This document shows positions 1 through 64,000 of a DNA stretch of 64,000 bases, in pieces. Where the stretch lies: NCBI RefSeq assembly GCF_026151205.1, contig NC_087078.1, positions 10,246,675 through 10,310,674 on the forward strand, read 5' to 3'. The position numbers were made by a program, and so were the translations under genes. Each line of letters opens with the position of its first letter. Positions within the stretch are counted from its first letter, which is position 1. A model generated the notes under the pieces. That model was given only the letters and a program-made list of their open reading frames with translations, was not told the DNA's origin and did not search any database. The stretch comes from Bolinopsis microptera (taxonomy: Eukaryota; Ctenophora; Tentaculata; Lobata; Bolinopsidae).

Positions 1-98
1 CTTGGATTCTTTGTGTTTTAAAACGACTATCTGTTACATGATCGATCTGATTGATATGTCTGTCCAGGTTTCTGGAAATTTGCTGTTCATTTGGTAAC
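1..98 (-). pseudogene. PDE12-like exon 7 remnant, tandem unit 0
   Basis: This is the 5' part of exon 7 of a PDE12-like 2',5'-phosphodiesterase, cut by the window edge. It aligns base for base with the same exon in the later units (13322-13635, 18816-19129, 25128-25441). Read on the minus strand it carries a TAA codon where the intact gene at 24335-28012 has TCA, so this copy cannot make the enzyme. The same stop is present in units 2 and 3. The splice acceptor lies just right of it. Confidence 0.8.
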
Positions 99-340
99 CT
101 GGAGTTTCTAGTGTTATCTAATTTATCCAAATATTAACAAGAATTTCCAGTTTTATACAACTAACCCATCAATATATAAACAGTTTCCTTCCAATTTAAC
201 CACAATTGTGTCGGGCCGAATTCTACACAGTTTATTGTGGTTACATTCGTGAAGCAATCAATCTCGACAGGTTGTGTGCATTTTATGATATTACTTACTT
301 TAAATTACAATGTCAAATGTATAATCAATAATCATTGCAT

Positions 341-1903
341 TTTTTTTTTTTTTTTTTTTTTTTAGAGAGGCTGGGCCTGGTTGGCCCACGAGAGGATAGC
401 ATATGAATGCTTTGCATACCTCTGGGGTATGGCAGTCCTGTGGGAGGATGCCAGTGGAATCAAGATGTGTAATCAAGGATGATGGTAAGTGTTGTGGGGT
501 GTGTCATAGATAAACGCTTAAGTGGTGGTTGAGTGTGGAAGAGAGAGGCGAAATAAGACGGCGTTAAAGTAGTCGCTATGTTACACCTGTCTGGTCCAAC
601 TCCTCTGGCACCACTAAGCGTTTAGTGTGGTTTGTAAAGTTGACAATGGTGGAGATGTGTTGGTTGTCGAATATGTCATTGACAGAGAGGTAGTAGTCCC
701 GGAAATATTGACCTCTTATTTGGGCAATAGCCGGGCACTGTCCGAGAAAGTGTGAGACAGTCTCCTCTTCGTCGCCGCATTTAGGACAAGCACTTGTGTC
801 TGATTTGCGAATGGTGTGTAGGTGTTTGTTGAGGCCACAATGTCCCGTGATGAGGTGCACTGCAGTTCTATAATTTTGTCTGTTGTTACTGAGTGTAGTG
901 TTGAGATTTTTGATGATGTTGATGTTTTTATGTCCAAGTGTCAGTTTAGTGTGTCTGGGACCATCAGTAATCCATGATTCTTGATTAAGTTTTGTGACTT
1001 TGTCGTTGATCAGGCGTTTGATGTAAGATTGTGGAATTGGGCAATTCAAAGTGGATTCACTGGTTGTACCATTTTTGGCCAGCTCGTCTGCTTTTTCATT
1101 ACCCCACAATCCAATGTGTGCAGCTATCCATCTGATCTCTAAGGTGTTAGTGGATCCGAGTGTATTGAGGGTGTCGTAACAGTCTCTTGTAGTCCTACTC
1201 CTCGTTGAAGGTGAGGATATGGCTTGAATAGAGGAGAGACTGTCTGACCATATGATGATGTGTGTGTTTGTATAAGTTGATAGATATTTACAAGCTTCGA
1301 TGATGGCAGTGAGTTCTGTTTGATAAACGGTGCAATAATCGGGAAGCTTGAATGATCTTTCATCTAGTGTAGTGTTGTTGTTGTCTGTGGTGATAATATA
1401 ACCAGCCCCGCTACCTGAGTCTGTGCGTGACCCGTCTGTGTAGCAGGTGATGGTTTCACTGGGGATGTTGTCGATGGTGTTTTGGAGTGAGCCTCTATAT
1501 CCAATGTTGTCAGCTCCAGGAGTGGTGACCGTGAAGCGTCGTTCAAGCATCATGGTTGGTATAGATAGGTCTCTCTCTGCTTTGGGTGGTATGTTGAGAT
1601 CTACCATGAATTGTTTGTTGATAGTGGTGTGAGTTGTGATGGTACCTTTTCTGGGGGCGATAGTTTCGAGGGTTAGGCTTCCATAAGCTTGAAGCCTGGC
1701 TGTGCCCTTTGCTGCTTCACCTCTCAGGAAAAGTATGATATCTGGAGTGTTAGTGAGGTGGTTCAGTGCGATGAAGGGAGTACTAGGCATGGCACCAGAC
1801 ATCATTCTCAATGCCAATGCCTGAACTCGTTTGAACTTCCTCGCGTTGGTGTCTGTTTGGGTTGCTCTAATCCATATACTACAGCAGTATGATAGAATAG
1901 GTC
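341..1903 (-). mobile_element. 5'-truncated non-LTR retrotransposon with RNase H domain
   Basis: The insertion interrupts intron 6 of the unit 0 PDE12 copy. The flank at about 280-340 is repeated at about 1904-1981, a target-site duplication near 60 bp, with a further 16 bp internal doubling in the right copy. The left end is a T run of about 23 bases on the plus strand, which is the 3' poly(A) tail of a minus-strand element. Only the C-terminal part of the protein survives, the usual result of incomplete target-primed reverse transcription. The RNase H domain places it in the I-group of non-LTR elements; I cannot name the clade. Confidence 0.88.
576..1817 (-). pseudogene. Retrotransposon ORF2 C-terminus: RNase H and Cys/His tail
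   Basis: This is a 413-codon open frame that lacks the endonuclease and reverse transcriptase parts. After about 125 residues of RT connection region comes an RNase H fold. Its four acidic positions are visible: Asp in YTDGS, Glu in QTEL, Asp in WSDS and Asp in GNEKADELA. The C-terminus has the CPKCGDEEETVSHFLGQC zinc-binding motif typical of RNase H-bearing non-LTR elements. RNase H removes RNA from the RNA:DNA hybrid during retrotransposition. The frame is unbroken, so the insertion is young, but without RT it cannot act alone. A decayed copy of the same family lies at 53340-54112. The apparent first Met is internal to the original protein. Confidence 0.88.
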
Positions 1904-2012
1904 TATTTTATGATATTACTTACTTTAAATTACAATGTCAAATGTATTACAATGTCAAATGTATAATCAATAATCATTGCATATTATCGATTAAACATCT
2001 GTTTGAACTTAT

Positions 2013-2087
2013 CAAGGTCGTTCAAGTCCAACATGAACATTTAAGATTTTTCTTGATATCTGGTAAAGGGAAACTTTCATACTGGCA
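2013..2087 (-). pseudogene. PDE12-like exon 6 remnant, tandem unit 0
   Basis: It corresponds to the 73-base exon 6 of the intact gene at 26265-26337. The acceptor side is kept, but the donor has changed from GTAAGT to ATAAGT, and the exon body carries small changes that break the frame. It is therefore a dead exon. Unit 0 ends about 107 bases to the right, where PDE12 intron 5 sequence is joined directly to the 3' flank of the next zinc-finger gene. Confidence 0.75.
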
Positions 2088-2267
2088 CTGAAAAGTGAGG
2101 CACTTTATAAAAATATCAATTACTCATACTCTGTTGAGCACTGAGGATGCAAAATTTGCTCATCAATAAACAGGAAACTAGTGCAAATAGAGTAGTGTAA
2201 TTTTGACACAATAGCCATTTGTAAACTGATAACGGGGGGATTTTAAACATATACAACCACGATGCTC

Positions 2268-3742
2268 AGAGGCACATATTAGGTGCGGTAAAAAAATCGA
2301 AATTATGCGGTACCGCACCCGACTATAAAGGTAAAATGTGCGGTAAGGTGCGGTAATTTTTTACCAATTATGCGGCAAATGTGCGGCGATTTTTTCGAAA
2401 TTTGTGCGGGAATTGTGCGGTTTTTTTTTGCATTTTCTCAAGGACTTTGGAAATTCTAAACGTATAACCGCCGCTATTATCAAAAATAGGTCTGTTTATG
2501 TGTTACTGAGGGTGTAGTTCTTTACTAAGACCATGATTGAACCTATATTGAGATTCAGTTATCTGAGAACAGTGACTTGATCTGGTAGAGATCAGGAATC
2601 AGGATACAGTTATTTGAAGACGCCTCTTGATAGAATCGATCAGATCCCATGCGCGTGATCGCAAATATGTGACACGCTTCAAGTTGGCATTGATCGTCAG
2701 TACTTGTGAACCATTTAATCCAAGATCCATTAAGCCCACTATAAAGCCAACGCTACAACGAATAAAGCTCATTACCCTTTACACCTACTTCTTCTATTAT
2801 CACCTACGAATGATAACTGATACACTATAATCGAAGTACGGTAACGACGAGGGTTCCATAATGGCCTGAGTCACGGTCCCGAAAGGGCCTCATGGATCAC
2901 GGTCCCGAAAGGGCCTGGGTAACGGTCCCGAAAGGGCCTGGGTAACGGTCCCGAAAGGGCCTGGGTCACGGTCCCGAAAGGGCCTGAGTCACGTGGCCTA
3001 AGCATGAGTTCCAAAAGGGCCTGGGTCACGGTCCCGAAAGGGCCTGGGTCAGGGTCCCGAAAGGGCCTGGGTCAGGGTCCCGAAAGGGCCTGGGTCACGG
3101 TCTCGAAAGGGCCTGGGTCACGTGGTAACTGGGTCACGTGACCTAAGCATGAGTTCCAAAAGGGCCTGGGTCACGGTCCCGAAAGGGCCTGGGTCAGGGT
3201 CCCGAAAGGGCCTGGATAACGGTCCCGAAAGGGCCTGGGTCACGGTCCCGAAAGGGCCTGGGTCACGGTCCAGAAAGGGCCTGGGTCACGTGGTAACCGG
3301 GTCACGTGGTAAGCATGAGTTCCAAAAGGGCCTGGGTCACGGTCCCGAAAGAGCCTGGGTCAGGGTCCCGAAAGGGCCTGGGTCAGGGTCCCGAAAGGGC
3401 CTGAGTCACGTGGTAACTGGGTCACGTGGCCTAAGTATGAGTTCCAAAAGGGCCTGGGTCACGGTCCCGAAAGGGCCTGAGTCAGGGTCCCGAAAGGGCC
3501 TGAGTCACGGTCCTAAAAGGGCCCGACTTTTAACATATTTTGGTTTTTACACTCGAAAATCTTAACGCGAAAATTTCACAATTATGCGAAATTACGCGGA
3601 AAATGCAAGATTATGCGGAAATATGCAGATAATTACAAAATGTGCGGAAATGTGCGGAAAACAATAAATTATGCGGAAGTGTGCGGAAAACGGTAAATTG
3701 TGCGATCCCGCACCCATCGCACCTAATATGTGCCCATGAATT
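2268..3742. mobile_element. MITE-like element with terminal inverted repeats and internal minisatellite
   Basis: It is absent from the matching place in units 2 and 3. The ends carry a 17 bp inverted repeat, GGCACATATTAGGTGCG at 2271-2287 and its complement at 3718-3734. The host word GATGCTC occurs on both sides (2261-2267 and 3743-3749), suggesting a 7-8 bp target duplication as in hAT elements. Both flanks inside the ends are full of direct repeats of the words TGTGCGGA and TATGCGGA, as expected for transposase-binding subterminal repeats. There is no transposase. The centre is a minisatellite. Confidence 0.75.
2862..3524. repeat. 23 bp minisatellite with higher-order structure
   Basis: More than twenty tandem copies of a 23-base unit contain the near-palindromic core GGTCCCGAAAGGGCC. 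Four times the array is interrupted by a longer block with GGTCACGTGG and AGCATGAGTTCCAAAAGG, giving a higher-order repeat of roughly 120-140 bases. The long frame at 3122-3565 on the plus strand is only translation of this repeat and is not called as a gene. Confidence 0.9.
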
Positions 3743-4514
3743 GATGCTCCATTACTAGATTACTTAATGTCAATAAAAGCACCAAAGTCCAAATCATAAT
3801 ATCTCACCATCTTATCAAGAACTGAACAACATCTTGCAGGACTGCCAATTCATTTTCTCACCATAGTGGATTCTAGAATATTTCTTGTAGGATCACTCAT
3901 TTTTCTTGCAGCATAGGAGCTCTGTGAACATTTGAATCATTTCTCCCCAGAGTGAGTTCTCATGTGTCTAGTAAGATGCATAGCTTGTCTTGCAGCAAAT
4001 GAACACTCAGAACACTTAAAGGGTTTATCACCTGAGTGAGTTCTCATATGTCTAGTTAGATGACCTGCATGTTTTGTAGCATATGAACACTCAGAACACT
4101 TGAAGGGTTTATCACCTGAGTGATTTCTCATATGTACAGTAAGGTCACTATTTCTACTTGTAGCATATGAACACTCAGAACACTTGAAGGGTTTCTCACC
4201 TGGGTGAGTTCTCATATGTTCAGTAAGAGCACCTGCTCGTTTTGTAGCATATGAACACTCAGAACACTTGAAGGGTTTCTCACCTGAGTGAATTCTCATA
4301 TGTACAGTAAGCCCAGTGACATAAATTTAAAAAGGGACTAGGAATCCAGTCTGGAAAGAAAAAACGGCTACCATATATTTTTAAAACGACTACCATAAAT
4401 TTTTCGGCCGCTCCGCGGCCGGATAACGATTTCATTTTACTTTGCTAGTTATATTACAGAGGTTTAGTTATTCATTAGTATAGTTATTAATTCATTAGTA
4501 TAGTTATTCATAAT

Positions 4515-5571
4515 GGGGGTGATGCAACGTCAATTAATGTCAATTAATGTCAATTAATGTCAATTAATGTCAATGTCAGTTTTGCAAAATTTTGGAATAC
4601 TGACATTAATTGACACGATATTTTTCGACCAGAGATTATGTAGTTCTACCATATTTTTAGCACTTTAGAACGTTTATATCATCAATTTATTCACTACTAT
4701 CACATATGGAAATGTGAAATGTGAAAAAAATTCAGATCATTAAATAATAAAACTAAAATAATACGGTTTTCCGAAATTAAATTTTCTTAAATGGACGTGG
4801 CCATCCAAGGGCGTGGTTCTCAACATCATCAGAACTTAAAACCCACATTAAACGAAATGCCTTCATGACATTTATATTTGAATAACGAATCTTAAACAGC
4901 TAACATTACTCCTTCATACTAAAAAAGCCGATTCTAGATATTTTACCTGTATAAGAAACCAATAAAATATGGGCGTGGCCGGTGGGGACCGAAGATGGAA
5001 GAGTTGGAAGCTGAAATTTTTTTTGGTGGTCTTTGAACCTAAGAATCAACAGATAAGAACATCTTACTATACATAAAGCGAGACGATATATATGGTTCCG
5101 TGCCATTTTACTGACACCACGGCATCAACTTTAACGGGACTTTCCTCAAAAACCGTAAAAGATATACAACTGAAACTTTTTTGACTGAGTCAAATGCTTT
5201 AATGGCCTTCAAATCAGTATGAAAAAATAAAAAATTGGCCAAGGAATAAGAATTTTAGTGCCCAAAATTTGGACCCCCAAGTGGTGTCAAAAACGCGAAA
5301 TAGGTAATAATTATTTTAGTCTCTTGAGTCTTGACACCACTTTATAGTAAGACGGGTTCCTGCTAGTACTCATAATTATTCAAGGACATTTTGTTTTTTT
5401 GAACCGGTCTAACTTACATAGACGTGAATATCTTGAATATTTATCGAATAATGATAATCTCAAATTTCAAGACAAATTAATGTCAATTAATGTCAATTAA
5501 TGTCAATTAATGTCAATGTCAGTTTGGGGTTTTTATGGAATACTGACATTAATTGACGTTGCATCACCCCC
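4515..5571. mobile_element. Nested element with 28 bp inverted repeats
   Basis: It begins GGGGGTGATGCAACGTCAAT and ends with the complement of the same sequence; the match runs for about 28 bases. The 8 bp target duplication TTCATAAT is at 4507-4514 and 5572-5579. Both ends carry tandem arrays of the 10-mer TGTCAATTAA (about 4525-4575 and 5475-5520), followed by TGTCAG and an inverted CTGACATTAATTGAC. It has no coding capacity. It inserted after the element that surrounds it. Confidence 0.9.
5110..5365 (+). repeat. Dispersed repeat bounded by TGACACCAC, copy 1
   Basis: This is the interior of the nested element. The segment from CTGACACCACGGCATC to GTCTTGACACCACTT recurs, in one or the other orientation, at about 41757-42095, 46858-47115, 52640-52910 and 59527-59870, with half-copies near 43440, 44470, 61330 and 62340. 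It has no long reading frame. It marks a DNA transposon family common in this genome. Confidence 0.7.
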
Positions 5572-5610
5572 TTCATAATTGCCAAAAGATTGTGAAAGAA
5601 TTCCTTTCCA

Positions 5611-5665
5611 GGTCTCGAACTCGCGATCTGCTAATGTAGTAACGACGGATTAACCGACTAGGCTA
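5611..5665 (-). other. tRNA-like segment (SINE head or tRNA relic) with A and B boxes
   Basis: Read on the minus strand it contains TAGCCTAGTCGG (A box, 5654-5665) and GAGTTCGAGACC (B box, 5611-5622) at tRNA-like spacing. These are the internal promoter elements used by RNA polymerase III. The T-arm does not pair well, so I read it as a tRNA-derived SINE head or an old pseudogene and not a working tRNA gene. Confidence 0.55.
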
Positions 5666-6580
5666 CGATTTCATGCACGCTTTCGTAATATTGACATATA
5701 GGTCTTCGCGCGTTCCTGCAACTACCATACTACCATACTACCAAACAGTCCATACTACCATACTGGTAGTAGGAAAATCTTGGATCCTGACAGAAATATC
5801 TTGGATTATTTGGTAACGCGCAAGTTAAGCGCAAGAACTAGGATCCTGACAGGAATCTGGCATTTGCGCTCGATTCGAACATCTTCTCGGATAAATATAG
5901 AATTAAAGTACAGTGCGCGGCGTTACAGTGTGTAACAACCGAGAGCGACTATTTTAAAGTTGATTTAATAATTTTGTTGACAAAAATTAGTCGGCGTGGC
6001 TATGGAAATTAATATGGCTAGGAATTAGATTCTTAGATTCCTCACTTTATGTCACTGGGACAGTAAGATGACTTGCATGTTTTGCAGCAAATGAACGCTC
6101 TGAACACTTGAAGGGTTTCTCGACTGAGTGAATCTTTTGATGTTCTTTAAGTATTCTCCAATATGCTGCACTGAATGTACACTGTGAACACCCAAATGGT
6201 CTCACAGGCAGGCTCTCACTAGGTGACAGAACTAATGTCCTCTGAGGATCTGTTCCAGTCAAGTTATCTGAAGTATCAAAGTAGTCAGGTATTTCTGGGC
6301 TGCTATGATCATGGTGCTGCTTTACATGTTCTATTAAATGAGTGTCTGAGTAATCATGTTCAGCACAAACTGGACAGATAAAAATAGATGGTTTATCTGA
6401 TTCAGATGTAAGTTCTTGTTTTATTGTACAATTTGATATTGTTTTATGTTCTTTGATGTGCTCAACAAAGTAGTCTTCTGAAAAGTAATGTGCTCCACAC
6501 ATTGGGCAGAGGAAACCGTTTGACTTTTCTGGGATCTCCACTTGTTCTGATTTGATCTCTTGTTTACATTCTTTAGACAT

Positions 6581-7080
6581 TCTGAGGTACTGGAATATAA
6601 GAGATATATAAAGTACATTTATTTAAAATTCGATAGTGAAGGAATGTGTTATTGATAACTTGCCTTATCCAATAAAAATCACAAATATTTGCCCAATTAA
6701 ACCGGCCGGACAGTATCTCAAAATTTATAATCTTGAACCTTATTTCATTAACTACGGTCTCTAATTTTAGAAACGATGACTTAAGCTCAATAGTTTATTA
6801 TATTCGAAAGGAACGACCAAGCTAAAATAATAGTTATAGTAACATAAAATTAAAACTTACTAATATTCACACCACGTAACCAAAGCACATCAATTATTAA
6901 TAATGTAAATCACATTTAATTGTTTACTTAATAAAACAAAACTGTTTGTAATATGATATCATACTGAATAATATCAATAATAACTAATCCCCGAATTTAC
7001 AAATTCAACAAAATAGTCCATACACGATCAAAGATGGAAGTAATATTTCACAGAAAGTGCTAAAAGTAGTTAAGATTTAA
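6581..7080 (-). promoter_or_regulatory. 5' region of zinc-finger copy 1: splice sites and presumed promoter
   Basis: A pyrimidine-rich acceptor (CTCAG just before base 6581) precedes the ATG by one base. A strong donor, ATTA/GTAAGT, lies on the minus strand at 6855-6860. Together they suggest a non-coding first exon right of 6861 and an intron of about 275 bases. The same two sites are kept in units 2, 3 and 4, where later transposons sit inside this intron. The promoter itself is not visible as a motif. Confidence 0.5.
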
Positions 7081-8484
7081 TCAGTATCTCCAAGTAATAT
7101 ATAGATATAAGATATCAGATATAATGGGAAGATGATCAGAGGGGAATATAGCACTACGACATCCCTCACTTTCCTCCAGATCAGACAGATTTGGAGATGG
7201 AGTCACGTGGCCAACCTGAAAATTAGAAAAAGGGTAAATTTGAAAGTAAAAATCACACAAATCAAAAATCACGATCTCTACGATATGCGACAAGATTAAC
7301 GCCATCTTAGGCCGCGATGAAATTGATGACTCCTCGGACTAATTTAAATATATTCCTTTTGAGCTTCTGTAAGTTGTAACGTCCTCAATAAATATATTTA
7401 ATTGTAGTTCTAGTTGTGAAAATAGTTTTGATATAAAATCCAAACATTAGCTTCTATCTTTTTAAGACGAAAACAAGATAGTAAAGTGAGAATTTATTTG
7501 TAATCATTATGATCAAATAGAGATTATTATAGCTTCTCCAACTAACCGTTGAATTTTCATCACACACGATATAATCTATAACGTCTTTAAAGTCAGCAGT
7601 ATAGTTTGTGTAGTTTGGTTCACCCCGGGCCAGAGTAAGTTTTAAAGGATTCCGAACATTTTTATGCAAGAAGTTTTGCAATTCGTCCCCATTCTCGACC
7701 TGAATATATTATGTTGTGTTGTGAAAATTTGAACCTTTCTAACGTATGGAAATCGAAGTAACTGAAAATTGTTTCGAAGAAGTGCGCCACCTGAACACCC
7801 ATTACATATAAGCAAAACAGTCTAACCTGTATTGCAGAACAAAACAATAAATAAAATACAAATAATAGCTGAGAATAAGAATTCTTCAGATACCTGCGAG
7901 ACCACTCCATCAGTGAGATAAGCATTAACTAAACTGGTTGTCTGAGAGTTCATATCACCACAAATAACCACACTGACACCCTCCCCCTGCTTCTGATAAA
8001 CCTCCCTAACAGTCTGGATCTTGCTACACAGGGCGTGTATGTGGAATAGTGCTATTATGTGGTATTCAGGATTCCAGTACAGATGTGTGTTGCCAACTAT
8101 TACTAGTTTCTTGGATTCTTTGTGGTTACCTGGAGTTTCTAGTGTTATCTAATTTATCCAAATATTAACAAGAATTTCCAGTTTTATACAACTAACCCAT
8201 CAATATATTAACAGTTTCCTTCTAATGTAACCACATCTGTGTCGGGCCGAATTCTACACGGATTAGTCTGGTTACACTCCTGAAGCAATCAATCTAGACA
8301 GGTTGTGAGCATTATATGATATTACTTACTTTAAAATTAAATTACGATGTCAAATGTATAATCAATAATCATTGCATATATTATTGATTAAACATCTGTT
8401 TGAACTTACCAAGGTCGATCAAGTCCAACATTTGAGAGTTTTCTTGATACAAATCTGGTAAACCGGGAAACTTTCATACTGGCA
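7081..8484 (-). pseudogene. Partial PDE12-like copy, exons 6-9, tandem unit 1
   Basis: Exon 9 is 7081-7215, exon 8 7547-7699, exon 7 7894-8129 and exon 6 8410-8484. The GT-AG borders of exons 7 to 9 match the intact gene. Exon 7 is short by exactly 78 bases (26 codons); the missing part is the one that holds the premature stop in the sister copies, so exons 7 to 9 here read open, including the GDMN and SDH active-site motifs. Exon 6 has two extra bases, and exons 1 to 5 are absent, so no full enzyme is possible. It could be transcribed only from a new promoter. Confidence 0.82.
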
Positions 8485-8834
8485 CTGAAAAGTGAGGCAC
8501 TTTATAAAAATATCAATTACTCATACTCTGTTGAGGACTGAGGATGCAAAATTTGCTCATAAATAAAAAGGAAACTAGTGCAAATATAGTAGTGTAATTT
8601 TGACACAATAGATATTTGTAACACTGATTACGGGGGATTTCAAACAGATACAACCACTACGATGCTCCATTACTTAAAGGCACCAAAGTCCAAATCATAA
8701 TGTCTCACCATCTTATCAAGAACTGAACAACATCTTGCAGGACTGCCAATATAGTTTCTCACCATAGTGGATTCTAATTTTTCTTGTAGGATCACTCATT
8801 TTTCTTGCAGTATAGGACCTCTGGAACATTTGAA

Positions 8835-9899
8835 TCATTTCTCCCCAGAGTGACTTCTCATGTGTCTAGTAAGAAGCATTGCTTGTCTTGCAGCAAATGA
8901 ACACTCAAAACATTTGAAGAGTTTAAGGGGTTTATCACCTGAGTGAGTTTTCATATGTCTATTAAGATTACATGCGTTTCTGGCAGCAAATGAACACTCA
9001 GAACACTTGAAGGGTTTCTCACCTGAGTGAGTTCTCATATGTACCGTAAGATCACCTGCTCGTTTTGTAGCATATGAACACTCAGAACATTTGAAGGGTT
9101 TATCACCTGAGTGAGTTCTCATATGTACAGTAAGATTACATGCGTGTCTTGCAGCAAATGAACACTCAGAACATTTGAAGGGTTTCTCACCTGAGTGAGT
9201 TCTCATATGTTCAGTAAGATTACCTGCTTGTCTTGCAGCAAATGAACACTCTGAACACTTGAAGGGTTTCTTGCCTGAATGAGTTCTCATATGTTTAGTA
9301 AGATTACCTGCATGTTTTGTAGCATATGAACACTCAGAACACTTGAAGGGTTTCTCACCTGAGTGAATTCTCATATGTACAGTAAGATCACCTGCTCGTT
9401 TTGTAGCATATGAACACTCTGAACATTTTAAAGGTTTCTCTTCAGAGTGAATCTTTTGATGTTCTATAAGTGTTCTCGAAGATGCTGCACTGAATGTACA
9501 CTGTGAACACCTAAATGGTCTCACAGGCAGACTCTCACTAGGAGACAGAACTAATGTCCTCTGAGGATCTGTTCCAGTCAAGTTATCTGAAGTATCAAAG
9601 TAGTCAGGTACTTCTGGGCTGCTATGATCATGGTGCTGCCTTACATGTTCTATTAACTGAGTGTCTGAGTAAACATGTTCAGCACAAACTGGACAGATAA
9701 AAATAGATGGTTCATCTGAATCAGATGTAAGTTCTTGTTTTATTGTACAATTTGATATTGTTTTATGTTCTTTGATGTGCTCAACAAAGTAGTCTTCTGG
9801 AAAGTAATGTGCTCCACACATTGGGCAGAGGAAACCGTTCGACTTTTCTGGGATCTCCACTTGTTCTGATTTGATCTCTTGTTTACAGTCTTTAGACAT
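8835..9899 (-). CDS. C2H2 zinc-finger protein, copy 2 (10 fingers)
   Basis: This is a 354-residue, probably nuclear DNA-binding protein. Residues 23-45 and about 67-90 are two atypical N-terminal C2H2 fingers. SUMO consensus sites lie at IKSE (9-12) and IKQE (53-56). A linker of about 40 residues precedes eight tandem fingers of the form FKCSEC-x12-H-x3-H joined by THSGEKP/THSGDKP linkers; the protein stops four residues after the last one. Finger helices differ chiefly at -1, 2, 3 and 6 (for example KRAGDLTV, KHAGNLTK, RQAGNLTE, RHACNLTV), the base-contacting positions. The last linker has an extra LKL, which may change finger spacing. The start Met follows a splice acceptor. Paralogues lie at 3937, 15387 and 21345. 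I cannot assign a target sequence or orthologue. Confidence 0.9.
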   Translation of the reverse strand: MSKDCKQEIKSEQVEIPEKSNGFLCPMCGAHYFPEDYFVEHIKEHKTISNCTIKQELTSDSDEPSIFICPVCAEHVYSDTQLIEHVRQHHDHSSPEVPDYFDTSDNLTGTDPQRTLVLSPSESLPVRPFRCSQCTFSAASSRTLIEHQKIHSEEKPLKCSECSYATKRAGDLTVHMRIHSGEKPFKCSECSYATKHAGNLTKHMRTHSGKKPFKCSECSFAARQAGNLTEHMRTHSGEKPFKCSECSFAARHACNLTVHMRTHSGDKPFKCSECSYATKRAGDLTVHMRTHSGEKPFKCSECSFAARNACNLNRHMKTHSGDKPLKLFKCFECSFAARQAMLLTRHMRSHSGEK

Positions 9900-10348
9900 T
9901 CTGAGGTATCGAAATATAAGAGATATATAAAGTACATTTATTTAAAATTCGATCGTGAAAGAATTTGGCATTGACCACGAGCATTATCCAATGAAAATCA
10001 CAAATATTTGCCCAGTTAAACCGCCCGGACGGTATCTCAAAATTTATAATTTTGAACCTTATTTCATTAACTACGGTCTCTAATTTTAAAAACGATGACT
10101 CTAGCTCAAAAGTTTATTATATTCGAAAGGAACGACCAAGCTAAAATAATAGTTATAGTAACATAAAATTAAAACTTACTAATATTCACACCACGTAACC
10201 AAAGTACATAAATTATTAACAATGTAAATCGCATTTAAATGTTAACTTTATAAAACAAATCTGTTTGTAATATGATATCATACAGTTGAATAATATCAAT
10301 AATAACTAATCCCCGAATTTACAAATTCAGCAAAATACTCCACACGAT
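9900..10348 (-). promoter_or_regulatory. 5' intron and presumed promoter of zinc-finger copy 2
   Basis: This is about 450 bases without an open frame, closely similar to 6581-7020 and to the corresponding parts of units 3 and 4. It keeps the splice acceptor next to the ATG and the GTAAGT donor (minus strand, near 10172). No core promoter motif is recognisable. Conservation between units reflects recent duplication and is not evidence of constraint. Confidence 0.45.
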
Positions 10349-11304
10349 ACGGGTGTATGCCCCACAGATGCAAGGTGCCCCACAGATGAACGGGTTTTAT
10401 AAAAGTATGTCCTGTGATTCCAAATTTTGAAAATGTTGTTAGATCTTTTCAATTTATTTGAAAAAAATATAAGTCCTACACTTCCTGTTATTTGAAATAG
10501 TGGCATTTAATTTGATATGGATTTAGATCGCTGTTTTAGTTCAAAAGTCAAGATTATGAAATCCTAGTCAGCACTATAAAGTAAAAATATTTTGAAGAAA
10601 TCTTGTAAATCGCATGCATGCATAAAGTTATTAATGTAACAGCCAGTTTCACTGGATTATTTAATCAAAAACTTTAATTTTGAAGAATAAAATGTGAAAA
10701 AACTCACACGCCCCACAGGAGTCAGGTCATATGCCCCACAGATGAAAGGTTTCTCATTTTTCACTAATTGGGAGTTAATGTTTGTCTGTGAGATTTGTTT
10801 TAATAGTCTAAACATATATAAAGTACAATTGAGATACTATGAGAGTATCAGCAACATTTGACCAATATTATGGAAAATAAATATTATAATTAGTGAAAAA
10901 TGAGAAACCTTTCATCTGTGGGGCATATGACCTGACTTCTGTGGGGCGTGTGAGTTTTTTCACATTTTATTCTTCAAAATTAACGTTTTTGATTAAATAA
11001 TCCAGTGAAACTGGCTGTTACATTAATAACTTTATGCATGCATGCGATTCACAAAATCTCATTAAGATATTTTTATTTTATATTGCTGACTAGGATTTCA
11101 TAATGTTGACTTTTGAACTAAAACAGCGATCTAAATCCATATCAAATTAAATGCCACTATTTCAAATAACAGGAAGTGTAGGACTTATATTTTTTCAAAT
11201 AAATTGAAAAGATCTAACAATATTTTCAAAATTTGGAATCACAGGACATACTTTTTTTAAAACCTTGCATCTAAAATAAAAAACAAACTTTACAATTAAA
11301 ATAA

Positions 11305-11487
11305 AAACGTAAAGTTTATATTGCTTTCTTCTTGTTACATCTGTAGCAGACACTTCCAGTCTCCTCGTTTACATAGAAGGGACTCTCCTTTTTCTTTGCC
11401 TGCATTACACCTTGTACAACACAGGTACGTCAGGCGTGGCATTATTGTGCCACAGCCACATTTCCAAGCTCTATCTTGCGAATTCAT
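11305..11487 (-). pseudogene. Small Cys-rich frame within the foldback element
   Basis: An ATG at 11487 opens a short frame containing KCGCGTIMPRLTYLCCTRC. The motif VCYRCNKKK follows in a different frame after an A-rich stretch. Together they look like a zinc-ribbon with four or more cysteine pairs broken by a one-base shift. It may be a relic of the element's transposase or of a captured exon. I do not recognise the family. Confidence 0.35.
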
Positions 11488-11969
11488 AACTTAATTACTA
11501 TTAAAGGTTTTTAAATTAGAAGTATATCAATAAGGTTTATTATTTATAAGTTGGTCTACATGATGCCTGAAAGAATTCATGTTAATATACAAAGCTATAA
11601 AATGCCCCACAGATGCAAGGTATAAAATATTTTGATTTACTACTTATTAAATTATTCAAATAACATATTTAGTTCTAGTATAATCATGAAAATACACTGA
11701 TTATTAGTAGTGGACACTTTGAAACGATTGAAATGTAACATTTCAGGAAAATATTCCTACTTTTCTACTCTCAACCTGTCATCTGTGGGGCATGGTTGAG
11801 AAAAAACCGATTTTTTATGGTTGTATAAATCTATAAAATCTATATAAGCTGGCTATTATTATGTAATATATATCTGACAATAATACTCCAGAGAAAAATA
11901 CAGGATAGTAAGTACCGTTTCAGTTTTTTAAAGAATCTTTAAACCATGCACCTGTGGGGCATAGTCAAA

Positions 11970-12411
11970 ACAAGGATGATTTTTGGGAAACTTTTTCGAG
12001 CACAAATTTATGAAATTTTAAAATTTTAATTGCCGGGAAGAAAATTTTAGACTATTTTTGATAAATTTGCAACAATATTGTGTAAAATGAGTTCTATTTC
12101 TAATTTTGAGAGAAGTTTGAAAAACCACCATTCATCTGTGGGACATACATACTCTGAACATTTTAAAGGTTTCTCTTCAGAGTGAATCTTTTGATGTTCT
12201 ATAAGTGTTCTCGAAGATGCTGCACTGAATGTACACTGTGATTTTTGGGAAACTTTTTCGAGCACAAATTTATGAAATTTTAAAATTTTAATTGCCGGGA
12301 AGAAAATTTTAGACTATTTTTGATAAATTTGCAACAATATTGTGTAAAATGAGTTCTATTTCTAATTTTGAGAGAAGTTTGAAAAACCACCATTCATCTG
12401 TGGGACATACA
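11970..12411. repeat. 170 bp direct duplication flanking a captured gene fragment
   Basis: The sequence from TTTTTGGGAAACTTTTTCGA to CTGTGGGACATAC occurs at about 11975-12148 and again at 12242-12410. The two copies are virtually identical and are separated only by the 91-base zinc-finger fragment. The joints show 2-4 bases of microhomology. Confidence 0.88.
12151..12241 (-). pseudogene. Zinc-finger gene fragment captured by the transposon
   Basis: These 91 bases match 9411-9501 of zinc-finger copy 2 in the same orientation. They encode CTFSAASSRTLIEHQKIH and part of the next finger. The match is to copy 2 and not the other paralogues (the SAASSRTL version), so the donor was the gene 2.7 kb away in the same unit. 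Confidence 0.88.
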
Positions 12412-12457
12412 CCCGTAAACGATGGAAGTAATATTTCACAGAAAGTGCTAAAAATTG

Positions 12458-15015
12458 TTAAACAGTATCTCCAAGTAAGATATCAGATATAATGGGAAGA
12501 TGATCAGAGGGAAATATAGCACCAGGACATCCCTCACTTTTCTCCAGATCAGAGAGGTTTGGAGATGGAGTCACGTGACCAACCTGAAAAATTAGAAAAA
12601 GGTATTTAAAGTATAAATCACACTAATCGAAAATCATGATCTCTACGATATGCGACAAGATTAACACCATCTTAGGCCGCGAGGAAAGTGATGACTCCTC
12701 GGACTAATTTAATATATTCCTTATATAACGTCCTCAATAAATATATTTAATTGTAGTTGTGAAAATAGTTTTGATATAAAATCCAAACATTAGCTTCTGT
12801 CTTTTGAAGACGAGAACTAGATAATATGGTCTCGATTGTGAGGAGTGAATTTATTTGTAATCATAATGATCTAAATAGAAATTATAGCTTCTCCAACTAA
12901 CCGTTGAATTTTCGTCACACACGATATAATCTATAACGTCTTTAAAGTCAGCAGTATAGTTTGTATAGTTTGGTTCACCCCGGGCCAGAGTAAGTTTTAA
13001 AGGATTCCGAACATTTTTATGCAAGAAGTTTTGCAATTCGCCCCCATTCTCGACCTGAATATATTATGTTGTGTTGCGAAACTTTGAACCTTTCTAACGT
13101 ATGGAGATCGAAGTTACTCATAAATTGTTAATTTAATTAACGATTCAGCGCGTTTTAATGGATATTCCATTAAAATGATTTTGTCAAAAATAGGCTAGTA
13201 TGAAATCTCAAACGAAGTAAACCACCTGAAGATTAACAAGCAAGACAGCTTAACTTATACTGCAGCACAAAACAATAAATAAAATAAAAATAGTAGCTGA
13301 GAATAAGAATTCTTCAGATACCTGTGAGACCACTCCATCAGTGAGATAAGCATGAACTAAACTGGTTGTCTGAGAGTTCATATCACCACAAATAACCACA
13401 CTGACACCCTCCCCCTGCTTCTGATAAACCTCCCTAACAGCCTGGATCTTGCTACACAGGGCATGTATGTGGAACAGTGCTATTATGTGGTATTTAGGAT
13501 TCCAGTACAGATGTGTGTTGCCAACTATTACTAGTTTCTTGGATTCTTTGTGTTTTAAAACGACTATCTGTTACATGATCGATCTGATTGATATGTCTGT
13601 CCAGGTTTTTGGAAATTTGCTGTTCATTTGGTTACCTGGAGTTTCTAGTGTTATCTAATTTATCCAAATATTAACAAGAATTTCCAGTTTTATACAACTA
13701 ACCCATCAATATATAAACAGTTTCCTTCCAATTTAACCACATATGTGTCGGGCCGAATTCTACACAGTTTAGTCTGGTTACATTCGTGAAGCAATCAATC
13801 TCGACAGGTTGTGTGCATTTTATGATATTACTTACTTTAAATTACAATGTCAAATGTATAATCAATAATCATTGCATATTATCGATTAAACATCTGTTTG
13901 AACTTACCAAGGTCGTTCAAGTCCAACATGAACATTTAAGATTTTTTCCATCGCCTAAAAAGGCAATAGATGGTTAGAAGTGGTAGGATTTGAGAATGGG
14001 TATAGTGGGTATAGGTTTTTCGTGGTGTCACAAAGCAAAACATGCATTAACCTCCGCAAACACGTGCTCCTTTACAAATTATTACGTGATGGTTGCGCGC
14101 GCGCATTTCACAATGCTTTTATGTCAAGGTGTACTCTATACCAAGAATCGAGCTAATAAATCGTGTACGTCGCGCATGTATATCTCTTTTCGCTATTATA
14201 CATTTTGATTCGCATTGATAGTTGTCGTTTAAGCTTTCGTTAACTTCATGCGATGCAAACTTCTCATTTTGTTGTGGGTGCTTGGCTCCCGATATTAGTA
14301 ATCCGTTATGTTGTTGTATAAATTATGATGTTATGACTATCATGTTGAACATGATTGCGAATAGATTGATTCATTATATTTAGACGAAATGAACGATACA
14401 TTTTATTATGATTCACATTGTATTAACTACCACAGATTTGATTGGGTGGCATCTGTCCGACAGTCGAATTACCGGTTTCGGACAAGAGTCGCTGTCAGAT
14501 AGGAGTCGGTTTTGGCGACATCTGTCCAACTTTCGGATCACATTTGTAATTTCGGATCACGTTCGTATTTCACAAGCTCACGTGTAATCTTGTGACGTTG
14601 CTCCCACAGTCCTAATATAATGCTGATTTGATCCATTGAGATCTGATCCATCGATACGTGATTGACTATTTGAGGACAGGATCATGCTAGCCGTACACTA
14701 ACAAGCTGCCAATCACATCACAGCCTACATTACACACAGGAGAGCGGTATGGATTTCGGACAGATGTCTTTTTTTTCTGGTAACATATTGAGCCGGACAA
14801 GAGTCGCTGTCGGACAGATGTCCTTTTAACTGCATCATGCATATCACCGCACAGGCTGCGCTACGGTGTCCGGTCGTTTAACTTTCGATTCAAATAATTG
14901 ACAATGGCATCGTTAATTGGAATTAATTACGGTCGATGGAAATATAGCGTCCGCTAACCGGCGCAATTCTTGTTCTTGATACAAATCTGGTAAAAGGGAA
15001 ACTTTCATACTGGCA
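12458..15015 (-). pseudogene. Partial PDE12-like copy, exons 6-9, tandem unit 2
   Basis: Exon 9 is 12458-12583, exon 8 12902-13054 and exon 7 13322-13635, with intact splice borders and the same sizes as in the whole gene (126, 153 and 314 bases). Exon 7 has the premature TAA shared with units 0 and 3. Exon 6 (13908-15015) is split by a foreign insertion of about 1 kb. GDMN and SDH motifs are still present, but exons 1 to 5 are missing. It is a duplication by-product with no expected enzyme function. Confidence 0.85.
13947..14972. mobile_element. Unclassified ~1 kb insertion in PDE12 exon 6 of unit 2
   Basis: It is absent from units 1, 3 and 4. Near its left end is a short hairpin (CCATCGCCT ... 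AGGCAATAGATGG). It contains repeated words such as GGACAGATGTC and GGACAAGAGTCGCTGTC in both orientations. It has no transposase and no clear target duplication. The right-end word GCGCAATTCTTGT recurs near 46035 and, with one base missing, near 63888. Confidence 0.6.
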
Positions 15016-15386
15016 CTGAAAAGTGAGGCACTTTATAAAAATATAAATTACTCATACTCTGTTAAGCACTGAGGATGCAAAATTTGCTCATAAATAAACA
15101 GGAAACTAGTGCAAATAGAGTAGTGTAATTTTGACACAATAGCCATTTGTAAAACTGATAACGGGGGGATTTTAAACAGATACAACCACGACGATGCTCC
15201 ATTACTAGATTACTTAATGTCAATAAAAGCACCAAAGTCCAAATCATAATATCTCACCATCTTATCAAGAACTGAACAACATCTTGCAGGACTGCCAATT
15301 TATTTTCTCACCATAGTGGATTCTAGAATATTTCTTGTAGGATCACTCATTTTTCTTGCAGCATAGGAGCTCTGTGAACATTTGAA

Positions 15387-16358
15387 TCATTCCTCCCCAG
15401 AGTGAGTTCTCATGTGTCTAGTAAGATGCATAGCTTGTCTTGCAGCAAATGAACACTCAGAACATTTGAAGCGTTTCTCACCTGAGTGAGTTCTCATATG
15501 TCTAGTTAGATGACCTGCATGTTTTGTAGCATATGAACACTCAGAACATTTGAAGGGTTTCTCACCTGAGTGAGTTCTCATATGTTCAGTAAGAGCACCT
15601 GCTCGTTTTGTAGCATATGAACACTCAGAACACTTGAAGGGTTTCTCACCTGAGTGAGTTCTCATATGTCTAGTAAGATGACTTGCATATTTTGCAGCAT
15701 ATGAACACTTAGAACATTTGAAGGGTTTCTCACCTGAGTGAGTTCTCATATGAACAGTAAGATGACTTGCTTGTTTTGTAGCATATGAACACTCTGAACA
15801 TTTGAAGGGTTTATCACCTGAGTGAGTTCTCATATGTTCAGTAAGATGACTTGCATGATTTGCAGCAAATGAACACTCTGAACACTTGAAGGGTTTCTCG
15901 ACTGAGTGAATCTTTTGATGTTCTTTAAGTATTCTCCAATATGCTGCACTGAATGTACACTGTGAACACCCAAATGGTCTCACAGGCGGGCTCTCACTAG
16001 GTGACAGAACTAATGTCCTCTGAGGATCTGTTCCAGTCAAGTTATCTGAAGTATCAAAGTAGTCAGGTACTTCTGGGCTGCTATGATCATGGTGCTGCTT
16101 TACATGTTCTATTAACTGAGTGTCTGAGTAAACATGTTCAGCACAAACTGGACAGATAAAAATAGATGGTTTATCTGATTCAGATGTAAGTTCTTGTTTT
16201 ATTGTACAATTTGATATTGTTTTATGTTCTTTGATGTGCTCAACAAAGTAGTCTTCTGAAAAGTAATGTGCTCCACACATTGGGCAGAGGAAACCGTTTG
16301 ACTTTTCTGGGATCTCCACTTGTTCTGATTTGATCTCTTGTTTACAGTCTTTAGACAT
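15387..16358 (-). CDS. C2H2 zinc-finger protein, copy 3 (9 fingers)
   Basis: This 323-residue paralogue of copies 2 and 4 has the same N-terminal pair of C2H2 fingers, IKSE and IKQE SUMO-type sites, an acidic/Ser-Pro linker, and seven tandem fingers. Helix segments read KEH-type in the first finger, then NHASHLTE, KQASHLTV, KYASHLTR, KRAGALTE, KHAGHLTR and RQAMHLTR. Frameworks outside the helices are almost invariant. The last three fingers match those of broken copy 1, so copies 1 and 3 are nearest relatives. It ends SGEE and a stop. It presumably acts as a sequence-specific nuclear DNA-binding protein; the target is unknown. Confidence 0.9.
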   Translation of the reverse strand: MSKDCKQEIKSEQVEIPEKSNGFLCPMCGAHYFSEDYFVEHIKEHKTISNCTIKQELTSESDKPSIFICPVCAEHVYSDTQLIEHVKQHHDHSSPEVPDYFDTSDNLTGTDPQRTLVLSPSESPPVRPFGCSQCTFSAAYWRILKEHQKIHSVEKPFKCSECSFAANHASHLTEHMRTHSGDKPFKCSECSYATKQASHLTVHMRTHSGEKPFKCSKCSYAAKYASHLTRHMRTHSGEKPFKCSECSYATKRAGALTEHMRTHSGEKPFKCSECSYATKHAGHLTRHMRTHSGEKRFKCSECSFAARQAMHLTRHMRTHSGEE

Positions 16359-16442
16359 TCTGAGGTATTGGAATATAAGAGATATATAAAGTACATTTAT
16401 TTAAAATTCGATCATGAAGGAATGTGTTATTATTAATAACTT

Positions 16443-16643
16443 AATAATAATAATAAGTAGGAATTTATACATCGCTTTATAGCCATAACGAACTCAAAAC
16501 CCAAAGATTCAGTTCAAACCATCTAAAGCGACTCATGAGTAACATGTACATAAGAACTTATTTTTATGAAGTATGGATTTTATGAGAAAGGTAATACATG
16601 ATACTTATACAAATACGTTTTCAAAGAGATGAGTTTTTAGTTT
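16443..16643 (-). mobile_element. Short 3' end of a CR1/L2-like retrotransposon
   Basis: It is absent from the other units. Read on the minus strand it encodes KLKTHLFENV and a stop, matching the KLKAHLFRKS terminus of the larger element at 33820. A 3' UTR follows, ending in a (TTA)n tail, seen as AATAATAATAATAA at the left end. It is a heavily 5'-truncated insertion in the 5' intron of zinc-finger copy 3. Confidence 0.72.
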
Positions 16644-16698
16644 CTTGCCTTATCCAATAAAAATCACAAATATTTGCCCAATTAAACCGGCCGGACAG

Positions 16699-17318
16699 CA
16701 CCCCTGCAGATTTCGTCGATTTCAGGTGCCGACAGGACCATAAAAATTAAAAGCAAACATAAATTTTTTCCCCTAAAATCGAGCGCTTTCTGCGCAAAAA
16801 AGTGACCTCCACAGAAAAATGTTAACATGGCTTCAAATCCAAATTTGAACCAGAGATTTTTCACTTCCTCTCGATAAACTCAATTTTCGACCCAAAATAA
16901 AGTCTCAAAGGGGGAAATTACTCAGGTCAGGATTGTAGGCAATGATTATGCCAAACCATACATTTTTGTAAATTCATTCAACTTTCAATTTAGCCTAAAA
17001 GACCCTATTTCGCAAAATTTTTCCGGGGGCTGCGCCCACCTAGCCCCCGCCATTGGGGTCCGCCCCTTTGCTCGCCGACAGCCCCCCCCCCCCCCCCCCC
17101 CAAAGAAAAATCCTGGCTACATGCCTGAGCAAAATATAGGTTTAGGGCTTTTCAGATGATTTGGCTCCTCAACAGATACCGACGTACATAACGGTCAATA
17201 TGTAGTTTAGGTTTACCTGGCCCCTAGGCTACGAATGTGCCCGAGGAGAAAAATAAGCAAACTTAAGAGGTTTCTCGGGAACATAAAAGTTCACCTCAAA
17301 ACGAAATCTGCACCTATG
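16699..17318. mobile_element. hAT-like MITE with 8 bp target duplication CCGGACAG
   Basis: CCGGACAG lies at 16691-16698 and 17319-17326. The ends share an inverted TGCAGATTTCGT motif starting CA. The element is 620 bp, with no transposase frame, a run of about 19 C near 17083-17101 and G/C-rich CCCCC/GGGGG segments unlike the surrounding AT-rich host. Confidence 0.82.
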
Positions 17319-17461
17319 CCGGACAGTATCTCAAAATTTATAATCTTGAACCTTATTTCATTAACTACGGTCTCTAATTTTAGAAAAGATGACTCTAGCT
17401 CAAAAGTTAATTATATTCGAAAGGACCGACCAAGCTAAAATAATAGTTAAATATAGTAACA

Positions 17462-17785
17462 GAAATACTGATATCTGGATATTATCCGGTTGGAAGAGAC
17501 AAGGAAAAGTGAAACAAGGAAGTTAGGAGTAAGGGCAAATTTTCGGCGTCAATGCCATCTTCAGGCTCAAATTATTTGTTATATAGTAGTGTTGAAAGTA
17601 TTAATACTTTCAACACTACTATATAACAAATAATTTGAGCCTGAAGATGGCGTTGACGCCGAAAAGTTGCCCTTACTCCTAACTTCCTTGTTTCACTTGT
17701 CCTTGTCTCTTCCAACCGGATAATATCCAGATATCAGTATTTCAATCATGAGACTAATAAACAGCGAACTACTCCGTTATTTGAT
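17462..17785. mobile_element. Foldback insertion with a 282 bp palindrome
   Basis: Bases 17462-17743 form one inverted repeat with virtually no loop, centred near 17602. Beyond it are about 40 unpaired bases. The flank ATAGTAACAGAAA occurs on both sides (about 17453-17465 and 17780-17792), a likely 13 bp target duplication. The central word CAAATTATTTGTTATATAGT is also found at 38158 and, altered, at 55320, so this belongs to a dispersed family. Confidence 0.85.
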
Positions 17786-18033
17786 AGTAACAGAAAATTA
17801 AAACTTACTAATATTCACACCACGTTATATTACCAAAGCACATAAATTATTAACAATGTAAATCACATTTAAATGTTAACTTTATAAAACAAAACTGTTT
17901 GTAATATAATATCATACGTACTGAATAATATCAATAATAACTAATCCCCGAATTCACGAATTCAAAAAAATACTCCACACACGATCAACGATGGAAGTAA
18001 TATTTCACAGAAAGTGCTAAAAGTTGTTAAGAT

Positions 18034-19478
18034 CTAAACAGTATCTCCAAGTAGGATAATATCAGATATAATGGGAAGATGATCAGAGGGAAATATAGGA
18101 CTAGGACATCCCTCACTTTTCTCCAGATCAGACAGATTTGGAGATAGAGTCACGTGACCAACCTGAAAAATTAGAAAAAGGTGTTTTTAAAGTATAAATC
18201 ACACAAATCGAAAATCACGATCTCTAAGATATGCGACAAGATTAACGCCATCTTAGGACACGAGGAGAGTGATGACTCCTCGGACTAATATAAATATATT
18301 CCTTCTGTAACGTTAATATAAATATATTTAATTGTAGTTGTGAAAATATTTTTGATATAAAATCCAAACATTAGCTTCTGTCTTTTTAAGACGAGAACTA
18401 GATAATATTGATGGTAAAGTGAGAATTTATTTGTAATCATAATGATCAAAACAAAGATTATAGCTTCTCCAACTAACCGTTGAATTTTCGTCACACACGA
18501 TGTAATCTATAACGTCTTTAAAGTCAGCAGTATAGTTTGTGTAGTTTGGTTCACCCCGGGCCAGAGTAAGTTTTAAAGGATTCCAAACATTTTTATGCAA
18601 GAAGTTTTGCAATTCGTCCCCATTCTCGACCTGAATATATTATGTTGTGTTGTGAAACTTTGTACCTTTCTAACGTATGGAAATCAAAATAACTGAAAAT
18701 TGTTCTGATGAAGTAAGCCACTTGAACTATAAGAAAACAGCCTAACTTGTATTGCAGTACAACACAATAGATAAAATACAAATTTAGTAGCTGAGAATAA
18801 GAATTGTTCAGATACCTGCGAGACCACTCCATCAGTGAGATAAGCATGAACTAAACTGGTTGTCTGAGAGTTCATATCACCACAAATAACCACACTGACA
18901 CCCTCCCCCTGCTTCTGATAAACCTCCCTAACAGCCTGGATCTTGCTACACAGGGCATGTATGTGGAACAGTGCTATTATGTGGTATTTAGGATTCCAGT
19001 ACAGATGTGTGTTGCCAACTATTACTAGTTTCTTGGATTCTTTGTGTTTTAAAACGACTATCTGTTACATGATCGATCTGATTGATATGTCTGTCCAGGT
19101 TTTTGGAAATTTGCTGTTCATTTGGTTACCTGGAGTTTCTAGTGTTATCTAATTTATCCAAATATTAACAAGAATTTCCAGTTTTATACAACTAACCCAT
19201 CAATATATAAACATTTTCCTTCTATTTTAACCACATATACATCTGTGTCGGGCAGAATTCTACACAGCTTAGTCTGGTTACTCGTGAAGCAATCAATCTA
19301 GACAGGTTGTGTGCATTTTATAATATTACTTACTTTAAATTACGATGTAAAATGTATAATCAACAATCAATGCATATTATCGATTAAACATCTGTTTGAA
19401 CTTACCAAGGTCGATCATGTCAAACATTTGAGAGTTTTCTTAAAACAAATCTGGTAGAGGGAAACTTCCATACTGGCA
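18034..19478 (-). pseudogene. Partial PDE12-like copy, exons 6-9, tandem unit 3
   Basis: Exon 9 is 18034-18162, exon 8 18478-18630, exon 7 18816-19129 and exon 6 19406-19478; all borders agree with the whole gene. Exon 7 carries the TAA shared with units 0 and 2. Exon 9 has three extra bases. With no exons 1 to 5 and an internal stop it is a pseudogene, although its exon structure is otherwise clean. Confidence 0.87.
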
Positions 19479-19671
19479 CTGAAAAGTGAGGCACTTTATA
19501 ACAATATCAATAGCTCATACTCTGTTGAGGACTGAGGATGCAAAATTTGCTCATAAATAAACAAAAAACTAGTGCAAATAGAGTAGTGTAATTTTAACAC
19601 CATAGCTATTTGTAAAACTGATTACGGGGGATTTCAAACAAATACAGCCACGACAATGCTCCATTACTTAA

Positions 19672-21173
19672 GGCCAGAGGGGGGGGTAAGGGGTCAAAAA
19701 TTTCTACCAAAATATTATTTTCTAAATCGATTTAATTTTGGATGACAAAAACATTGCTGCTATTCACATATTTGTAGCTGATTAACTTTATTTCATAATT
19801 GAGGTTAACCGATTTTCACAAAATTGACTATACAACATTGAGGTTAATAAAATTGAGGTTAAAATTTTATTACACGCCATAATTTTTTGTTATTTCGGTC
19901 AGCAAATGTAAACTCTAAACTTTAGGTTCATAATTATCAGAAAAATTAATATCCAAACGTGATTAAATGAGGTTAACCTCTTCTTTTAGATATAGCGAGA
20001 ATAGATCACATGATAGAGTTATTATTTTCATCGTAAGTTTACGGTATACACATTTCCAAATAGATGACGTGTTGAATGACTTTCTTTTATCTTGGAAAAT
20101 GAAAAAAATGAGGTTAACCATCACATTTTGGTACCGTAGGGAATATACATACGATTCTTACTTTTGTAATGTACCACAATATCGAAGTGAGGTATCTATT
20201 GGTATCACAATGCCTACAACTATAATCACGTGACAAAGGTGATTTGAACTGACCATATTTTAGTAGAAGATTTTGCCCGTAAATGGCTTAAAAATGAGGT
20301 TAACCTCTCATTTTTTGAATATCTGACCAGTCAATTACATGTTAACCTCAAAAACTTAATCGTTATACTGTGCAAATGTTTTACTACATATATAATAACA
20401 TATTGATAAACCAATCCCAGTGTTATATGGTCTAAAGCGAGGTTAACAACCAAATTTTAAGCAGTTAGTGTTTACAGGAAGTCTTGGTTAACCTCATTTT
20501 TTACAATACAAGGACATTAACTACTGAAAGTGGCTAAAATCATTCAGGGGACGGCCAGGTCTGATCAAGCAAACGTTATTAAGTGTATAAAAAGTCCTAA
20601 CTAACGAACTGTGATACATTCCAGTGAATATTCAAAATTTTGAAAACACTAAATTGCATCTATCTCAAAACACATTCTGTGACTTCCAGTTCCTTAGTTG
20701 AGAAAACCAACCACCCTCTGATATTGAGATTTGGTACAGTGGTTCCTTGGACAAGTATCTAGACATTAGATGCAGCGATTTTTTTTATTCGACTCGTTTC
20801 TCGAATTATGAGGTTAACCAGCTAAATTTGTCGAATTTTTGACATGGTTAACCTCATGATTCAAGAACCGAGTCAAATAAAAAAAATCGCTGCATCATAA
20901 ATGAGGATAATTGTCCAAGGAACCACTGTACCAAACCTCAAGATCAGGGAGTGGCCAGTTTTCTCAACTAAGGAATCGAAAGGTCAAAAAAGTTACAGCC
21001 GTTTAAATATCCAGTTTAACATGTGATTACAGGTAAACCTCAAAATTTAGCGCGCGATATCTCAGGAACGCAAGGTCAGATTTTGATCCGGTTTTTTTCT
21101 TCTTGTTCGTCTCCAGCAGCTATTATCAAATATGTGAAAACTAGAAAAGTGCCATTTACCCCCCCCTCTGGCC
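19672..21173. mobile_element. TTAA-flanked (piggyBac-type) MITE with GAGGTTAACCTC palindromes
   Basis: It has terminal inverted repeats GGCCAGAGGGGGG and complement, with TTAA on each side (19668-19671, 21174-21177), the target used by piggyBac transposases. The host continues without it in units 2 and 3. It is 1502 bp long with no transposase. The palindrome GAGGTTAACCTC or a half of it occurs at least nine times (19801, 19969, 20110, 20296, 20341, 20439, 20486, 20810 and 20846). A separate inverted pair of about 110 bp arms lies at about 20690-20800 and 20868-20978. Confidence 0.88.
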
Positions 21174-21344
21174 TTAATGTCAATAAAGGCAACAAATTCC
21201 AAATCATAATGTCTCACCATATTATCAAGAACTGAACAACATCTTGCAGGACTGCCAATTTAGTTTCTCACCATAGTGGATTCTAATATTTCTTGTAGGA
21301 TCACTCATTTTTCTTGCAGCATTAGAGCTCTGTGAACATTTGCA

Positions 21345-22325
21345 TCATTTCTCCCCAGAGTGAGTTCTCATGTGTTTAGTAAGATGCATTGCTTGTCTTG
21401 CAGCATATGAACACTCAGAACATTTGAAGGGTTTGTCACCTGAGTGAGTTCTCATATGTCTAGTAAGATGACTTGCATGTTTTGCAGCATATGAACACTT
21501 AGAACACTTGAAAGGTTTTGCACCTGAGTGAGTTCTCATATGCACAGTAAGATGATCTGCTCGTCTTGCAGAATATGAACACTCAGAACACTTGAAGGGT
21601 TTCTCACCTGAGTGAGTTCTCATATGTACAGTAAGATCACCTGCATGTTTTGTAGCAAATGAACACTCAGAACACTTGAAGGGTTTCTCACTTGAGTGAG
21701 TTCTCATATGTCTAGTAAGATGACTTGAATATTTTGCAGCATATGAACACTCAGAACACTTGAAGGGTTTCTCACCTGAGTGAGTTCTCATATGTACAGT
21801 AAGATCACCGGTATGTTTTGTAGCAAATGAACACTCAGAACATTTTAAACGGTTCTCTACAGAGCTAGAGTGAATCTTTTGATGTTCTATAAGTGTTCTC
21901 GAATATGCTGCACTGAATGTACACTGTGAACACCTAAATGGTCTCACAGGCGGACTCTTACTAAGAGACAGAACTAATGTCCTCTGAGGATCAGTTCCAG
22001 TCAAGTTATCTGAAGTATCAAAGTAGTCAGGTACTTCTGGCCTGCTATGATCATGGTGCTGCTTTACATGTTCTATTAACAGACTCTCTGAGTAAACATG
22101 TTCAGCACAAACTGGACAGATAAAAATATATGGTTTATCTGATTCAGGTGTAAGTTCTTGTTTTATTGTACTATAATTTGAATTTGTTTTATGTTCTTTG
22201 ATGTGCTCAACAAAGTAGTCTTCTGAAAAGTAATGTGCTCCACACATTGGGCACAGGAAACCGTTTGACTTTTCTGGGATCTCCACTTGTTCTGATTTGA
22301 TCTCTTGTTTACAGTCTTTAGACAT
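21345..22325 (-). CDS. C2H2 zinc-finger protein, copy 4 (9 fingers)
   Basis: This 326-residue protein has the same plan as its paralogues: two N-terminal C2H2 fingers, SUMO-type IKSE and IKQE, a linker, then seven FKCSEC-type fingers ending SGEK. Finger helices include KHTGDLTV, KYSSHLTR, KHAGDLTV, RRADHLTV, KHASHLTR and RQAMHLTK. It has a three-residue insertion (SSS) in the first array linker and lacks the usual GEKP there. I start at the Met of MSKDC because a splice acceptor (CTCAG) lies one base upstream; the in-frame upstream Met is inside the intron. It sits directly downstream of the whole PDE12-like gene on the same strand. The 5' intron contains the mariner-type element. Confidence 0.9.
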   Translation of the reverse strand: MSKDCKQEIKSEQVEIPEKSNGFLCPMCGAHYFSEDYFVEHIKEHKTNSNYSTIKQELTPESDKPYIFICPVCAEHVYSESLLIEHVKQHHDHSRPEVPDYFDTSDNLTGTDPQRTLVLSLSKSPPVRPFRCSQCTFSAAYSRTLIEHQKIHSSSVENRLKCSECSFATKHTGDLTVHMRTHSGEKPFKCSECSYAAKYSSHLTRHMRTHSSEKPFKCSECSFATKHAGDLTVHMRTHSGEKPFKCSECSYSARRADHLTVHMRTHSGAKPFKCSKCSYAAKHASHLTRHMRTHSGDKPFKCSECSYAARQAMHLTKHMRTHSGEK

Positions 22326-22573
22326 TCTGAGGTATTGGAATATAAGAGATATATAAAAGTACATTTATTTAAAATTCGATCGTGAAGGAATTTGGAATTG
22401 ATAACGTGCCTTATCCAATGAAAATTACAAATATTTTCCCAGTTGAACCACCGGGACAGTATCCCAAAATGTATAATCTTATTTCATTAACTACAGTCTT
22501 TAATTTTACTTAAGCTCAATAGTTTATTATATTCGAAAGGAACGACCAAGCTAAAATAAAAGTTATAATAGTA

Positions 22574-24098
22574 CAGGGTGGCCCATAAGTGACTACCCAC
22601 ACGCAACCTCTTAATAACTCACGTAATTCGTCTCCAAATTGCACCAAAATTTCAGAGATTATAGATATGGGTCAAACTTAGATTTCCTGAAAGTTTCGTA
22701 AGCCACGCCCAATTACAGTGGGCGTGGCGTGACACTCCCTCTTTTTCACTATTGTCTTCATAAAATGAGAACGCTTTAAGCTAAGAACTCAAAATTTTTT
22801 GCACACATTTGGCTTGATAATTGAAAACTTTTCCAAAAGTTTCAAGTTCATTGGTTAAAATATGGCTGAGTTATGACCATTTTAAAATCCATCGGATATG
22901 TGATCCGAGCACTCAGTCAGTGATATTTGCACTCAATTAGTGATCTCGTCACCCAATCTGATCAAGAGTAAGGCGTTATCGTGTATTAATGAGGTTCATT
23001 AGGCTTTGATTGGATACCGATGATGTCTTTGCTAGAAAGGAAAACACAAATTTTTAGGATAAATCAATAAATGAAATCAACTAATAAAAATTCCCACACA
23101 AAAACAATTCAATAATTTCAATTAAGATGTTCAAGGAATGTGTTGGCGAAATCTATCCTCGATTGGAAATCACGGTCCAAAAGTTTGTGTTTCTTTGTGA
23201 TTCGGTAGGCCCGGTTAGAAAGGTCTTGCTTTAGGATTCGCTGAAGGGTTGTTCTGCTGAGGTCTAAGGCAGGAGCTCGTTTCCGGGTGCCAATCTTAGG
23301 TGTGTCCATCACGTCACCAACAACCATCGTGATGTTTTCTACAGTCCTCGCAGTTCGTCTTCTGCCGACTCTTCGCCGATCGTGTGCAGAAAACGTAAAC
23401 TTGATCTTGTGATGAATGTCAAAGCAGCTTTTCCGGCAAGGGGGTGGTCGGTTGAATTTCATCTGAAATTGTCGTTTAATCTGAGGGTAGAACTCCCCAT
23501 TTTCTTTCTTCAGGTAGACGAACAATCGTTGTTCTGCAGTAAAGGGAGGATAGTGAACCATTTTTATTGATTGTAAGGAACCTGCGAATAGCAGGGCTAA
23601 CAAGCCCTGAAATGGTGACACCACCATAAATTCGTGTGATAGCGTTTTACTTTTAGGTGCTGTCAGCTGTATAGGCCGGCCCATAAGCAGGCTGCAACCA
23701 ATCAAGCGGTGCATGTGAGCCAAACAGGCCATTATCCAAGTGACGAGATCACTGACTGAGTGCTCGGATCACGTATCCGATGAGTTTTGAAATGGTCATA
23801 ACTTAGCCATATTTTAACCAATGAACTTGAAACTTTGGGAAAGGTTTTCAATTATCAAGCCAAATGTGTGCAAAAAATTTGGAGTTCTTAGCTTAAAGCG
23901 TTCTCATTTTATGAAGACAATAGTGAAAAAGAGGGAGTGTCACGCCACGCCCACTGTAATTGGGCGTGGCTTACGAAACTTTCAGGAAATCTAAGTTTGA
24001 CCCATATCTATAATCTCTGAAATTTTGGTGCAATTTGGAGACGAATTACGTGAGTTATTAAGAGGTTGCGTGTGGGTAGTCACTTATGGGCCACCCTG
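22574..24098 (-). mobile_element. Tc1/mariner-superfamily element with ~350 bp terminal inverted repeats
   Basis: It starts CAGGGTGGCCCATAAGTGAC and ends with the complement; TA lies on both sides (22572-22573 and 24099-24100). The arms run to about 22926 and 23746 and are nearly identical, which argues for recent activity. The enclosed frame encodes only the DNA-binding part of a transposase. It lies in the 5' intron of zinc-finger copy 4. Confidence 0.9.
23118..23561 (-). CDS. Mariner-type transposase DNA-binding domain only
   Basis: This is a 147-residue open frame starting MVHYPPFTAEQRLFVYLKKE. It resembles the paired helix-turn-helix N-terminus of mariner-type transposases: first helix-turn-helix (TAEQR ... 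FNRPPP), a basic GRRRTART segment between the helices, and a second helix-turn-helix region (LSRTTLQRILKQDL) ending FANTFLEHLN and a stop. The catalytic DDE/D domain that should follow is absent, and the stop is soon followed by the left inverted repeat. Such a protein can bind the inverted repeats but cannot cut. It may be a relic or a self-made repressor. A longer frame extends upstream to 23732 but its extra residues do not look transposase-like. Confidence 0.78.
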   Translation of the reverse strand: MVHYPPFTAEQRLFVYLKKENGEFYPQIKRQFQMKFNRPPPCRKSCFDIHHKIKFTFSAHDRRRVGRRRTARTVENITMVVGDVMDTPKIGTRKRAPALDLSRTTLQRILKQDLSNRAYRITKKHKLLDRDFQSRIDFANTFLEHLN

Positions 24099-24334
24099 TA
24101 TATAAAATTAAAACTTACTAATATTCACACCACGTAACCAAAGCACATCAATTATTAATAATGTAAATCACATTTAATTGTTTACTTAATAAAACAAAAC
24201 TGTTTGTAATATGATATCATACTGAATAATATCAATAATAACTAATCCCCGAATTTACAAATTCAACAAAATAGTCCATACACGGTCAAAGATGGAATTA
24301 ATATTTCACAGAAAGTGCTAAAAGTTGTTAAGAT

Positions 24335-27300
24335 CTAAACAGTATCTGCAAGTAAGATATCAGATATAATGGGAAGATGATCAGAGGGGAATATAGCACT
24401 AGGACATCCCTCACTTTCCTCCAGATCAGACAGATTTGGAGATGGAGTCACGTGGCCAACCTGGAAATTAGAAAAAGGGTAAATTTGAAAGTACAAATCA
24501 CACAAATCAAAAATTACGATCTCTACGATATGCGACAAGATTAACGCCATCTTAGGCCGCGATGAAAGTGATGACTCCTCGGACTAATTTAAATATATTC
24601 CTTCTGTAACGTCCTCAATAAATTTATTTAATTGTAGTTCTAGTTGTGAAAATAGTTTTGATATAAAATCCAAACATTAGCTTCTATCTTTTTAAGACGA
24701 AAACAAGATAGTAAAGTGAGGATTTATTTGTAATCATTATGATCAAAATAGAGATTATTATAGCTTCTCCAACTAACCGTTGAATTTTCATCACACACGA
24801 TATAATCTATAACGTCTTTAAAGTCAGCAGTATAGTTTGTGTAGTTTGGTTCACCCCGGGCCAGAGTAAGTTTTAAAGGATTCCGAACATTTTTATGCAA
24901 GAAGTTTTGCAATTCGTCCCCATTCTCGACCTGAATATATTATGTTGTGTTGTGAAAATTTGTACCTTTCTAACGTATGGAAATCGAAGTAACTGAAAAT
25001 TGTTTCGAAGAAGTGCGCCACCTGAACACCCATTGCATAAGCAAAACAGTCTAACTTGTATTGCAAAACAAAACAAAACAATAAATAAAATACAAATAGT
25101 AGCTGAGAATAAGAATTGTTCAGATACCTGCGAGACCACTCCATCAGTGAGATAAGCATGAACTAAACTGGTTGTCTGAGAGTTCATATCACCACAAATA
25201 ACCACACTGACACCCTCCCCCTGCTTCTGATAAACCTTCCTAACAGCCTGGATCTTGCTACAGAGGGCATGTATGTGGAACAGTGCTATTATGTGGTATT
25301 TAGGATTCCAGTACAGATGTGTGTTGCCAACTATTACTAGTTTCTTGGATTCTTTGTTTTTTAAAACGACTATCTGTGACATGATCGATCTGATTGATAT
25401 GTCTCTCCAGGTTTCTGGAAATTTGCTGTTCATTTGGTTACCTGGAGTTTCTAGTGTTAACTAATTTATCCAAATATTAACATTTAGAATTTCCAGTTTA
25501 TACAACTAACCCGTCAATATATTAACGGTTTCCTTCTAATTTAACCACATCTGTGTCGGGCCGAATTCTACACAGCTTAGTCTGGTTACACTCGTGAAGC
25601 AATCAATCTAGACAGGTTGTGTGCATTATTATATGATATTACTTACTTTAAATTACGATGTCAAATGTATATTTAATAATCGTTGCATATTATCGATTAA
25701 CAAGAAATGCGGCCGCTTTTCTTTTGTGGATGGCCGCTCAATTTCCCGATCCGTGATGGAGTATTTGATCATATTCCATACCACCTGTGGACCCCAGTCT
25801 TTACTGTTTATAAGCATGCAGATATGGCGGAGTGACAGGCCGAGCGCCGCCCAGTTGATATAATTCCATATTTAATTTGAAAATCGTGTATATTTCTATG
25901 TAACCATATGTTTATTGTTTATGCAACCTGACACGGATCTGTGCAAAATAGTAATACTAACTCAAAATAATAATAATATGCTATCAATTAGTCCCGAGCG
26001 GGATGCGTACATGATGAAATTAACAATGTACTTGAACATTTCAGCACCGCGCGCCAACAATTGTTTAATTCAGATTTTCGCGCAAAATAACTTTGCGCAG
26101 GCAGACACGTGGGCGAAACGTACGCAGACACGCACGCTCGCACGCAGGTACGGTCGCAAAGCTACCATATCCCAAAAAAACCTCGATCGCTAACCCTTGT
26201 CCTTGACTCTTTTGTGCCTTCGGCACTTGAGTCATGGATCGGGAAAAAATCTGTTTGAACTTACCAAGGTCGATCAAGTCCAACATTTGAGAGTTTTCTT
26301 GATACAAATCTGGTAAAGGGAAACTTTCATACTGGCACTGAAAAGTGAAGCACTTTTTAAAAAATCAATTACTCATACTCTGTTGAGGACTGAGAATGCA
26401 AAATTTGCTCATAAATAAACAGGAAACTAGTACAAATAGAGTACAATGCGAGGTAGAAACGATGAATTTAATCTAATGTAAAAAAATCTAAAAAAAGAGT
26501 AACTGGGTATTACAATCAGTATAATGTTCAGATTATAATATTATGTGCACTGCTATTTGCAACATAACTTACTTCTTCATACTGGTCAAGTTTAAAGAAA
26601 ATAGCACAACCAGCTTTGAATCTTCCTTTTTTCACTGTAATGTGTCCCTGGTACGACTGCAACATTGGCACCAGATATTTGCTAAATGTTTTATCTTCAA
26701 CCTGAGCAGTTTTACATTGGTTTCCTTGAAAGGTGGGCAGATATCAATTCAGAATTATTAGTTTCTTCTTTTAAATCATAACTTAACTGAATACAATTCA
26801 ATACTGACCAGTGCAGTACTAACTTACTTCTTGCAAACAGAGCAGGTGAGGATTGTGAGCCCAAACTTCAGCCACAATTCTTGGCTCTCTGTATTCCCTG
26901 GCCTGGTACTTCTTTGAACAGTAAGGAAAATGGTTTGTGATTGGCTTTGTCTTAGATTCCATAAAAACATCTGCAAACTTAGAAATCATTAATTCTAGAA
27001 TTTACAAGGCTGCTAAATGACTGTTCTTATGTAATGGCGGCCTGTTATGGACCACAGCTGTTTTTTATTTCTTTAAAAGTTACCCAAAAACACAGCTGGA
27101 ATGTTTAAAAGTCACCATGCTTGTGAGAAATTTATTTCTTAATGGGTATTATATAATGTTACTCACCAGCCAAAATGTTGTAGGACATAAGTCTTGTATA
27201 ACCATATTCTATTGGAACAGCTCTTGAGAGCAATATGTTGGTATCTTTATCGTCAATTACTGGACCAATAACATTAGAAAAAACTGTCTCTACTCCTGTA

Positions 27301-28012
27301 AAGAAATAGATGATTACAACATGGAAATGGAAATAAACTCATGCTCCACATGTGCATTGGCCATCAATTACCATAAGGAGACATTATAACCAATGTCTAG
27401 TAACAATGACAGAAATAAAGACTTACCCACAGCTTTACTCGAAAGTCGTATAACATTTCCGACCAGCTTTTGATACAGCAATAGCACCTCTGAAGTTGAG
27501 ATTTGTTCCCATGAATCACTGTCTTTAGCTTTAGTCTCCCAAGTATAAGTGAGGTCATTTAAGGTCAAATCTATCAATTTGACTGTGGGGGAGATCGCCA
27601 GACCTGATAACATTAAATAATAAGACCAAAATCTACCAACCAATATAGTCTGTAGAAATTTAACTTGCCAAACAAAAAAGATTTGTAACCAACCTGCGAC
27701 TGGTGTATTGGGAATCTTTAGAGATTCGATAGTAGGAGGATCAACCAAAATCTCATAAACAATGTCATTACAAACGAATTGGTTGGTTGGGATTAGAGCA
27801 TCACACAACTCGACAGTTTTCTTAACAGTAGTTCCTCTACAGTCAGTGAGAGCTACTGTTTTAACTTCAGTGGGTAATTTTGATTTTATCCTGTTGACAA
27901 ATGCTTCCACAGTCTCATTTGATGATCGATCAAAGCGTTTTGTTTGATATGGCAGGTGAAGAAGTATACATAATCTATTCTTTGACAAGGTACGAACCAC
28001 AAGACGGTTCAT
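24335..28012 (-). CDS. PDE12: PDE12-like 2',5'-phosphodiesterase (EEP nuclease), complete, 9 exons
   Basis: Coding exons on the minus strand are 27694-28012, 27427-27603, 27167-27295, 26828-26970, 26573-26701, 26265-26337, 25128-25441, 24778-24930 and 24335-24460. Every border is GT-AG, phases agree, and they join to 520 codons plus a stop. The product matches vertebrate PDE12: an N-terminal beta-rich region (VVR ... VDPPTIESLKIPNTPVAG), then an endonuclease/exonuclease/phosphatase fold. Active-site motifs are SYNILAD (Asn205), LQE (Glu256), NTHLYW, GDMN (Asp408, Asn410) and FPSDH (His507). The human enzyme degrades 2',5'-oligoadenylate and trims mitochondrial poly(A) tails. The human protein is 609 residues; this one lacks its mitochondrial leader. 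A splice acceptor at 28036 suggests a further upstream exon. Intron 6 holds an insertion. Confidence 0.92.
25701..26248. mobile_element. Unclassified insertion in PDE12 intron 6
   Basis: The host reads straight across this point in units 0 to 3. The left ~290 bases (AATGCGGCCGCTTTT ... ATGGCGGAGTGACAGGCCGA ... CTATCAATT) recur at about 45528-45850 and 63385-63680, and part of it inverted near 40585-40625. The right half is unrelated to those copies and is GC-richer. No transposase, clear inverted repeat or tail is visible. Confidence 0.65.
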
Positions 28013-28497
28013 GATGTCATTTACAGTACATGTATCTGTAAAATTATTAAATTACCATTTTTAATAGTAAAATACAATGTTTGTGTACTGAAAAGTACCC
28101 TCACGGCTCACAGTAATATTTTTATGAAACAAAATAGGGTGAAAATAACTTGTACAACTGCTACTTGTTTGTTAAGAAAGATGTATATCCTGTCATCACT
28201 CCTGGAGTAATGGATATTATATGTTTATTTCAATAAATATAAGAAAGATAGGTATTTTGGCAATGTCCTCCTTAGCCATCAATCAAATATTTTTCAATAT
28301 TGTATTCGATAAAGAATTAATGTTGGTGGGGCAATATTTATTATATATTTTTTTCACATTACATAGTACGATGATATTTAGTAGACAGATGGATGTGATG
28401 TCATAAATTTTACTTTACTTTACATTACTTTGTACTTTAGCAAAGATGTAACAATAAAAACAGCTTTAAATTAAAATAAATAGAATCATGCAATATG
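28013..28497. other. PDE12 upstream region without recognisable gene
   Basis: About 485 AT-rich bases. A splice acceptor (TTTTACAG, 28036-28043 on the minus strand) is the only clear signal. The words TTTACTTTACTTTAC near 28408 recur inverted near 55095. I find no promoter motif and no upstream coding exon here. Confidence 0.4.
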
Positions 28498-28543
28498 ATA
28501 TGTGTTAAAGGACATGTATGGGCTTAGTAAAAGATGGAACTAA

Positions 28544-29225
28544 GTGTGCAGAACTACCCCAGGAGTTGCAGATAGGCTCACTCCTCTGGAACAAGTAACA
28601 CGTGATGAGTTTATCCCAGCTATCATCAACAGGCTGTTTAGCTGCACTGATGAACTAAGGAACATAATGGCTCTACCACCAAGATATGGAGGATTGGGTA
28701 TACCAGTTATGATGGACATGGCAGACCGAGAGTACAAATTCTCATGTAGAGCCACAAAACCCCTTAAAGAAGCTATTCTCAAGCAGGTAGACAACTACAC
28801 AGAGGACTGGAGAGTAAGCAAAGGAGTGAAAACTGAGATAACAACTGAACGAAATCTCTTCTATCGACAAAAACAAGCGGAAATACGCCAGGAGCTCGAG
28901 TCAACACCACTGGCAAAGTTGATGTTCCGACTAGCTGCTGAGAAAGGGGCAAGTGCTTGGTTAACAGCACTACCTTTAAAAGAGTATGGATATCTGATGA
29001 ACAAACAACAGTTCTCAGACGCAATAGCACTCAGATATAACCTAAACTTAAAGGACAGCCCTAAGACATGTACGTGTGGCCAAAAGTACTCAGCAAACCA
29101 TGCGCTCATCTGCAAACTCGGTGGATATGTGTCACTGCGGCACAACTCGCTGAGAGACACCTTTGCTGAACTAATGAGAACTGTGAAATGCAAGGATGTG
29201 CAGACTGAGCCAGTTCTTCTTCCAG
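28544..29225 (+). pseudogene. PHD/RT retroelement: RT C-terminal part, plus-strand copy
   Basis: It encodes the region from CRTTPGVADRLTPLEQ to TEPVLLPV, with a CTCGQKYSANHALIC zinc-binding motif, closely matching the minus-strand copy. The apparent extension LYKIIQTIYT comes from the inserted element and not from this protein. It continues in frame at 32455. Confidence 0.85.
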
Positions 29226-32200
29226 TATTATATAAAATTATTCAAACAATATACACATAATATATAGCAATGACCCTATATAAAAACAAACCTTTAAGAA
29301 TATAAAAAATTCCCTAAACACTCAAAAATTACCCTTGGCCTTGTGGCTCCAAGTTAAGATCTAGACTGTTTATATTAACAATGTTTTTTCTCGCACCTCT
29401 GTCTCCACGGAGAGAAATCACTGTTGTTCTTAGGATTTCAAAGCGAAGGCGCTTTCTGATGTAACCTACAGCATCCGAGTACCTCTGGCCAGTGTGGTAC
29501 TCCATCTTACTGGCCAGCTTTTTTACCAGTCTTTCAGCCTCACTACCCATTCCACCAGAAGTCGAGAACACTAAAGGTGTGAAGCTTCCTTTCTCCACTT
29601 CAAGAACCCAAGGTTGTAACATCGCTTTTTCTCATTTTCATGGGACTGGTACATTGCTGGGATCGATTTGCTTGCATTGGAGGGGGCTGGGGCATGAAAT
29701 ACCCTTACATCAAAATATGCCCTCTCTGGAGCATTCCAAATCGATCTTGCAGAAATGTCCAGCCTAGCTTGGTCTCCAAGTACTGTTCCCTTAGGCAACT
29801 TCAGACCATCAACTGGAAGAAGAACTGGCTCAGTCTGCACATCCTTGCATTTCACAGTTCTCATTAGTTCAGCAAAGGTGTCTCTCAGCGAGTTGTGCCG
29901 CAGTGACACATATCCACCGAGTTTGCAGATGAGCGCATGGTTTGCTGAGTACTTTTGGCCACACGTACATGTCTTAGGGCTGTCCTTTAAGTTTAGGTTA
30001 TATCTGAGTGCTATTGCGTCTGAGAACTGTTGTTTGTTCATCAGATATCCATACTCTTTTAAAGGTAGTGCTGTTAACCAAGCACTTGCCCCTTTCTCAG
30101 CAGCTAGTTGGAACATCAACTTTGCCAGTGGTGTTGACTCGAGCTCCTGGCGTATATCCACTTGTTTTTGTCGATAGAAGAGATTTCGTTCAGTTGTTAT
30201 CTCAGTTTTCACTCCTTTGCTTACTCTCCAGTCCGCTGTGTAGTTGTCTACCTGCTTGAGAATAGCTTCTTTAAGGGGTTTTGTGGCTCTACATGAGAAT
30301 TTGTACTCTCGGTCTGCCATGTCCATCATAACTGGTATACCCAATCCTCCATATCTTGGTGGTAGAGCCATTATGTTCCTTAGTTCATCAGTGCAGCTAA
30401 ACAGCCTGTTGATGATAGCTGGGATAAACTCATCACGTGTTACTTGTTCCAGAGGAGTGAGCCTATCTGCAATTCCTGGGGTAGTTCTGCACACATAGTT
30501 CCATCTTTTACTAAGCCCATACATGTATGCACTGTATGCTATTTGAGGTTCTCTTGATGCTATATCATTTAATTGTTTAAGATCACGACACCATTCTTGA
30601 ACTTTTTCCTCGATGAAAGCCCCTTTTCCTTCATCAGTTCCGATAAAGCTGCCCAGATATCGTCGACCAATACTTGTCACATTGACATCTGGGAACAAGT
30701 TTCTTGCCTTCTCTTCGTGCTCAGGCTTGACTATCACCCATGTCTTGGAAGATTTAGGGTTGTAACCAAAAAGTGGTCCTTTAATGCAGAGGTTATCCCA
30801 CCATTTCCTCATTTCTTCCAGTTTTCCCCCAGCAGCAGAGTCATCAGCATACCAGATCTGAGTCACTTTTCTCTCAATGTTTCCTGCATCAATCAATGGT
30901 ATTGTACCACATGCATAAAATCCCATAGCAGGTGGATCACCTTGTGTTGTCCCTTCTTCACTAAAAAGATGTTCATCTTCTCCTGCAATAAACAGTCTAG
31001 CAGGCATTCTGTAGGTGTTCATAATGTAGGTAGCAACTTCTGGACATACAATATACATGTTGTTAAGAGCTGCCTCTCGGTTCAGCAAGTTGAATGCATT
31101 CTCTGCATCCACTAAGATGATGGCTTCAGTTTCAGGATCTTCAAAGCAGTCCCTCGCAGCATGAACAGCTGCTTCCACTCCTCCCTGAAGACCAGCACAC
31201 ACTTGAATAGGAGCAGTGGCACCAACCAGATCCTTCTGTAGGAGGGTCATCACTGTCTTCCCTATTATCCTTCGTAAGACTTCACCAATGCCAACAGGCC
31301 TGACGCCAGGCTTTTTATCCAGGGGAACAAGTCGACATGCTGTCAATGAGGTCAACATCGTTGGATCCAGATTCCTGACACATAGTTTCCTTGCTATCCC
31401 TGCTATAGCATTGCATAGATCCTCACACTTCTTACCAAACTGTTTAGAACACAGTAGTCTCTTCCACGCATCCGCATCCATTCCTGAAGGCCCTGCAGCA
31501 CCCTGTACTCTCTTTGCTGCTTGTCTTATCGATTCCCCGTCAATACTGTCAAAGATAACCGGCTCTACTCTCCTCACTGGTCCACTCTGACAGCTTCCCT
31601 TTGATGCAGGTGATGCCTTGGGATGCTTCTCTTTCAGTACTTTTATCACATCTGGAGTGGGTTCAAGAATCCCGGTGGCATTTTCGCCAATCCACCTCAT
31701 TGCTGCACTGACTTTACCTTTCATCATAAGTCGAGTGAAGACTCTCTCAACATGGCCATGTTCATGTTTCCCCTTTCCCATTCTTCTCTGAATCTCCTGT
31801 CCTTCTCGCAGCAACTCTTCTAACTTACCTGCCTGCCACAAAACAAGCCTTCTCTTCAACACTTCAGTGTGTTCCTTTGCTTTGGATCTCTTTGAGGGTT
31901 TCTGCAACAGTAGTGATGGCATTATCATCAAAAGGGTCATGATCACTGATTCCATAGTACTGCCTGCTGAAAAATTGTTGGCCACTTTAGTCATTTCCTC
32001 AATGAATGCTTTTCCTGCAGCCCCTGAGGGAAGCAGAAATATGTTTCTTCTCCATTTGACTACAACACCATATATTCCCTCACATTGTGTTAGAACTTCC
32101 CAACTATTCCATGATCTTAATTTCAATTGAGATGGATCCCTTACATTTTCATAACCTGGGAAACAGCACTCCTTTCCCTCTTCTTCCACAATATGAGGGT

Positions 32201-32443
32201 CCTTTGATATTGGAGTAGATGGTTGTACACTTTCTTCGACCTGTCTCCTCAACTTTCGGATAGCTTCAGTTATGGGGTTTTCGTCTTCGTCTTCGTTGCT
32301 CTTCTCCTCCTTGCCACATCTTTGACATGACCACTCAGAATCCTCATTTTCTGCTAGGTCTTTAAACTGCAACTCCGACAGTCCACTACATGCCGCATGG
32401 AACCATCGTCCACATTTTCCTTCACATTGAATACAATCACATA
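29226..32443 (-). mobile_element. Minus-strand PHD/RT retroelement inserted in a copy of its own family
   Basis: It is flanked by the 11 bp direct repeat TCTTCTTCCAG (29215-29225 and 32444-32454). The 3' end lies at the left (TATTATATAAAATTATTC) and the 5' end is truncated at the PHD finger. Because host and guest are the same family in opposite orientation, the right 560 bases of the host copy and the left 560 bases of the guest form inverted repeats at about 29268-29822 and 32449-33004. Confidence 0.88.
29332..32443 (-). pseudogene. PHD finger / reverse transcriptase / putative endonuclease protein of the retroelement
   Basis: The protein starts inside a PHD-type finger (CIQCEGKCGRWFHAACSG ... 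WSCQRC), then a charged linker, then a reverse transcriptase. RT motif A is LVDAENAFN, motif B EGTTQGDPPAMG, and motif C IWYADDSAAGG with the catalytic Asp pair. Next come a Cys/His motif (CTCGQKYSANHALIC) and a C-terminal block with DISARSIW, YFDVRVF and VLEVEKGSFTPLVFS, resembling a restriction-like (PD-(D/E)XK) nuclease; that last assignment is inference. A one-base deletion near 29614 shifts the frame, so the final ~95 residues are read in another frame (29332-29622). The upstream ATG at 32498 lies in antisense of the host copy and is not the real start. Related RT proteins are known from cnidarian and other invertebrate genomes. Confidence 0.83.
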
Positions 32444-32454
32444 TCTTCTTCCAG

Positions 32455-32939
32455 TTGATGGTCTGAAGTTGCCTAAGGGAACAGTACTTGGAGACCAAGC
32501 TAGGCTGGACATTTCTGCAAGATCGATTTGGAATGCTTCAGAGAGGGCATATTTTGATGGAAGGGTATTTCATGCCCCAGCCCCCTCCAATGCAAGCAAA
32601 TCGATCCCAGCAATGTACCAGTCCCATGAAAATGAGAAAAAGCGATGTTACAACGCAAGGGTTCTTGAAGTGGAGAAAGGAAGCTTCACACCTTTAGTGT
32701 TCTCGACTTCTGGTGGAATGGGTAGTGAGGCTGAAAGACTGGTAAAAAAGCTGGCCAGTAAGATGGAGTACCACACTGGCCAGAGGTACTCGGATGCTGT
32801 AGGTTACATCAGAAAGCGCCTTCGCTTTGAAATCCTAAGAACAACAGTGATTTCTCTCCGTGGAGACAGAGGTGCGAGAAAAAACATTGTTAATATAAAC
32901 AGTCTAGATCTTAACTTGGAGCCACAAGGCCAAGGGTAA
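32455..32939 (+). pseudogene. PHD/RT retroelement C-terminal domain, plus-strand copy
   Basis: It is the in-frame continuation of 28544-29225. It encodes GLKLPKGTVLGDQARLDISA through LEVEKGSFTPLVFSTSGG to the native stop, without the frameshift seen in the minus-strand copy. One motif residue differs (YFDGRVF against YFDVRVF). It is followed by the family's 3' UTR to 33006. Confidence 0.85.
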
Positions 32940-33819
32940 TTTTTGAGTGTTTAGGGAATTTTTTATATTCTTAAAGGTTTGTTTTTATATAGGGTCATTG
33001 CTATATTATAATAATAATAATAATAAATTAATGTTATTTTGATACAGCACCAAAAGGTTAAATAATTTAAATTTAACCCTTATGCTCAGCTGTAGATGAT
33101 ACCTAAATGACAGTAGAGATCGTGCATCTCGCCTTGGACTGGAGTAAAAACGGAAGTTTATAGCTGCAAGTTAAATCCTGACTAAATAAGGCAGAAACAC
33201 CTTTAACAAGAAGATATCCAAGAAAGGTTAGCAGGTTTTCTAACAAAAAATATGAAAAATAGATGATGACCACAAGAAATCTATGTATTCATCTGAGACT
33301 CATAAGACTAACAAAAAGATATACAAGATAATAAAGATGAAAAATCATAAAATATTAAAATTTCTGTAAGAATCTATAGAACTCCAAATATACAAACAAT
33401 CTGAATACTTCAATATACAATACAAAATTATTAAAAAAGCTTACTGCAGAACAGTAACTGATGTTACAGAAAATCCAATACAGTCATGTCAAATTATCTG
33501 GGCAACATACAAGTCTAGAGACGGTGAAATAAACAGAGTGGTAGAAGATGCTAAAATACTTGAGACAAAATACAAAGAATAAGGCAGCTTTCTCCTGGGT
33601 GCCAACCCAAAAAATGTTGGTGTCCCGGGATAGAGCCTCCTTTTCTGACCTACACTACAATTTTGTTGGCAGACACAGTGAAACACAGAAAATAATAATA
33701 TCTCGAATGTTGCCCGAAAATCCTGAAAAATTAGTAGCCTAAAATAATTTAATTTAAAGCGTAAAATGACCTGCTATAGGATGAAGATTTTAAAAATCTT
33801 CTGATAATGTATTATTTAC

Positions 33820-36674
33820 TCAGTACATATCAAAGGACTTTCTAAACAGATGAGCTTTTAGTTTTCCCTTAAAGTCATTGATGTTTACACATTTCCTGAT
33901 TTCTTGAGGAAGGTTGTTCCATAATCTTGGAGCAGATGAAGAGAAGGCTCTTGGTGGACTGTTTATAGGGCAATGAAGAGACACATCTCTGCCACCACTG
34001 GGATTGTACTTGACAAGGTTTGACAGGTATGAAGGTGCTAGTCCATGGAGCAGTTTGAAAGTTAGCAGGAGTATTTTAAATTCAATACGTTCTTGTACCT
34101 TGAACCAATGAAGTTCTTTTATGTAGGGCTCAACTTCTTCTCTCCTCTTTAGACCTTTAACTAAGCGACATGCTCTGTTTTGCAGAGATTGTAGCTGTTT
34201 CAAAACAGAATGATTAGTACCATAGTAAAGTGCATTGCAGTAGTCAAGGGAACTAATAACAAGAGATTGTACGATGATTTGCATTTGATCTTCAGAGAGG
34301 AATGGTTTCATCTTTGCAATATTCCGCATCTTGTGGCAGTTTGCAGCTTTAAGCTTCTTTATCTGAGGATTTAGAGTCAGAGAGGAATCCAATGTAAAGC
34401 CAAGGTTTTTGGTAACGTTAACAAGTCTTATACAGACAGAAGATTTTAGGAAGACACCACCAATTTCTAATTCTGACAATAAACGTTTTGAACCAAAAAC
34501 TATAATTTCAGTTTTAGTTGGATTCAGAAGAAGGAAGTGATTCGTCATCCAGGTCTCGATTTCTCTAAAACAGGAGGGCAGGTCTTCGCTGAGGACTTGA
34601 TATTCTGTAGCGGATGAAAATGACTTGTAGATCTGGTGATCATCAGCATAGCCATGGATCAGAAATTGCTTTGATTTTACAGAAGAGTAAATTGAGCGGA
34701 TGTAGATATTGAACAACACAGGGCCAAGGACAGAGCCCTGTGGGACACCAAACTTTATTACAATTTCTTCAGATTCTAGGTCACCTATCTTGACTTTTTG
34801 ACAACGACCACGGATGAAGCTGGTGAACCATTTCAAGGCTGTTCCCGCAATCCCAATCTCACACTTCAATATATTGATCAGTTTGATATGGTCAACTGTG
34901 TCGAATGCAGCACTCAGGTCTAAAAGCATTACAACTGTTGCTGTGTTTTCATTAGTGGCTATGAGGAGGTCATTGACTATGGTAATGAGGAGTGTTTCTG
35001 TGCTGTGATGCTTTTTGTAACCAGACTGGTGGTCGATGTTGAGATTATTCTTGGCTAGATGTTCATTGAGGCATTTTAATACAAAGCGCTCAATGAGTTT
35101 ACCGATGAATGTAAGATTAGAGATGGGTCTATAATTCTTTAAGTTCTCAGTGTCTAGGGAATCTCCTTTGATCAGGGGAGTGAGATGTGCTAACTTGATT
35201 CCCTCCATACTTCCGGTTGAAAGAGAAACGTTGATAATATCACAAAGGGTAGGGAGGATTAGCTCAAGGTGCTCTGACAAGAGTTCTTTAGGTAGTGGAT
35301 CAATCGATGAGGTTTTGATGCCAGATTCTTTGATCAATTCTCTTACTTCAAAAATAGTAGCTTTTCTAAATTCAAATAATTCCTGGCCATTGAAGTTTGG
35401 AGAACTATTAGTCACAGTAGTGTTGGGAAATGATGTTCGGATTTTCTCAATTTTTTCAGTAAAATACTGGTTAAAGGCATTTACAGTTTCCTGAAGATTT
35501 TCTGAAGATGGTAAAGTGAGGTTCTTTTCTTTATCCAGGAAAGTGTCTACAAATTTGTAAAGGCTCTTTTGTGAGTGTTTGTATTTTTGGAAAGTATTAG
35601 AGAAAAACAGTTTTTTCTTTTTGAGAGTCAGCTCTGAACAGTGCTCTCGCAAATGAACAAAGATATAATGATCAATTTCGAGACTTGACTTTTTCCAGGC
35701 TTTCTCAGCCTTTCTTCTGTCGGCTCTTGCAACTTTGTATTCGCCATCAAACCAGGGAGCAGTGGGAATGTCTTTGATGGTTTTGGAATATTCTGGAGCA
35801 TGTACATTTAGTATATGTTGACACCCATTGTTAAATTGAGTCACAACATCAGAGAAGCTCTTTTCTTCAAAAACCAACTCAGATAGAGCAACAGATAAAT
35901 CACCTTTAAATTGTTCCTGATCTATGTCTCTGATCTTTCTAAAGCGTATGACTTTCTCACATTTGTCGATGTCAGGAGGCTTATGAAGCTGAAATATAAT
36001 CGGATAGTGGTCACAGGATGGGAAGCTTTTGGCCATGTTTTGCATTACCTCAACAGAAGTTTGATCTACTACTTTGTGCGAAGAAATAACAGGATCAAGG
36101 ATGTGACCTTTTTTATGTGTTGGTGAGTAGACAAGTTGATGAAGCCCAAAAGATGATAGTATGGTGCTCCACTCGCTCATGTATGGGCAGAGATTCTGTC
36201 AAGGTGCATATTAACATCTCTGCATAGCAAGAAATGCTTGTATTTTGAGAATGCATCCGCCAGGAAATCTTCAAAATCAGAGAGGAAATTTCCCAAGGAC
36301 CCAGGTGGACGGTAGATACAGGAGCAGAAGACGACAGACCCATCAACGAGTTTCAGTTTTGCGTTAATTGCCTCAAATGATCCGTCATTGTTGGCAAAAA
36401 CTTTGATTAGACGAACACATGATTTGTAGATTATGGCAACACCTCCACCTGATTTGTCTTTGCGATACACTTGGTAAAGTTTATAGCCATAGTTTTTTAT
36501 TATTGCAGTGGTGTTGTTGTTCTCATCAGTTAGCCATGTTTCTGTAACAAAGAAAATAGATATGTTGTTATCTTCTAAAAAGTTCATAACATGGTCAACT
36601 TTGTTGTTTAGAGAGCGAACATTCCAGCTTGCACATTTCATACTAAGGCTCTTAACTCCAGTCTTGTTCTTCAC
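33820..36674 (-). pseudogene. CR1/L2-like ORF2: APE endonuclease and reverse transcriptase, frameshifted
   Basis: The endonuclease part (36177-36674) has SWNVRSLNNK, FVTETWL and SGGGVAI motifs. It runs into a stop where a one-base shift moves the frame to 33820-36180, which continues SEWSTILSSFGLHQLV and the SCDHYPIIF motif of the endonuclease. The RT has motif A LLDLSAAFDTVDH, motif B GVPQGSVLGPVLF and motif C GYADDHQIY, then the NNLPQEIR ... KLKAHLFRKS terminus common in CR1/L2 elements. The endonuclease GDFN box reads CRDVN here, losing the Gly. The frameshift and this change suggest an inactive copy, but about 940 codons remain readable. Confidence 0.88.
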
Positions 36675-36842
36675 CAGTTTTTTTTGGGTGTAATATGAGA
36701 TTGAATGCTTAAGCTTGTGCTGTTCAAAGATATAGGCTGGGCATGATCTATCTGTGGCTGAGTGTGTGTACTGTTCATCAGTTCTCTGAGAATTTTTACA
36801 GTTAGCACAGGAGGGTTGAAAGGAATGTGTGTCTTTATTTGT

Positions 36843-38087
36843 TCATGAGTTAGTTTCATGATCTTCAGTGCAATGAGCACAGACATGGTTAGATGCTTGG
36901 CACTGGGCTGAGTAATGACCAAACTTTTGGCATTTATTACATCGTTTGATGTAAAAGTGATCATACACCTTGCAGCGGTACAAACCTATCGATAGGAAAT
37001 TGTCACGATTTTCGATTAGCTTCCTTATGGCATTGCTCACTCTAACAGAAGCTTGAAACAGTGGTTTTTCTGTTTGATAATTTCGTTGTTTGCGGACTGA
37101 GAGTACAGAGAATGTTTCACCAGAATCAATGAGGGACTTGATGTCAGGGTAAAGTTTCATAATGGTTTCAAAGAGATCATCGGTTGTGATTTCATCTCTA
37201 ATCCCGGAAATGGATATTGTAGGCAATTTGGTTATAGGTTGCTTGAGATCAGATTTGGGAAATTTTTTGGAGATAGATTGAACTAGCTTTGTTCGATCAA
37301 CTTGACTAGATGTGGTGATAACTGTCTCACCTTTCTTGTTTTCGAAGGTATTATCTACAAAAATGTTATTTTCTGTGATAATAGTTTTAAGGTCAGATAA
37401 TGGAACTTTTTCTCCCCCTTCAGAGACTATTACTGAAGCTGGATGCCTCAGTTTTTCTACTCTGCTGCTGTCACGCCAGGGATTTTCGACAACACCATTA
37501 GAGCCACCAGTTTCATGGTTATTATTAACTGGTGAAAGGGTTGGTGATATGGAACAGTTTCCTGCGGTCAAACTTAATCCATGAAGAGTGGCAGGATTTA
37601 ACAAGAGATTTTTAATGGTGTCTATGTCAGCATCTAGTTTTGACATTTTTGTTTCAAGGGTGTGTACATGGGTTTTCAAATCAGCAGCGTTTCTCAGGTT
37701 TGCTAATGTAACACAAGAGTCACAATGGAAGAGGAAACTTCCAAAACGTTTACCTTTCTGTTTTGATTCAGTGTTAGCATTGAAAGATTTCAGTAAGGAT
37801 GGGGAGCATACATTATCAGGAAAGTTAACACGTTTACCGTCCTTTATTTCATAACAAGTAGCGTGAAAATTGCTCTTACATTCATAACAACATACCACTT
37901 CTCCTTTAGAATCGAACGAGCAGTTTCTGCAGATTCCATCAGCAGCTAACATACGTGGATCGTTCACAACAAAACAAGGGGGGCTGGCTCTATCATCATT
38001 ATCATTATCATTACCATTGTCATGTTGCCCCTGTAAGACATGATTTGAGGAGTCCAGCCCCTCTGAGTTTTGATCGTGATCTACCAT
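36843..38087 (-). CDS. CR1/L2-like ORF1 protein: PHD finger, coiled coil, zinc knuckles
   Basis: This is an open frame of 414 residues. Near residues 53-85 is a PHD-like finger (CRNCSFDSKGEVVCCYECKS followed by HATC), completed by HCDSC. A heptad-rich stretch (LKTHVHTLETKMSKLDADID) suggests a coiled coil for self-association. The middle resembles an RNA-recognition fold (ISGIRDEITTDDLFETIMKL ... FSVLSVRKQRN). The C-terminus has CCHC-type knuckles (CNKCQKFGHYSAQC, then CAHC). ORF1 proteins of this class bind the element's RNA and act as chaperones. It lies 168 bases upstream of ORF2. The intact frame implies a fairly young insertion. Confidence 0.85.
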   Translation of the reverse strand: MVDHDQNSEGLDSSNHVLQGQHDNGNDNDNDDRASPPCFVVNDPRMLAADGICRNCSFDSKGEVVCCYECKSNFHATCYEIKDGKRVNFPDNVCSPSLLKSFNANTESKQKGKRFGSFLFHCDSCVTLANLRNAADLKTHVHTLETKMSKLDADIDTIKNLLLNPATLHGLSLTAGNCSISPTLSPVNNNHETGGSNGVVENPWRDSSRVEKLRHPASVIVSEGGEKVPLSDLKTIITENNIFVDNTFENKKGETVITTSSQVDRTKLVQSISKKFPKSDLKQPITKLPTISISGIRDEITTDDLFETIMKLYPDIKSLIDSGETFSVLSVRKQRNYQTEKPLFQASVRVSNAIRKLIENRDNFLSIGLYRCKVYDHFYIKRCNKCQKFGHYSAQCQASNHVCAHCTEDHETNS

Positions 38088-38299
38088 TCTTTTGGGAGGA
38101 TGGAGACAGATATAAAATCTTTTATGATGTATAACTCAGAAGTTTCGGGGTCCTCAAATTATTTGTTATATAGTAGTGTTGAAAGTATTAAAACTGTATT
38201 AAAACTGTATTTAAAAATTATGTGTATATTGTTTGAATAATTTTATATATTAAATAAAAAATATGTGTTAAAGGATCAACCATATATTACTGAAACAAA

Positions 38300-39479
38300 A
38301 TTTTTGCAATCTTGGAAACCTGAAGTGCCACTTAAGTTACTGGAAAGTTACTTGTCGGACAGAGAGCAGTGTGTGTCTGTCCTGGGCGAAGTATCAGACA
38401 GACTTCCTGTTCTCTATGGCGTTCCACAGGGGAGCTGCCTTGGGCCTCTCCTGTTTTTAATATACATAAATGACTTAACAAACTCTCAACTCGATAACAC
38501 TAGCTATGTCTTATTTGCTGATGATACAAACATATTTGTAGTTGCCAAAACTAGAGCAGAGGCCTACAATAATGCTAATAGGGTCCTACGATCAGTCCAC
38601 GAGTACACATTGGCTAATAAATTACATGTTAACGCCAAGAAAAGTTGCTATATAGAATTCAATACAGCTAAAAGAAAACTTGATGATCAATCTTTATTAA
38701 TTGAAAATAGACTTTACCTCAATGGCCTACCTCTCTCAAAGGTGCAGGAAACGAAATTCCTGGGAGTAATTGTCGACGAAGGCCTAACTTTCAATCCCTA
38801 TAGAGACAAACTAGTTAGAAAACTCTCGTCCTGTTCTGGGAGGCTATACATGATTAAGGATAAAATTCCATCATCTATCCATAAGGACCTGTACCACACA
38901 CTGTTTGAAAGTCACCTATCTTATGGCATTACCGTTTGGGGAGGTGCAAGTAATAATAAACTTCAACCACTATTTGTAGCCCAGAAAAAGTGTGTTCGTA
39001 TCATGTTTGGTGACAAAAAAGCATACCTTAATAAATTTATGACATGTGCTAGGACTAGACCTATCAGTGAACAGAAACTTACTAGCAAATTCTTTGAGAG
39101 AGAGCACACCAAGCCAATTTTTGCCCGTCAATCACTCATGACATTGCATAATTTATACGCGTATCACTGCTGCAATGAACTTTTTAAAGTCTTTAAGTAT
39201 CGAACACCAATTGCACTATTTGAACTTTTCTGTTTGTCTAAAAGACCCGGCAAAGAAACTCTTCTTATAACAACCATGCCCTCAAACAGTTTCGTTTACA
39301 AATCTAGTTGCCTTTGGAATTCATTCCGTCAGATGTTGGCACTGAACGACCTTGAAATCACTCATGGTGTATTCAAATCAAAGGTTAAAAAAGTCATTCT
39401 CTCGTCTCAGGGTAAAGGTGACAAGAACACCTGGGCCCCTTTGGCAAACTTTCTGAACTCAGGCAGCTTGAACAACTAA
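38300..39479 (+). pseudogene. 5'-truncated CR1-like reverse transcriptase fragment
   Basis: This open frame of about 395 residues begins in the RT between motifs A and B. It contains SYLSDREQCV, motif B GVPQGSCLGPLLFLIYINDL, motif C YVLFADDTNIFV, the LGVIVDEGL segment and the long thumb/C-terminal part ending LNSGSLNN. Endonuclease and RT motif A are missing, so it is inactive. It differs clearly from the CR1/L2-like element at 33820. The 3' UTR ends about 39920 in two copies of a TGAATATTTGTTTTATTC-like repeat. Confidence 0.87.
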
Positions 39480-39919
39480 ATTTGAAAAAGTAAAACTTCT
39501 TGTCTGAATGAACTATTAGAACCTCAAGAAGCTGATCCGCATGTCTCCGCTACTAAAATGTTTAATGAGCCCAATCACTCATCACTTAACAGTTTAATCT
39601 TCAAAGTGAGTTGTACAATCTAGGTTGTTTTAAGTAGCTGTTGATAGTGTAAAACAGGAGTGACTTGATCGTTTTCATAACTTCGATTTACAATTTGTAC
39701 CATAATAAAACTAGCACTGCCATGGGGTTCAAAAAGGGTCATTGTAAGCCTCCAGCGTAATGGTCCTAAGTCTCTGCCCCATGCAGTGCCTGTCAGCATC
39801 AGCTAACAGAATAGCCCTAACATAACGATCAAGCCACAAATTAGGTTCTATAATGATTTAATATTGTTGAATAAAGAGATTTGAATATAATATTTGTTTT
39901 ATTCTGAATATTTGTTTTA

Positions 39920-40726
39920 TTCTGAAGTTATAAAATATATAACGAACCTACTACCCCGTAGCAAATTTTTTGTTTCCATGCAATAATCTTTGTTTTACTA
40001 TATAATATACTTGACCTTAATGTTACATTTTATCGAAAGGAGTCACGGAATATATAAAACAAACTATAATGAGAGACACCAAATGTGTAATAAAACAAAC
40101 ATCAATTATGAAAAAGAAAACTGAAAGTGCTTCTGAAAGAAAACCAATCCGTGCACAGAGAACAAAATACATTTTTTCGATATTAAATGAGTAAATTAAT
40201 TTTATTAACGATGAGCTTTTTCAATCAAAAACATATTTACCCCAATACTTCACATAGCCATGTGTCTACGCGTACTGCGTGACGCGCTTGTTGCAAAGCG
40301 GCGGTCGCGCTACTATACTGCAAGCGACAGAGCTCTGGCGAGAGCAACCCAAATACCAGAATTTTTAATTAATTATATTTTGTATTTGTAGCGCAATACA
40401 CGATTGGGATGCGCTTGTTTCACGTTTCATGCCCGTAGCTGTATTGACGAAAAATATATATTTACTTGGAAGAAATATAGACTAGTAACATTCGTCAATG
40501 GTGCAGTCTATATTTCCGCCTTGGAGGACTTCACTGCTTCGACGCGCCGCGCGAACTAGCATTATTGCTTCGGATCGTCGTCGATCGTTGCTGGGCGGCG
40601 CTTAGCCTGTCATCCCGCCGAATCTTTTGTCATACGTTGTATGACCCGCCGCGCACTTCGTGCGCGGCTCCCCTGTATCGTTAACTTAGTGAAACGCGAA
40701 CGACTCGTTCCGAACCATTTGTTTCC
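39920..40726. other. AT-rich stretch without a gene
   Basis: I see no supportable reading frame. A GC-rich patch near 40540-40670 contains GGGCGGCGCTTAGCCTGTCA, an inverted relative of the 25701 insertion family, and the small palindrome GCCGCGCACTTCGTGCGCGGC. Confidence 0.4.
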
Positions 40727-41756
40727 ATGCTTCATCGAAACCAGCACACACTCCTTGGTGATCTAGATTATAACGCTTAGTCTAGATTTCGATTGATCAA
40801 GTATCGATATTGAATAGGTACATGGTTGCTCAAAACAAATCCTGTCAGATGAGATCGTGCAGACGGAGAATTACCAGTTTTCACACTTTCTCTTTTCAAC
40901 TTTCTCTTTCACTTTTGTTCAGTTGTACAAACATACTTTGTTGCAACATGATGCGGAGTCCTTCTATATCCGGAGATTTCCCAAAACCACAGCCAAGGTA
41001 GCAATGGGGTCGTTGTCACCGACTTTATCGAATTCAGCGAAGTTGGTAGTTTCGGTCAAGGTTATGTAGAGAGTGTCAGAGTAGGGGCACTGGAGTACTG
41101 GCAGACCCAGATCTTCAAGCACAGCTCTTCTTAAGGAAGTTATTCCTCTCAACTATCGGACATGATTCCGCTAAATGACCGCAAAACAATTGTGTAGTTC
41201 GTTGTATAGGTAGTTAATAGTGTGTTCTATCTTGTAATGCTATACAACGTTGCTATCATTGAGGCTAACATTGTGGTTAACAATTGTGGCTTTTTTTGTG
41301 GTCCGCTGGCAGGAGATGTTGTGAAAGTGAACATGGAGTTTTCCTAGCGTAGAGTAGGGGTTGGGTTAGTGCCAGACGCCAGCTGATTGCGTGGTTGTTC
41401 CCATGTTCGGCAGAGGTGGTCAGGTAAACAGTCTTATCCGTTTTGCTTCAAGGCGTAAGAACAGGCCCCCAACTTTGGTCATCTGTACTATCAGCATGCC
41501 CATAACCGTTCGTTGATTGGAGCCCCTTGCGTTAAGCAAATAGAAACTTTGCGTTTGGCCTGAGTGAAGAGGTTTTGGACATTGATTTCTTCTCTATTTC
41601 GGCCACAATAAAAATAAGGTCGGTTTACTCAAGTTACTAAAGATTACATGTTAGTAGTACTTAGAGGAAATTGATGAATATCTTGGGTGTTCAGCAATAG
41701 AAAGATGTGATTGTAAGTAGGTCTTTTATAATTATAGAGTATTAGGTATATACTGC

Positions 41757-42095
41757 AGGAACCCGCTAAACCCTAAAATGGTGTCAAGACTTAAGAGACT
41801 AAAACTAATAATACCTATTTAATTAGGTTTTTGCCACAATTTGGGGTCCAAATTTTGGAGGGCACTATAAAATTTTATTCATTGGCCAATTTTATTTTGT
41901 CATGCTGATTTGGAGGCCATAAAGCATGTGACCAGTCATAAAAGTTTCCAGTTGTGTATCTTTTACGGTTTGTGCAGAAGTCGCGTTAAAGTGATCCGTG
42001 GTGTCAGTTAATTGTACGGATAAAACACATATATATCGTCTCGCTTTATATATAGTATCAAACGGGAATTCAAACGATTTCAAAAGTCTCCAATT
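41757..42095 (-). repeat. Dispersed repeat bounded by TGACACCAC, copy 2
   Basis: This is an inverted relative of 5110-5365: AATGGTGTCAAGAC on the left, GGTGTCAGTTAATTG on the right, with the shared interior GGGGTCCAAATTTTGG and TTTACGGTTTGTGCAG. It lies inside the large repeat. Confidence 0.7.
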
Positions 42096-45000
42096 ACAGG
42101 TTACTGTCTGAACCAGATATAAATAGTAAGATATTAGTAGTAAATGGTCTTATAATCTAACAGCAGATGGTAGGAGAGTATACGTTTAAAGTAAACATAC
42201 CGATGAGGGTTGGGGGGTGTGTCATAAAAATAGCATAAAATGTCAATTAACCAAAGGTTTTTCTAATTTTTATTATCTCATTGAAATTATGCCATTTAGT
42301 GTGTCCCCTTATATACATTTTTAACTTTCAGTGGGCAGAGGGGAGTGCAGCGGGGTCTGTTCAACTTCAATCACATATTTCTGGTGATAAACCTGTGTTT
42401 CTAAAGTTTAAATAGTAGATATGCGTGCGGCAGTGGACAGAAAGAGTTGAGGAGAGCATTGTTACAGTTGGTTGCTTCTCAGATATAAAGGCTTAATAAA
42501 GGGTGATGGCATTTCATGTGCGAGTGCAGTAGTAAATTCTATCTAATGACATGGGGACATTGAACTATAACGCAAACCGGCGTGATTGAGCTACCTAGAA
42601 TCATGTAAGGTAGATCTGCGTTAAAGGGGGCGGGGGGGCGGTGCAGACCGGGGGTTGTCCGAGATCATTTCAAAAATTTTTGATTTGTGGATTTGACCTC
42701 AAAACCCATATCTGAATATGGGCGAGTGACCGCTGGCAGTGTCTCTCTTTCCCAAACAAAAAGAAAATGATATTAATTTGATTGACGGCTTGCAAAATGC
42801 AAAATGTTACGAGAATGACATCGGTTCGCTCGCTTTTCCACTTCAATCTTTCTTCCCGCCGAATAGAGATCAGCGGAAATGCGGCTGAGTTGCCGACCAG
42901 TAATGATACGGTGTGCAATATCCAATACCAAGCTATATTGTATATAGTACTCCCAGTACACGCACTTACGCTGCATTTTAATACTTGCCATGCACGACTT
43001 GCCAGCGAAGATCAAAGGATATTAGCTTGAAACACTTTACTAATACTAAACTAACTAAAACATTAGTACGGAAAAACACGTGATTCGAGTAAACACTCTC
43101 CGAGTACGGACAAAAATCTGTGACGAAATGCGACAAAATCTGTCACGGTATATAGCTGTGCGGGCATGCCTTGTTGCACAATCCAAGATTGGTCGGGAAA
43201 AGAGTTCTGCAGTAGTCGAGAGGTGAGGTCGTGTGCAAGGCTAAATTGGTATGTCGGGATCATTGTCAAGGGTGTGGTTGGGCTTATGCTTTGGGTTGGG
43301 TTTTGGATAGGGTAGACCGTAGGGTCAATGTTTCGCTACACCATTCGCTACACCGTGCGATTAGGACTACTAAATCCTATAACTATAAGTTACAGGACAA
43401 TTTTTGTTGAATGATTGACTAAGAGGCCAGGCCAGCAGTTGAGTGAGTTGTCTTTAGATGATAGCAGGGATGATCCAACCCTAAAGTGGAGTCAGACTCA
43501 AGAGCCTAAATTTATTTTAGTAAAATAATTATTACTTCTTTTTCTGATTTAAAATACAACGGCTTTTTTTGAAAGCCGTGTATTTTTGCACAAATCAGTG
43601 GAACGTGTACTATGGTGTTAGAGCTAGTCAGTAAGGAGGAAGATAGAAGTTCGGTGTTTTAGAACTCTTCTCAGTGTACGGGTACTATCGGTGTAGAGAT
43701 AGTCAGAGGAGAAGATATAAAGTTCGGTGTTTAAGAACTCTTCTCCAGTGTACGTGTACTGTCGGTGTAGCGATTTATTTTAGTAAAGGTCGGTGAGACT
43801 AGTTTACTTCGTGTATAGATAGTAACTGTCGGTGTGACTAGTGACAATTGTAGTACTATTGTGGGTGCGGTGATTAAGCTTTGGAGAGAAGAAGCAAATG
43901 TCTTGTTGTATTAAACCCACTTTTATATTAGTAATTTGTTGGAAGTTAGTCTTGGAGATGTTATCTTTTGACTCTTAAGATTGCGAACAAAATGACGAAG
44001 CAGAACTTTAGGCTAGAAACTTTATTGTATGAAATAATATTCACGTAACTACGTCAAAAATTAACTATCCAGAAAAATCACGTTTAAATGCGACTATAAA
44101 TATAGACCTTGAACTATTTGTTGATACATTGTTAAATATAAATAGTTAATCTCTGTGTTAGTCAGTGTGTATGTGAGAAAGCGCGTTAGCAGTGTGACCT
44201 AGCATACTAATATCTAGATAAACTCAGTGTTTACAAGTTGTTATTTGACTGTATTGATTGAATATTTATTTACTATCATGTGTAGCTTGCGTGTATCCTT
44301 TGTTTCGTGTTAACTATCTAATCAGTTTCAGTAGGGTTTTTCCCAAAAAAAAAAATAGTTTCGCTACACATTTCGCCTCCCACCTATTGAGCTATTACTA
44401 TAAGTTACAGGACAATTTTTCGCTGAATGATTTGGACTAAGAGGCCAGGGCCAGTGATGAGTGAGTTGTATATTTAGAATGACTAGCTGGAACCTGGCCA
44501 CACCGAAAGTGGTGTCAAAGACTCAAGAGACCTAAAACATTATTTAGTAAAATAATAATAGAGTATTATACCACATTGACCGGGCGAACTGATTAGTTAC
44601 TTAAGAAGCAATGGAAACTCGATTTTTAGATAAAAGAGTATAGTACTTCAGCAGGAGCCATCATAAGGGACTTTTAAATCTAAAAAGATACGTTAGTATG
44701 GTTAGTTTCTAATTAAAAACTAGAAACTCTGAAAAAGAAACTGCTGTGAATATGAAACCCATCGAAAAAGGGTGAAGGGCACCAACGTCTTAAGGTCTTT
44801 AAAGTCTTTAAGGGACTTTAAGTGCAGTCTTGTTTAATACATATCATGAAACGGATGTTTGCCCGCCATTTTGATTTGTTTCAATTGTTCGAATTATACT
44901 TGGCTCCTGCTATAACTGCAGTCTGAAGCCACTCTTTTTGGGAAATAAGCAAAAATATTTTTTATATATAATAACATCTATATCCACCAGGGCGCTTGTC

Positions 45001-45514
45001 TAAAAGTCAACTATTAATCAGCTCTCAGTTAAACATGAGTCTCCTTTCGGCCGCACTGGCGTCGTTTATAGGTGATGGAGATAAGTGATCCATACTGGCA
45101 CTGCATACCTGGACCTTGGGAATGCAGCCACCGTGTGTCTTACTCGCGCCCCTGCGTGGTCTAGGATGCTGCGCCAACATCACAGCTAATCCGCCACTCT
45201 AGCGCTCGTCGACCTCTTTTGAGCCGGGGAAACATTAAGAGTAGGTGTCAGTGACATAATGATAAATATGGTGTACGTGTCTTTTAACTAGTTGAATATT
45301 AATAGTTTAGGCCCAAAATTTGAGCAGTGTGGGAATTTCAATTTGTTGTTTTTTTGTGTAGTTTAGTTGTGGTGGAGTTTAAAGTCAGTTTTAGATACTA
45401 CCTACGTTGCCATGTCTCGCGATCATGCGGCACACGAGTGCATGGCCAGCCCTACCGGACACAAAATAAAATATATTATATATTTCTCCGGGATTAATTC
45501 ATTATATCACAGCG

Positions 45515-45915
45515 GAGATATATTTGCGCCGTAAATGCTGGCCGCTTTTTTTGTGGATGACCGCTCAATTTCCCGATACCGTTGACGGCGTATTTTATTA
45601 TATACCATACAACCTGGGGACCCCAGGTTTTTACCGTTTTAGCATGCAGATATGGCGGAGTGACAGGCCGAGCGCCACCTCAGTTAATATTTTTCCATAT
45701 GAATTCGAAAATCGTGACTTATTTCTATGTTACCATATACTTATGGTTATGACAATCTGACACCCGACCACGGATCTGTGCAAAATAGTAATGTACTCAA
45801 AAATTCTAATAGTTGCTATCCAAGTGTCAATTTGTGCCTAGTGGAATATGCACTAGGTGAAATTGATACCTATTTAACAAGGAGTTCTGGTATTATTGCG
45901 CTAGAACCTTTCAAT
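45515..45915 (+). repeat. Relative of the PDE12 intron 6 insertion, copy 2
   Basis: It shares with 25701-25990 the words GCCGCTTTTT, TGGATGACCGCTCAATTTCC, ATGCAGATATGGCGGAGTGA and CGAAAATCGTG. A third copy is at about 63375-63700. No reading frame is conserved among the three. Confidence 0.7.
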
Positions 45916-46540
45916 TATTAAATAATTATTAAGCAATCTTACTACCTCTAACTAGTAACTCCCACTACAACTGGGGTCGTTTGACTCCAATGCTACTCGC
46001 CATGACTAAAAGACATTTATTGCAAATTTAGTGTACTAACGGGCGCAATTCTTGTTTATGATAAAGCACTGAAAAACTCTCCTTGTTTACAAATTTTACG
46101 TTTCGAATTGATGCATCACGCGAAAAAAAAAAGCACTTAGCAAGAGATTTTGAAGAAGCGAAAAGTAATAACTTTAAGGAATAACCTGATGGATATATTT
46201 ATGATCATGAAGATTAATATCATAAATTTAGGAGCATTAAAACTCTTCTAGGGATTTAAATTTTAACTTTCGATTAGACGGATCACGTCGAAAAGAGCAT
46301 TAGCAAGAGTTTTGAAGTAAGCGAAAAGTAACAACTTTAAGGAATAAATCTTGATGGATATAATTACTGATCTGAATTAAATTTATGTTCATTGCATTGC
46401 TTGCTATACTCTGAACAATTTGAAAAGTATTAATAAAAAATAAAGCTTGCGCCCGCAAGCTGATTAAGCTAGAGCGCTGGACAAAATTCAAAACACATAC
46501 AAGCTACATAAGTCCACAGTTTATCGTCTTTTAGATTCCC

Positions 46541-46650
46541 GACTATATAGTGACAAACACTATATTTGAAAGCACTTTATAGTGAAATGTCACTATATGG
46601 AAGTTGTCACTATATAGTGTGTCGCTATATAGTGTTGTCACTATATAGTG
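46541..46650. repeat. Cluster of CACTATATAGTG palindromes
   Basis: Within 110 bases the 12-base palindrome CACTATATAGTG or a close variant occurs seven times (near 46541, 46558, 46572, 46589, 46607, 46621 and 46638). It could be the end of a DNA transposon or a protein-binding array. No gene adjoins it. Confidence 0.75.
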
Positions 46651-46857
46651 CGATTTTACACGTTTTTAGCTATCAAAATTCTCAGAGAGACCCCAGGCAG
46701 CAAAAAACCAGTGTGATTTAAGTAGGAACGGACATACGGCTATCAGTGGGTCAACCACTGGACAGCCACTAAAGCGCCGTTGTAAGAGCACTCCAGGAAC
46801 AGGGATAGAGCTTCGTGACGTCATAACACGTGTAGTGCCGTTCACGGCCACGAGTTA

Positions 46858-47115
46858 TGACGTCACACCTCTTGACACCACGCATCAACTTTAACGCGAA
46901 TTACGGCAAACCGTTAAGAGTATACAACTGAATCTTTTGTGACTGGGTCAAATGCTTTTAATGGCTCCAAATCAGCATGAAAAAATTAATAATTGGCAAG
47001 AAAATAACAATTTCAGTGCCCAAAATGTTGAACCCCAAAGTGGTCTCAAAAACGCGAATTGAATGGTAATAATTTATTTAGTTCTTGCGTCTTGACTCTT
47101 GACCCACTTAAGGGA
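46858..47115 (+). repeat. Dispersed repeat bounded by TGACACCAC, copy 3
   Basis: It has the same orientation as 5110-5365: CTTGACACCACGCATCAACT at the left, ACTGGGTCAAATGCTTTTAA and GTGCCCAAAATGTTG inside, and TTGACCCACTTAAGGG at the right. It is followed by a CGGGTTCTGCTAGGA module also seen beside the other copies. Confidence 0.7.
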
Positions 47116-47970
47116 TAGACGGGTTCTGCTAGGAAACATAAAATTTCAGCCATGCAAAAATTACAATGACTATTTTTATATTCAAATTGATAAAATTTAG
47201 TACTGGCCAATTATATAGTGCTTAGTGCGTGGCTGAATGACAAATAACTAACTAGAAGAACAAGAAAAAATAAACTTGATTATATAATAATTACTTCGGT
47301 GACTCCAACACGAGCAAGAGGCCACATTAACGTTGGGGCTGTCAAATACAAATAATAAACTGCAACCCGTAGTAAGTGTAATTTAGTAGTTTATTGGTAT
47401 AACATGTAGTTTGGTCACCTGTATTAATGCCGTTTTCTCAGAAAAGCCTGAAGGAAAGTCACTATCGTCGCCATTTCGAGATATTACGACTTTTGCGGGT
47501 TTTTTTTCTCCGATTCGAATTTGCCTAAGTCAAATATTAACACGTTGGTCGTTGCTTGAGTTTCAAATAAATAGTCAAAATTTTATTTGTCAAAAAAATT
47601 GACGCTTTGAGCCGACCATATTTTTAGAAAACAACCGTTTTATAAGGGCCATTAAAAATTATGGGGACGCTATTTTTCATACTGCTTGGATCACTTCTTT
47701 TTCTGCGAAAAATGTTGACTTACTTCCTTTTTGTTAAAATACAACCGGCTATTTTTGGAAAGCGGTTGTATATTTGCAGCAAATCAGATCGTGGACATGT
47801 TAGTAGGGAACCCTACGAACGAAATAGAGACTATTGAAAAGTTATACGTCTGACTATATTATATCATAATATTCCAACAATATACCACATAATATAGCAT
47901 ACTATAACAAAAATACCCTTTACGAATTTTACAAAGTTTCCCAAACACCACTAACCCAATCCTAGATATA

Positions 47971-48031
47971 AACCCCCCCCCCCCCCCCCCCCCCCCCCCA
48001 AATATATATAATAATATATATAACCAATATA

Positions 48032-48077
<46 letters not shown>

Positions 48078-48109
48078 ATATTACATTTAACCCCCCCCCC
48101 CCCCCTTCT
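47971..48109. repeat. Three long C runs
   Basis: C runs of about 29, 43 and 15 bases are separated by short ATATA spacers. The minus-strand frame made of glycines across it is an artefact of the homopolymer. The degraded PHD/RT copy begins immediately to the right, so this may mark an assembly patch. Confidence 0.85.
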
Positions 48110-51100
48110 GGCTCCAGTTAAGATCTATGACTGTTTATATCAACAATGTTTTTTCTCGCACCTCTGTCTCCCGGAGAGAAATCATGCTGTTTCGTAGGCT
48201 TTCAACAGCGAAGGACGCTTTTTTTTTCTTTAAAAACAATTGTATCTACAGCATCCGAGTACCTCTGGCCAGTGTGCGTAACTCCATTTTACTGGGCCAG
48301 CTTCTAACCAGTCTTTCTGCTTCCACCCATTCACCAGAAGTCGAGAAAACTAAAGGTGTTGAAGCTTCCTTTCTCCACTTCAAGAAACCCTTGCGTTTGT
48401 AAAACATCGCTTTTTTCTATTTTCTTGGGGACTGGTACATCGCTGGATGATTTGCTTGCATTGGAGGGGGCTGGGCATGAAATACCCTTACATCAACAAA
48501 TGCCTCTCTGAAGCATTCCAAATCGGTCTTGCAGAAATGTCCAGCCTAGTTGGTCTCCTAGGACTGTTCCCTTTGGTATTCTTAGACATCAACTGGAAGA
48601 AGAAACTGGCTCAGTTGCACATCCTTGGCATTTCACCAGCTTCTCATTAGTTCTGCAAAGGTGTCTCTCAGCGAGTTGGCGCAGTGACACATATCACCGA
48701 GTTTTGCAGATGCGTGATGGTTGCTGAGTATTTCTGGCCATACGACTGTCTTAGGGCAGTCCTACTCTTTTAAAGGTAGTGCTGTAACAAGCACTTGCCC
48801 TTTTCTAGCAGCTAGTTGGGGAACATCACTTTTGCAGTGGTGTTGATCGGAGCTCCTGGCTATTTCTGCTTGATTTTGTCGATTAGAGCGATTTGTTCAG
48901 TCGTTATCTCAGTTTTTCACTCTTTGCTTTGTCTTCCAGTCTCTGAGTGTTGTCTTCCCTGCTTGAGAATAGCTTCTTTAAGGGGGGTTTTTGTGGCGTT
49001 TCATGGAATTTCGTACTCTCGGTCTGCCATGTCCATCTTAACTGGTACCCAAATCCTCATATCTTGTGGATTAGAGCCATTATGTTTCCTTAGTTCATCA
49101 GTGCAGCTAAACTAACTGTCTTGATCGATAGACTGTCTGATAAAATCATCTCGTGTTTACTTGTTTCCAGAGGAGTGAGCATATCTGCAACTCCTTTATC
49201 CTTATGTCTTGGGGGGGTCGTCTGAACACAAGTTCTATCTTTTACTATGCCATACATGTATGCACTGGAGTGCCTATTGAGGTTCTCATTGATGCTATAT
49301 CACTTAACTGATTCGATCCGTACACCATTCTTTACTTTTTCCTCGAGGTAAGCTCTTTTCCTTGATCCATCCGATGAAGCTTGCCTAGATCATCGTCGAC
49401 CAATGCTTGTCACATAAACATCTGGGAATAAGTTTCCTTGCCTCTCATGGTGCTCAGGCTTTGACCTATCACCCAAGTTTAGAGATTTAGGGTTGTATCC
49501 AAGAGTGGTCCTTTTATGCAGAGGTTATCCCACCACTTCCTCATTTCTTCCAGTTTTTCCCCCAGCAAGCAAGGTCGTCAGCCACCAGATCTGTGTCACC
49601 TTTCTCTCTATGTTTCCTGCTACAATCATGGTATAGTACCACAGCAAAAATCCCATGGCGGTGGGTCACCTTGTGTGTCCCTTCTTTCACTAAAAAGAGA
49701 GCTCATCTCCTCCTGCAATGAACAAGTCTAGAAGGCATTTGTAGGTGTTCATAATGTGGATAGCAACTGTGGAATACATTGTACATGTTGTTGAGAGCGC
49801 CCCTAGGTTCAGCACGTTGATTGCATTCTCTGAATCACTGGGATGATAGGTTCAGTTTCAGGGGTCTTCAAAGCAGTCCTTGACTGCCGTGGAACGGCCT
49901 GCTTCCATCCTCCCTGAGACCGTCACAAACTTGAATATGAGCAGTGGCTCCAACAGATCTTTCTGTAGGGGTCCGTACTGTTTCCTATTATCTTTCGTAA
50001 TGACTTCCACCTATGCCTACAGGCCTGATCAGGCTTTTTATCCAGGGGAACAAGTCGACAAGCTGTTATTGAGGTCAACAGCGTTGGATTCAAATCTTTG
50101 TCAATAGTTTCCATTGCTATCCTGCTATGGCTTACATAGATCCTCTCACTTCTTTACATTGTTTGTTTTAAAGACCCGAGGGGCCACCCTTAAGGGCTTT
50201 GAAACCGGTTTATTGACAATATAATATATAAATAAAACTGAAATCGTACACATTCATGTCAATAATAACTGAAATAATATAATCTGTAGGTTAAAATAAA
50301 TAATACTTTCTGTCACTTTATATTATATATATGATGTATAAAATGAATCACTTATTTTCCACACTAATTCACACACCAAGCTTTAATTCCACACACCCAA
50401 AACTTTAAATTTTATCAAAGATTACTAATGTCCTATTATATACGTTCTCCTTATCTCTAGTTAAAACAGTTCAAGGGGTGCAGCGTTTAACTTCATTTAG
50501 ATTAAAACAATTCATCACGCTGGATCACGATGTTATTCTATCAAATCAAGGCTAGGCGTTATTTGAATTGATTGGCTGGAAGTTTTAGAACATGATGTGG
50601 TCAGTTGGAACTGCGGTAGCTGCTCAAATCACGCCAGATTTGTCATTCATGACGTATGATTTAAATGTAACAAAGAGTTGTAGATCAGTTTGAAGCTGTT
50701 AAGAAGGACAATAAAGCATTCCAGACGGTATGAAAGAGCTCAACGGTTGTTACAACACAAAGGTTCTCAAAGGTTAGGAGACATTTCTACACTTAAGATA
50801 GTGATCTATCTGATGCATCCTCTATGAAACTCGGTGACAAGGTTGTCAACAGGGAAAGGTATCTAATAGTCCTAATGAAATGAGGAAGGAGGATATCACG
50901 TTATCATGGGGGAAGTCATTTAATGTAACACGGTTGTAAGCGCCTTTGAGCGCAGAGACTTTGGATTCAAAATACATTAGAATGCATGGCAATGTATGTC
51001 TCTCCTCTGATAAGTGAGATCGACTTCGATCAATTTGATTGTCATGGTTCCAGTAATAGGCTTTGCAGACAATCAATCATTAGATAAAAAGCTTTGCGTT

Positions 51101-51478
51101 CAATGCTAAACATGTTGGAAAGAAACAGAGGTTGAACGTTAGCTCTGGCTACCATAGACAAATGCAGCAGAAAAGCTGAGATTGAAGTAAAATGGGAAGG
51201 GGAGCTAAACAGCTTGCGGATCCCTTAATAAAATAACCAAGTAACAGTGAATTAACCTTTTAGTGATGCTAAATAAAGGAAGCAAATGCGTTTCAATTTA
51301 ATTGATATTTAATGGTTTTTTAATTAGTGGTCGGTTTGACGCCAATGAAACCAGTGAGCAATTTTGTTTTTTTTAATTGTTTATAAATTGTTTATAATTA
51401 CCGTGCGAAGACTTTATGTATAATTAACCTTTTAAAAATAATTAAAAAAAATTAAAAAAAAAAAAAAAAAAAAAAGAA

Positions 51479-51512
<34 letters not shown>

Positions 51513-52400
51513 GAAGTCTGGTGTCACTTTGTCAAGCATCAGCTCTATTAAAAGAAAAAGGACAATCCGAAGTTCCGGTGACACTTTGTCATAGAATCAG
51601 CCCATCAAAAAAAAAAAAAAAAAAAAAAAAAAACTAACAACTTTACAGGGTTTCACAAGGAATTGGGACCTGTGCTCTCTGCTTTGTTTTTGGATCTTGT
51701 GATCTCTTGTGGTGGTGTGGCTCTACTCTTTGGCTACTGGTAGTACCTACTCTCACCTTGCTCTCATCGTGACAGACTTTCGTACTTTCTCCCTGCTATC
51801 TATGGCCGTTGTGAGAACGATAAGACTAGTGATTAGTACCAGTGGAAGAAATTTGAAAGGACTGAAGAATTGAATGAACAGTATTTATTATGATTTTTGA
51901 ATAAAGGAAGGAAGAAAGAATTGAGAAGGTGATGATAGTTTTTGGAAAAGTTTTAATTGTTTTAGATATTAGGGTATGGATCGTTTGTATTCTTCACTTG
52001 GAGCTGCGAGGGCCACTCGTGCGGGTTCTCTTTCTATTATGAATTGTACTTGTTTTTATATTCATTTATTTATTTATTAAGATGACTAAACCTTCTATCT
52101 CCAGAGGAGTGGTGGGGCTGTTTTTACAATACTATTACTCCTTTCCATTGCACGTCTACCAATAAAACACTGTGTAGTGGTTACGTGGGGGTGGTGTGCG
52201 AGTGGGGTGTTATTATGATGCGTTGAGATCAGGCTACGTTGATGATATGTGATTGTGCGGTGTTGTGCGTGTTGTGCCTGATAAGGCTTTTAATTGAGCG
52301 ATGGCCAGGAGAATTATCAGTAAACTAGTAGCAGGTCGCAGCAGCAGTTACCAAACTGTTTGGAACACAGCAGTCTCTTCCACGCATCGCATCCATTCGT
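48110..52400 (-). pseudogene. Degenerate third copy of the PHD/RT retroelement, split by an insertion
   Basis: Bases 48110-50155 follow 29335-31435 of the intact copy, but with single-base insertions and deletions every few tens of bases, so no frame survives. A block of about 2.2 kb (roughly 50156-52346) interrupts it. The match resumes at ACCAAACTGTTTGGAACACA (52349) for about 50 bases and then ends. The density of indels, many at short homopolymers, may be sequencing error as much as decay. Confidence 0.8.
50156..52346. other. Insertion of unknown nature
   Basis: It is AT-rich and interrupts the degenerate PHD/RT copy. The longest frame (50846-51076, minus strand) is short and resembles nothing I know. 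Two A-rich runs lie at 51446-51509 and 51607-51633 around the repeated phrase TCCGAAGT(C/T)..GGTG(T)CACTTTGTCA. The second copy suggests a tandem 3' tail of a retroelement. Confidence 0.45.
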
Positions 52401-52639
52401 CTGAATATATTACTATTTTGTCGTATTTAAAATACTTAGGAGGACAAAAGCTGGGCGTGCGCGCGTTGAGCACCCAGCCTTTTAAAGCATTTGTAAGGAT
52501 GGGACAAAAGTTCCAAAAGATTCGTTACAATGCTTGAGATTCCGTATTTAGATTTTTGTACTATAATACACTACGAAGGAACTAGAGATAATCTTTTTGA
52601 AGATTTTAGAGTGCAAATGGCTATTGTGGAACAAAAAAT

Positions 52640-52910
52640 GTGCGTACAGTGAGAACCGAACCTTTTAAAAGAATGGTTTAAAAACCGTTGAAACGTGTCA
52701 AAAGATTCCAACAATTAAGTGTGACGATATATTTCCTATTTAGTACTATTGTAGGGAACCGGTGACGTGGAAGTTTTTTGCGAAAAGTCATGTTTAAAGT
52801 TGATGCAGTTATGTCAGTAAATGTGGTTTGGATATATAATGTCTGCTTTATATATGTGAAACTAGTCTGAAGATTGTTTAGTCTCAGGATGCTTGACACC
52901 ACTTAAGGGT
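52640..52910 (-). repeat. Dispersed repeat bounded by TGACACCAC, partial copy 4
   Basis: It is a diverged partial copy: GTTGATGCAGTTATGTCAGT, TATATAATGTCTGCTTTATA and the terminal GCTTGACACCACTTAAGGG are recognisable. The interior is rearranged relative to copies 1 to 3. Confidence 0.5.
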
Positions 52911-53339
52911 TTGATCCCACTAGATCGCGAACACTTACTCGGGTAAATTAATGGGAGCTTACATTTTTTCATATTATTTTATACACTTTATCGAAGGTGA
53001 TTGTCTGGGTTGCCGGAAACTGCGAATTCGAATGTCTCTTGGATCATCAAAATTCCTCTTACAAGAGAAAAAAGGAAGTTAGAGCTGCTGCAAGATGGTA
53101 AGGATGTGTTCAACAGTCTACCCAGTTCTGATCATCCTCGTACATGTTCCTTCGCACCAAACCTCTCCCCTAAATAGATCAAATACGTGAGGAAAGAGGA
53201 GATCTCAAGCTAAAGGCTAACTGGAGTAGCAGACAGAGAAGCAGCGATTACGAGGAGGAGGTCGTTGGTTTGCTGGTCTTTAGAGGAACATTAGAGTCAG
53301 GACGATAAGATTATAGTCCTTCACGGTTTCTTCTCTGTC

Positions 53340-54112
53340 TTGACAGGAGAGGTAGTAAACTAGTCCCAGGTAATTTTGACCTTACTTATTGGGAAATAGC
53401 CTGGCACTGTCCGAGAAGAGTGAGACAGTCTCTCTTCGTCCCGCATTTTAGGGCCAAGAACTTTTGTTGATTTGCAAGAATGGTGTGTATGTGTTTGGTG
53501 AGGCCACAATGTGCGTGATGAGGTGCTCTGCAGTTCTGTAGTGTAGAGCTTTTGCGATGTTGAGGTTTTTTTGTGTCCGAGTCCTAGTGGTCAGTTTTAA
53601 GTGTTGTCTGGGACCAACAGTAATCCATGATTTCTTGGATTAAGTGTGGGGTCTTTGTCGTATCGATCTGCGTTTGAATGTAGATTTGTGGAATTGGGTC
53701 AATTCAAGTTGATCTTCACTGGTTTGCCATTTTTGGCCAGCTCGTCTGCTTTTCATTACCCCACATTCGATGTGTGCTGCTATCTTATCTGATCTCTAAG
53801 GTGTTAGTGGATCGAGTGTATTGAGGGTGTAGAACAGTCTTAGTATTTCTACTCCTCGTCTGGGGTGAGGATATAGCTTGAATTATAGAGGAGAGACTGT
53901 TCGGACATAGATGATGTGGTGTGTTGGTATAAGTGCGATCGATATTTACAAAGCTTCGATGGTAGCAGTGAGTTCTGTTTGATAAACGGTGCAAATAATC
54001 GGGAAGCTTGAATGATCTTTCCTCTAGTGTTGTAATGTTTGTTTTTTGTCTGGGTGATAATATAACCAGCCCCGCTACCTAAGTCTCTGTGCGTGACCGT
54101 GTGTGTAGCAGG
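53340..54112 (-). pseudogene. Degenerate copy of the RNase H retrotransposon ORF
   Basis: It follows 685-1455 of the intact copy at the window's left end, with frequent one-base indels. Recognisable stretches include GCACTGTCCGAGAA, TTTTTGGCCAGCTCGTCTGC and CTGTTTGATAAACGGTGCAA. It ends where the other copy continues at GTGTAGCAGG. There is no usable frame. Confidence 0.82.
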
Positions 54113-55161
54113 TTCCGCTGACTGTTGTGTATGTGGAATTGTTTCTATTTTGTATTTGTCTCCTGATTACTTCTACAACAAATTTATTATATAACTTTAC
54201 TATTGTATGAGAATCCACTGTTTCAGTGCATATTTTAACAACCAATATAAGTGAATAACGAGCTCGTATTGTTCAATAATACATGGCAAGTCTAGAGCAA
54301 CGGAGTTGTATTTATCAAAAGCAATGTAATTATGATTATAAATCAATCAGGCTGAGCTGAAAGATTCCATAGGCCATCCATTTGTTTACTCAATAATCTA
54401 TAGTTTAATAGTTTATTAGATAGTACAACAGGAAGAACCGTTGTAGATCGTAAGGAGTTAATTACAAAGGTACTCGATATGAAGTATGTACAATAATGGA
54501 ACCACAAAATTTTTCACAAGCAGTCAGTACTGTAAGTGTATCGGGATAGAAAACGATAAAAACGGGTATCGTCTCAACTCTTATACACAATTAGGTGCAG
54601 TTATATTACTTTCAATTCGATCGAGAGACTATGACTTGATCCTAATTAAGGGATGTAAAAGGAAACAGAATATTCGAACCAATAAGTCTACGAAAGTAAG
54701 AAAAAATAATTGCTTGATCAACAAATCAAAATAGTAGCTCGTCTGGCCACGAGACTGTTGTTCTTAGGCAGCGGTTAATTCTATAACCGTATTCCTCCCA
54801 ATGTTACTCGCGAAGAACTAACTCTAACGGGGCAAGCGAGCACTTACAGCACTGGTCACGTGGCACCACATTGTTTGAGCATACAATAGGCAAGACACCA
54901 CTCACATTCTGCAGGTCAATTTGATTTTCTACCTCCACCTAACAGTCGGCGATGGAGCAGAAAGTAACCTGTGGTGCACTTTTCCTACTTAGAAGAGACG
55001 CTTCACTTGTTCTGGAAGCCCTTCCTTTATAGGAGGACTCTAAATGAAGAGTAAAGTTACCTTTAGTAATAAAAATATGGAATGTAGCTAAAAGTAAAGT
55101 AAAGTAAAATTTATGAATTTGTCAATGCATTGCGCTTATCACAGTAACCATTTAACGTATT

Positions 55162-55262
55162 AGGGGTCGTTCACATATTACGTTAACACTATGTTTTAGC
55201 AACTTTTTACCCCCTTCCCCCACCCCCCCTCGGCTGTTTATGTACTATGTTGAAACGACCCT
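55162..55262. mobile_element. Small TA-flanked MITE
   Basis: It has inverted ends GGGGTCGTTCACATATTACG and, complemented, AGGGTCGTTTCAACATAGTAC, with TA at each border. It is about 100 bases and C-rich in the middle. This end type is known from mariner-like MITEs of invertebrates. Confidence 0.6.
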
Positions 55263-57269
55263 TATCAGGATTAAGGAAATGTTCTACGTTCAAATGTAAC
55301 AACTAGTATTAACGTATATCAAATTATTTGTATAATAGTCTGAAAGTATTAAAAACAGTTGTTGTCCATGGTTACTAATTTAAAAAAACCTCAATGAGGA
55401 CGATCGTAGGAAGTCTGAATTAGTTAGTCCAGTAACATGTCTTGTAATTTCATATCAGTAATGACGAAAACATATGTCAGCCCACTGTACATGAATTAAG
55501 TATATTCCCCAAAAACAAGCAAAGAAAAATATCTACAACACTTTTTTTCAACGCAGCTGAATCGATTTAGTTAACAAATCAATATATTACGAAACTTTTT
55601 GATCGGTCTATAAAATCATCATTCTGTAGTTTGAGGAAAGTAAACTCATTTAGTAAAGTCCATTTCAGTTCTACTTCATTTGATTGTGTTCAAGATTTCA
55701 TTTCATTTCAACGGACTCTACCCTTCGGTTTGGTTAGTTAGTTGATTAGCAATATCCTCGGGTGTTTTCTATTTCTGGTGAAAAATCCATGCCACATTTT
55801 GCAAGGATTCTACTCCACAAGCACTGGACATACTCAATGTATAAACAGGTTAATAACAGAGTTGATGGTTAAAAAATAATAATTGATATGATTTGGATAG
55901 TGGGGCGGTGCGGTCAATAATAGCTACCAGAATTGCAGACTGCAAACTATGTTTACTGGTAAACAGCACAGAGATTCGTGGAAATTAATGGACGGATATT
56001 TTCGGACTGCAAACCGTCTGTTCCGTCCGACTCTTGGCCTTGTAGGGATGTATCCTGGGTAAGGACCTGGAAGAAGCTGTAGTGATGTGTTTATCAGAAT
56101 ATAACCACAGAGTTTATCAACAAAGCTGCTTATGTTATTGTTAATGATAGTCACGTGGTAGATACGCTAGGGTCATCCTCTTTAACTAGGAATTTAAAGA
56201 GGCAGACTCCTTTCATTTCCGAAGAATTCAAGCTTCCTCGGCGAGTGTATACCTCAGAAATCATTAGGAAAAACCATTTCCGCTCACAAGGTCAGTTAAA
56301 TCTGCCCACTTGAGAGAAACCCCATTTATTTTCCGTAGTACCCTTGGTACAACCGCTCCGAATGGGTTTCTTTTTAGGAGCTCCACTAAACATCTCGCTG
56401 AAGGGTCATGGTCTACCATTGACGTAGAAGTCTTCAAAATGTTCTAGCAGCGGCGTACAGCTATGTGATGATGACATCAGACGATGATTTAGATACAAGG
56501 AGGAGCTTTGAGGGATGGTCGCTTGTTCACTTTACAACTAATCATAGACCCATTCTATACTCCGCCAATCTAGCTAGACCGAGATTTGTCATGGTAAACC
56601 AGAGAGGATTGTAACCAAACGTGCTGATAACATCAATCAAAGGAATCAATGAGCATGTGAGCCATTCCGTCTCTCAATACAGTAGCTACTCCCGTTCACT
56701 ATCGTGTCCATTACGCTATATTCCATAAGGTAAACTCCTGTACGCCAGAGCTCCTATGGTTATGAAGAAGTATCAGCATTTTAGTTGTTTAGAGCTGATG
56801 TTGACATTTTATCATTGAAATCACGTTAGAGTTTTGAATATTATAGTCGTGGTTGAGGAACCTATGCCATATGGCCAGGCGAGCTAGATCCCAACATAGG
56901 TCCTGAGAAACATGTTACTGTAGGATATCATTCCCGCATGCAGAGTTACATTCATCAGAGAAGGTCCCTGCAATCTGTGTTTCCATACACTTCTCAGTAA
57001 TGGGGATAGCAGATCCTTTAGATTTTACACTGAAACACGTTAGTTGCAGTTTTCTTCAATCAGAGCCGGTCACCACCAATCATTTCTCCACATTGCAGAC
57101 TGGTTATAGTTTAAGCAAATGCTATTTCTCACGCGGGGAAGTAATCGTTTTTTGTAATGATTACCTGAATTTAGTGACCGAACCGAAATGAAGGAATTGT
57201 CAGCCACAGTATAGTCTCTGTTACGATATGCTGAGGACAGCATTGTATTGGATCTAGTTTTTCATGGGG

Positions 57270-57596
57270 TCAAATAGAGTCTTCACAATACCTGCACAAC
57301 TCAGTGTCACGTAGATTTCTCTCAAAATGGCTTGATTCGCAGTTGTTGGTTGTATTAGGACGGAAAATTGTTAAAACTGATTGATTCCGAAGACTCCATG
57401 CTGATAGATAGACTATCACTGACAACGCATTGCCCTGCAATCTCAGCAGGCTCTCGTGACCAGCAAGCAATACAAGGAAAAACTTCTCAATTCCGCCTGC
57501 TTTATTAACAGTTAAAGCGTTCGTTAATGTGGATGTGATAATATGTGAGCATTCTTCAGATCCTTCCTCGTTCCCACAGGTATCAATACAATACAC
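57270..57596 (-). CDS. Unrecognised 108-codon frame, faintly armadillo-like
   Basis: The stretch TVNKAGGIEKFFLVLLAG followed by LLRLQGNALSVIVYLSAW has the spacing of an armadillo repeat helix set. No splice sites or neighbouring exons confirm a gene, and the surrounding sequence shows no continuation. It may be a chance frame or one exon of a decayed gene. Confidence 0.2.
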   Translation of the reverse strand: MYCIDTCGNEEGSEECSHIITSTLTNALTVNKAGGIEKFFLVLLAGHESLLRLQGNALSVIVYLSAWSLRNQSVLTIFRPNTTNNCESSHFERNLRDTELCRYCEDSI

Positions 57597-58019
57597 AGAG
57601 ATCTTTAACTCTACGAAGGTAGTTTGGTCACGCTACTGCAAAGGAGAGGACTCCTCACAGGGCTTGATTACTGACACTACATTGCGCTCAGTCCGACCAT
57701 ACACAAGTTTGCACCCCATCCTTCTCATCAAAAAAAAAAAATCCGTTAACAGTCCTCCACCCGTCCCCCACCCACTCAAGAGGTTATTTGCAGTGCCTGC
57801 TCGTGCTTGTTGGCTCGATGACACACCTTTTTTGTTCATGGTGCGGCAGGATGGCTAATGTCTCATCGGTTCCCATCAAGACAATCCTCAATTTTTATCA
57901 CCCCATTCTGTGTTTCTGTATCTGACAAGTTGCAGATAATGTTTATATTTGGTCTATTCCACTGTCACAATAACGAGGGGACCTTCAGCTGGGCCATGGC
58001 ATAAAATATTCGGATATGG

Positions 58020-58358
58020 TTGAGATATACCCGCCTACTTCACACGTCACTTTTGACGGTTGGGATCGTGCAGTTCTGTTATGGTCCAGGAAGTTATTAC
58101 CACTGGGACTTTAGTCTGGATCAGCGTAAATGTCAATTCCCCAGAGGGCAGTACATCTCGTCTGTTCAGACTGACACCACCCAACTGGAACCAGTCTGTT
58201 CTCTAAAAGGAATTGGTAAATTGTGGCATTTATCGTGGTTTGGCAAGGAACTCAAGCAATCTGAACACTTTAAATTCTACCTGTATTTGTTAAGCACAGG
58301 TGAGAGTCTGCCCTATTGCAGACATATTGTACACAACACTTGGTTTAACGTAAATTAA
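58020..58358 (+). CDS. Unrecognised 112-codon frame
   Basis: This is an open frame rich in aromatic residues and cysteine with no motif I recognise. It lies just left of the second large-repeat copy. It is listed only because it exceeds neighbouring frames; I give it little weight. Confidence 0.12.
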   Translation: MRYTRLLHTSLLTVGIVQFCYGPGSYYHWDFSLDQRKCQFPRGQYISSVQTDTTQLEPVCSLKGIGKLWHLSWFGKELKQSEHFKFYLYLLSTGESLPYCRHIVHNTWFNVN

Positions 58359-59526
58359 AGTTGTGACGGGACCCTACACAGTAACACGTTTACCAGTAAC
58401 CGCCACAGAAAGACTCGTCTTCCACACTCTGTAGTGGGCATCACACTTACCATTGCATACAGTAGACTGGTTACAACTACCTGGCCGCTCATCAGCTGCA
58501 CTGTGGTTCTTGCTTCATTCGAACCAGCACACAACTCCTCTGGTAGATCTAGATTTATAACAGCTTAGTCTAGATTTCGATTGCTCATGTATCGGTATTG
58601 ATGGGTATCATGGTTGATCAAAACAATTCCTGTCAGATGAGATGTGCAGACGGGATCGATTCCACGATTTCCCCACTTTCTCTTTCACTTTTCTCTTTCA
58701 CTTTCTGTTCAGTTGTCAAACATATTTGTTGCAAAAGTTGCGGAGTCCATTACTATATCCGGAGATTTCAAAACCACTAGACCCTCGGTAGAAATGAGGG
58801 TCGTTGTCACCGACTTTATCGAATTCAGCGAATGTTGGTAGTTCGGTTCAGGGTTATGTTGAGAGTGTCGAGTAGGGCACTGGGAGTTACTGTCAGACCC
58901 AGATCTTCAAAGCACACTCTCTTAAGGAGTTATTCTTTCTCAAACTATTCGACATGCTCGCTAAATGTACCGCAATACAAATGTGTAGTTCGTTGTATCT
59001 GGTTGTTAATAGTGTGTTCTATCTGTTAATGCTATACAACGTGTTGCATTGTGGCAACATTGTGGTTAAAAAACATTGTGGCTTTTAATGTGGTCCGTGG
59101 GCAGGAGATGTTGTGAACGAGAACTTGGAGTTACTCGCGTTAGAGTGGGGTTGGGTTGTGCCAGCAAGCTGATTGCGTGGTTGTATCCCATTGTTCGGCA
59201 GAGGTGGTCAGGTTAAACAGTCTTCTCCGTAGCTTCAAGCAGTTCAGAACAGGCCCCCAACTTTGGGCATCTGTACTATCTGCATGCCAAAAAACGTTGT
59301 TGTTTGGAGCCTCTGCCGTTAAGCAAATAGAACTTTGCGTGCCTGAGTGAGGGTTTTTGGAAATTGATTTCGTTTCTTATCTTCGGCACAATAAAAAATA
59401 AGGTCGGTTTTACTCACAGTTTACTACCTGAATAACTTGTTAGTAGTAAAGCAGGAAATTGCATGATATCTCTGGGTGTTCAGCAAATCAGGAAGATGTG
59501 ATAGTAAGTAGGTCTTTTATAATTAT

Positions 59527-59870
59527 AGACGTATATGTCTACTCGCAGGAACCCGTCTAACCTTAAAATGGTGTCAAGACTCAAGAGCCTAATATAATTA
59601 TTTACCATTTAATTAGCGTTTTTGACCCAATATTGGGGTCCAAATTTTGGGCATAAATTCTTATTCATTGGCCAATTTTTATTTTTTCATGCTGTTTGGA
59701 TGCCATTTAAGCATTTGGACCCAGTCAACAGTTTCAGATGTGAATCTTTTACGGTTTGTGCAGAAAGTCGCGTTCGTTAAAGTTGATGCGTGGTGTCAGT
59801 AAAATGGTACGGATTAACACATAATATATCGTCTGCTTTATTATATAGTATCCAAACGGATTTTAAACGA
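59527..59870 (-). repeat. Dispersed repeat bounded by TGACACCAC, copy 5
   Basis: It is the counterpart of 41757-42095 within the second large-repeat copy: AAATGGTGTCAAGAC, GGGGTCCAAATTTTGGGCAT and GTGGTGTCAGTAAAATGG are all present. Confidence 0.7.
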
Positions 59871-62800
59871 TTTCAAATGTCCAAATTACCAATGGTAATG
59901 TCCTGACCAGATATAAAAAGTGAGAGTTTAGTTAGTAATGCGTCTTTATTCTAACTGCAGATTGTAGGTGTGTATACGTTAAAGTACATACGATGAGGGT
60001 TGGAGGGGGGTGTCTAAAATAGCATAAATGTCAATTTACCAAAGGTTTTTTATATTTTTATTTTTTCCATTTGAAATTTATGCCATTTAGTTTGTCCCCC
60101 TTCTATACATTTTTATCTCCCCCCCCCCCCCCCCCCCCCCCCACCCCCCCCACCCCCCCCCCCCCCCCCTTCAGTGGGCAGAGGGAGTGCAGCTGTCAGT
60201 TCAAACTTCAAATACAAAATTTTTGGTGATAAAAGTGTATAAGTTTTATTGTTAAGCATGCGTGCGCGCTGTGACCGAAAAAGAGTTAGAGGAGCAATTG
60301 TAGTTCAGTTGGTTGCTTTTCTCCAGTTATAAAGGCTAATAAAAGGGCTGATGGCATCATGTGCGAGTGCAGTAAAGTAAATCTATCTAAGGACAATGGG
60401 GACATTGAACAATAACGCAAACCGGCGGGATTGAGCTACCTGAATCATGTAGGTAGATCTGCGATAATCTCGGGGGGCGGGGGCGGTGCAGGCCGGGGGG
60501 GTTGGCCGAGATCAATTTCAAAAATTTTTGATTGTGATTTGACCAAAAACCCATAATCTGTATCTTGGGCAGAGTGGACCGCTGCCCAGTGTCTCTCTTT
60601 CCCAAACAAAAAGAAAATGATAGTTATAATTTGAATGACTGTCTGCAATGAAAAATGATTACCGAGGGAATGAAATCGGTCGCTCGCTTTGCCCATACAA
60701 TTCTTCTTTCCGCCGAATAGAGATTCGCGGATGACAGTGAGTGCGCCCAGTAATTGTTAGGTGCAATATAAATACCAGCCTATATTGTATATAGTACTAC
60801 CAGTACCACGCAATCTAAGCTTGCATTTTAAATACTTGCCATGACACGGTACTTGCCATGAAGATCAACGGATATTCAGCTCTTGAAAACACTTTTATCA
60901 TTACTAACTAACTAAATACCATTAAGACTATCGGAAAAAAACACGTGACATTTCGAGTAAAACACTCTACAGAGTACGGGACAAAATAGTTGCCGAAATG
61001 GACAAAATCTGTCACGCAATTATAGCTGTTGCGGCAGTTGTTGCACAATCAAGATTGGTCGGGAAACGAGTTCTGCAGTAGTCGAGTAGGTGAGGTCGTG
61101 TGCAAGGCAAAAGTGGTTAAGTCGGGATCATTGTCAAGGTCGTGGTTGGGGCTCCTGCTTTGGGATGGGTTTTGGATACGGGTAGAACCGTAGGTCAAAT
61201 AGTTTCGTACCTCCATTTCGCTACACGTGCGATTAGACTACTTTAAATCTCCTATAACTCTAAGTTACTGGACAATTTTTCGATGAATGATTTTGACTAA
61301 GATGCCCGGCCAGCTGTTGAGTGAGTTGTATTTAGAATGAATTGCAGGAACCCTGGTCCAAACTAAAGTGGTGTCAAGACTCATGAGACTAAAATTATTT
61401 TAGTAAAATAATTCTTACTTCTTATTTTGATTAAAATACAACCGGCTTTTTTTTTGAAAGCCAGGTGTATTTTTGCTGCAAATCAGTGTACGTGTACTTC
61501 GGGTAGAGATAGTCAGAGGAGAAAGTAGACGTTCGTGTTAATAACTCTTCTCAGGTGGTACGTGTATATCGGTGTAGAGATAGTCAGAGGAGAAGATTAA
61601 AGTTCGGATGTTTCAGAACTCTTATCAGTGTACCGTGTACAGGTCGGTTGTAGAGATTTATTTTAGTAAAGGTCGGCCTGTGACTAGTTTACTATCAGTG
61701 TATAGTAGTAATGTCGGTGTGGACTAGTGACAATTGTAGTACACTTGTTGGGTGCGGTGATTAAGCTTTTGGAGAAGAAGGACGAATTGTCTTGTTGTAT
61801 TAACCCATTTTATAATTCGTATTTGTTGTAATTTTTTTTGGAGAAGTTCTCTTTGACTCTTACGATTCGCGAACAAAATGAAGAAGCAGACTTTAGGCTA
61901 GGCAAACTTATGAATTGAAATAATCATTCCACGTACTACGTCAAAACTAACTTATCCAAGAAAAATCAGTTTAAATGCGACTCTTAAATATAGCCCACTT
62001 GAACTATGTTCGTTAATTGATAAATAATAATAGTTAATCTCTGGGTTAGTCAGCTGTGTATGTGAGAAAGAGCGTTTGCAGTGTGACCCTAGCATACTAA
62101 TTTTGATAAAACTCAGTTTGTACAAGTTGTTATTGACTGTATAGATTGGAACTATTTATTTACTAACATTTGTAGATTTGTGTGTATCCTTTGTTCTCGT
62201 GTCTATTATTAATCAGTTTCAGTAGGGTCAATAGTTTCGCTACCACATTTCGCTACCACCTATTGTGCTATTCCTATAAGTTACAGGACAATTTATCGAT
62301 GTATGATTTGACTAAGGGCCAGGCCAGCTGCTTGAGTGAGTTGTATTTAGAATGATAGGCAGGAAAACTGGCCAACCTTAAAAGTGGTGTCAAGACTCAC
62401 GAGGACTAAAAATATTTAGTAAAAATATTATTAGAGTATTCTACCCAAACATTGACCGGCGAACTGGTAGTTACTTAAGAAGCAATGAAACTACGATCTT
62501 TTAGATAAAATGAGTCATAGTACTTCCAGCAGGAGCCATATAAGTCGACATGAAATCGAAAGATAGTATGGTTCGTTTCTAAATAAAAACTGATAAACTC
62601 TGAAAAGAAAACTGCTGTGGATATAGAAACATCGAAAAAGGGACCAAAGTCTTTAAAGTCTTTAAAGTCTTTAGGACTTTAAGTGCAGTATTGTTTTATA
62701 CATATCTTGAAACGGATCGTTTGCCCGCCTTTTGATTTGTTTCAATGTCCGCAATTTTAATGCTCTTGCTAAACTGCAGTCGAGCACTCTTTTGGGAATA

Positions 62801-63374
62801 ACAAACAAACTTTTTTTTTTGGTTTATATTATAACTACATATATATCCACCAGCGGGCGCTTGTATAAAGTCATACTATAAAACAGGGTTCAGTTAAACA
62901 TAATTTTAGGGCCTTGCGTGTATATAGGGGTGGAGGGGGGGGGGGGGGGGGGAATAAGTGATCATACTGCACTGCATTCCTGGAACGTGGGAATGTCAGC
63001 CAAATCATATTGCCGCTGCGTGTGGTTATAGGGGATGAGGCAAATAAGTTGCTATAGTGATTCCTTGAAGCCGTTGGGAACCATTAAGATGTAGTGTCAG
63101 TGACATAATGATTAAATATGGTGTACGTGTCTTGTATAGTTGAATATTAATAGTTAGGCCCCCAAAATTTGAGCAGTGTGGGACTTTCAATTGTTGTTTT
63201 TTTGGGTGTATAGTTTGTGGTGGTTTTTAACGTCAGTTTTTAGATACTTACACTAAGTTTCTTGTCGAGATCTCGGCTACTCGTGCTGCATGAGCAGCCC
63301 TACCGGACACAAAAATAAAATATAAATTATTATTTATCTCCGGGCTTTATTATGATATCACCAGCCGGGCCTTA

Positions 63375-63700
63375 TTTGCGCCATAAATGCGGCCGCTTTT
63401 TTGTGGATGACAGCTCACTTTCCCGTTCCGGGCGGCGTATATTCTTATTATTTCAATACAAACCTGGGGGACCCAGTTTTTACGTTTATAAGCATGCAGA
63501 TATGGCGGAGCTGACAGGCCGAAGCGCCCACCAAATTCATATAATTCCATATTGAATTCGAAAATCGTGTATATTTCTATGTTCCCATTACTTATTGTAT
63601 ATGCGCCTGACACCCGACACGGATCGTGCAAATAGTAATAGTACTCAAATTTATAGTATGCTATCAAGTTTCAATTGTCTAGTGGGATCATGCACTTGGT
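63375..63700 (+). repeat. Relative of the PDE12 intron 6 insertion, copy 3
   Basis: It contains AATGCGGCCGCTTTTTTGTG, AAGCATGCAGATATGGCGGA and TCGAAAATCGTGTATATTTC, as at 25707-25900 and 45535-45720. Confidence 0.7.
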
Positions 63701-64000
63701 TGAAATTGATACATATTTAACAGAGGAGTTCTGGGTATTATGCAGCTAGACCTTTCAATTATTTAATAATTATTAGCACTCTTCTACCTCTAACTTGTAA
63801 CTACCACAAAAACTGGGGTGTTTGACTCAATTCCTACTCGCCTGACTAAAAGACCTGAGATGCACAATTTAGTGTACCTAACGGGCGCATTCTTGTTTAT
63901 TTTAAAGCACTGAAAACTTCCTATTGTTTTACAAATTTTAAAGTTTCGATGTGATGCATCACGCGAAAAAAAAGCATTAGCAAGAGAATTTTGAGAAGCG

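Follow-up and report, generated by a model that had tools for sequence, protein, structure and literature searches.

Tandem array of C2H2 zinc-finger genes with PDE12 tail exons in the ctenophore Bolinopsis microptera, and the probable arrival of its zinc-finger gene on an inverted-repeat element

Introduction

Tandem segmental duplication that carries a truncated passenger gene and is expanded by non-allelic homologous recombination is a known pattern. Zinc-finger genes of animals expand repeatedly, the usual explanation being local tandem duplication, and the genes of the KRAB and ZAD zinc-finger families are clustered. Pack-TYPE transposons are non-autonomous inverted-repeat (TIR) elements with gene cargo. 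They are the subject of a plant review (PMC13317346).

The locus described here lies in a window of 64,000 nucleotides of the Bolinopsis microptera genome (contig NC_087078.1; negative positions lie to the left of the first base of the window). With tandem segmental duplications it shares a founding joint in every unit, a partial neighbour gene that is carried along and a patchy similarity between units, and nothing essential differs. Part of the zinc-finger family to which its genes belong resembles Pack-TYPE transposons: a host-type gene lies between TIRs, the target site is duplicated, and the element shows no transposase of its own. The difference is that, in this animal genome, the cargo is a whole, open zinc-finger gene, with three in one element and a tandem of about seven in another. 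Like the KRAB/ZAD families, it has tandem C2H2 genes that are most variable at helix positions -1, 2, 3 and 6, but some of the clusters are TIR-bounded, and no KRAB, ZAD or SCAN match was found in zinc-finger proteins 1 and 2, the two that were scanned.

Results and discussion

The tandem array comprises five units, each consisting of PDE12 exons 6-9, damaged in some units, and one C2H2 gene that lies directly downstream of them in the same direction (Table 1). The left end of the array is at -3433, 3.4 kb beyond the window. Head-to-tail units of this composition had been proposed in a first-pass annotation, and they are real, with the count of at least four given there now corrected to five. 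A search in which up to three mismatches were permitted located the 20-base joint between AAATAGAGTA and GTGTAATTTT four times in the window (three exact, one with a single mismatch), against 0.02 expected from shuffles treated in the same way, which agrees with the earlier observation of the same joint each time. Native PDE12 intron 5 resumes at 26444 beyond the right outer end, native 3' flank is found left of -3433, and the bases AGTA are common to both outer breakpoints.

Table 1. Positions of the array units, their joints and their genes in the window
Feature	Position	Strand	Remarks
PDE12-like gene, complete	24335..28012	-	intact splice ends; reading frame open over 520 residues
PDE12-like exons 1-5	28012-27694, 27603-27427, 27295-27167, 26970-26828, 26701-26573	-	
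PDE12-like exons 6-9	26337-26265, 25441-25128, 24930-24778, 24460-24335	-	
Native breakpoint site, PDE12 intron 5	26434..26443	+	
Unit 1	19586..26443	-	exons 6-9 of the complete PDE12 gene; zinc-finger gene 1
Unit 2	15123..19585	-	PDE12 tail with stops in exons 6 and 7; zinc-finger gene 2
Unit 3	8592..15122	-	PDE12 tail with exon 6 split by an insertion, a stop in exon 7 and the end of exon 9, including the stop codon, deleted; zinc-finger gene 3
Unit 4	2195..8591	-	PDE12 tail with 2 bases inserted in exon 6, exon 7 short of 78 bases and an insertion in exon 9; broken zinc-finger gene 4
Unit 5, right part	1..2194	-	PDE12 tail with indels in exon 6 and stops in exons 7 and 8; the rest of the unit, with zinc-finger gene 5, lies left of the window and ends at -3433
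Joint of units 1/2	19576..19595	+	
Joint of units 2/3	15113..15132	+	
Joint of units 3/4	8582..8601	+	1 mismatch
Joint of units 4/5	2185..2204	+	
Zinc-finger gene 1	21345..22325	-	open, single coding exon, 326 aa
Zinc-finger gene 2	15387..16358	-	open, 323 aa
Zinc-finger gene 3	8835..9899	-	open, 354 aa
Zinc-finger gene 4	3937..6580	-	interrupted between about 4310 and 6069

The units differ by ~1-13% in alignable non-coding stretches, and each has insertions of its own. Intron 8 of unit 1 is 2.2% divergent from that of unit 4 versus 10-11% from those of the other three units, and the 3' spacer of unit 1 is 1.4% from unit 4 versus at least 7% from the others, yet exon 7 of unit 1 is 3.4% from unit 4 and 1.9% from unit 2. 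Because the similarity from unit to unit is patchy in this way, exchange or conversion inside the array is indicated. The first-pass annotation had the array growing by unequal exchange from its right-hand end. A tandem array derived from one founding joint stands, with unequal exchange as the natural reading of the identical joints, whereas growth from that particular end is not borne out, both ends being single-copy flanks and the similarity of the units being patchy.

An inverted copy, 185 kb distant, has the same five-unit order as the array, a finding that speaks against a local error of assembly. It repeats the four joints in order, two of them in noisy sequence, together with both native flanks. 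Collinearity extends from about window position 40263 to around -21761; where the sequence is clean, ~0.1-6% of bases mismatch, and large insertions are numerous. Mismatch in the noisy stretch is ~25%; near C7:10502 kb it drops to 1.5% over less than 2 kb. Such noise shows that the region did give the assembler trouble, and would fit an array that is itself an artefact of assembly. However, two separately placed copies agree in unit order and joints, the units have the divergence and private insertions described above, and no N runs occur in the window or in the stretches around both copies, so that an artefact is hardly credible. The inverted copy may be an allele or an inverted duplication. 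The sequence that follows its second unit (C7:10470.5-10474.5 kb) belongs to a dispersed repeat and was of no help in telling the two apart. For window positions 54200-57200 no long match above 90% was found elsewhere.

The rightmost unit is joined to a PDE12-like gene, for which a nine-exon model was built by eye. All eight introns start with GT and end with AG, and the reading frame is open throughout. The best match of the encoded protein is human PDE12 (4z0v, 6e-38), above CCR4/CNOT6, Angel2 and nocturnin; the matches to 4b8c_D (5.5e-23), which we take to be yeast CCR4, and to CNOT6 (1.7e-19) are both weaker. The best PDE12 alignment begins at residue 90, and so includes the region N-terminal to the catalytic domain. 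Moreover, PF03372 (endonuclease/exonuclease/phosphatase) is matched over residues 240-507 (6.5e-9), and the LQEV, GDxNS and SDH motifs, presumably catalytic, are aligned. Judged by its domain, best match and motifs, the gene at the right end of the array is a PDE12 (2',5'-phosphodiesterase 12) at the level of sequence. As first annotated, the complete gene is joined to this unit only, the four further copies of exons 6-9 being partly damaged.

Disabling lesions are present in all four PDE12 tails (units 2-5). Variable sites among the tails fall on codon positions 1, 2 and 3 in the numbers 16, 12 and 16, that is, with no position bias, and comprise 25 replacement, 16 silent and 3 stop changes, compared with a random expectation of ~32, 11 and 2 (72/24/4%); silent changes are somewhat higher than expected. 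It could be supposed that the zinc-finger genes make use of the tails, as 5' exons, as a promoter or as a source of antisense or small RNA, and that the tails were co-amplified for that reason. Indeed, each tail is directly upstream of a zinc-finger gene in the same direction, and exons 7 and 8 have diverged less (1.1-3.0%) than introns 6-8 (3.3-8.4%) in 10 of 10 non-independent unit pairs. Such a role is nevertheless very unlikely, given stops, frameshifts or deletions in every tail, the lack of codon-position bias and the presence of the zinc-finger family elsewhere without PDE12. In addition, the stretch of low divergence cannot be matched exactly to an exon because it starts ~100 bases inside intron 6, off the exon border.

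The low divergence of exons 7 and 8 in dead tails (p from 0.005 to 2e-6 in nine of the ten unit pairs and 0.24 in one, the pairs being non-independent) and the slight surplus of silent changes are not what simple neutrality predicts. Purifying selection on the tail exons was considered and rejected, as codon positions and stops show a dead frame; conversion with the intact PDE12 gene is perhaps responsible.

Four of the five zinc-finger genes of the array are open, that of unit 4 being disrupted by an insertion of ~1.8 kb. Genes 1 and 2, the two of the five that were scanned, have matches to PF00096, PF13465 and PF13909 above the Pfam cut-off, and the sole non-zinc-finger model in their proteins was ADNP_N, under its cut-off. 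The four most variable helix positions named above are so among those that vary freely, and the DNA-contact residues differ between the genes of the array. For the N-terminal part of the zinc-finger proteins a pooled pN/pS of 0.51 was obtained (105 non-independent pairs from 15 of 19 copies, the other four being too short or lacking the end motif), and any predicted constraint on this part is weak at most.

Strong PDE12 matches are confined to C7:10.245-10.275 Mb and C7:10.459-10.467 Mb, the array and its inverted copy; where the latter is noisy, tail copies reach to ~10.497 Mb but are visible by DNA comparison only, and one further, weak match (47%) lies on C1. Among the matches listed, zinc-finger clusters of the family occur on C1, C2, C7, C9, C10, C11 and C12, and no PDE12 match was found at those outside the array and its inverted copy. 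A general pairing of these gene types was considered and rejected, and their association looks accidental: strong PDE12 matches lie at two places only, and the family is found elsewhere without them. A literature search found no paper linking PDE12 to an array of this sort.

Part of the zinc-finger family lies in or beside an inverted-repeat element with ends of the type GGGGGTATCCAATGGTGAAA. Four gene-bearing elements are bounded at both ends, and all four have exact 8-bp target-site duplications, that on C10 having been recognised by eye in the flanking sequence, where the script gave none. One gene-bearing element has three genes, and another spans about seven family hits in tandem. The two ends agree at 26 of 30 bases in the element at C7:10508.6 kb, 26 of 30 on C11 and 24 of 30 on C10, and the C12 element has an altered right end (12 of 30 bases without gaps). 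With at most one mismatch and within ~6 kb, TIR ends are found at 9 of 16 zinc-finger loci and at none of the other seven, and 13 of the 39 ends are near such loci, against 0.047 expected. Of seven zinc-finger loci retrieved from other places, three showed one end only. No transposase was recognised by eye in the open frames inspected, and no autonomous partner was found. A 1.17-kb insertion in the inverted copy is missing at the mirrored site near -15820, which gives an empty site without the element (insertion versus empty site, with TCGTGATC; one case looked at).

At the PDE12 array itself, one clear TIR end persists at -3981, left of the array, with its G run lost, and the right-hand boundary beside PDE12 is degenerate or lost, with no clear TIR. 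The 8 bases abutting both boundaries, compared by eye, agree at 7/8 in unit 3, 6/8 in units 2 and 4, and 5/8 in units 1 and 5. Because part of the family lies in or beside TIR elements and an end is left beside the array, the zinc-finger gene probably came to PDE12 by transposition. Alternatively, it may always have been by PDE12, or have come through ordinary duplication, with the end at -3981 belonging to a stray element. The single clear end, the imperfect target-site duplication and the existence of zinc-finger clusters without detectable ends are all compatible with this, but the zinc-finger homology of the units starts at GGTTTAACTGGGC, as in TIR-borne copies elsewhere, and other zinc-finger loci share sequence with the left flank of the array; we consider this alternative somewhat unlikely.

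Arrival on a TIR element followed by local amplification is the favoured account, and as a whole, through its four steps, it is likely. The seven zinc-finger loci with no TIR end nearby, the three with a single end, the lack of a recognised transposase and the departure of the tails from simple neutrality weigh against it. A C2H2 gene on a non-autonomous TIR element would have landed just downstream of PDE12 and in the same direction; at PDE12 this step rests on family evidence, because the right end has no clear TIR and the duplication is imperfect. One tandem duplication, as the breakpoints show, joined the native left flank to PDE12 intron 5 at the shared AGTA, copying PDE12 exons 6-9 along with the zinc-finger gene. 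Unequal crossing-over between units, together with conversion, would have given rise to five units with identical joints. The tails, lacking exons 1-5, decayed to pseudogenes, with four of the five zinc-finger genes remaining open. The net product would be extra zinc-finger genes with differing DNA-contact residues, and the PDE12 tails would be passengers.

Part of one family appears both in TIR-bounded elements, some with several genes and exact duplications, and in a local array with a trapped part of a neighbour. More tentatively, the family may partly spread as DNA-transposon cargo, as single genes or whole clusters, may still be moving, and may seed local arrays with host neighbours. If confirmed, the occurrence in both settings would give a concrete route by which zinc-finger families reach new chromosomes and are then amplified. 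It also raises the question of whether cargo fingers control the carrier element, and they may even regulate it.

The five clusters without ends (C1, C2:6.9 Mb, C9) are mostly more divergent, at 66-89% to the query. They do not establish a division of the family into young, mobile members and old, static ones, as the cluster at C9:6.95 Mb (81-89%, without ends) overlaps in identity with members that have ends (C7:10508.8 kb, 81%). Among other pairs of ends, that at C7:19.73/19.74 Mb has no matching target-site duplication. The target-site duplication is exact over 8 bases on C1 and matches at 7/8 on C4. The 3.6-kb C4 pair encloses a fragment of no recognised kind, and the open frames within the 5.3-kb C1 pair resemble, by eye, a reverse transcriptase.

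Structure of the array and its joints

The joint AAATAGAGTA|GTGTAATTTT is found at four sites in the window, against a mean of 0.02 matches after shuffling. An extra copy of AAATAGAGTA lies in native intron 5 of the complete PDE12 gene, where the sequence is continuous and forms no joint. The left end of the fifth unit falls outside the window, and there the sequence beyond GTGTAATTTT is new. The tetranucleotide AGTA at the break is common to both native flanks. Together, the joints and AGTA fit what would be left by a single founding event, a tandem duplication at a short microhomology, and then by the joint-copying unequal exchange proposed in the first-pass annotation. The five units are 6858, 4463, 6531, 6397 and 5628 bases long, and unit-specific insertions account for much of the difference.

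The product of the complete PDE12 gene has human PDE12 as its closest solved relative. In a search of the whole genome (264.7 Mb, 232 contigs; the window is C7:10246675-10310674), strong PDE12 exon matches were confined to the window array and to an inverted copy at C7:10459-10467 kb, on the same contig, from which noisy tail copies extend to ~10497 kb. Contig C1 gave a single short match (47%).

Features of the array, its surroundings and related elements (coordinates are those of the window, negative values lying to its left, unless a contig is named)
Feature	Position	Strand	Description
Complete PDE12 gene	28012..24335	minus	nine exons modelled by eye, GT-AG introns, open frame of 520 residues
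Native intron 5 AAATAGAGTA	26434		no joint
Joints	2185, 8582, 15113, 19576		8582 with 1 mismatch
Left end of unit 5	-3433		
Unit 2 tail			stops in exons 6 and 7
Unit 3 tail			exon 6 split; exon-7 stop same as unit 2; stop codon region of exon 9 lost
Unit 4 tail			exon 6, 2-base insertion; exon 7, 78-base deletion; exon 9, insertion
Unit 5 tail			indels in exon 6; stops in exons 7 and 8
Low-divergence exon 7/8 sequence	25128-25441, 24778-24930, and copies		codon-position bias absent
Insertion between PDE12 and zinc-finger gene 1	22576-24097		1.5 kb; inverted ends 97.5% alike
Zinc-finger gene 5 (locus L001)	-3207 to -1861		two-finger pair repeated four times, identical contact residues (QCNV, QGHV)
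Minisatellite, 3' flank of unit 4	2850-3565		open frame of repeated RKGLGxGPERAWV-like motifs
Element end left of array	-3981		21/21 bases
C7 element			8-base duplication TCGTGATC, by script
C11 element			8-base duplication AAGCACAA, by script
C12 element			8-base duplication GCTCATTA, by script
C10 element			8-base duplication TTACGAAA, by eye; script reported none
End pair without zinc-finger gene (L013)	C4:7167.8-7171.4 kb		3.6 kb, same inverted ends
Retroelement-like frame	28512-33006		988 codons
Related stretches	40728-46160, 58511-64000		~83% alike, 18 kb apart
Neighbouring stretch	54200-57200		84-90% copies on C7:9.7-10.36 Mb and C13

An inverted second copy

The sequence from window position 40263 to ~-21761 is mirrored at C7:10441-10515 kb. 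This copy holds the native intron 5, the native 3' flank and four joints whose best matches are the four of the window, in the same order. Clean stretches differ from the window side by ~0.1-6% mismatches. Identity is 76-82% for the final two joints and the native 3' flank, which are in noisy sequence. The noisy stretch (C7:10482-10502 kb; loci L005, L009 and L010) shows a 70-80% match, ~25% difference and many indels, and it turns clean within 2 kb, with the difference down to 5%, and further on to 1.5%, around 10502-10503 kb. This has the appearance of an unpolished gap fill. For Bolinopsis microptera, a published description gives 13 chromosome-scale scaffolds, an estimated ~254 Mb and the use of TGS-Gapcloser for gaps (PMC10232365). 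The inverted copy could be the second allele, set next to the first in the assembly, or a genuine inverted duplication; in both cases the five-unit order is recovered twice.

The 1.5-kb insertion beside zinc-finger gene 1 is not present in the inverted copy; its 216-codon frame is transposase-like by eye and gave no match in a Pfam scan.

Decay of the PDE12 tails

The lesions listed in the table indicate that the PDE12 tails (exons 6-9 in units 2-5) are dead. The 44 variable sites among the four tails, a count that omits the second part of unit 3 exon 6, are spread evenly over codon positions (16/12/16) and comprise 25 replacement, 16 silent and 3 stop changes, with ~32, 11 and 2 expected at random. 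Between units, divergence is 1.1-3.0% in exons 7 and 8 and 3.3-8.4% in introns 6-8 (ten pairs), a contrast with p <=0.005 in nine of the ten pairs and 0.24 in the other. The modest silent excess and the low exon 7/8 divergence go against simple neutrality of the tails. The low-divergence stretch begins within intron 6, and on that ground patchy conversion is the favoured, though not settled, explanation.

The zinc-finger genes

In every unit the zinc-finger gene is a single coding exon of the C2H2 type, with two finger-like motifs followed by the finger array. Four of the five are open, namely genes 1 (326 residues), 2 (323), 3 (354) and 5 (449); gene 4 is interrupted. Helix-position entropy was calculated over 16 open frames, one being the inverted copy of gene 1, with 80 fingers in all, of which 69 are distinct. 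Among the freely varying positions, to which the ranking applies since several others are fixed by the search pattern itself, entropy was 2.43 at +6, 1.99 at both -1 and +2, 1.65 at +3, 1.20 at +5 and 0.81 at +1. Helix positions -1, 2, 3 and 6 of zinc fingers contact DNA. A pooled pN/pS of 0.51 over 15 copies points to constraint on the N-terminal part that is weak at most. The two-finger repeat of gene 5 is likely to be a recent expansion within the gene.

A mobile element that carries zinc-finger genes

The inverted copy contains an insertion of 1.17 kb that holds an open zinc-finger gene and has TCGTGATC on each side and inverted ends around GTATCCAATGGTGAAA. On the window side, the mirrored site lacks this insertion. 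The 22-base end sequence, with up to 1 mismatch, occurs at 35 places in the genome, and the pattern read backward at none. A 21-base pattern with up to 3 mismatches gave 103 places against 37 for the reversed control, which limits the informative matches to close ones. The ends at 0 or 1 mismatch in this search, 39 in all, were compared with a zinc-finger set made of the first 50 matches listed plus one on C12; these 51 were grouped into 16 loci, shorter fragments (mostly of the same loci) and weaker relatives being dropped, and came from 150 scored of 1568 candidates. Among the matches listed, an end lies within ~6 kb at nine of the 16 loci, and 13 of the 39 ends are near these loci against 0.047 expected. 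Ends with 0-1 mismatch were not found near the other seven (three on C9, C2:6.9 Mb, C1, the inverted array and C2:10.08 Mb); 2-mismatch ends occur at C7:10497.3 kb, the far edge of the inverted array, and at C2:10080.9 kb, at the C2:10.08 Mb locus. The remaining 26 of 39 ends lie away from the 16 loci, which indicates that some copies of the element lack this cargo.

Seven end pairs were examined. Four contain zinc-finger genes, and all four are flanked by exact 8-base duplications. The C10 element has three such genes within 6.4 kb, and the C12 pair, with an altered right end, encloses seven matches to the family in 22.6 kb (the sequence read was ~10 kb, at the two ends). The three pairs lacking zinc-finger genes gave an exact duplication (C1), 7/8 (C4) and no match (C7:19.73/19.74 Mb). 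A single end only was seen at three other zinc-finger loci examined (C7:925 kb, C7:10687 kb and C2:10.08 Mb); this inspection left out the loci at C7:12.67 and 12.81-12.84 Mb. The 171-codon frame of L013 resembles a piece of another gene.

Literature searches brought up no paper that joins PDE12 to zinc fingers and tandem duplication, C2H2 genes to MITEs, target-site duplications and tandem arrays, or Bolinopsis to transposable elements and zinc fingers. In a further search, PDE12 does not occur in the six papers listed out of nine. Among the titles and opening lines of abstracts listed, no cluster of zinc-finger genes borne by a TIR element was recognised. One report (PMC12221973) names two C2H2 proteins, specific to ctenophores, that are associated with chromatin loops.

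The probable element beside PDE12

Just left of the array lies an element end without the usual preceding G run, and other zinc-finger loci share sequence that lies between this end and the array. Upstream of the start codon, zinc-finger homology begins at GGTTTAACTGGGC in the units and in most aligned copies from elsewhere. This boundary mostly abuts the element end in element-borne copies; in the units it borders on PDE12 flanking sequence, and any element end there is degenerate. The exceptions are copies L014 and L020, without the boundary, and two inner C10 copies, which show it without an element end. Candidate 8-base duplications at the array are imperfect, matching by eye at 5, 6, 7, 6 and 5 of 8 bases in units 1 to 5. 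The neighbouring end and the shared boundary, set against the imperfect duplications and degenerate end, make it likely, rather than proved here, that the zinc-finger gene reached PDE12 by transposition.

Other sequence in the window

The retroelement-like frame had no match in a Pfam scan; inverted fragments lie nearby at 99% identity, and the stretch has a near-identical copy within the inverted region.
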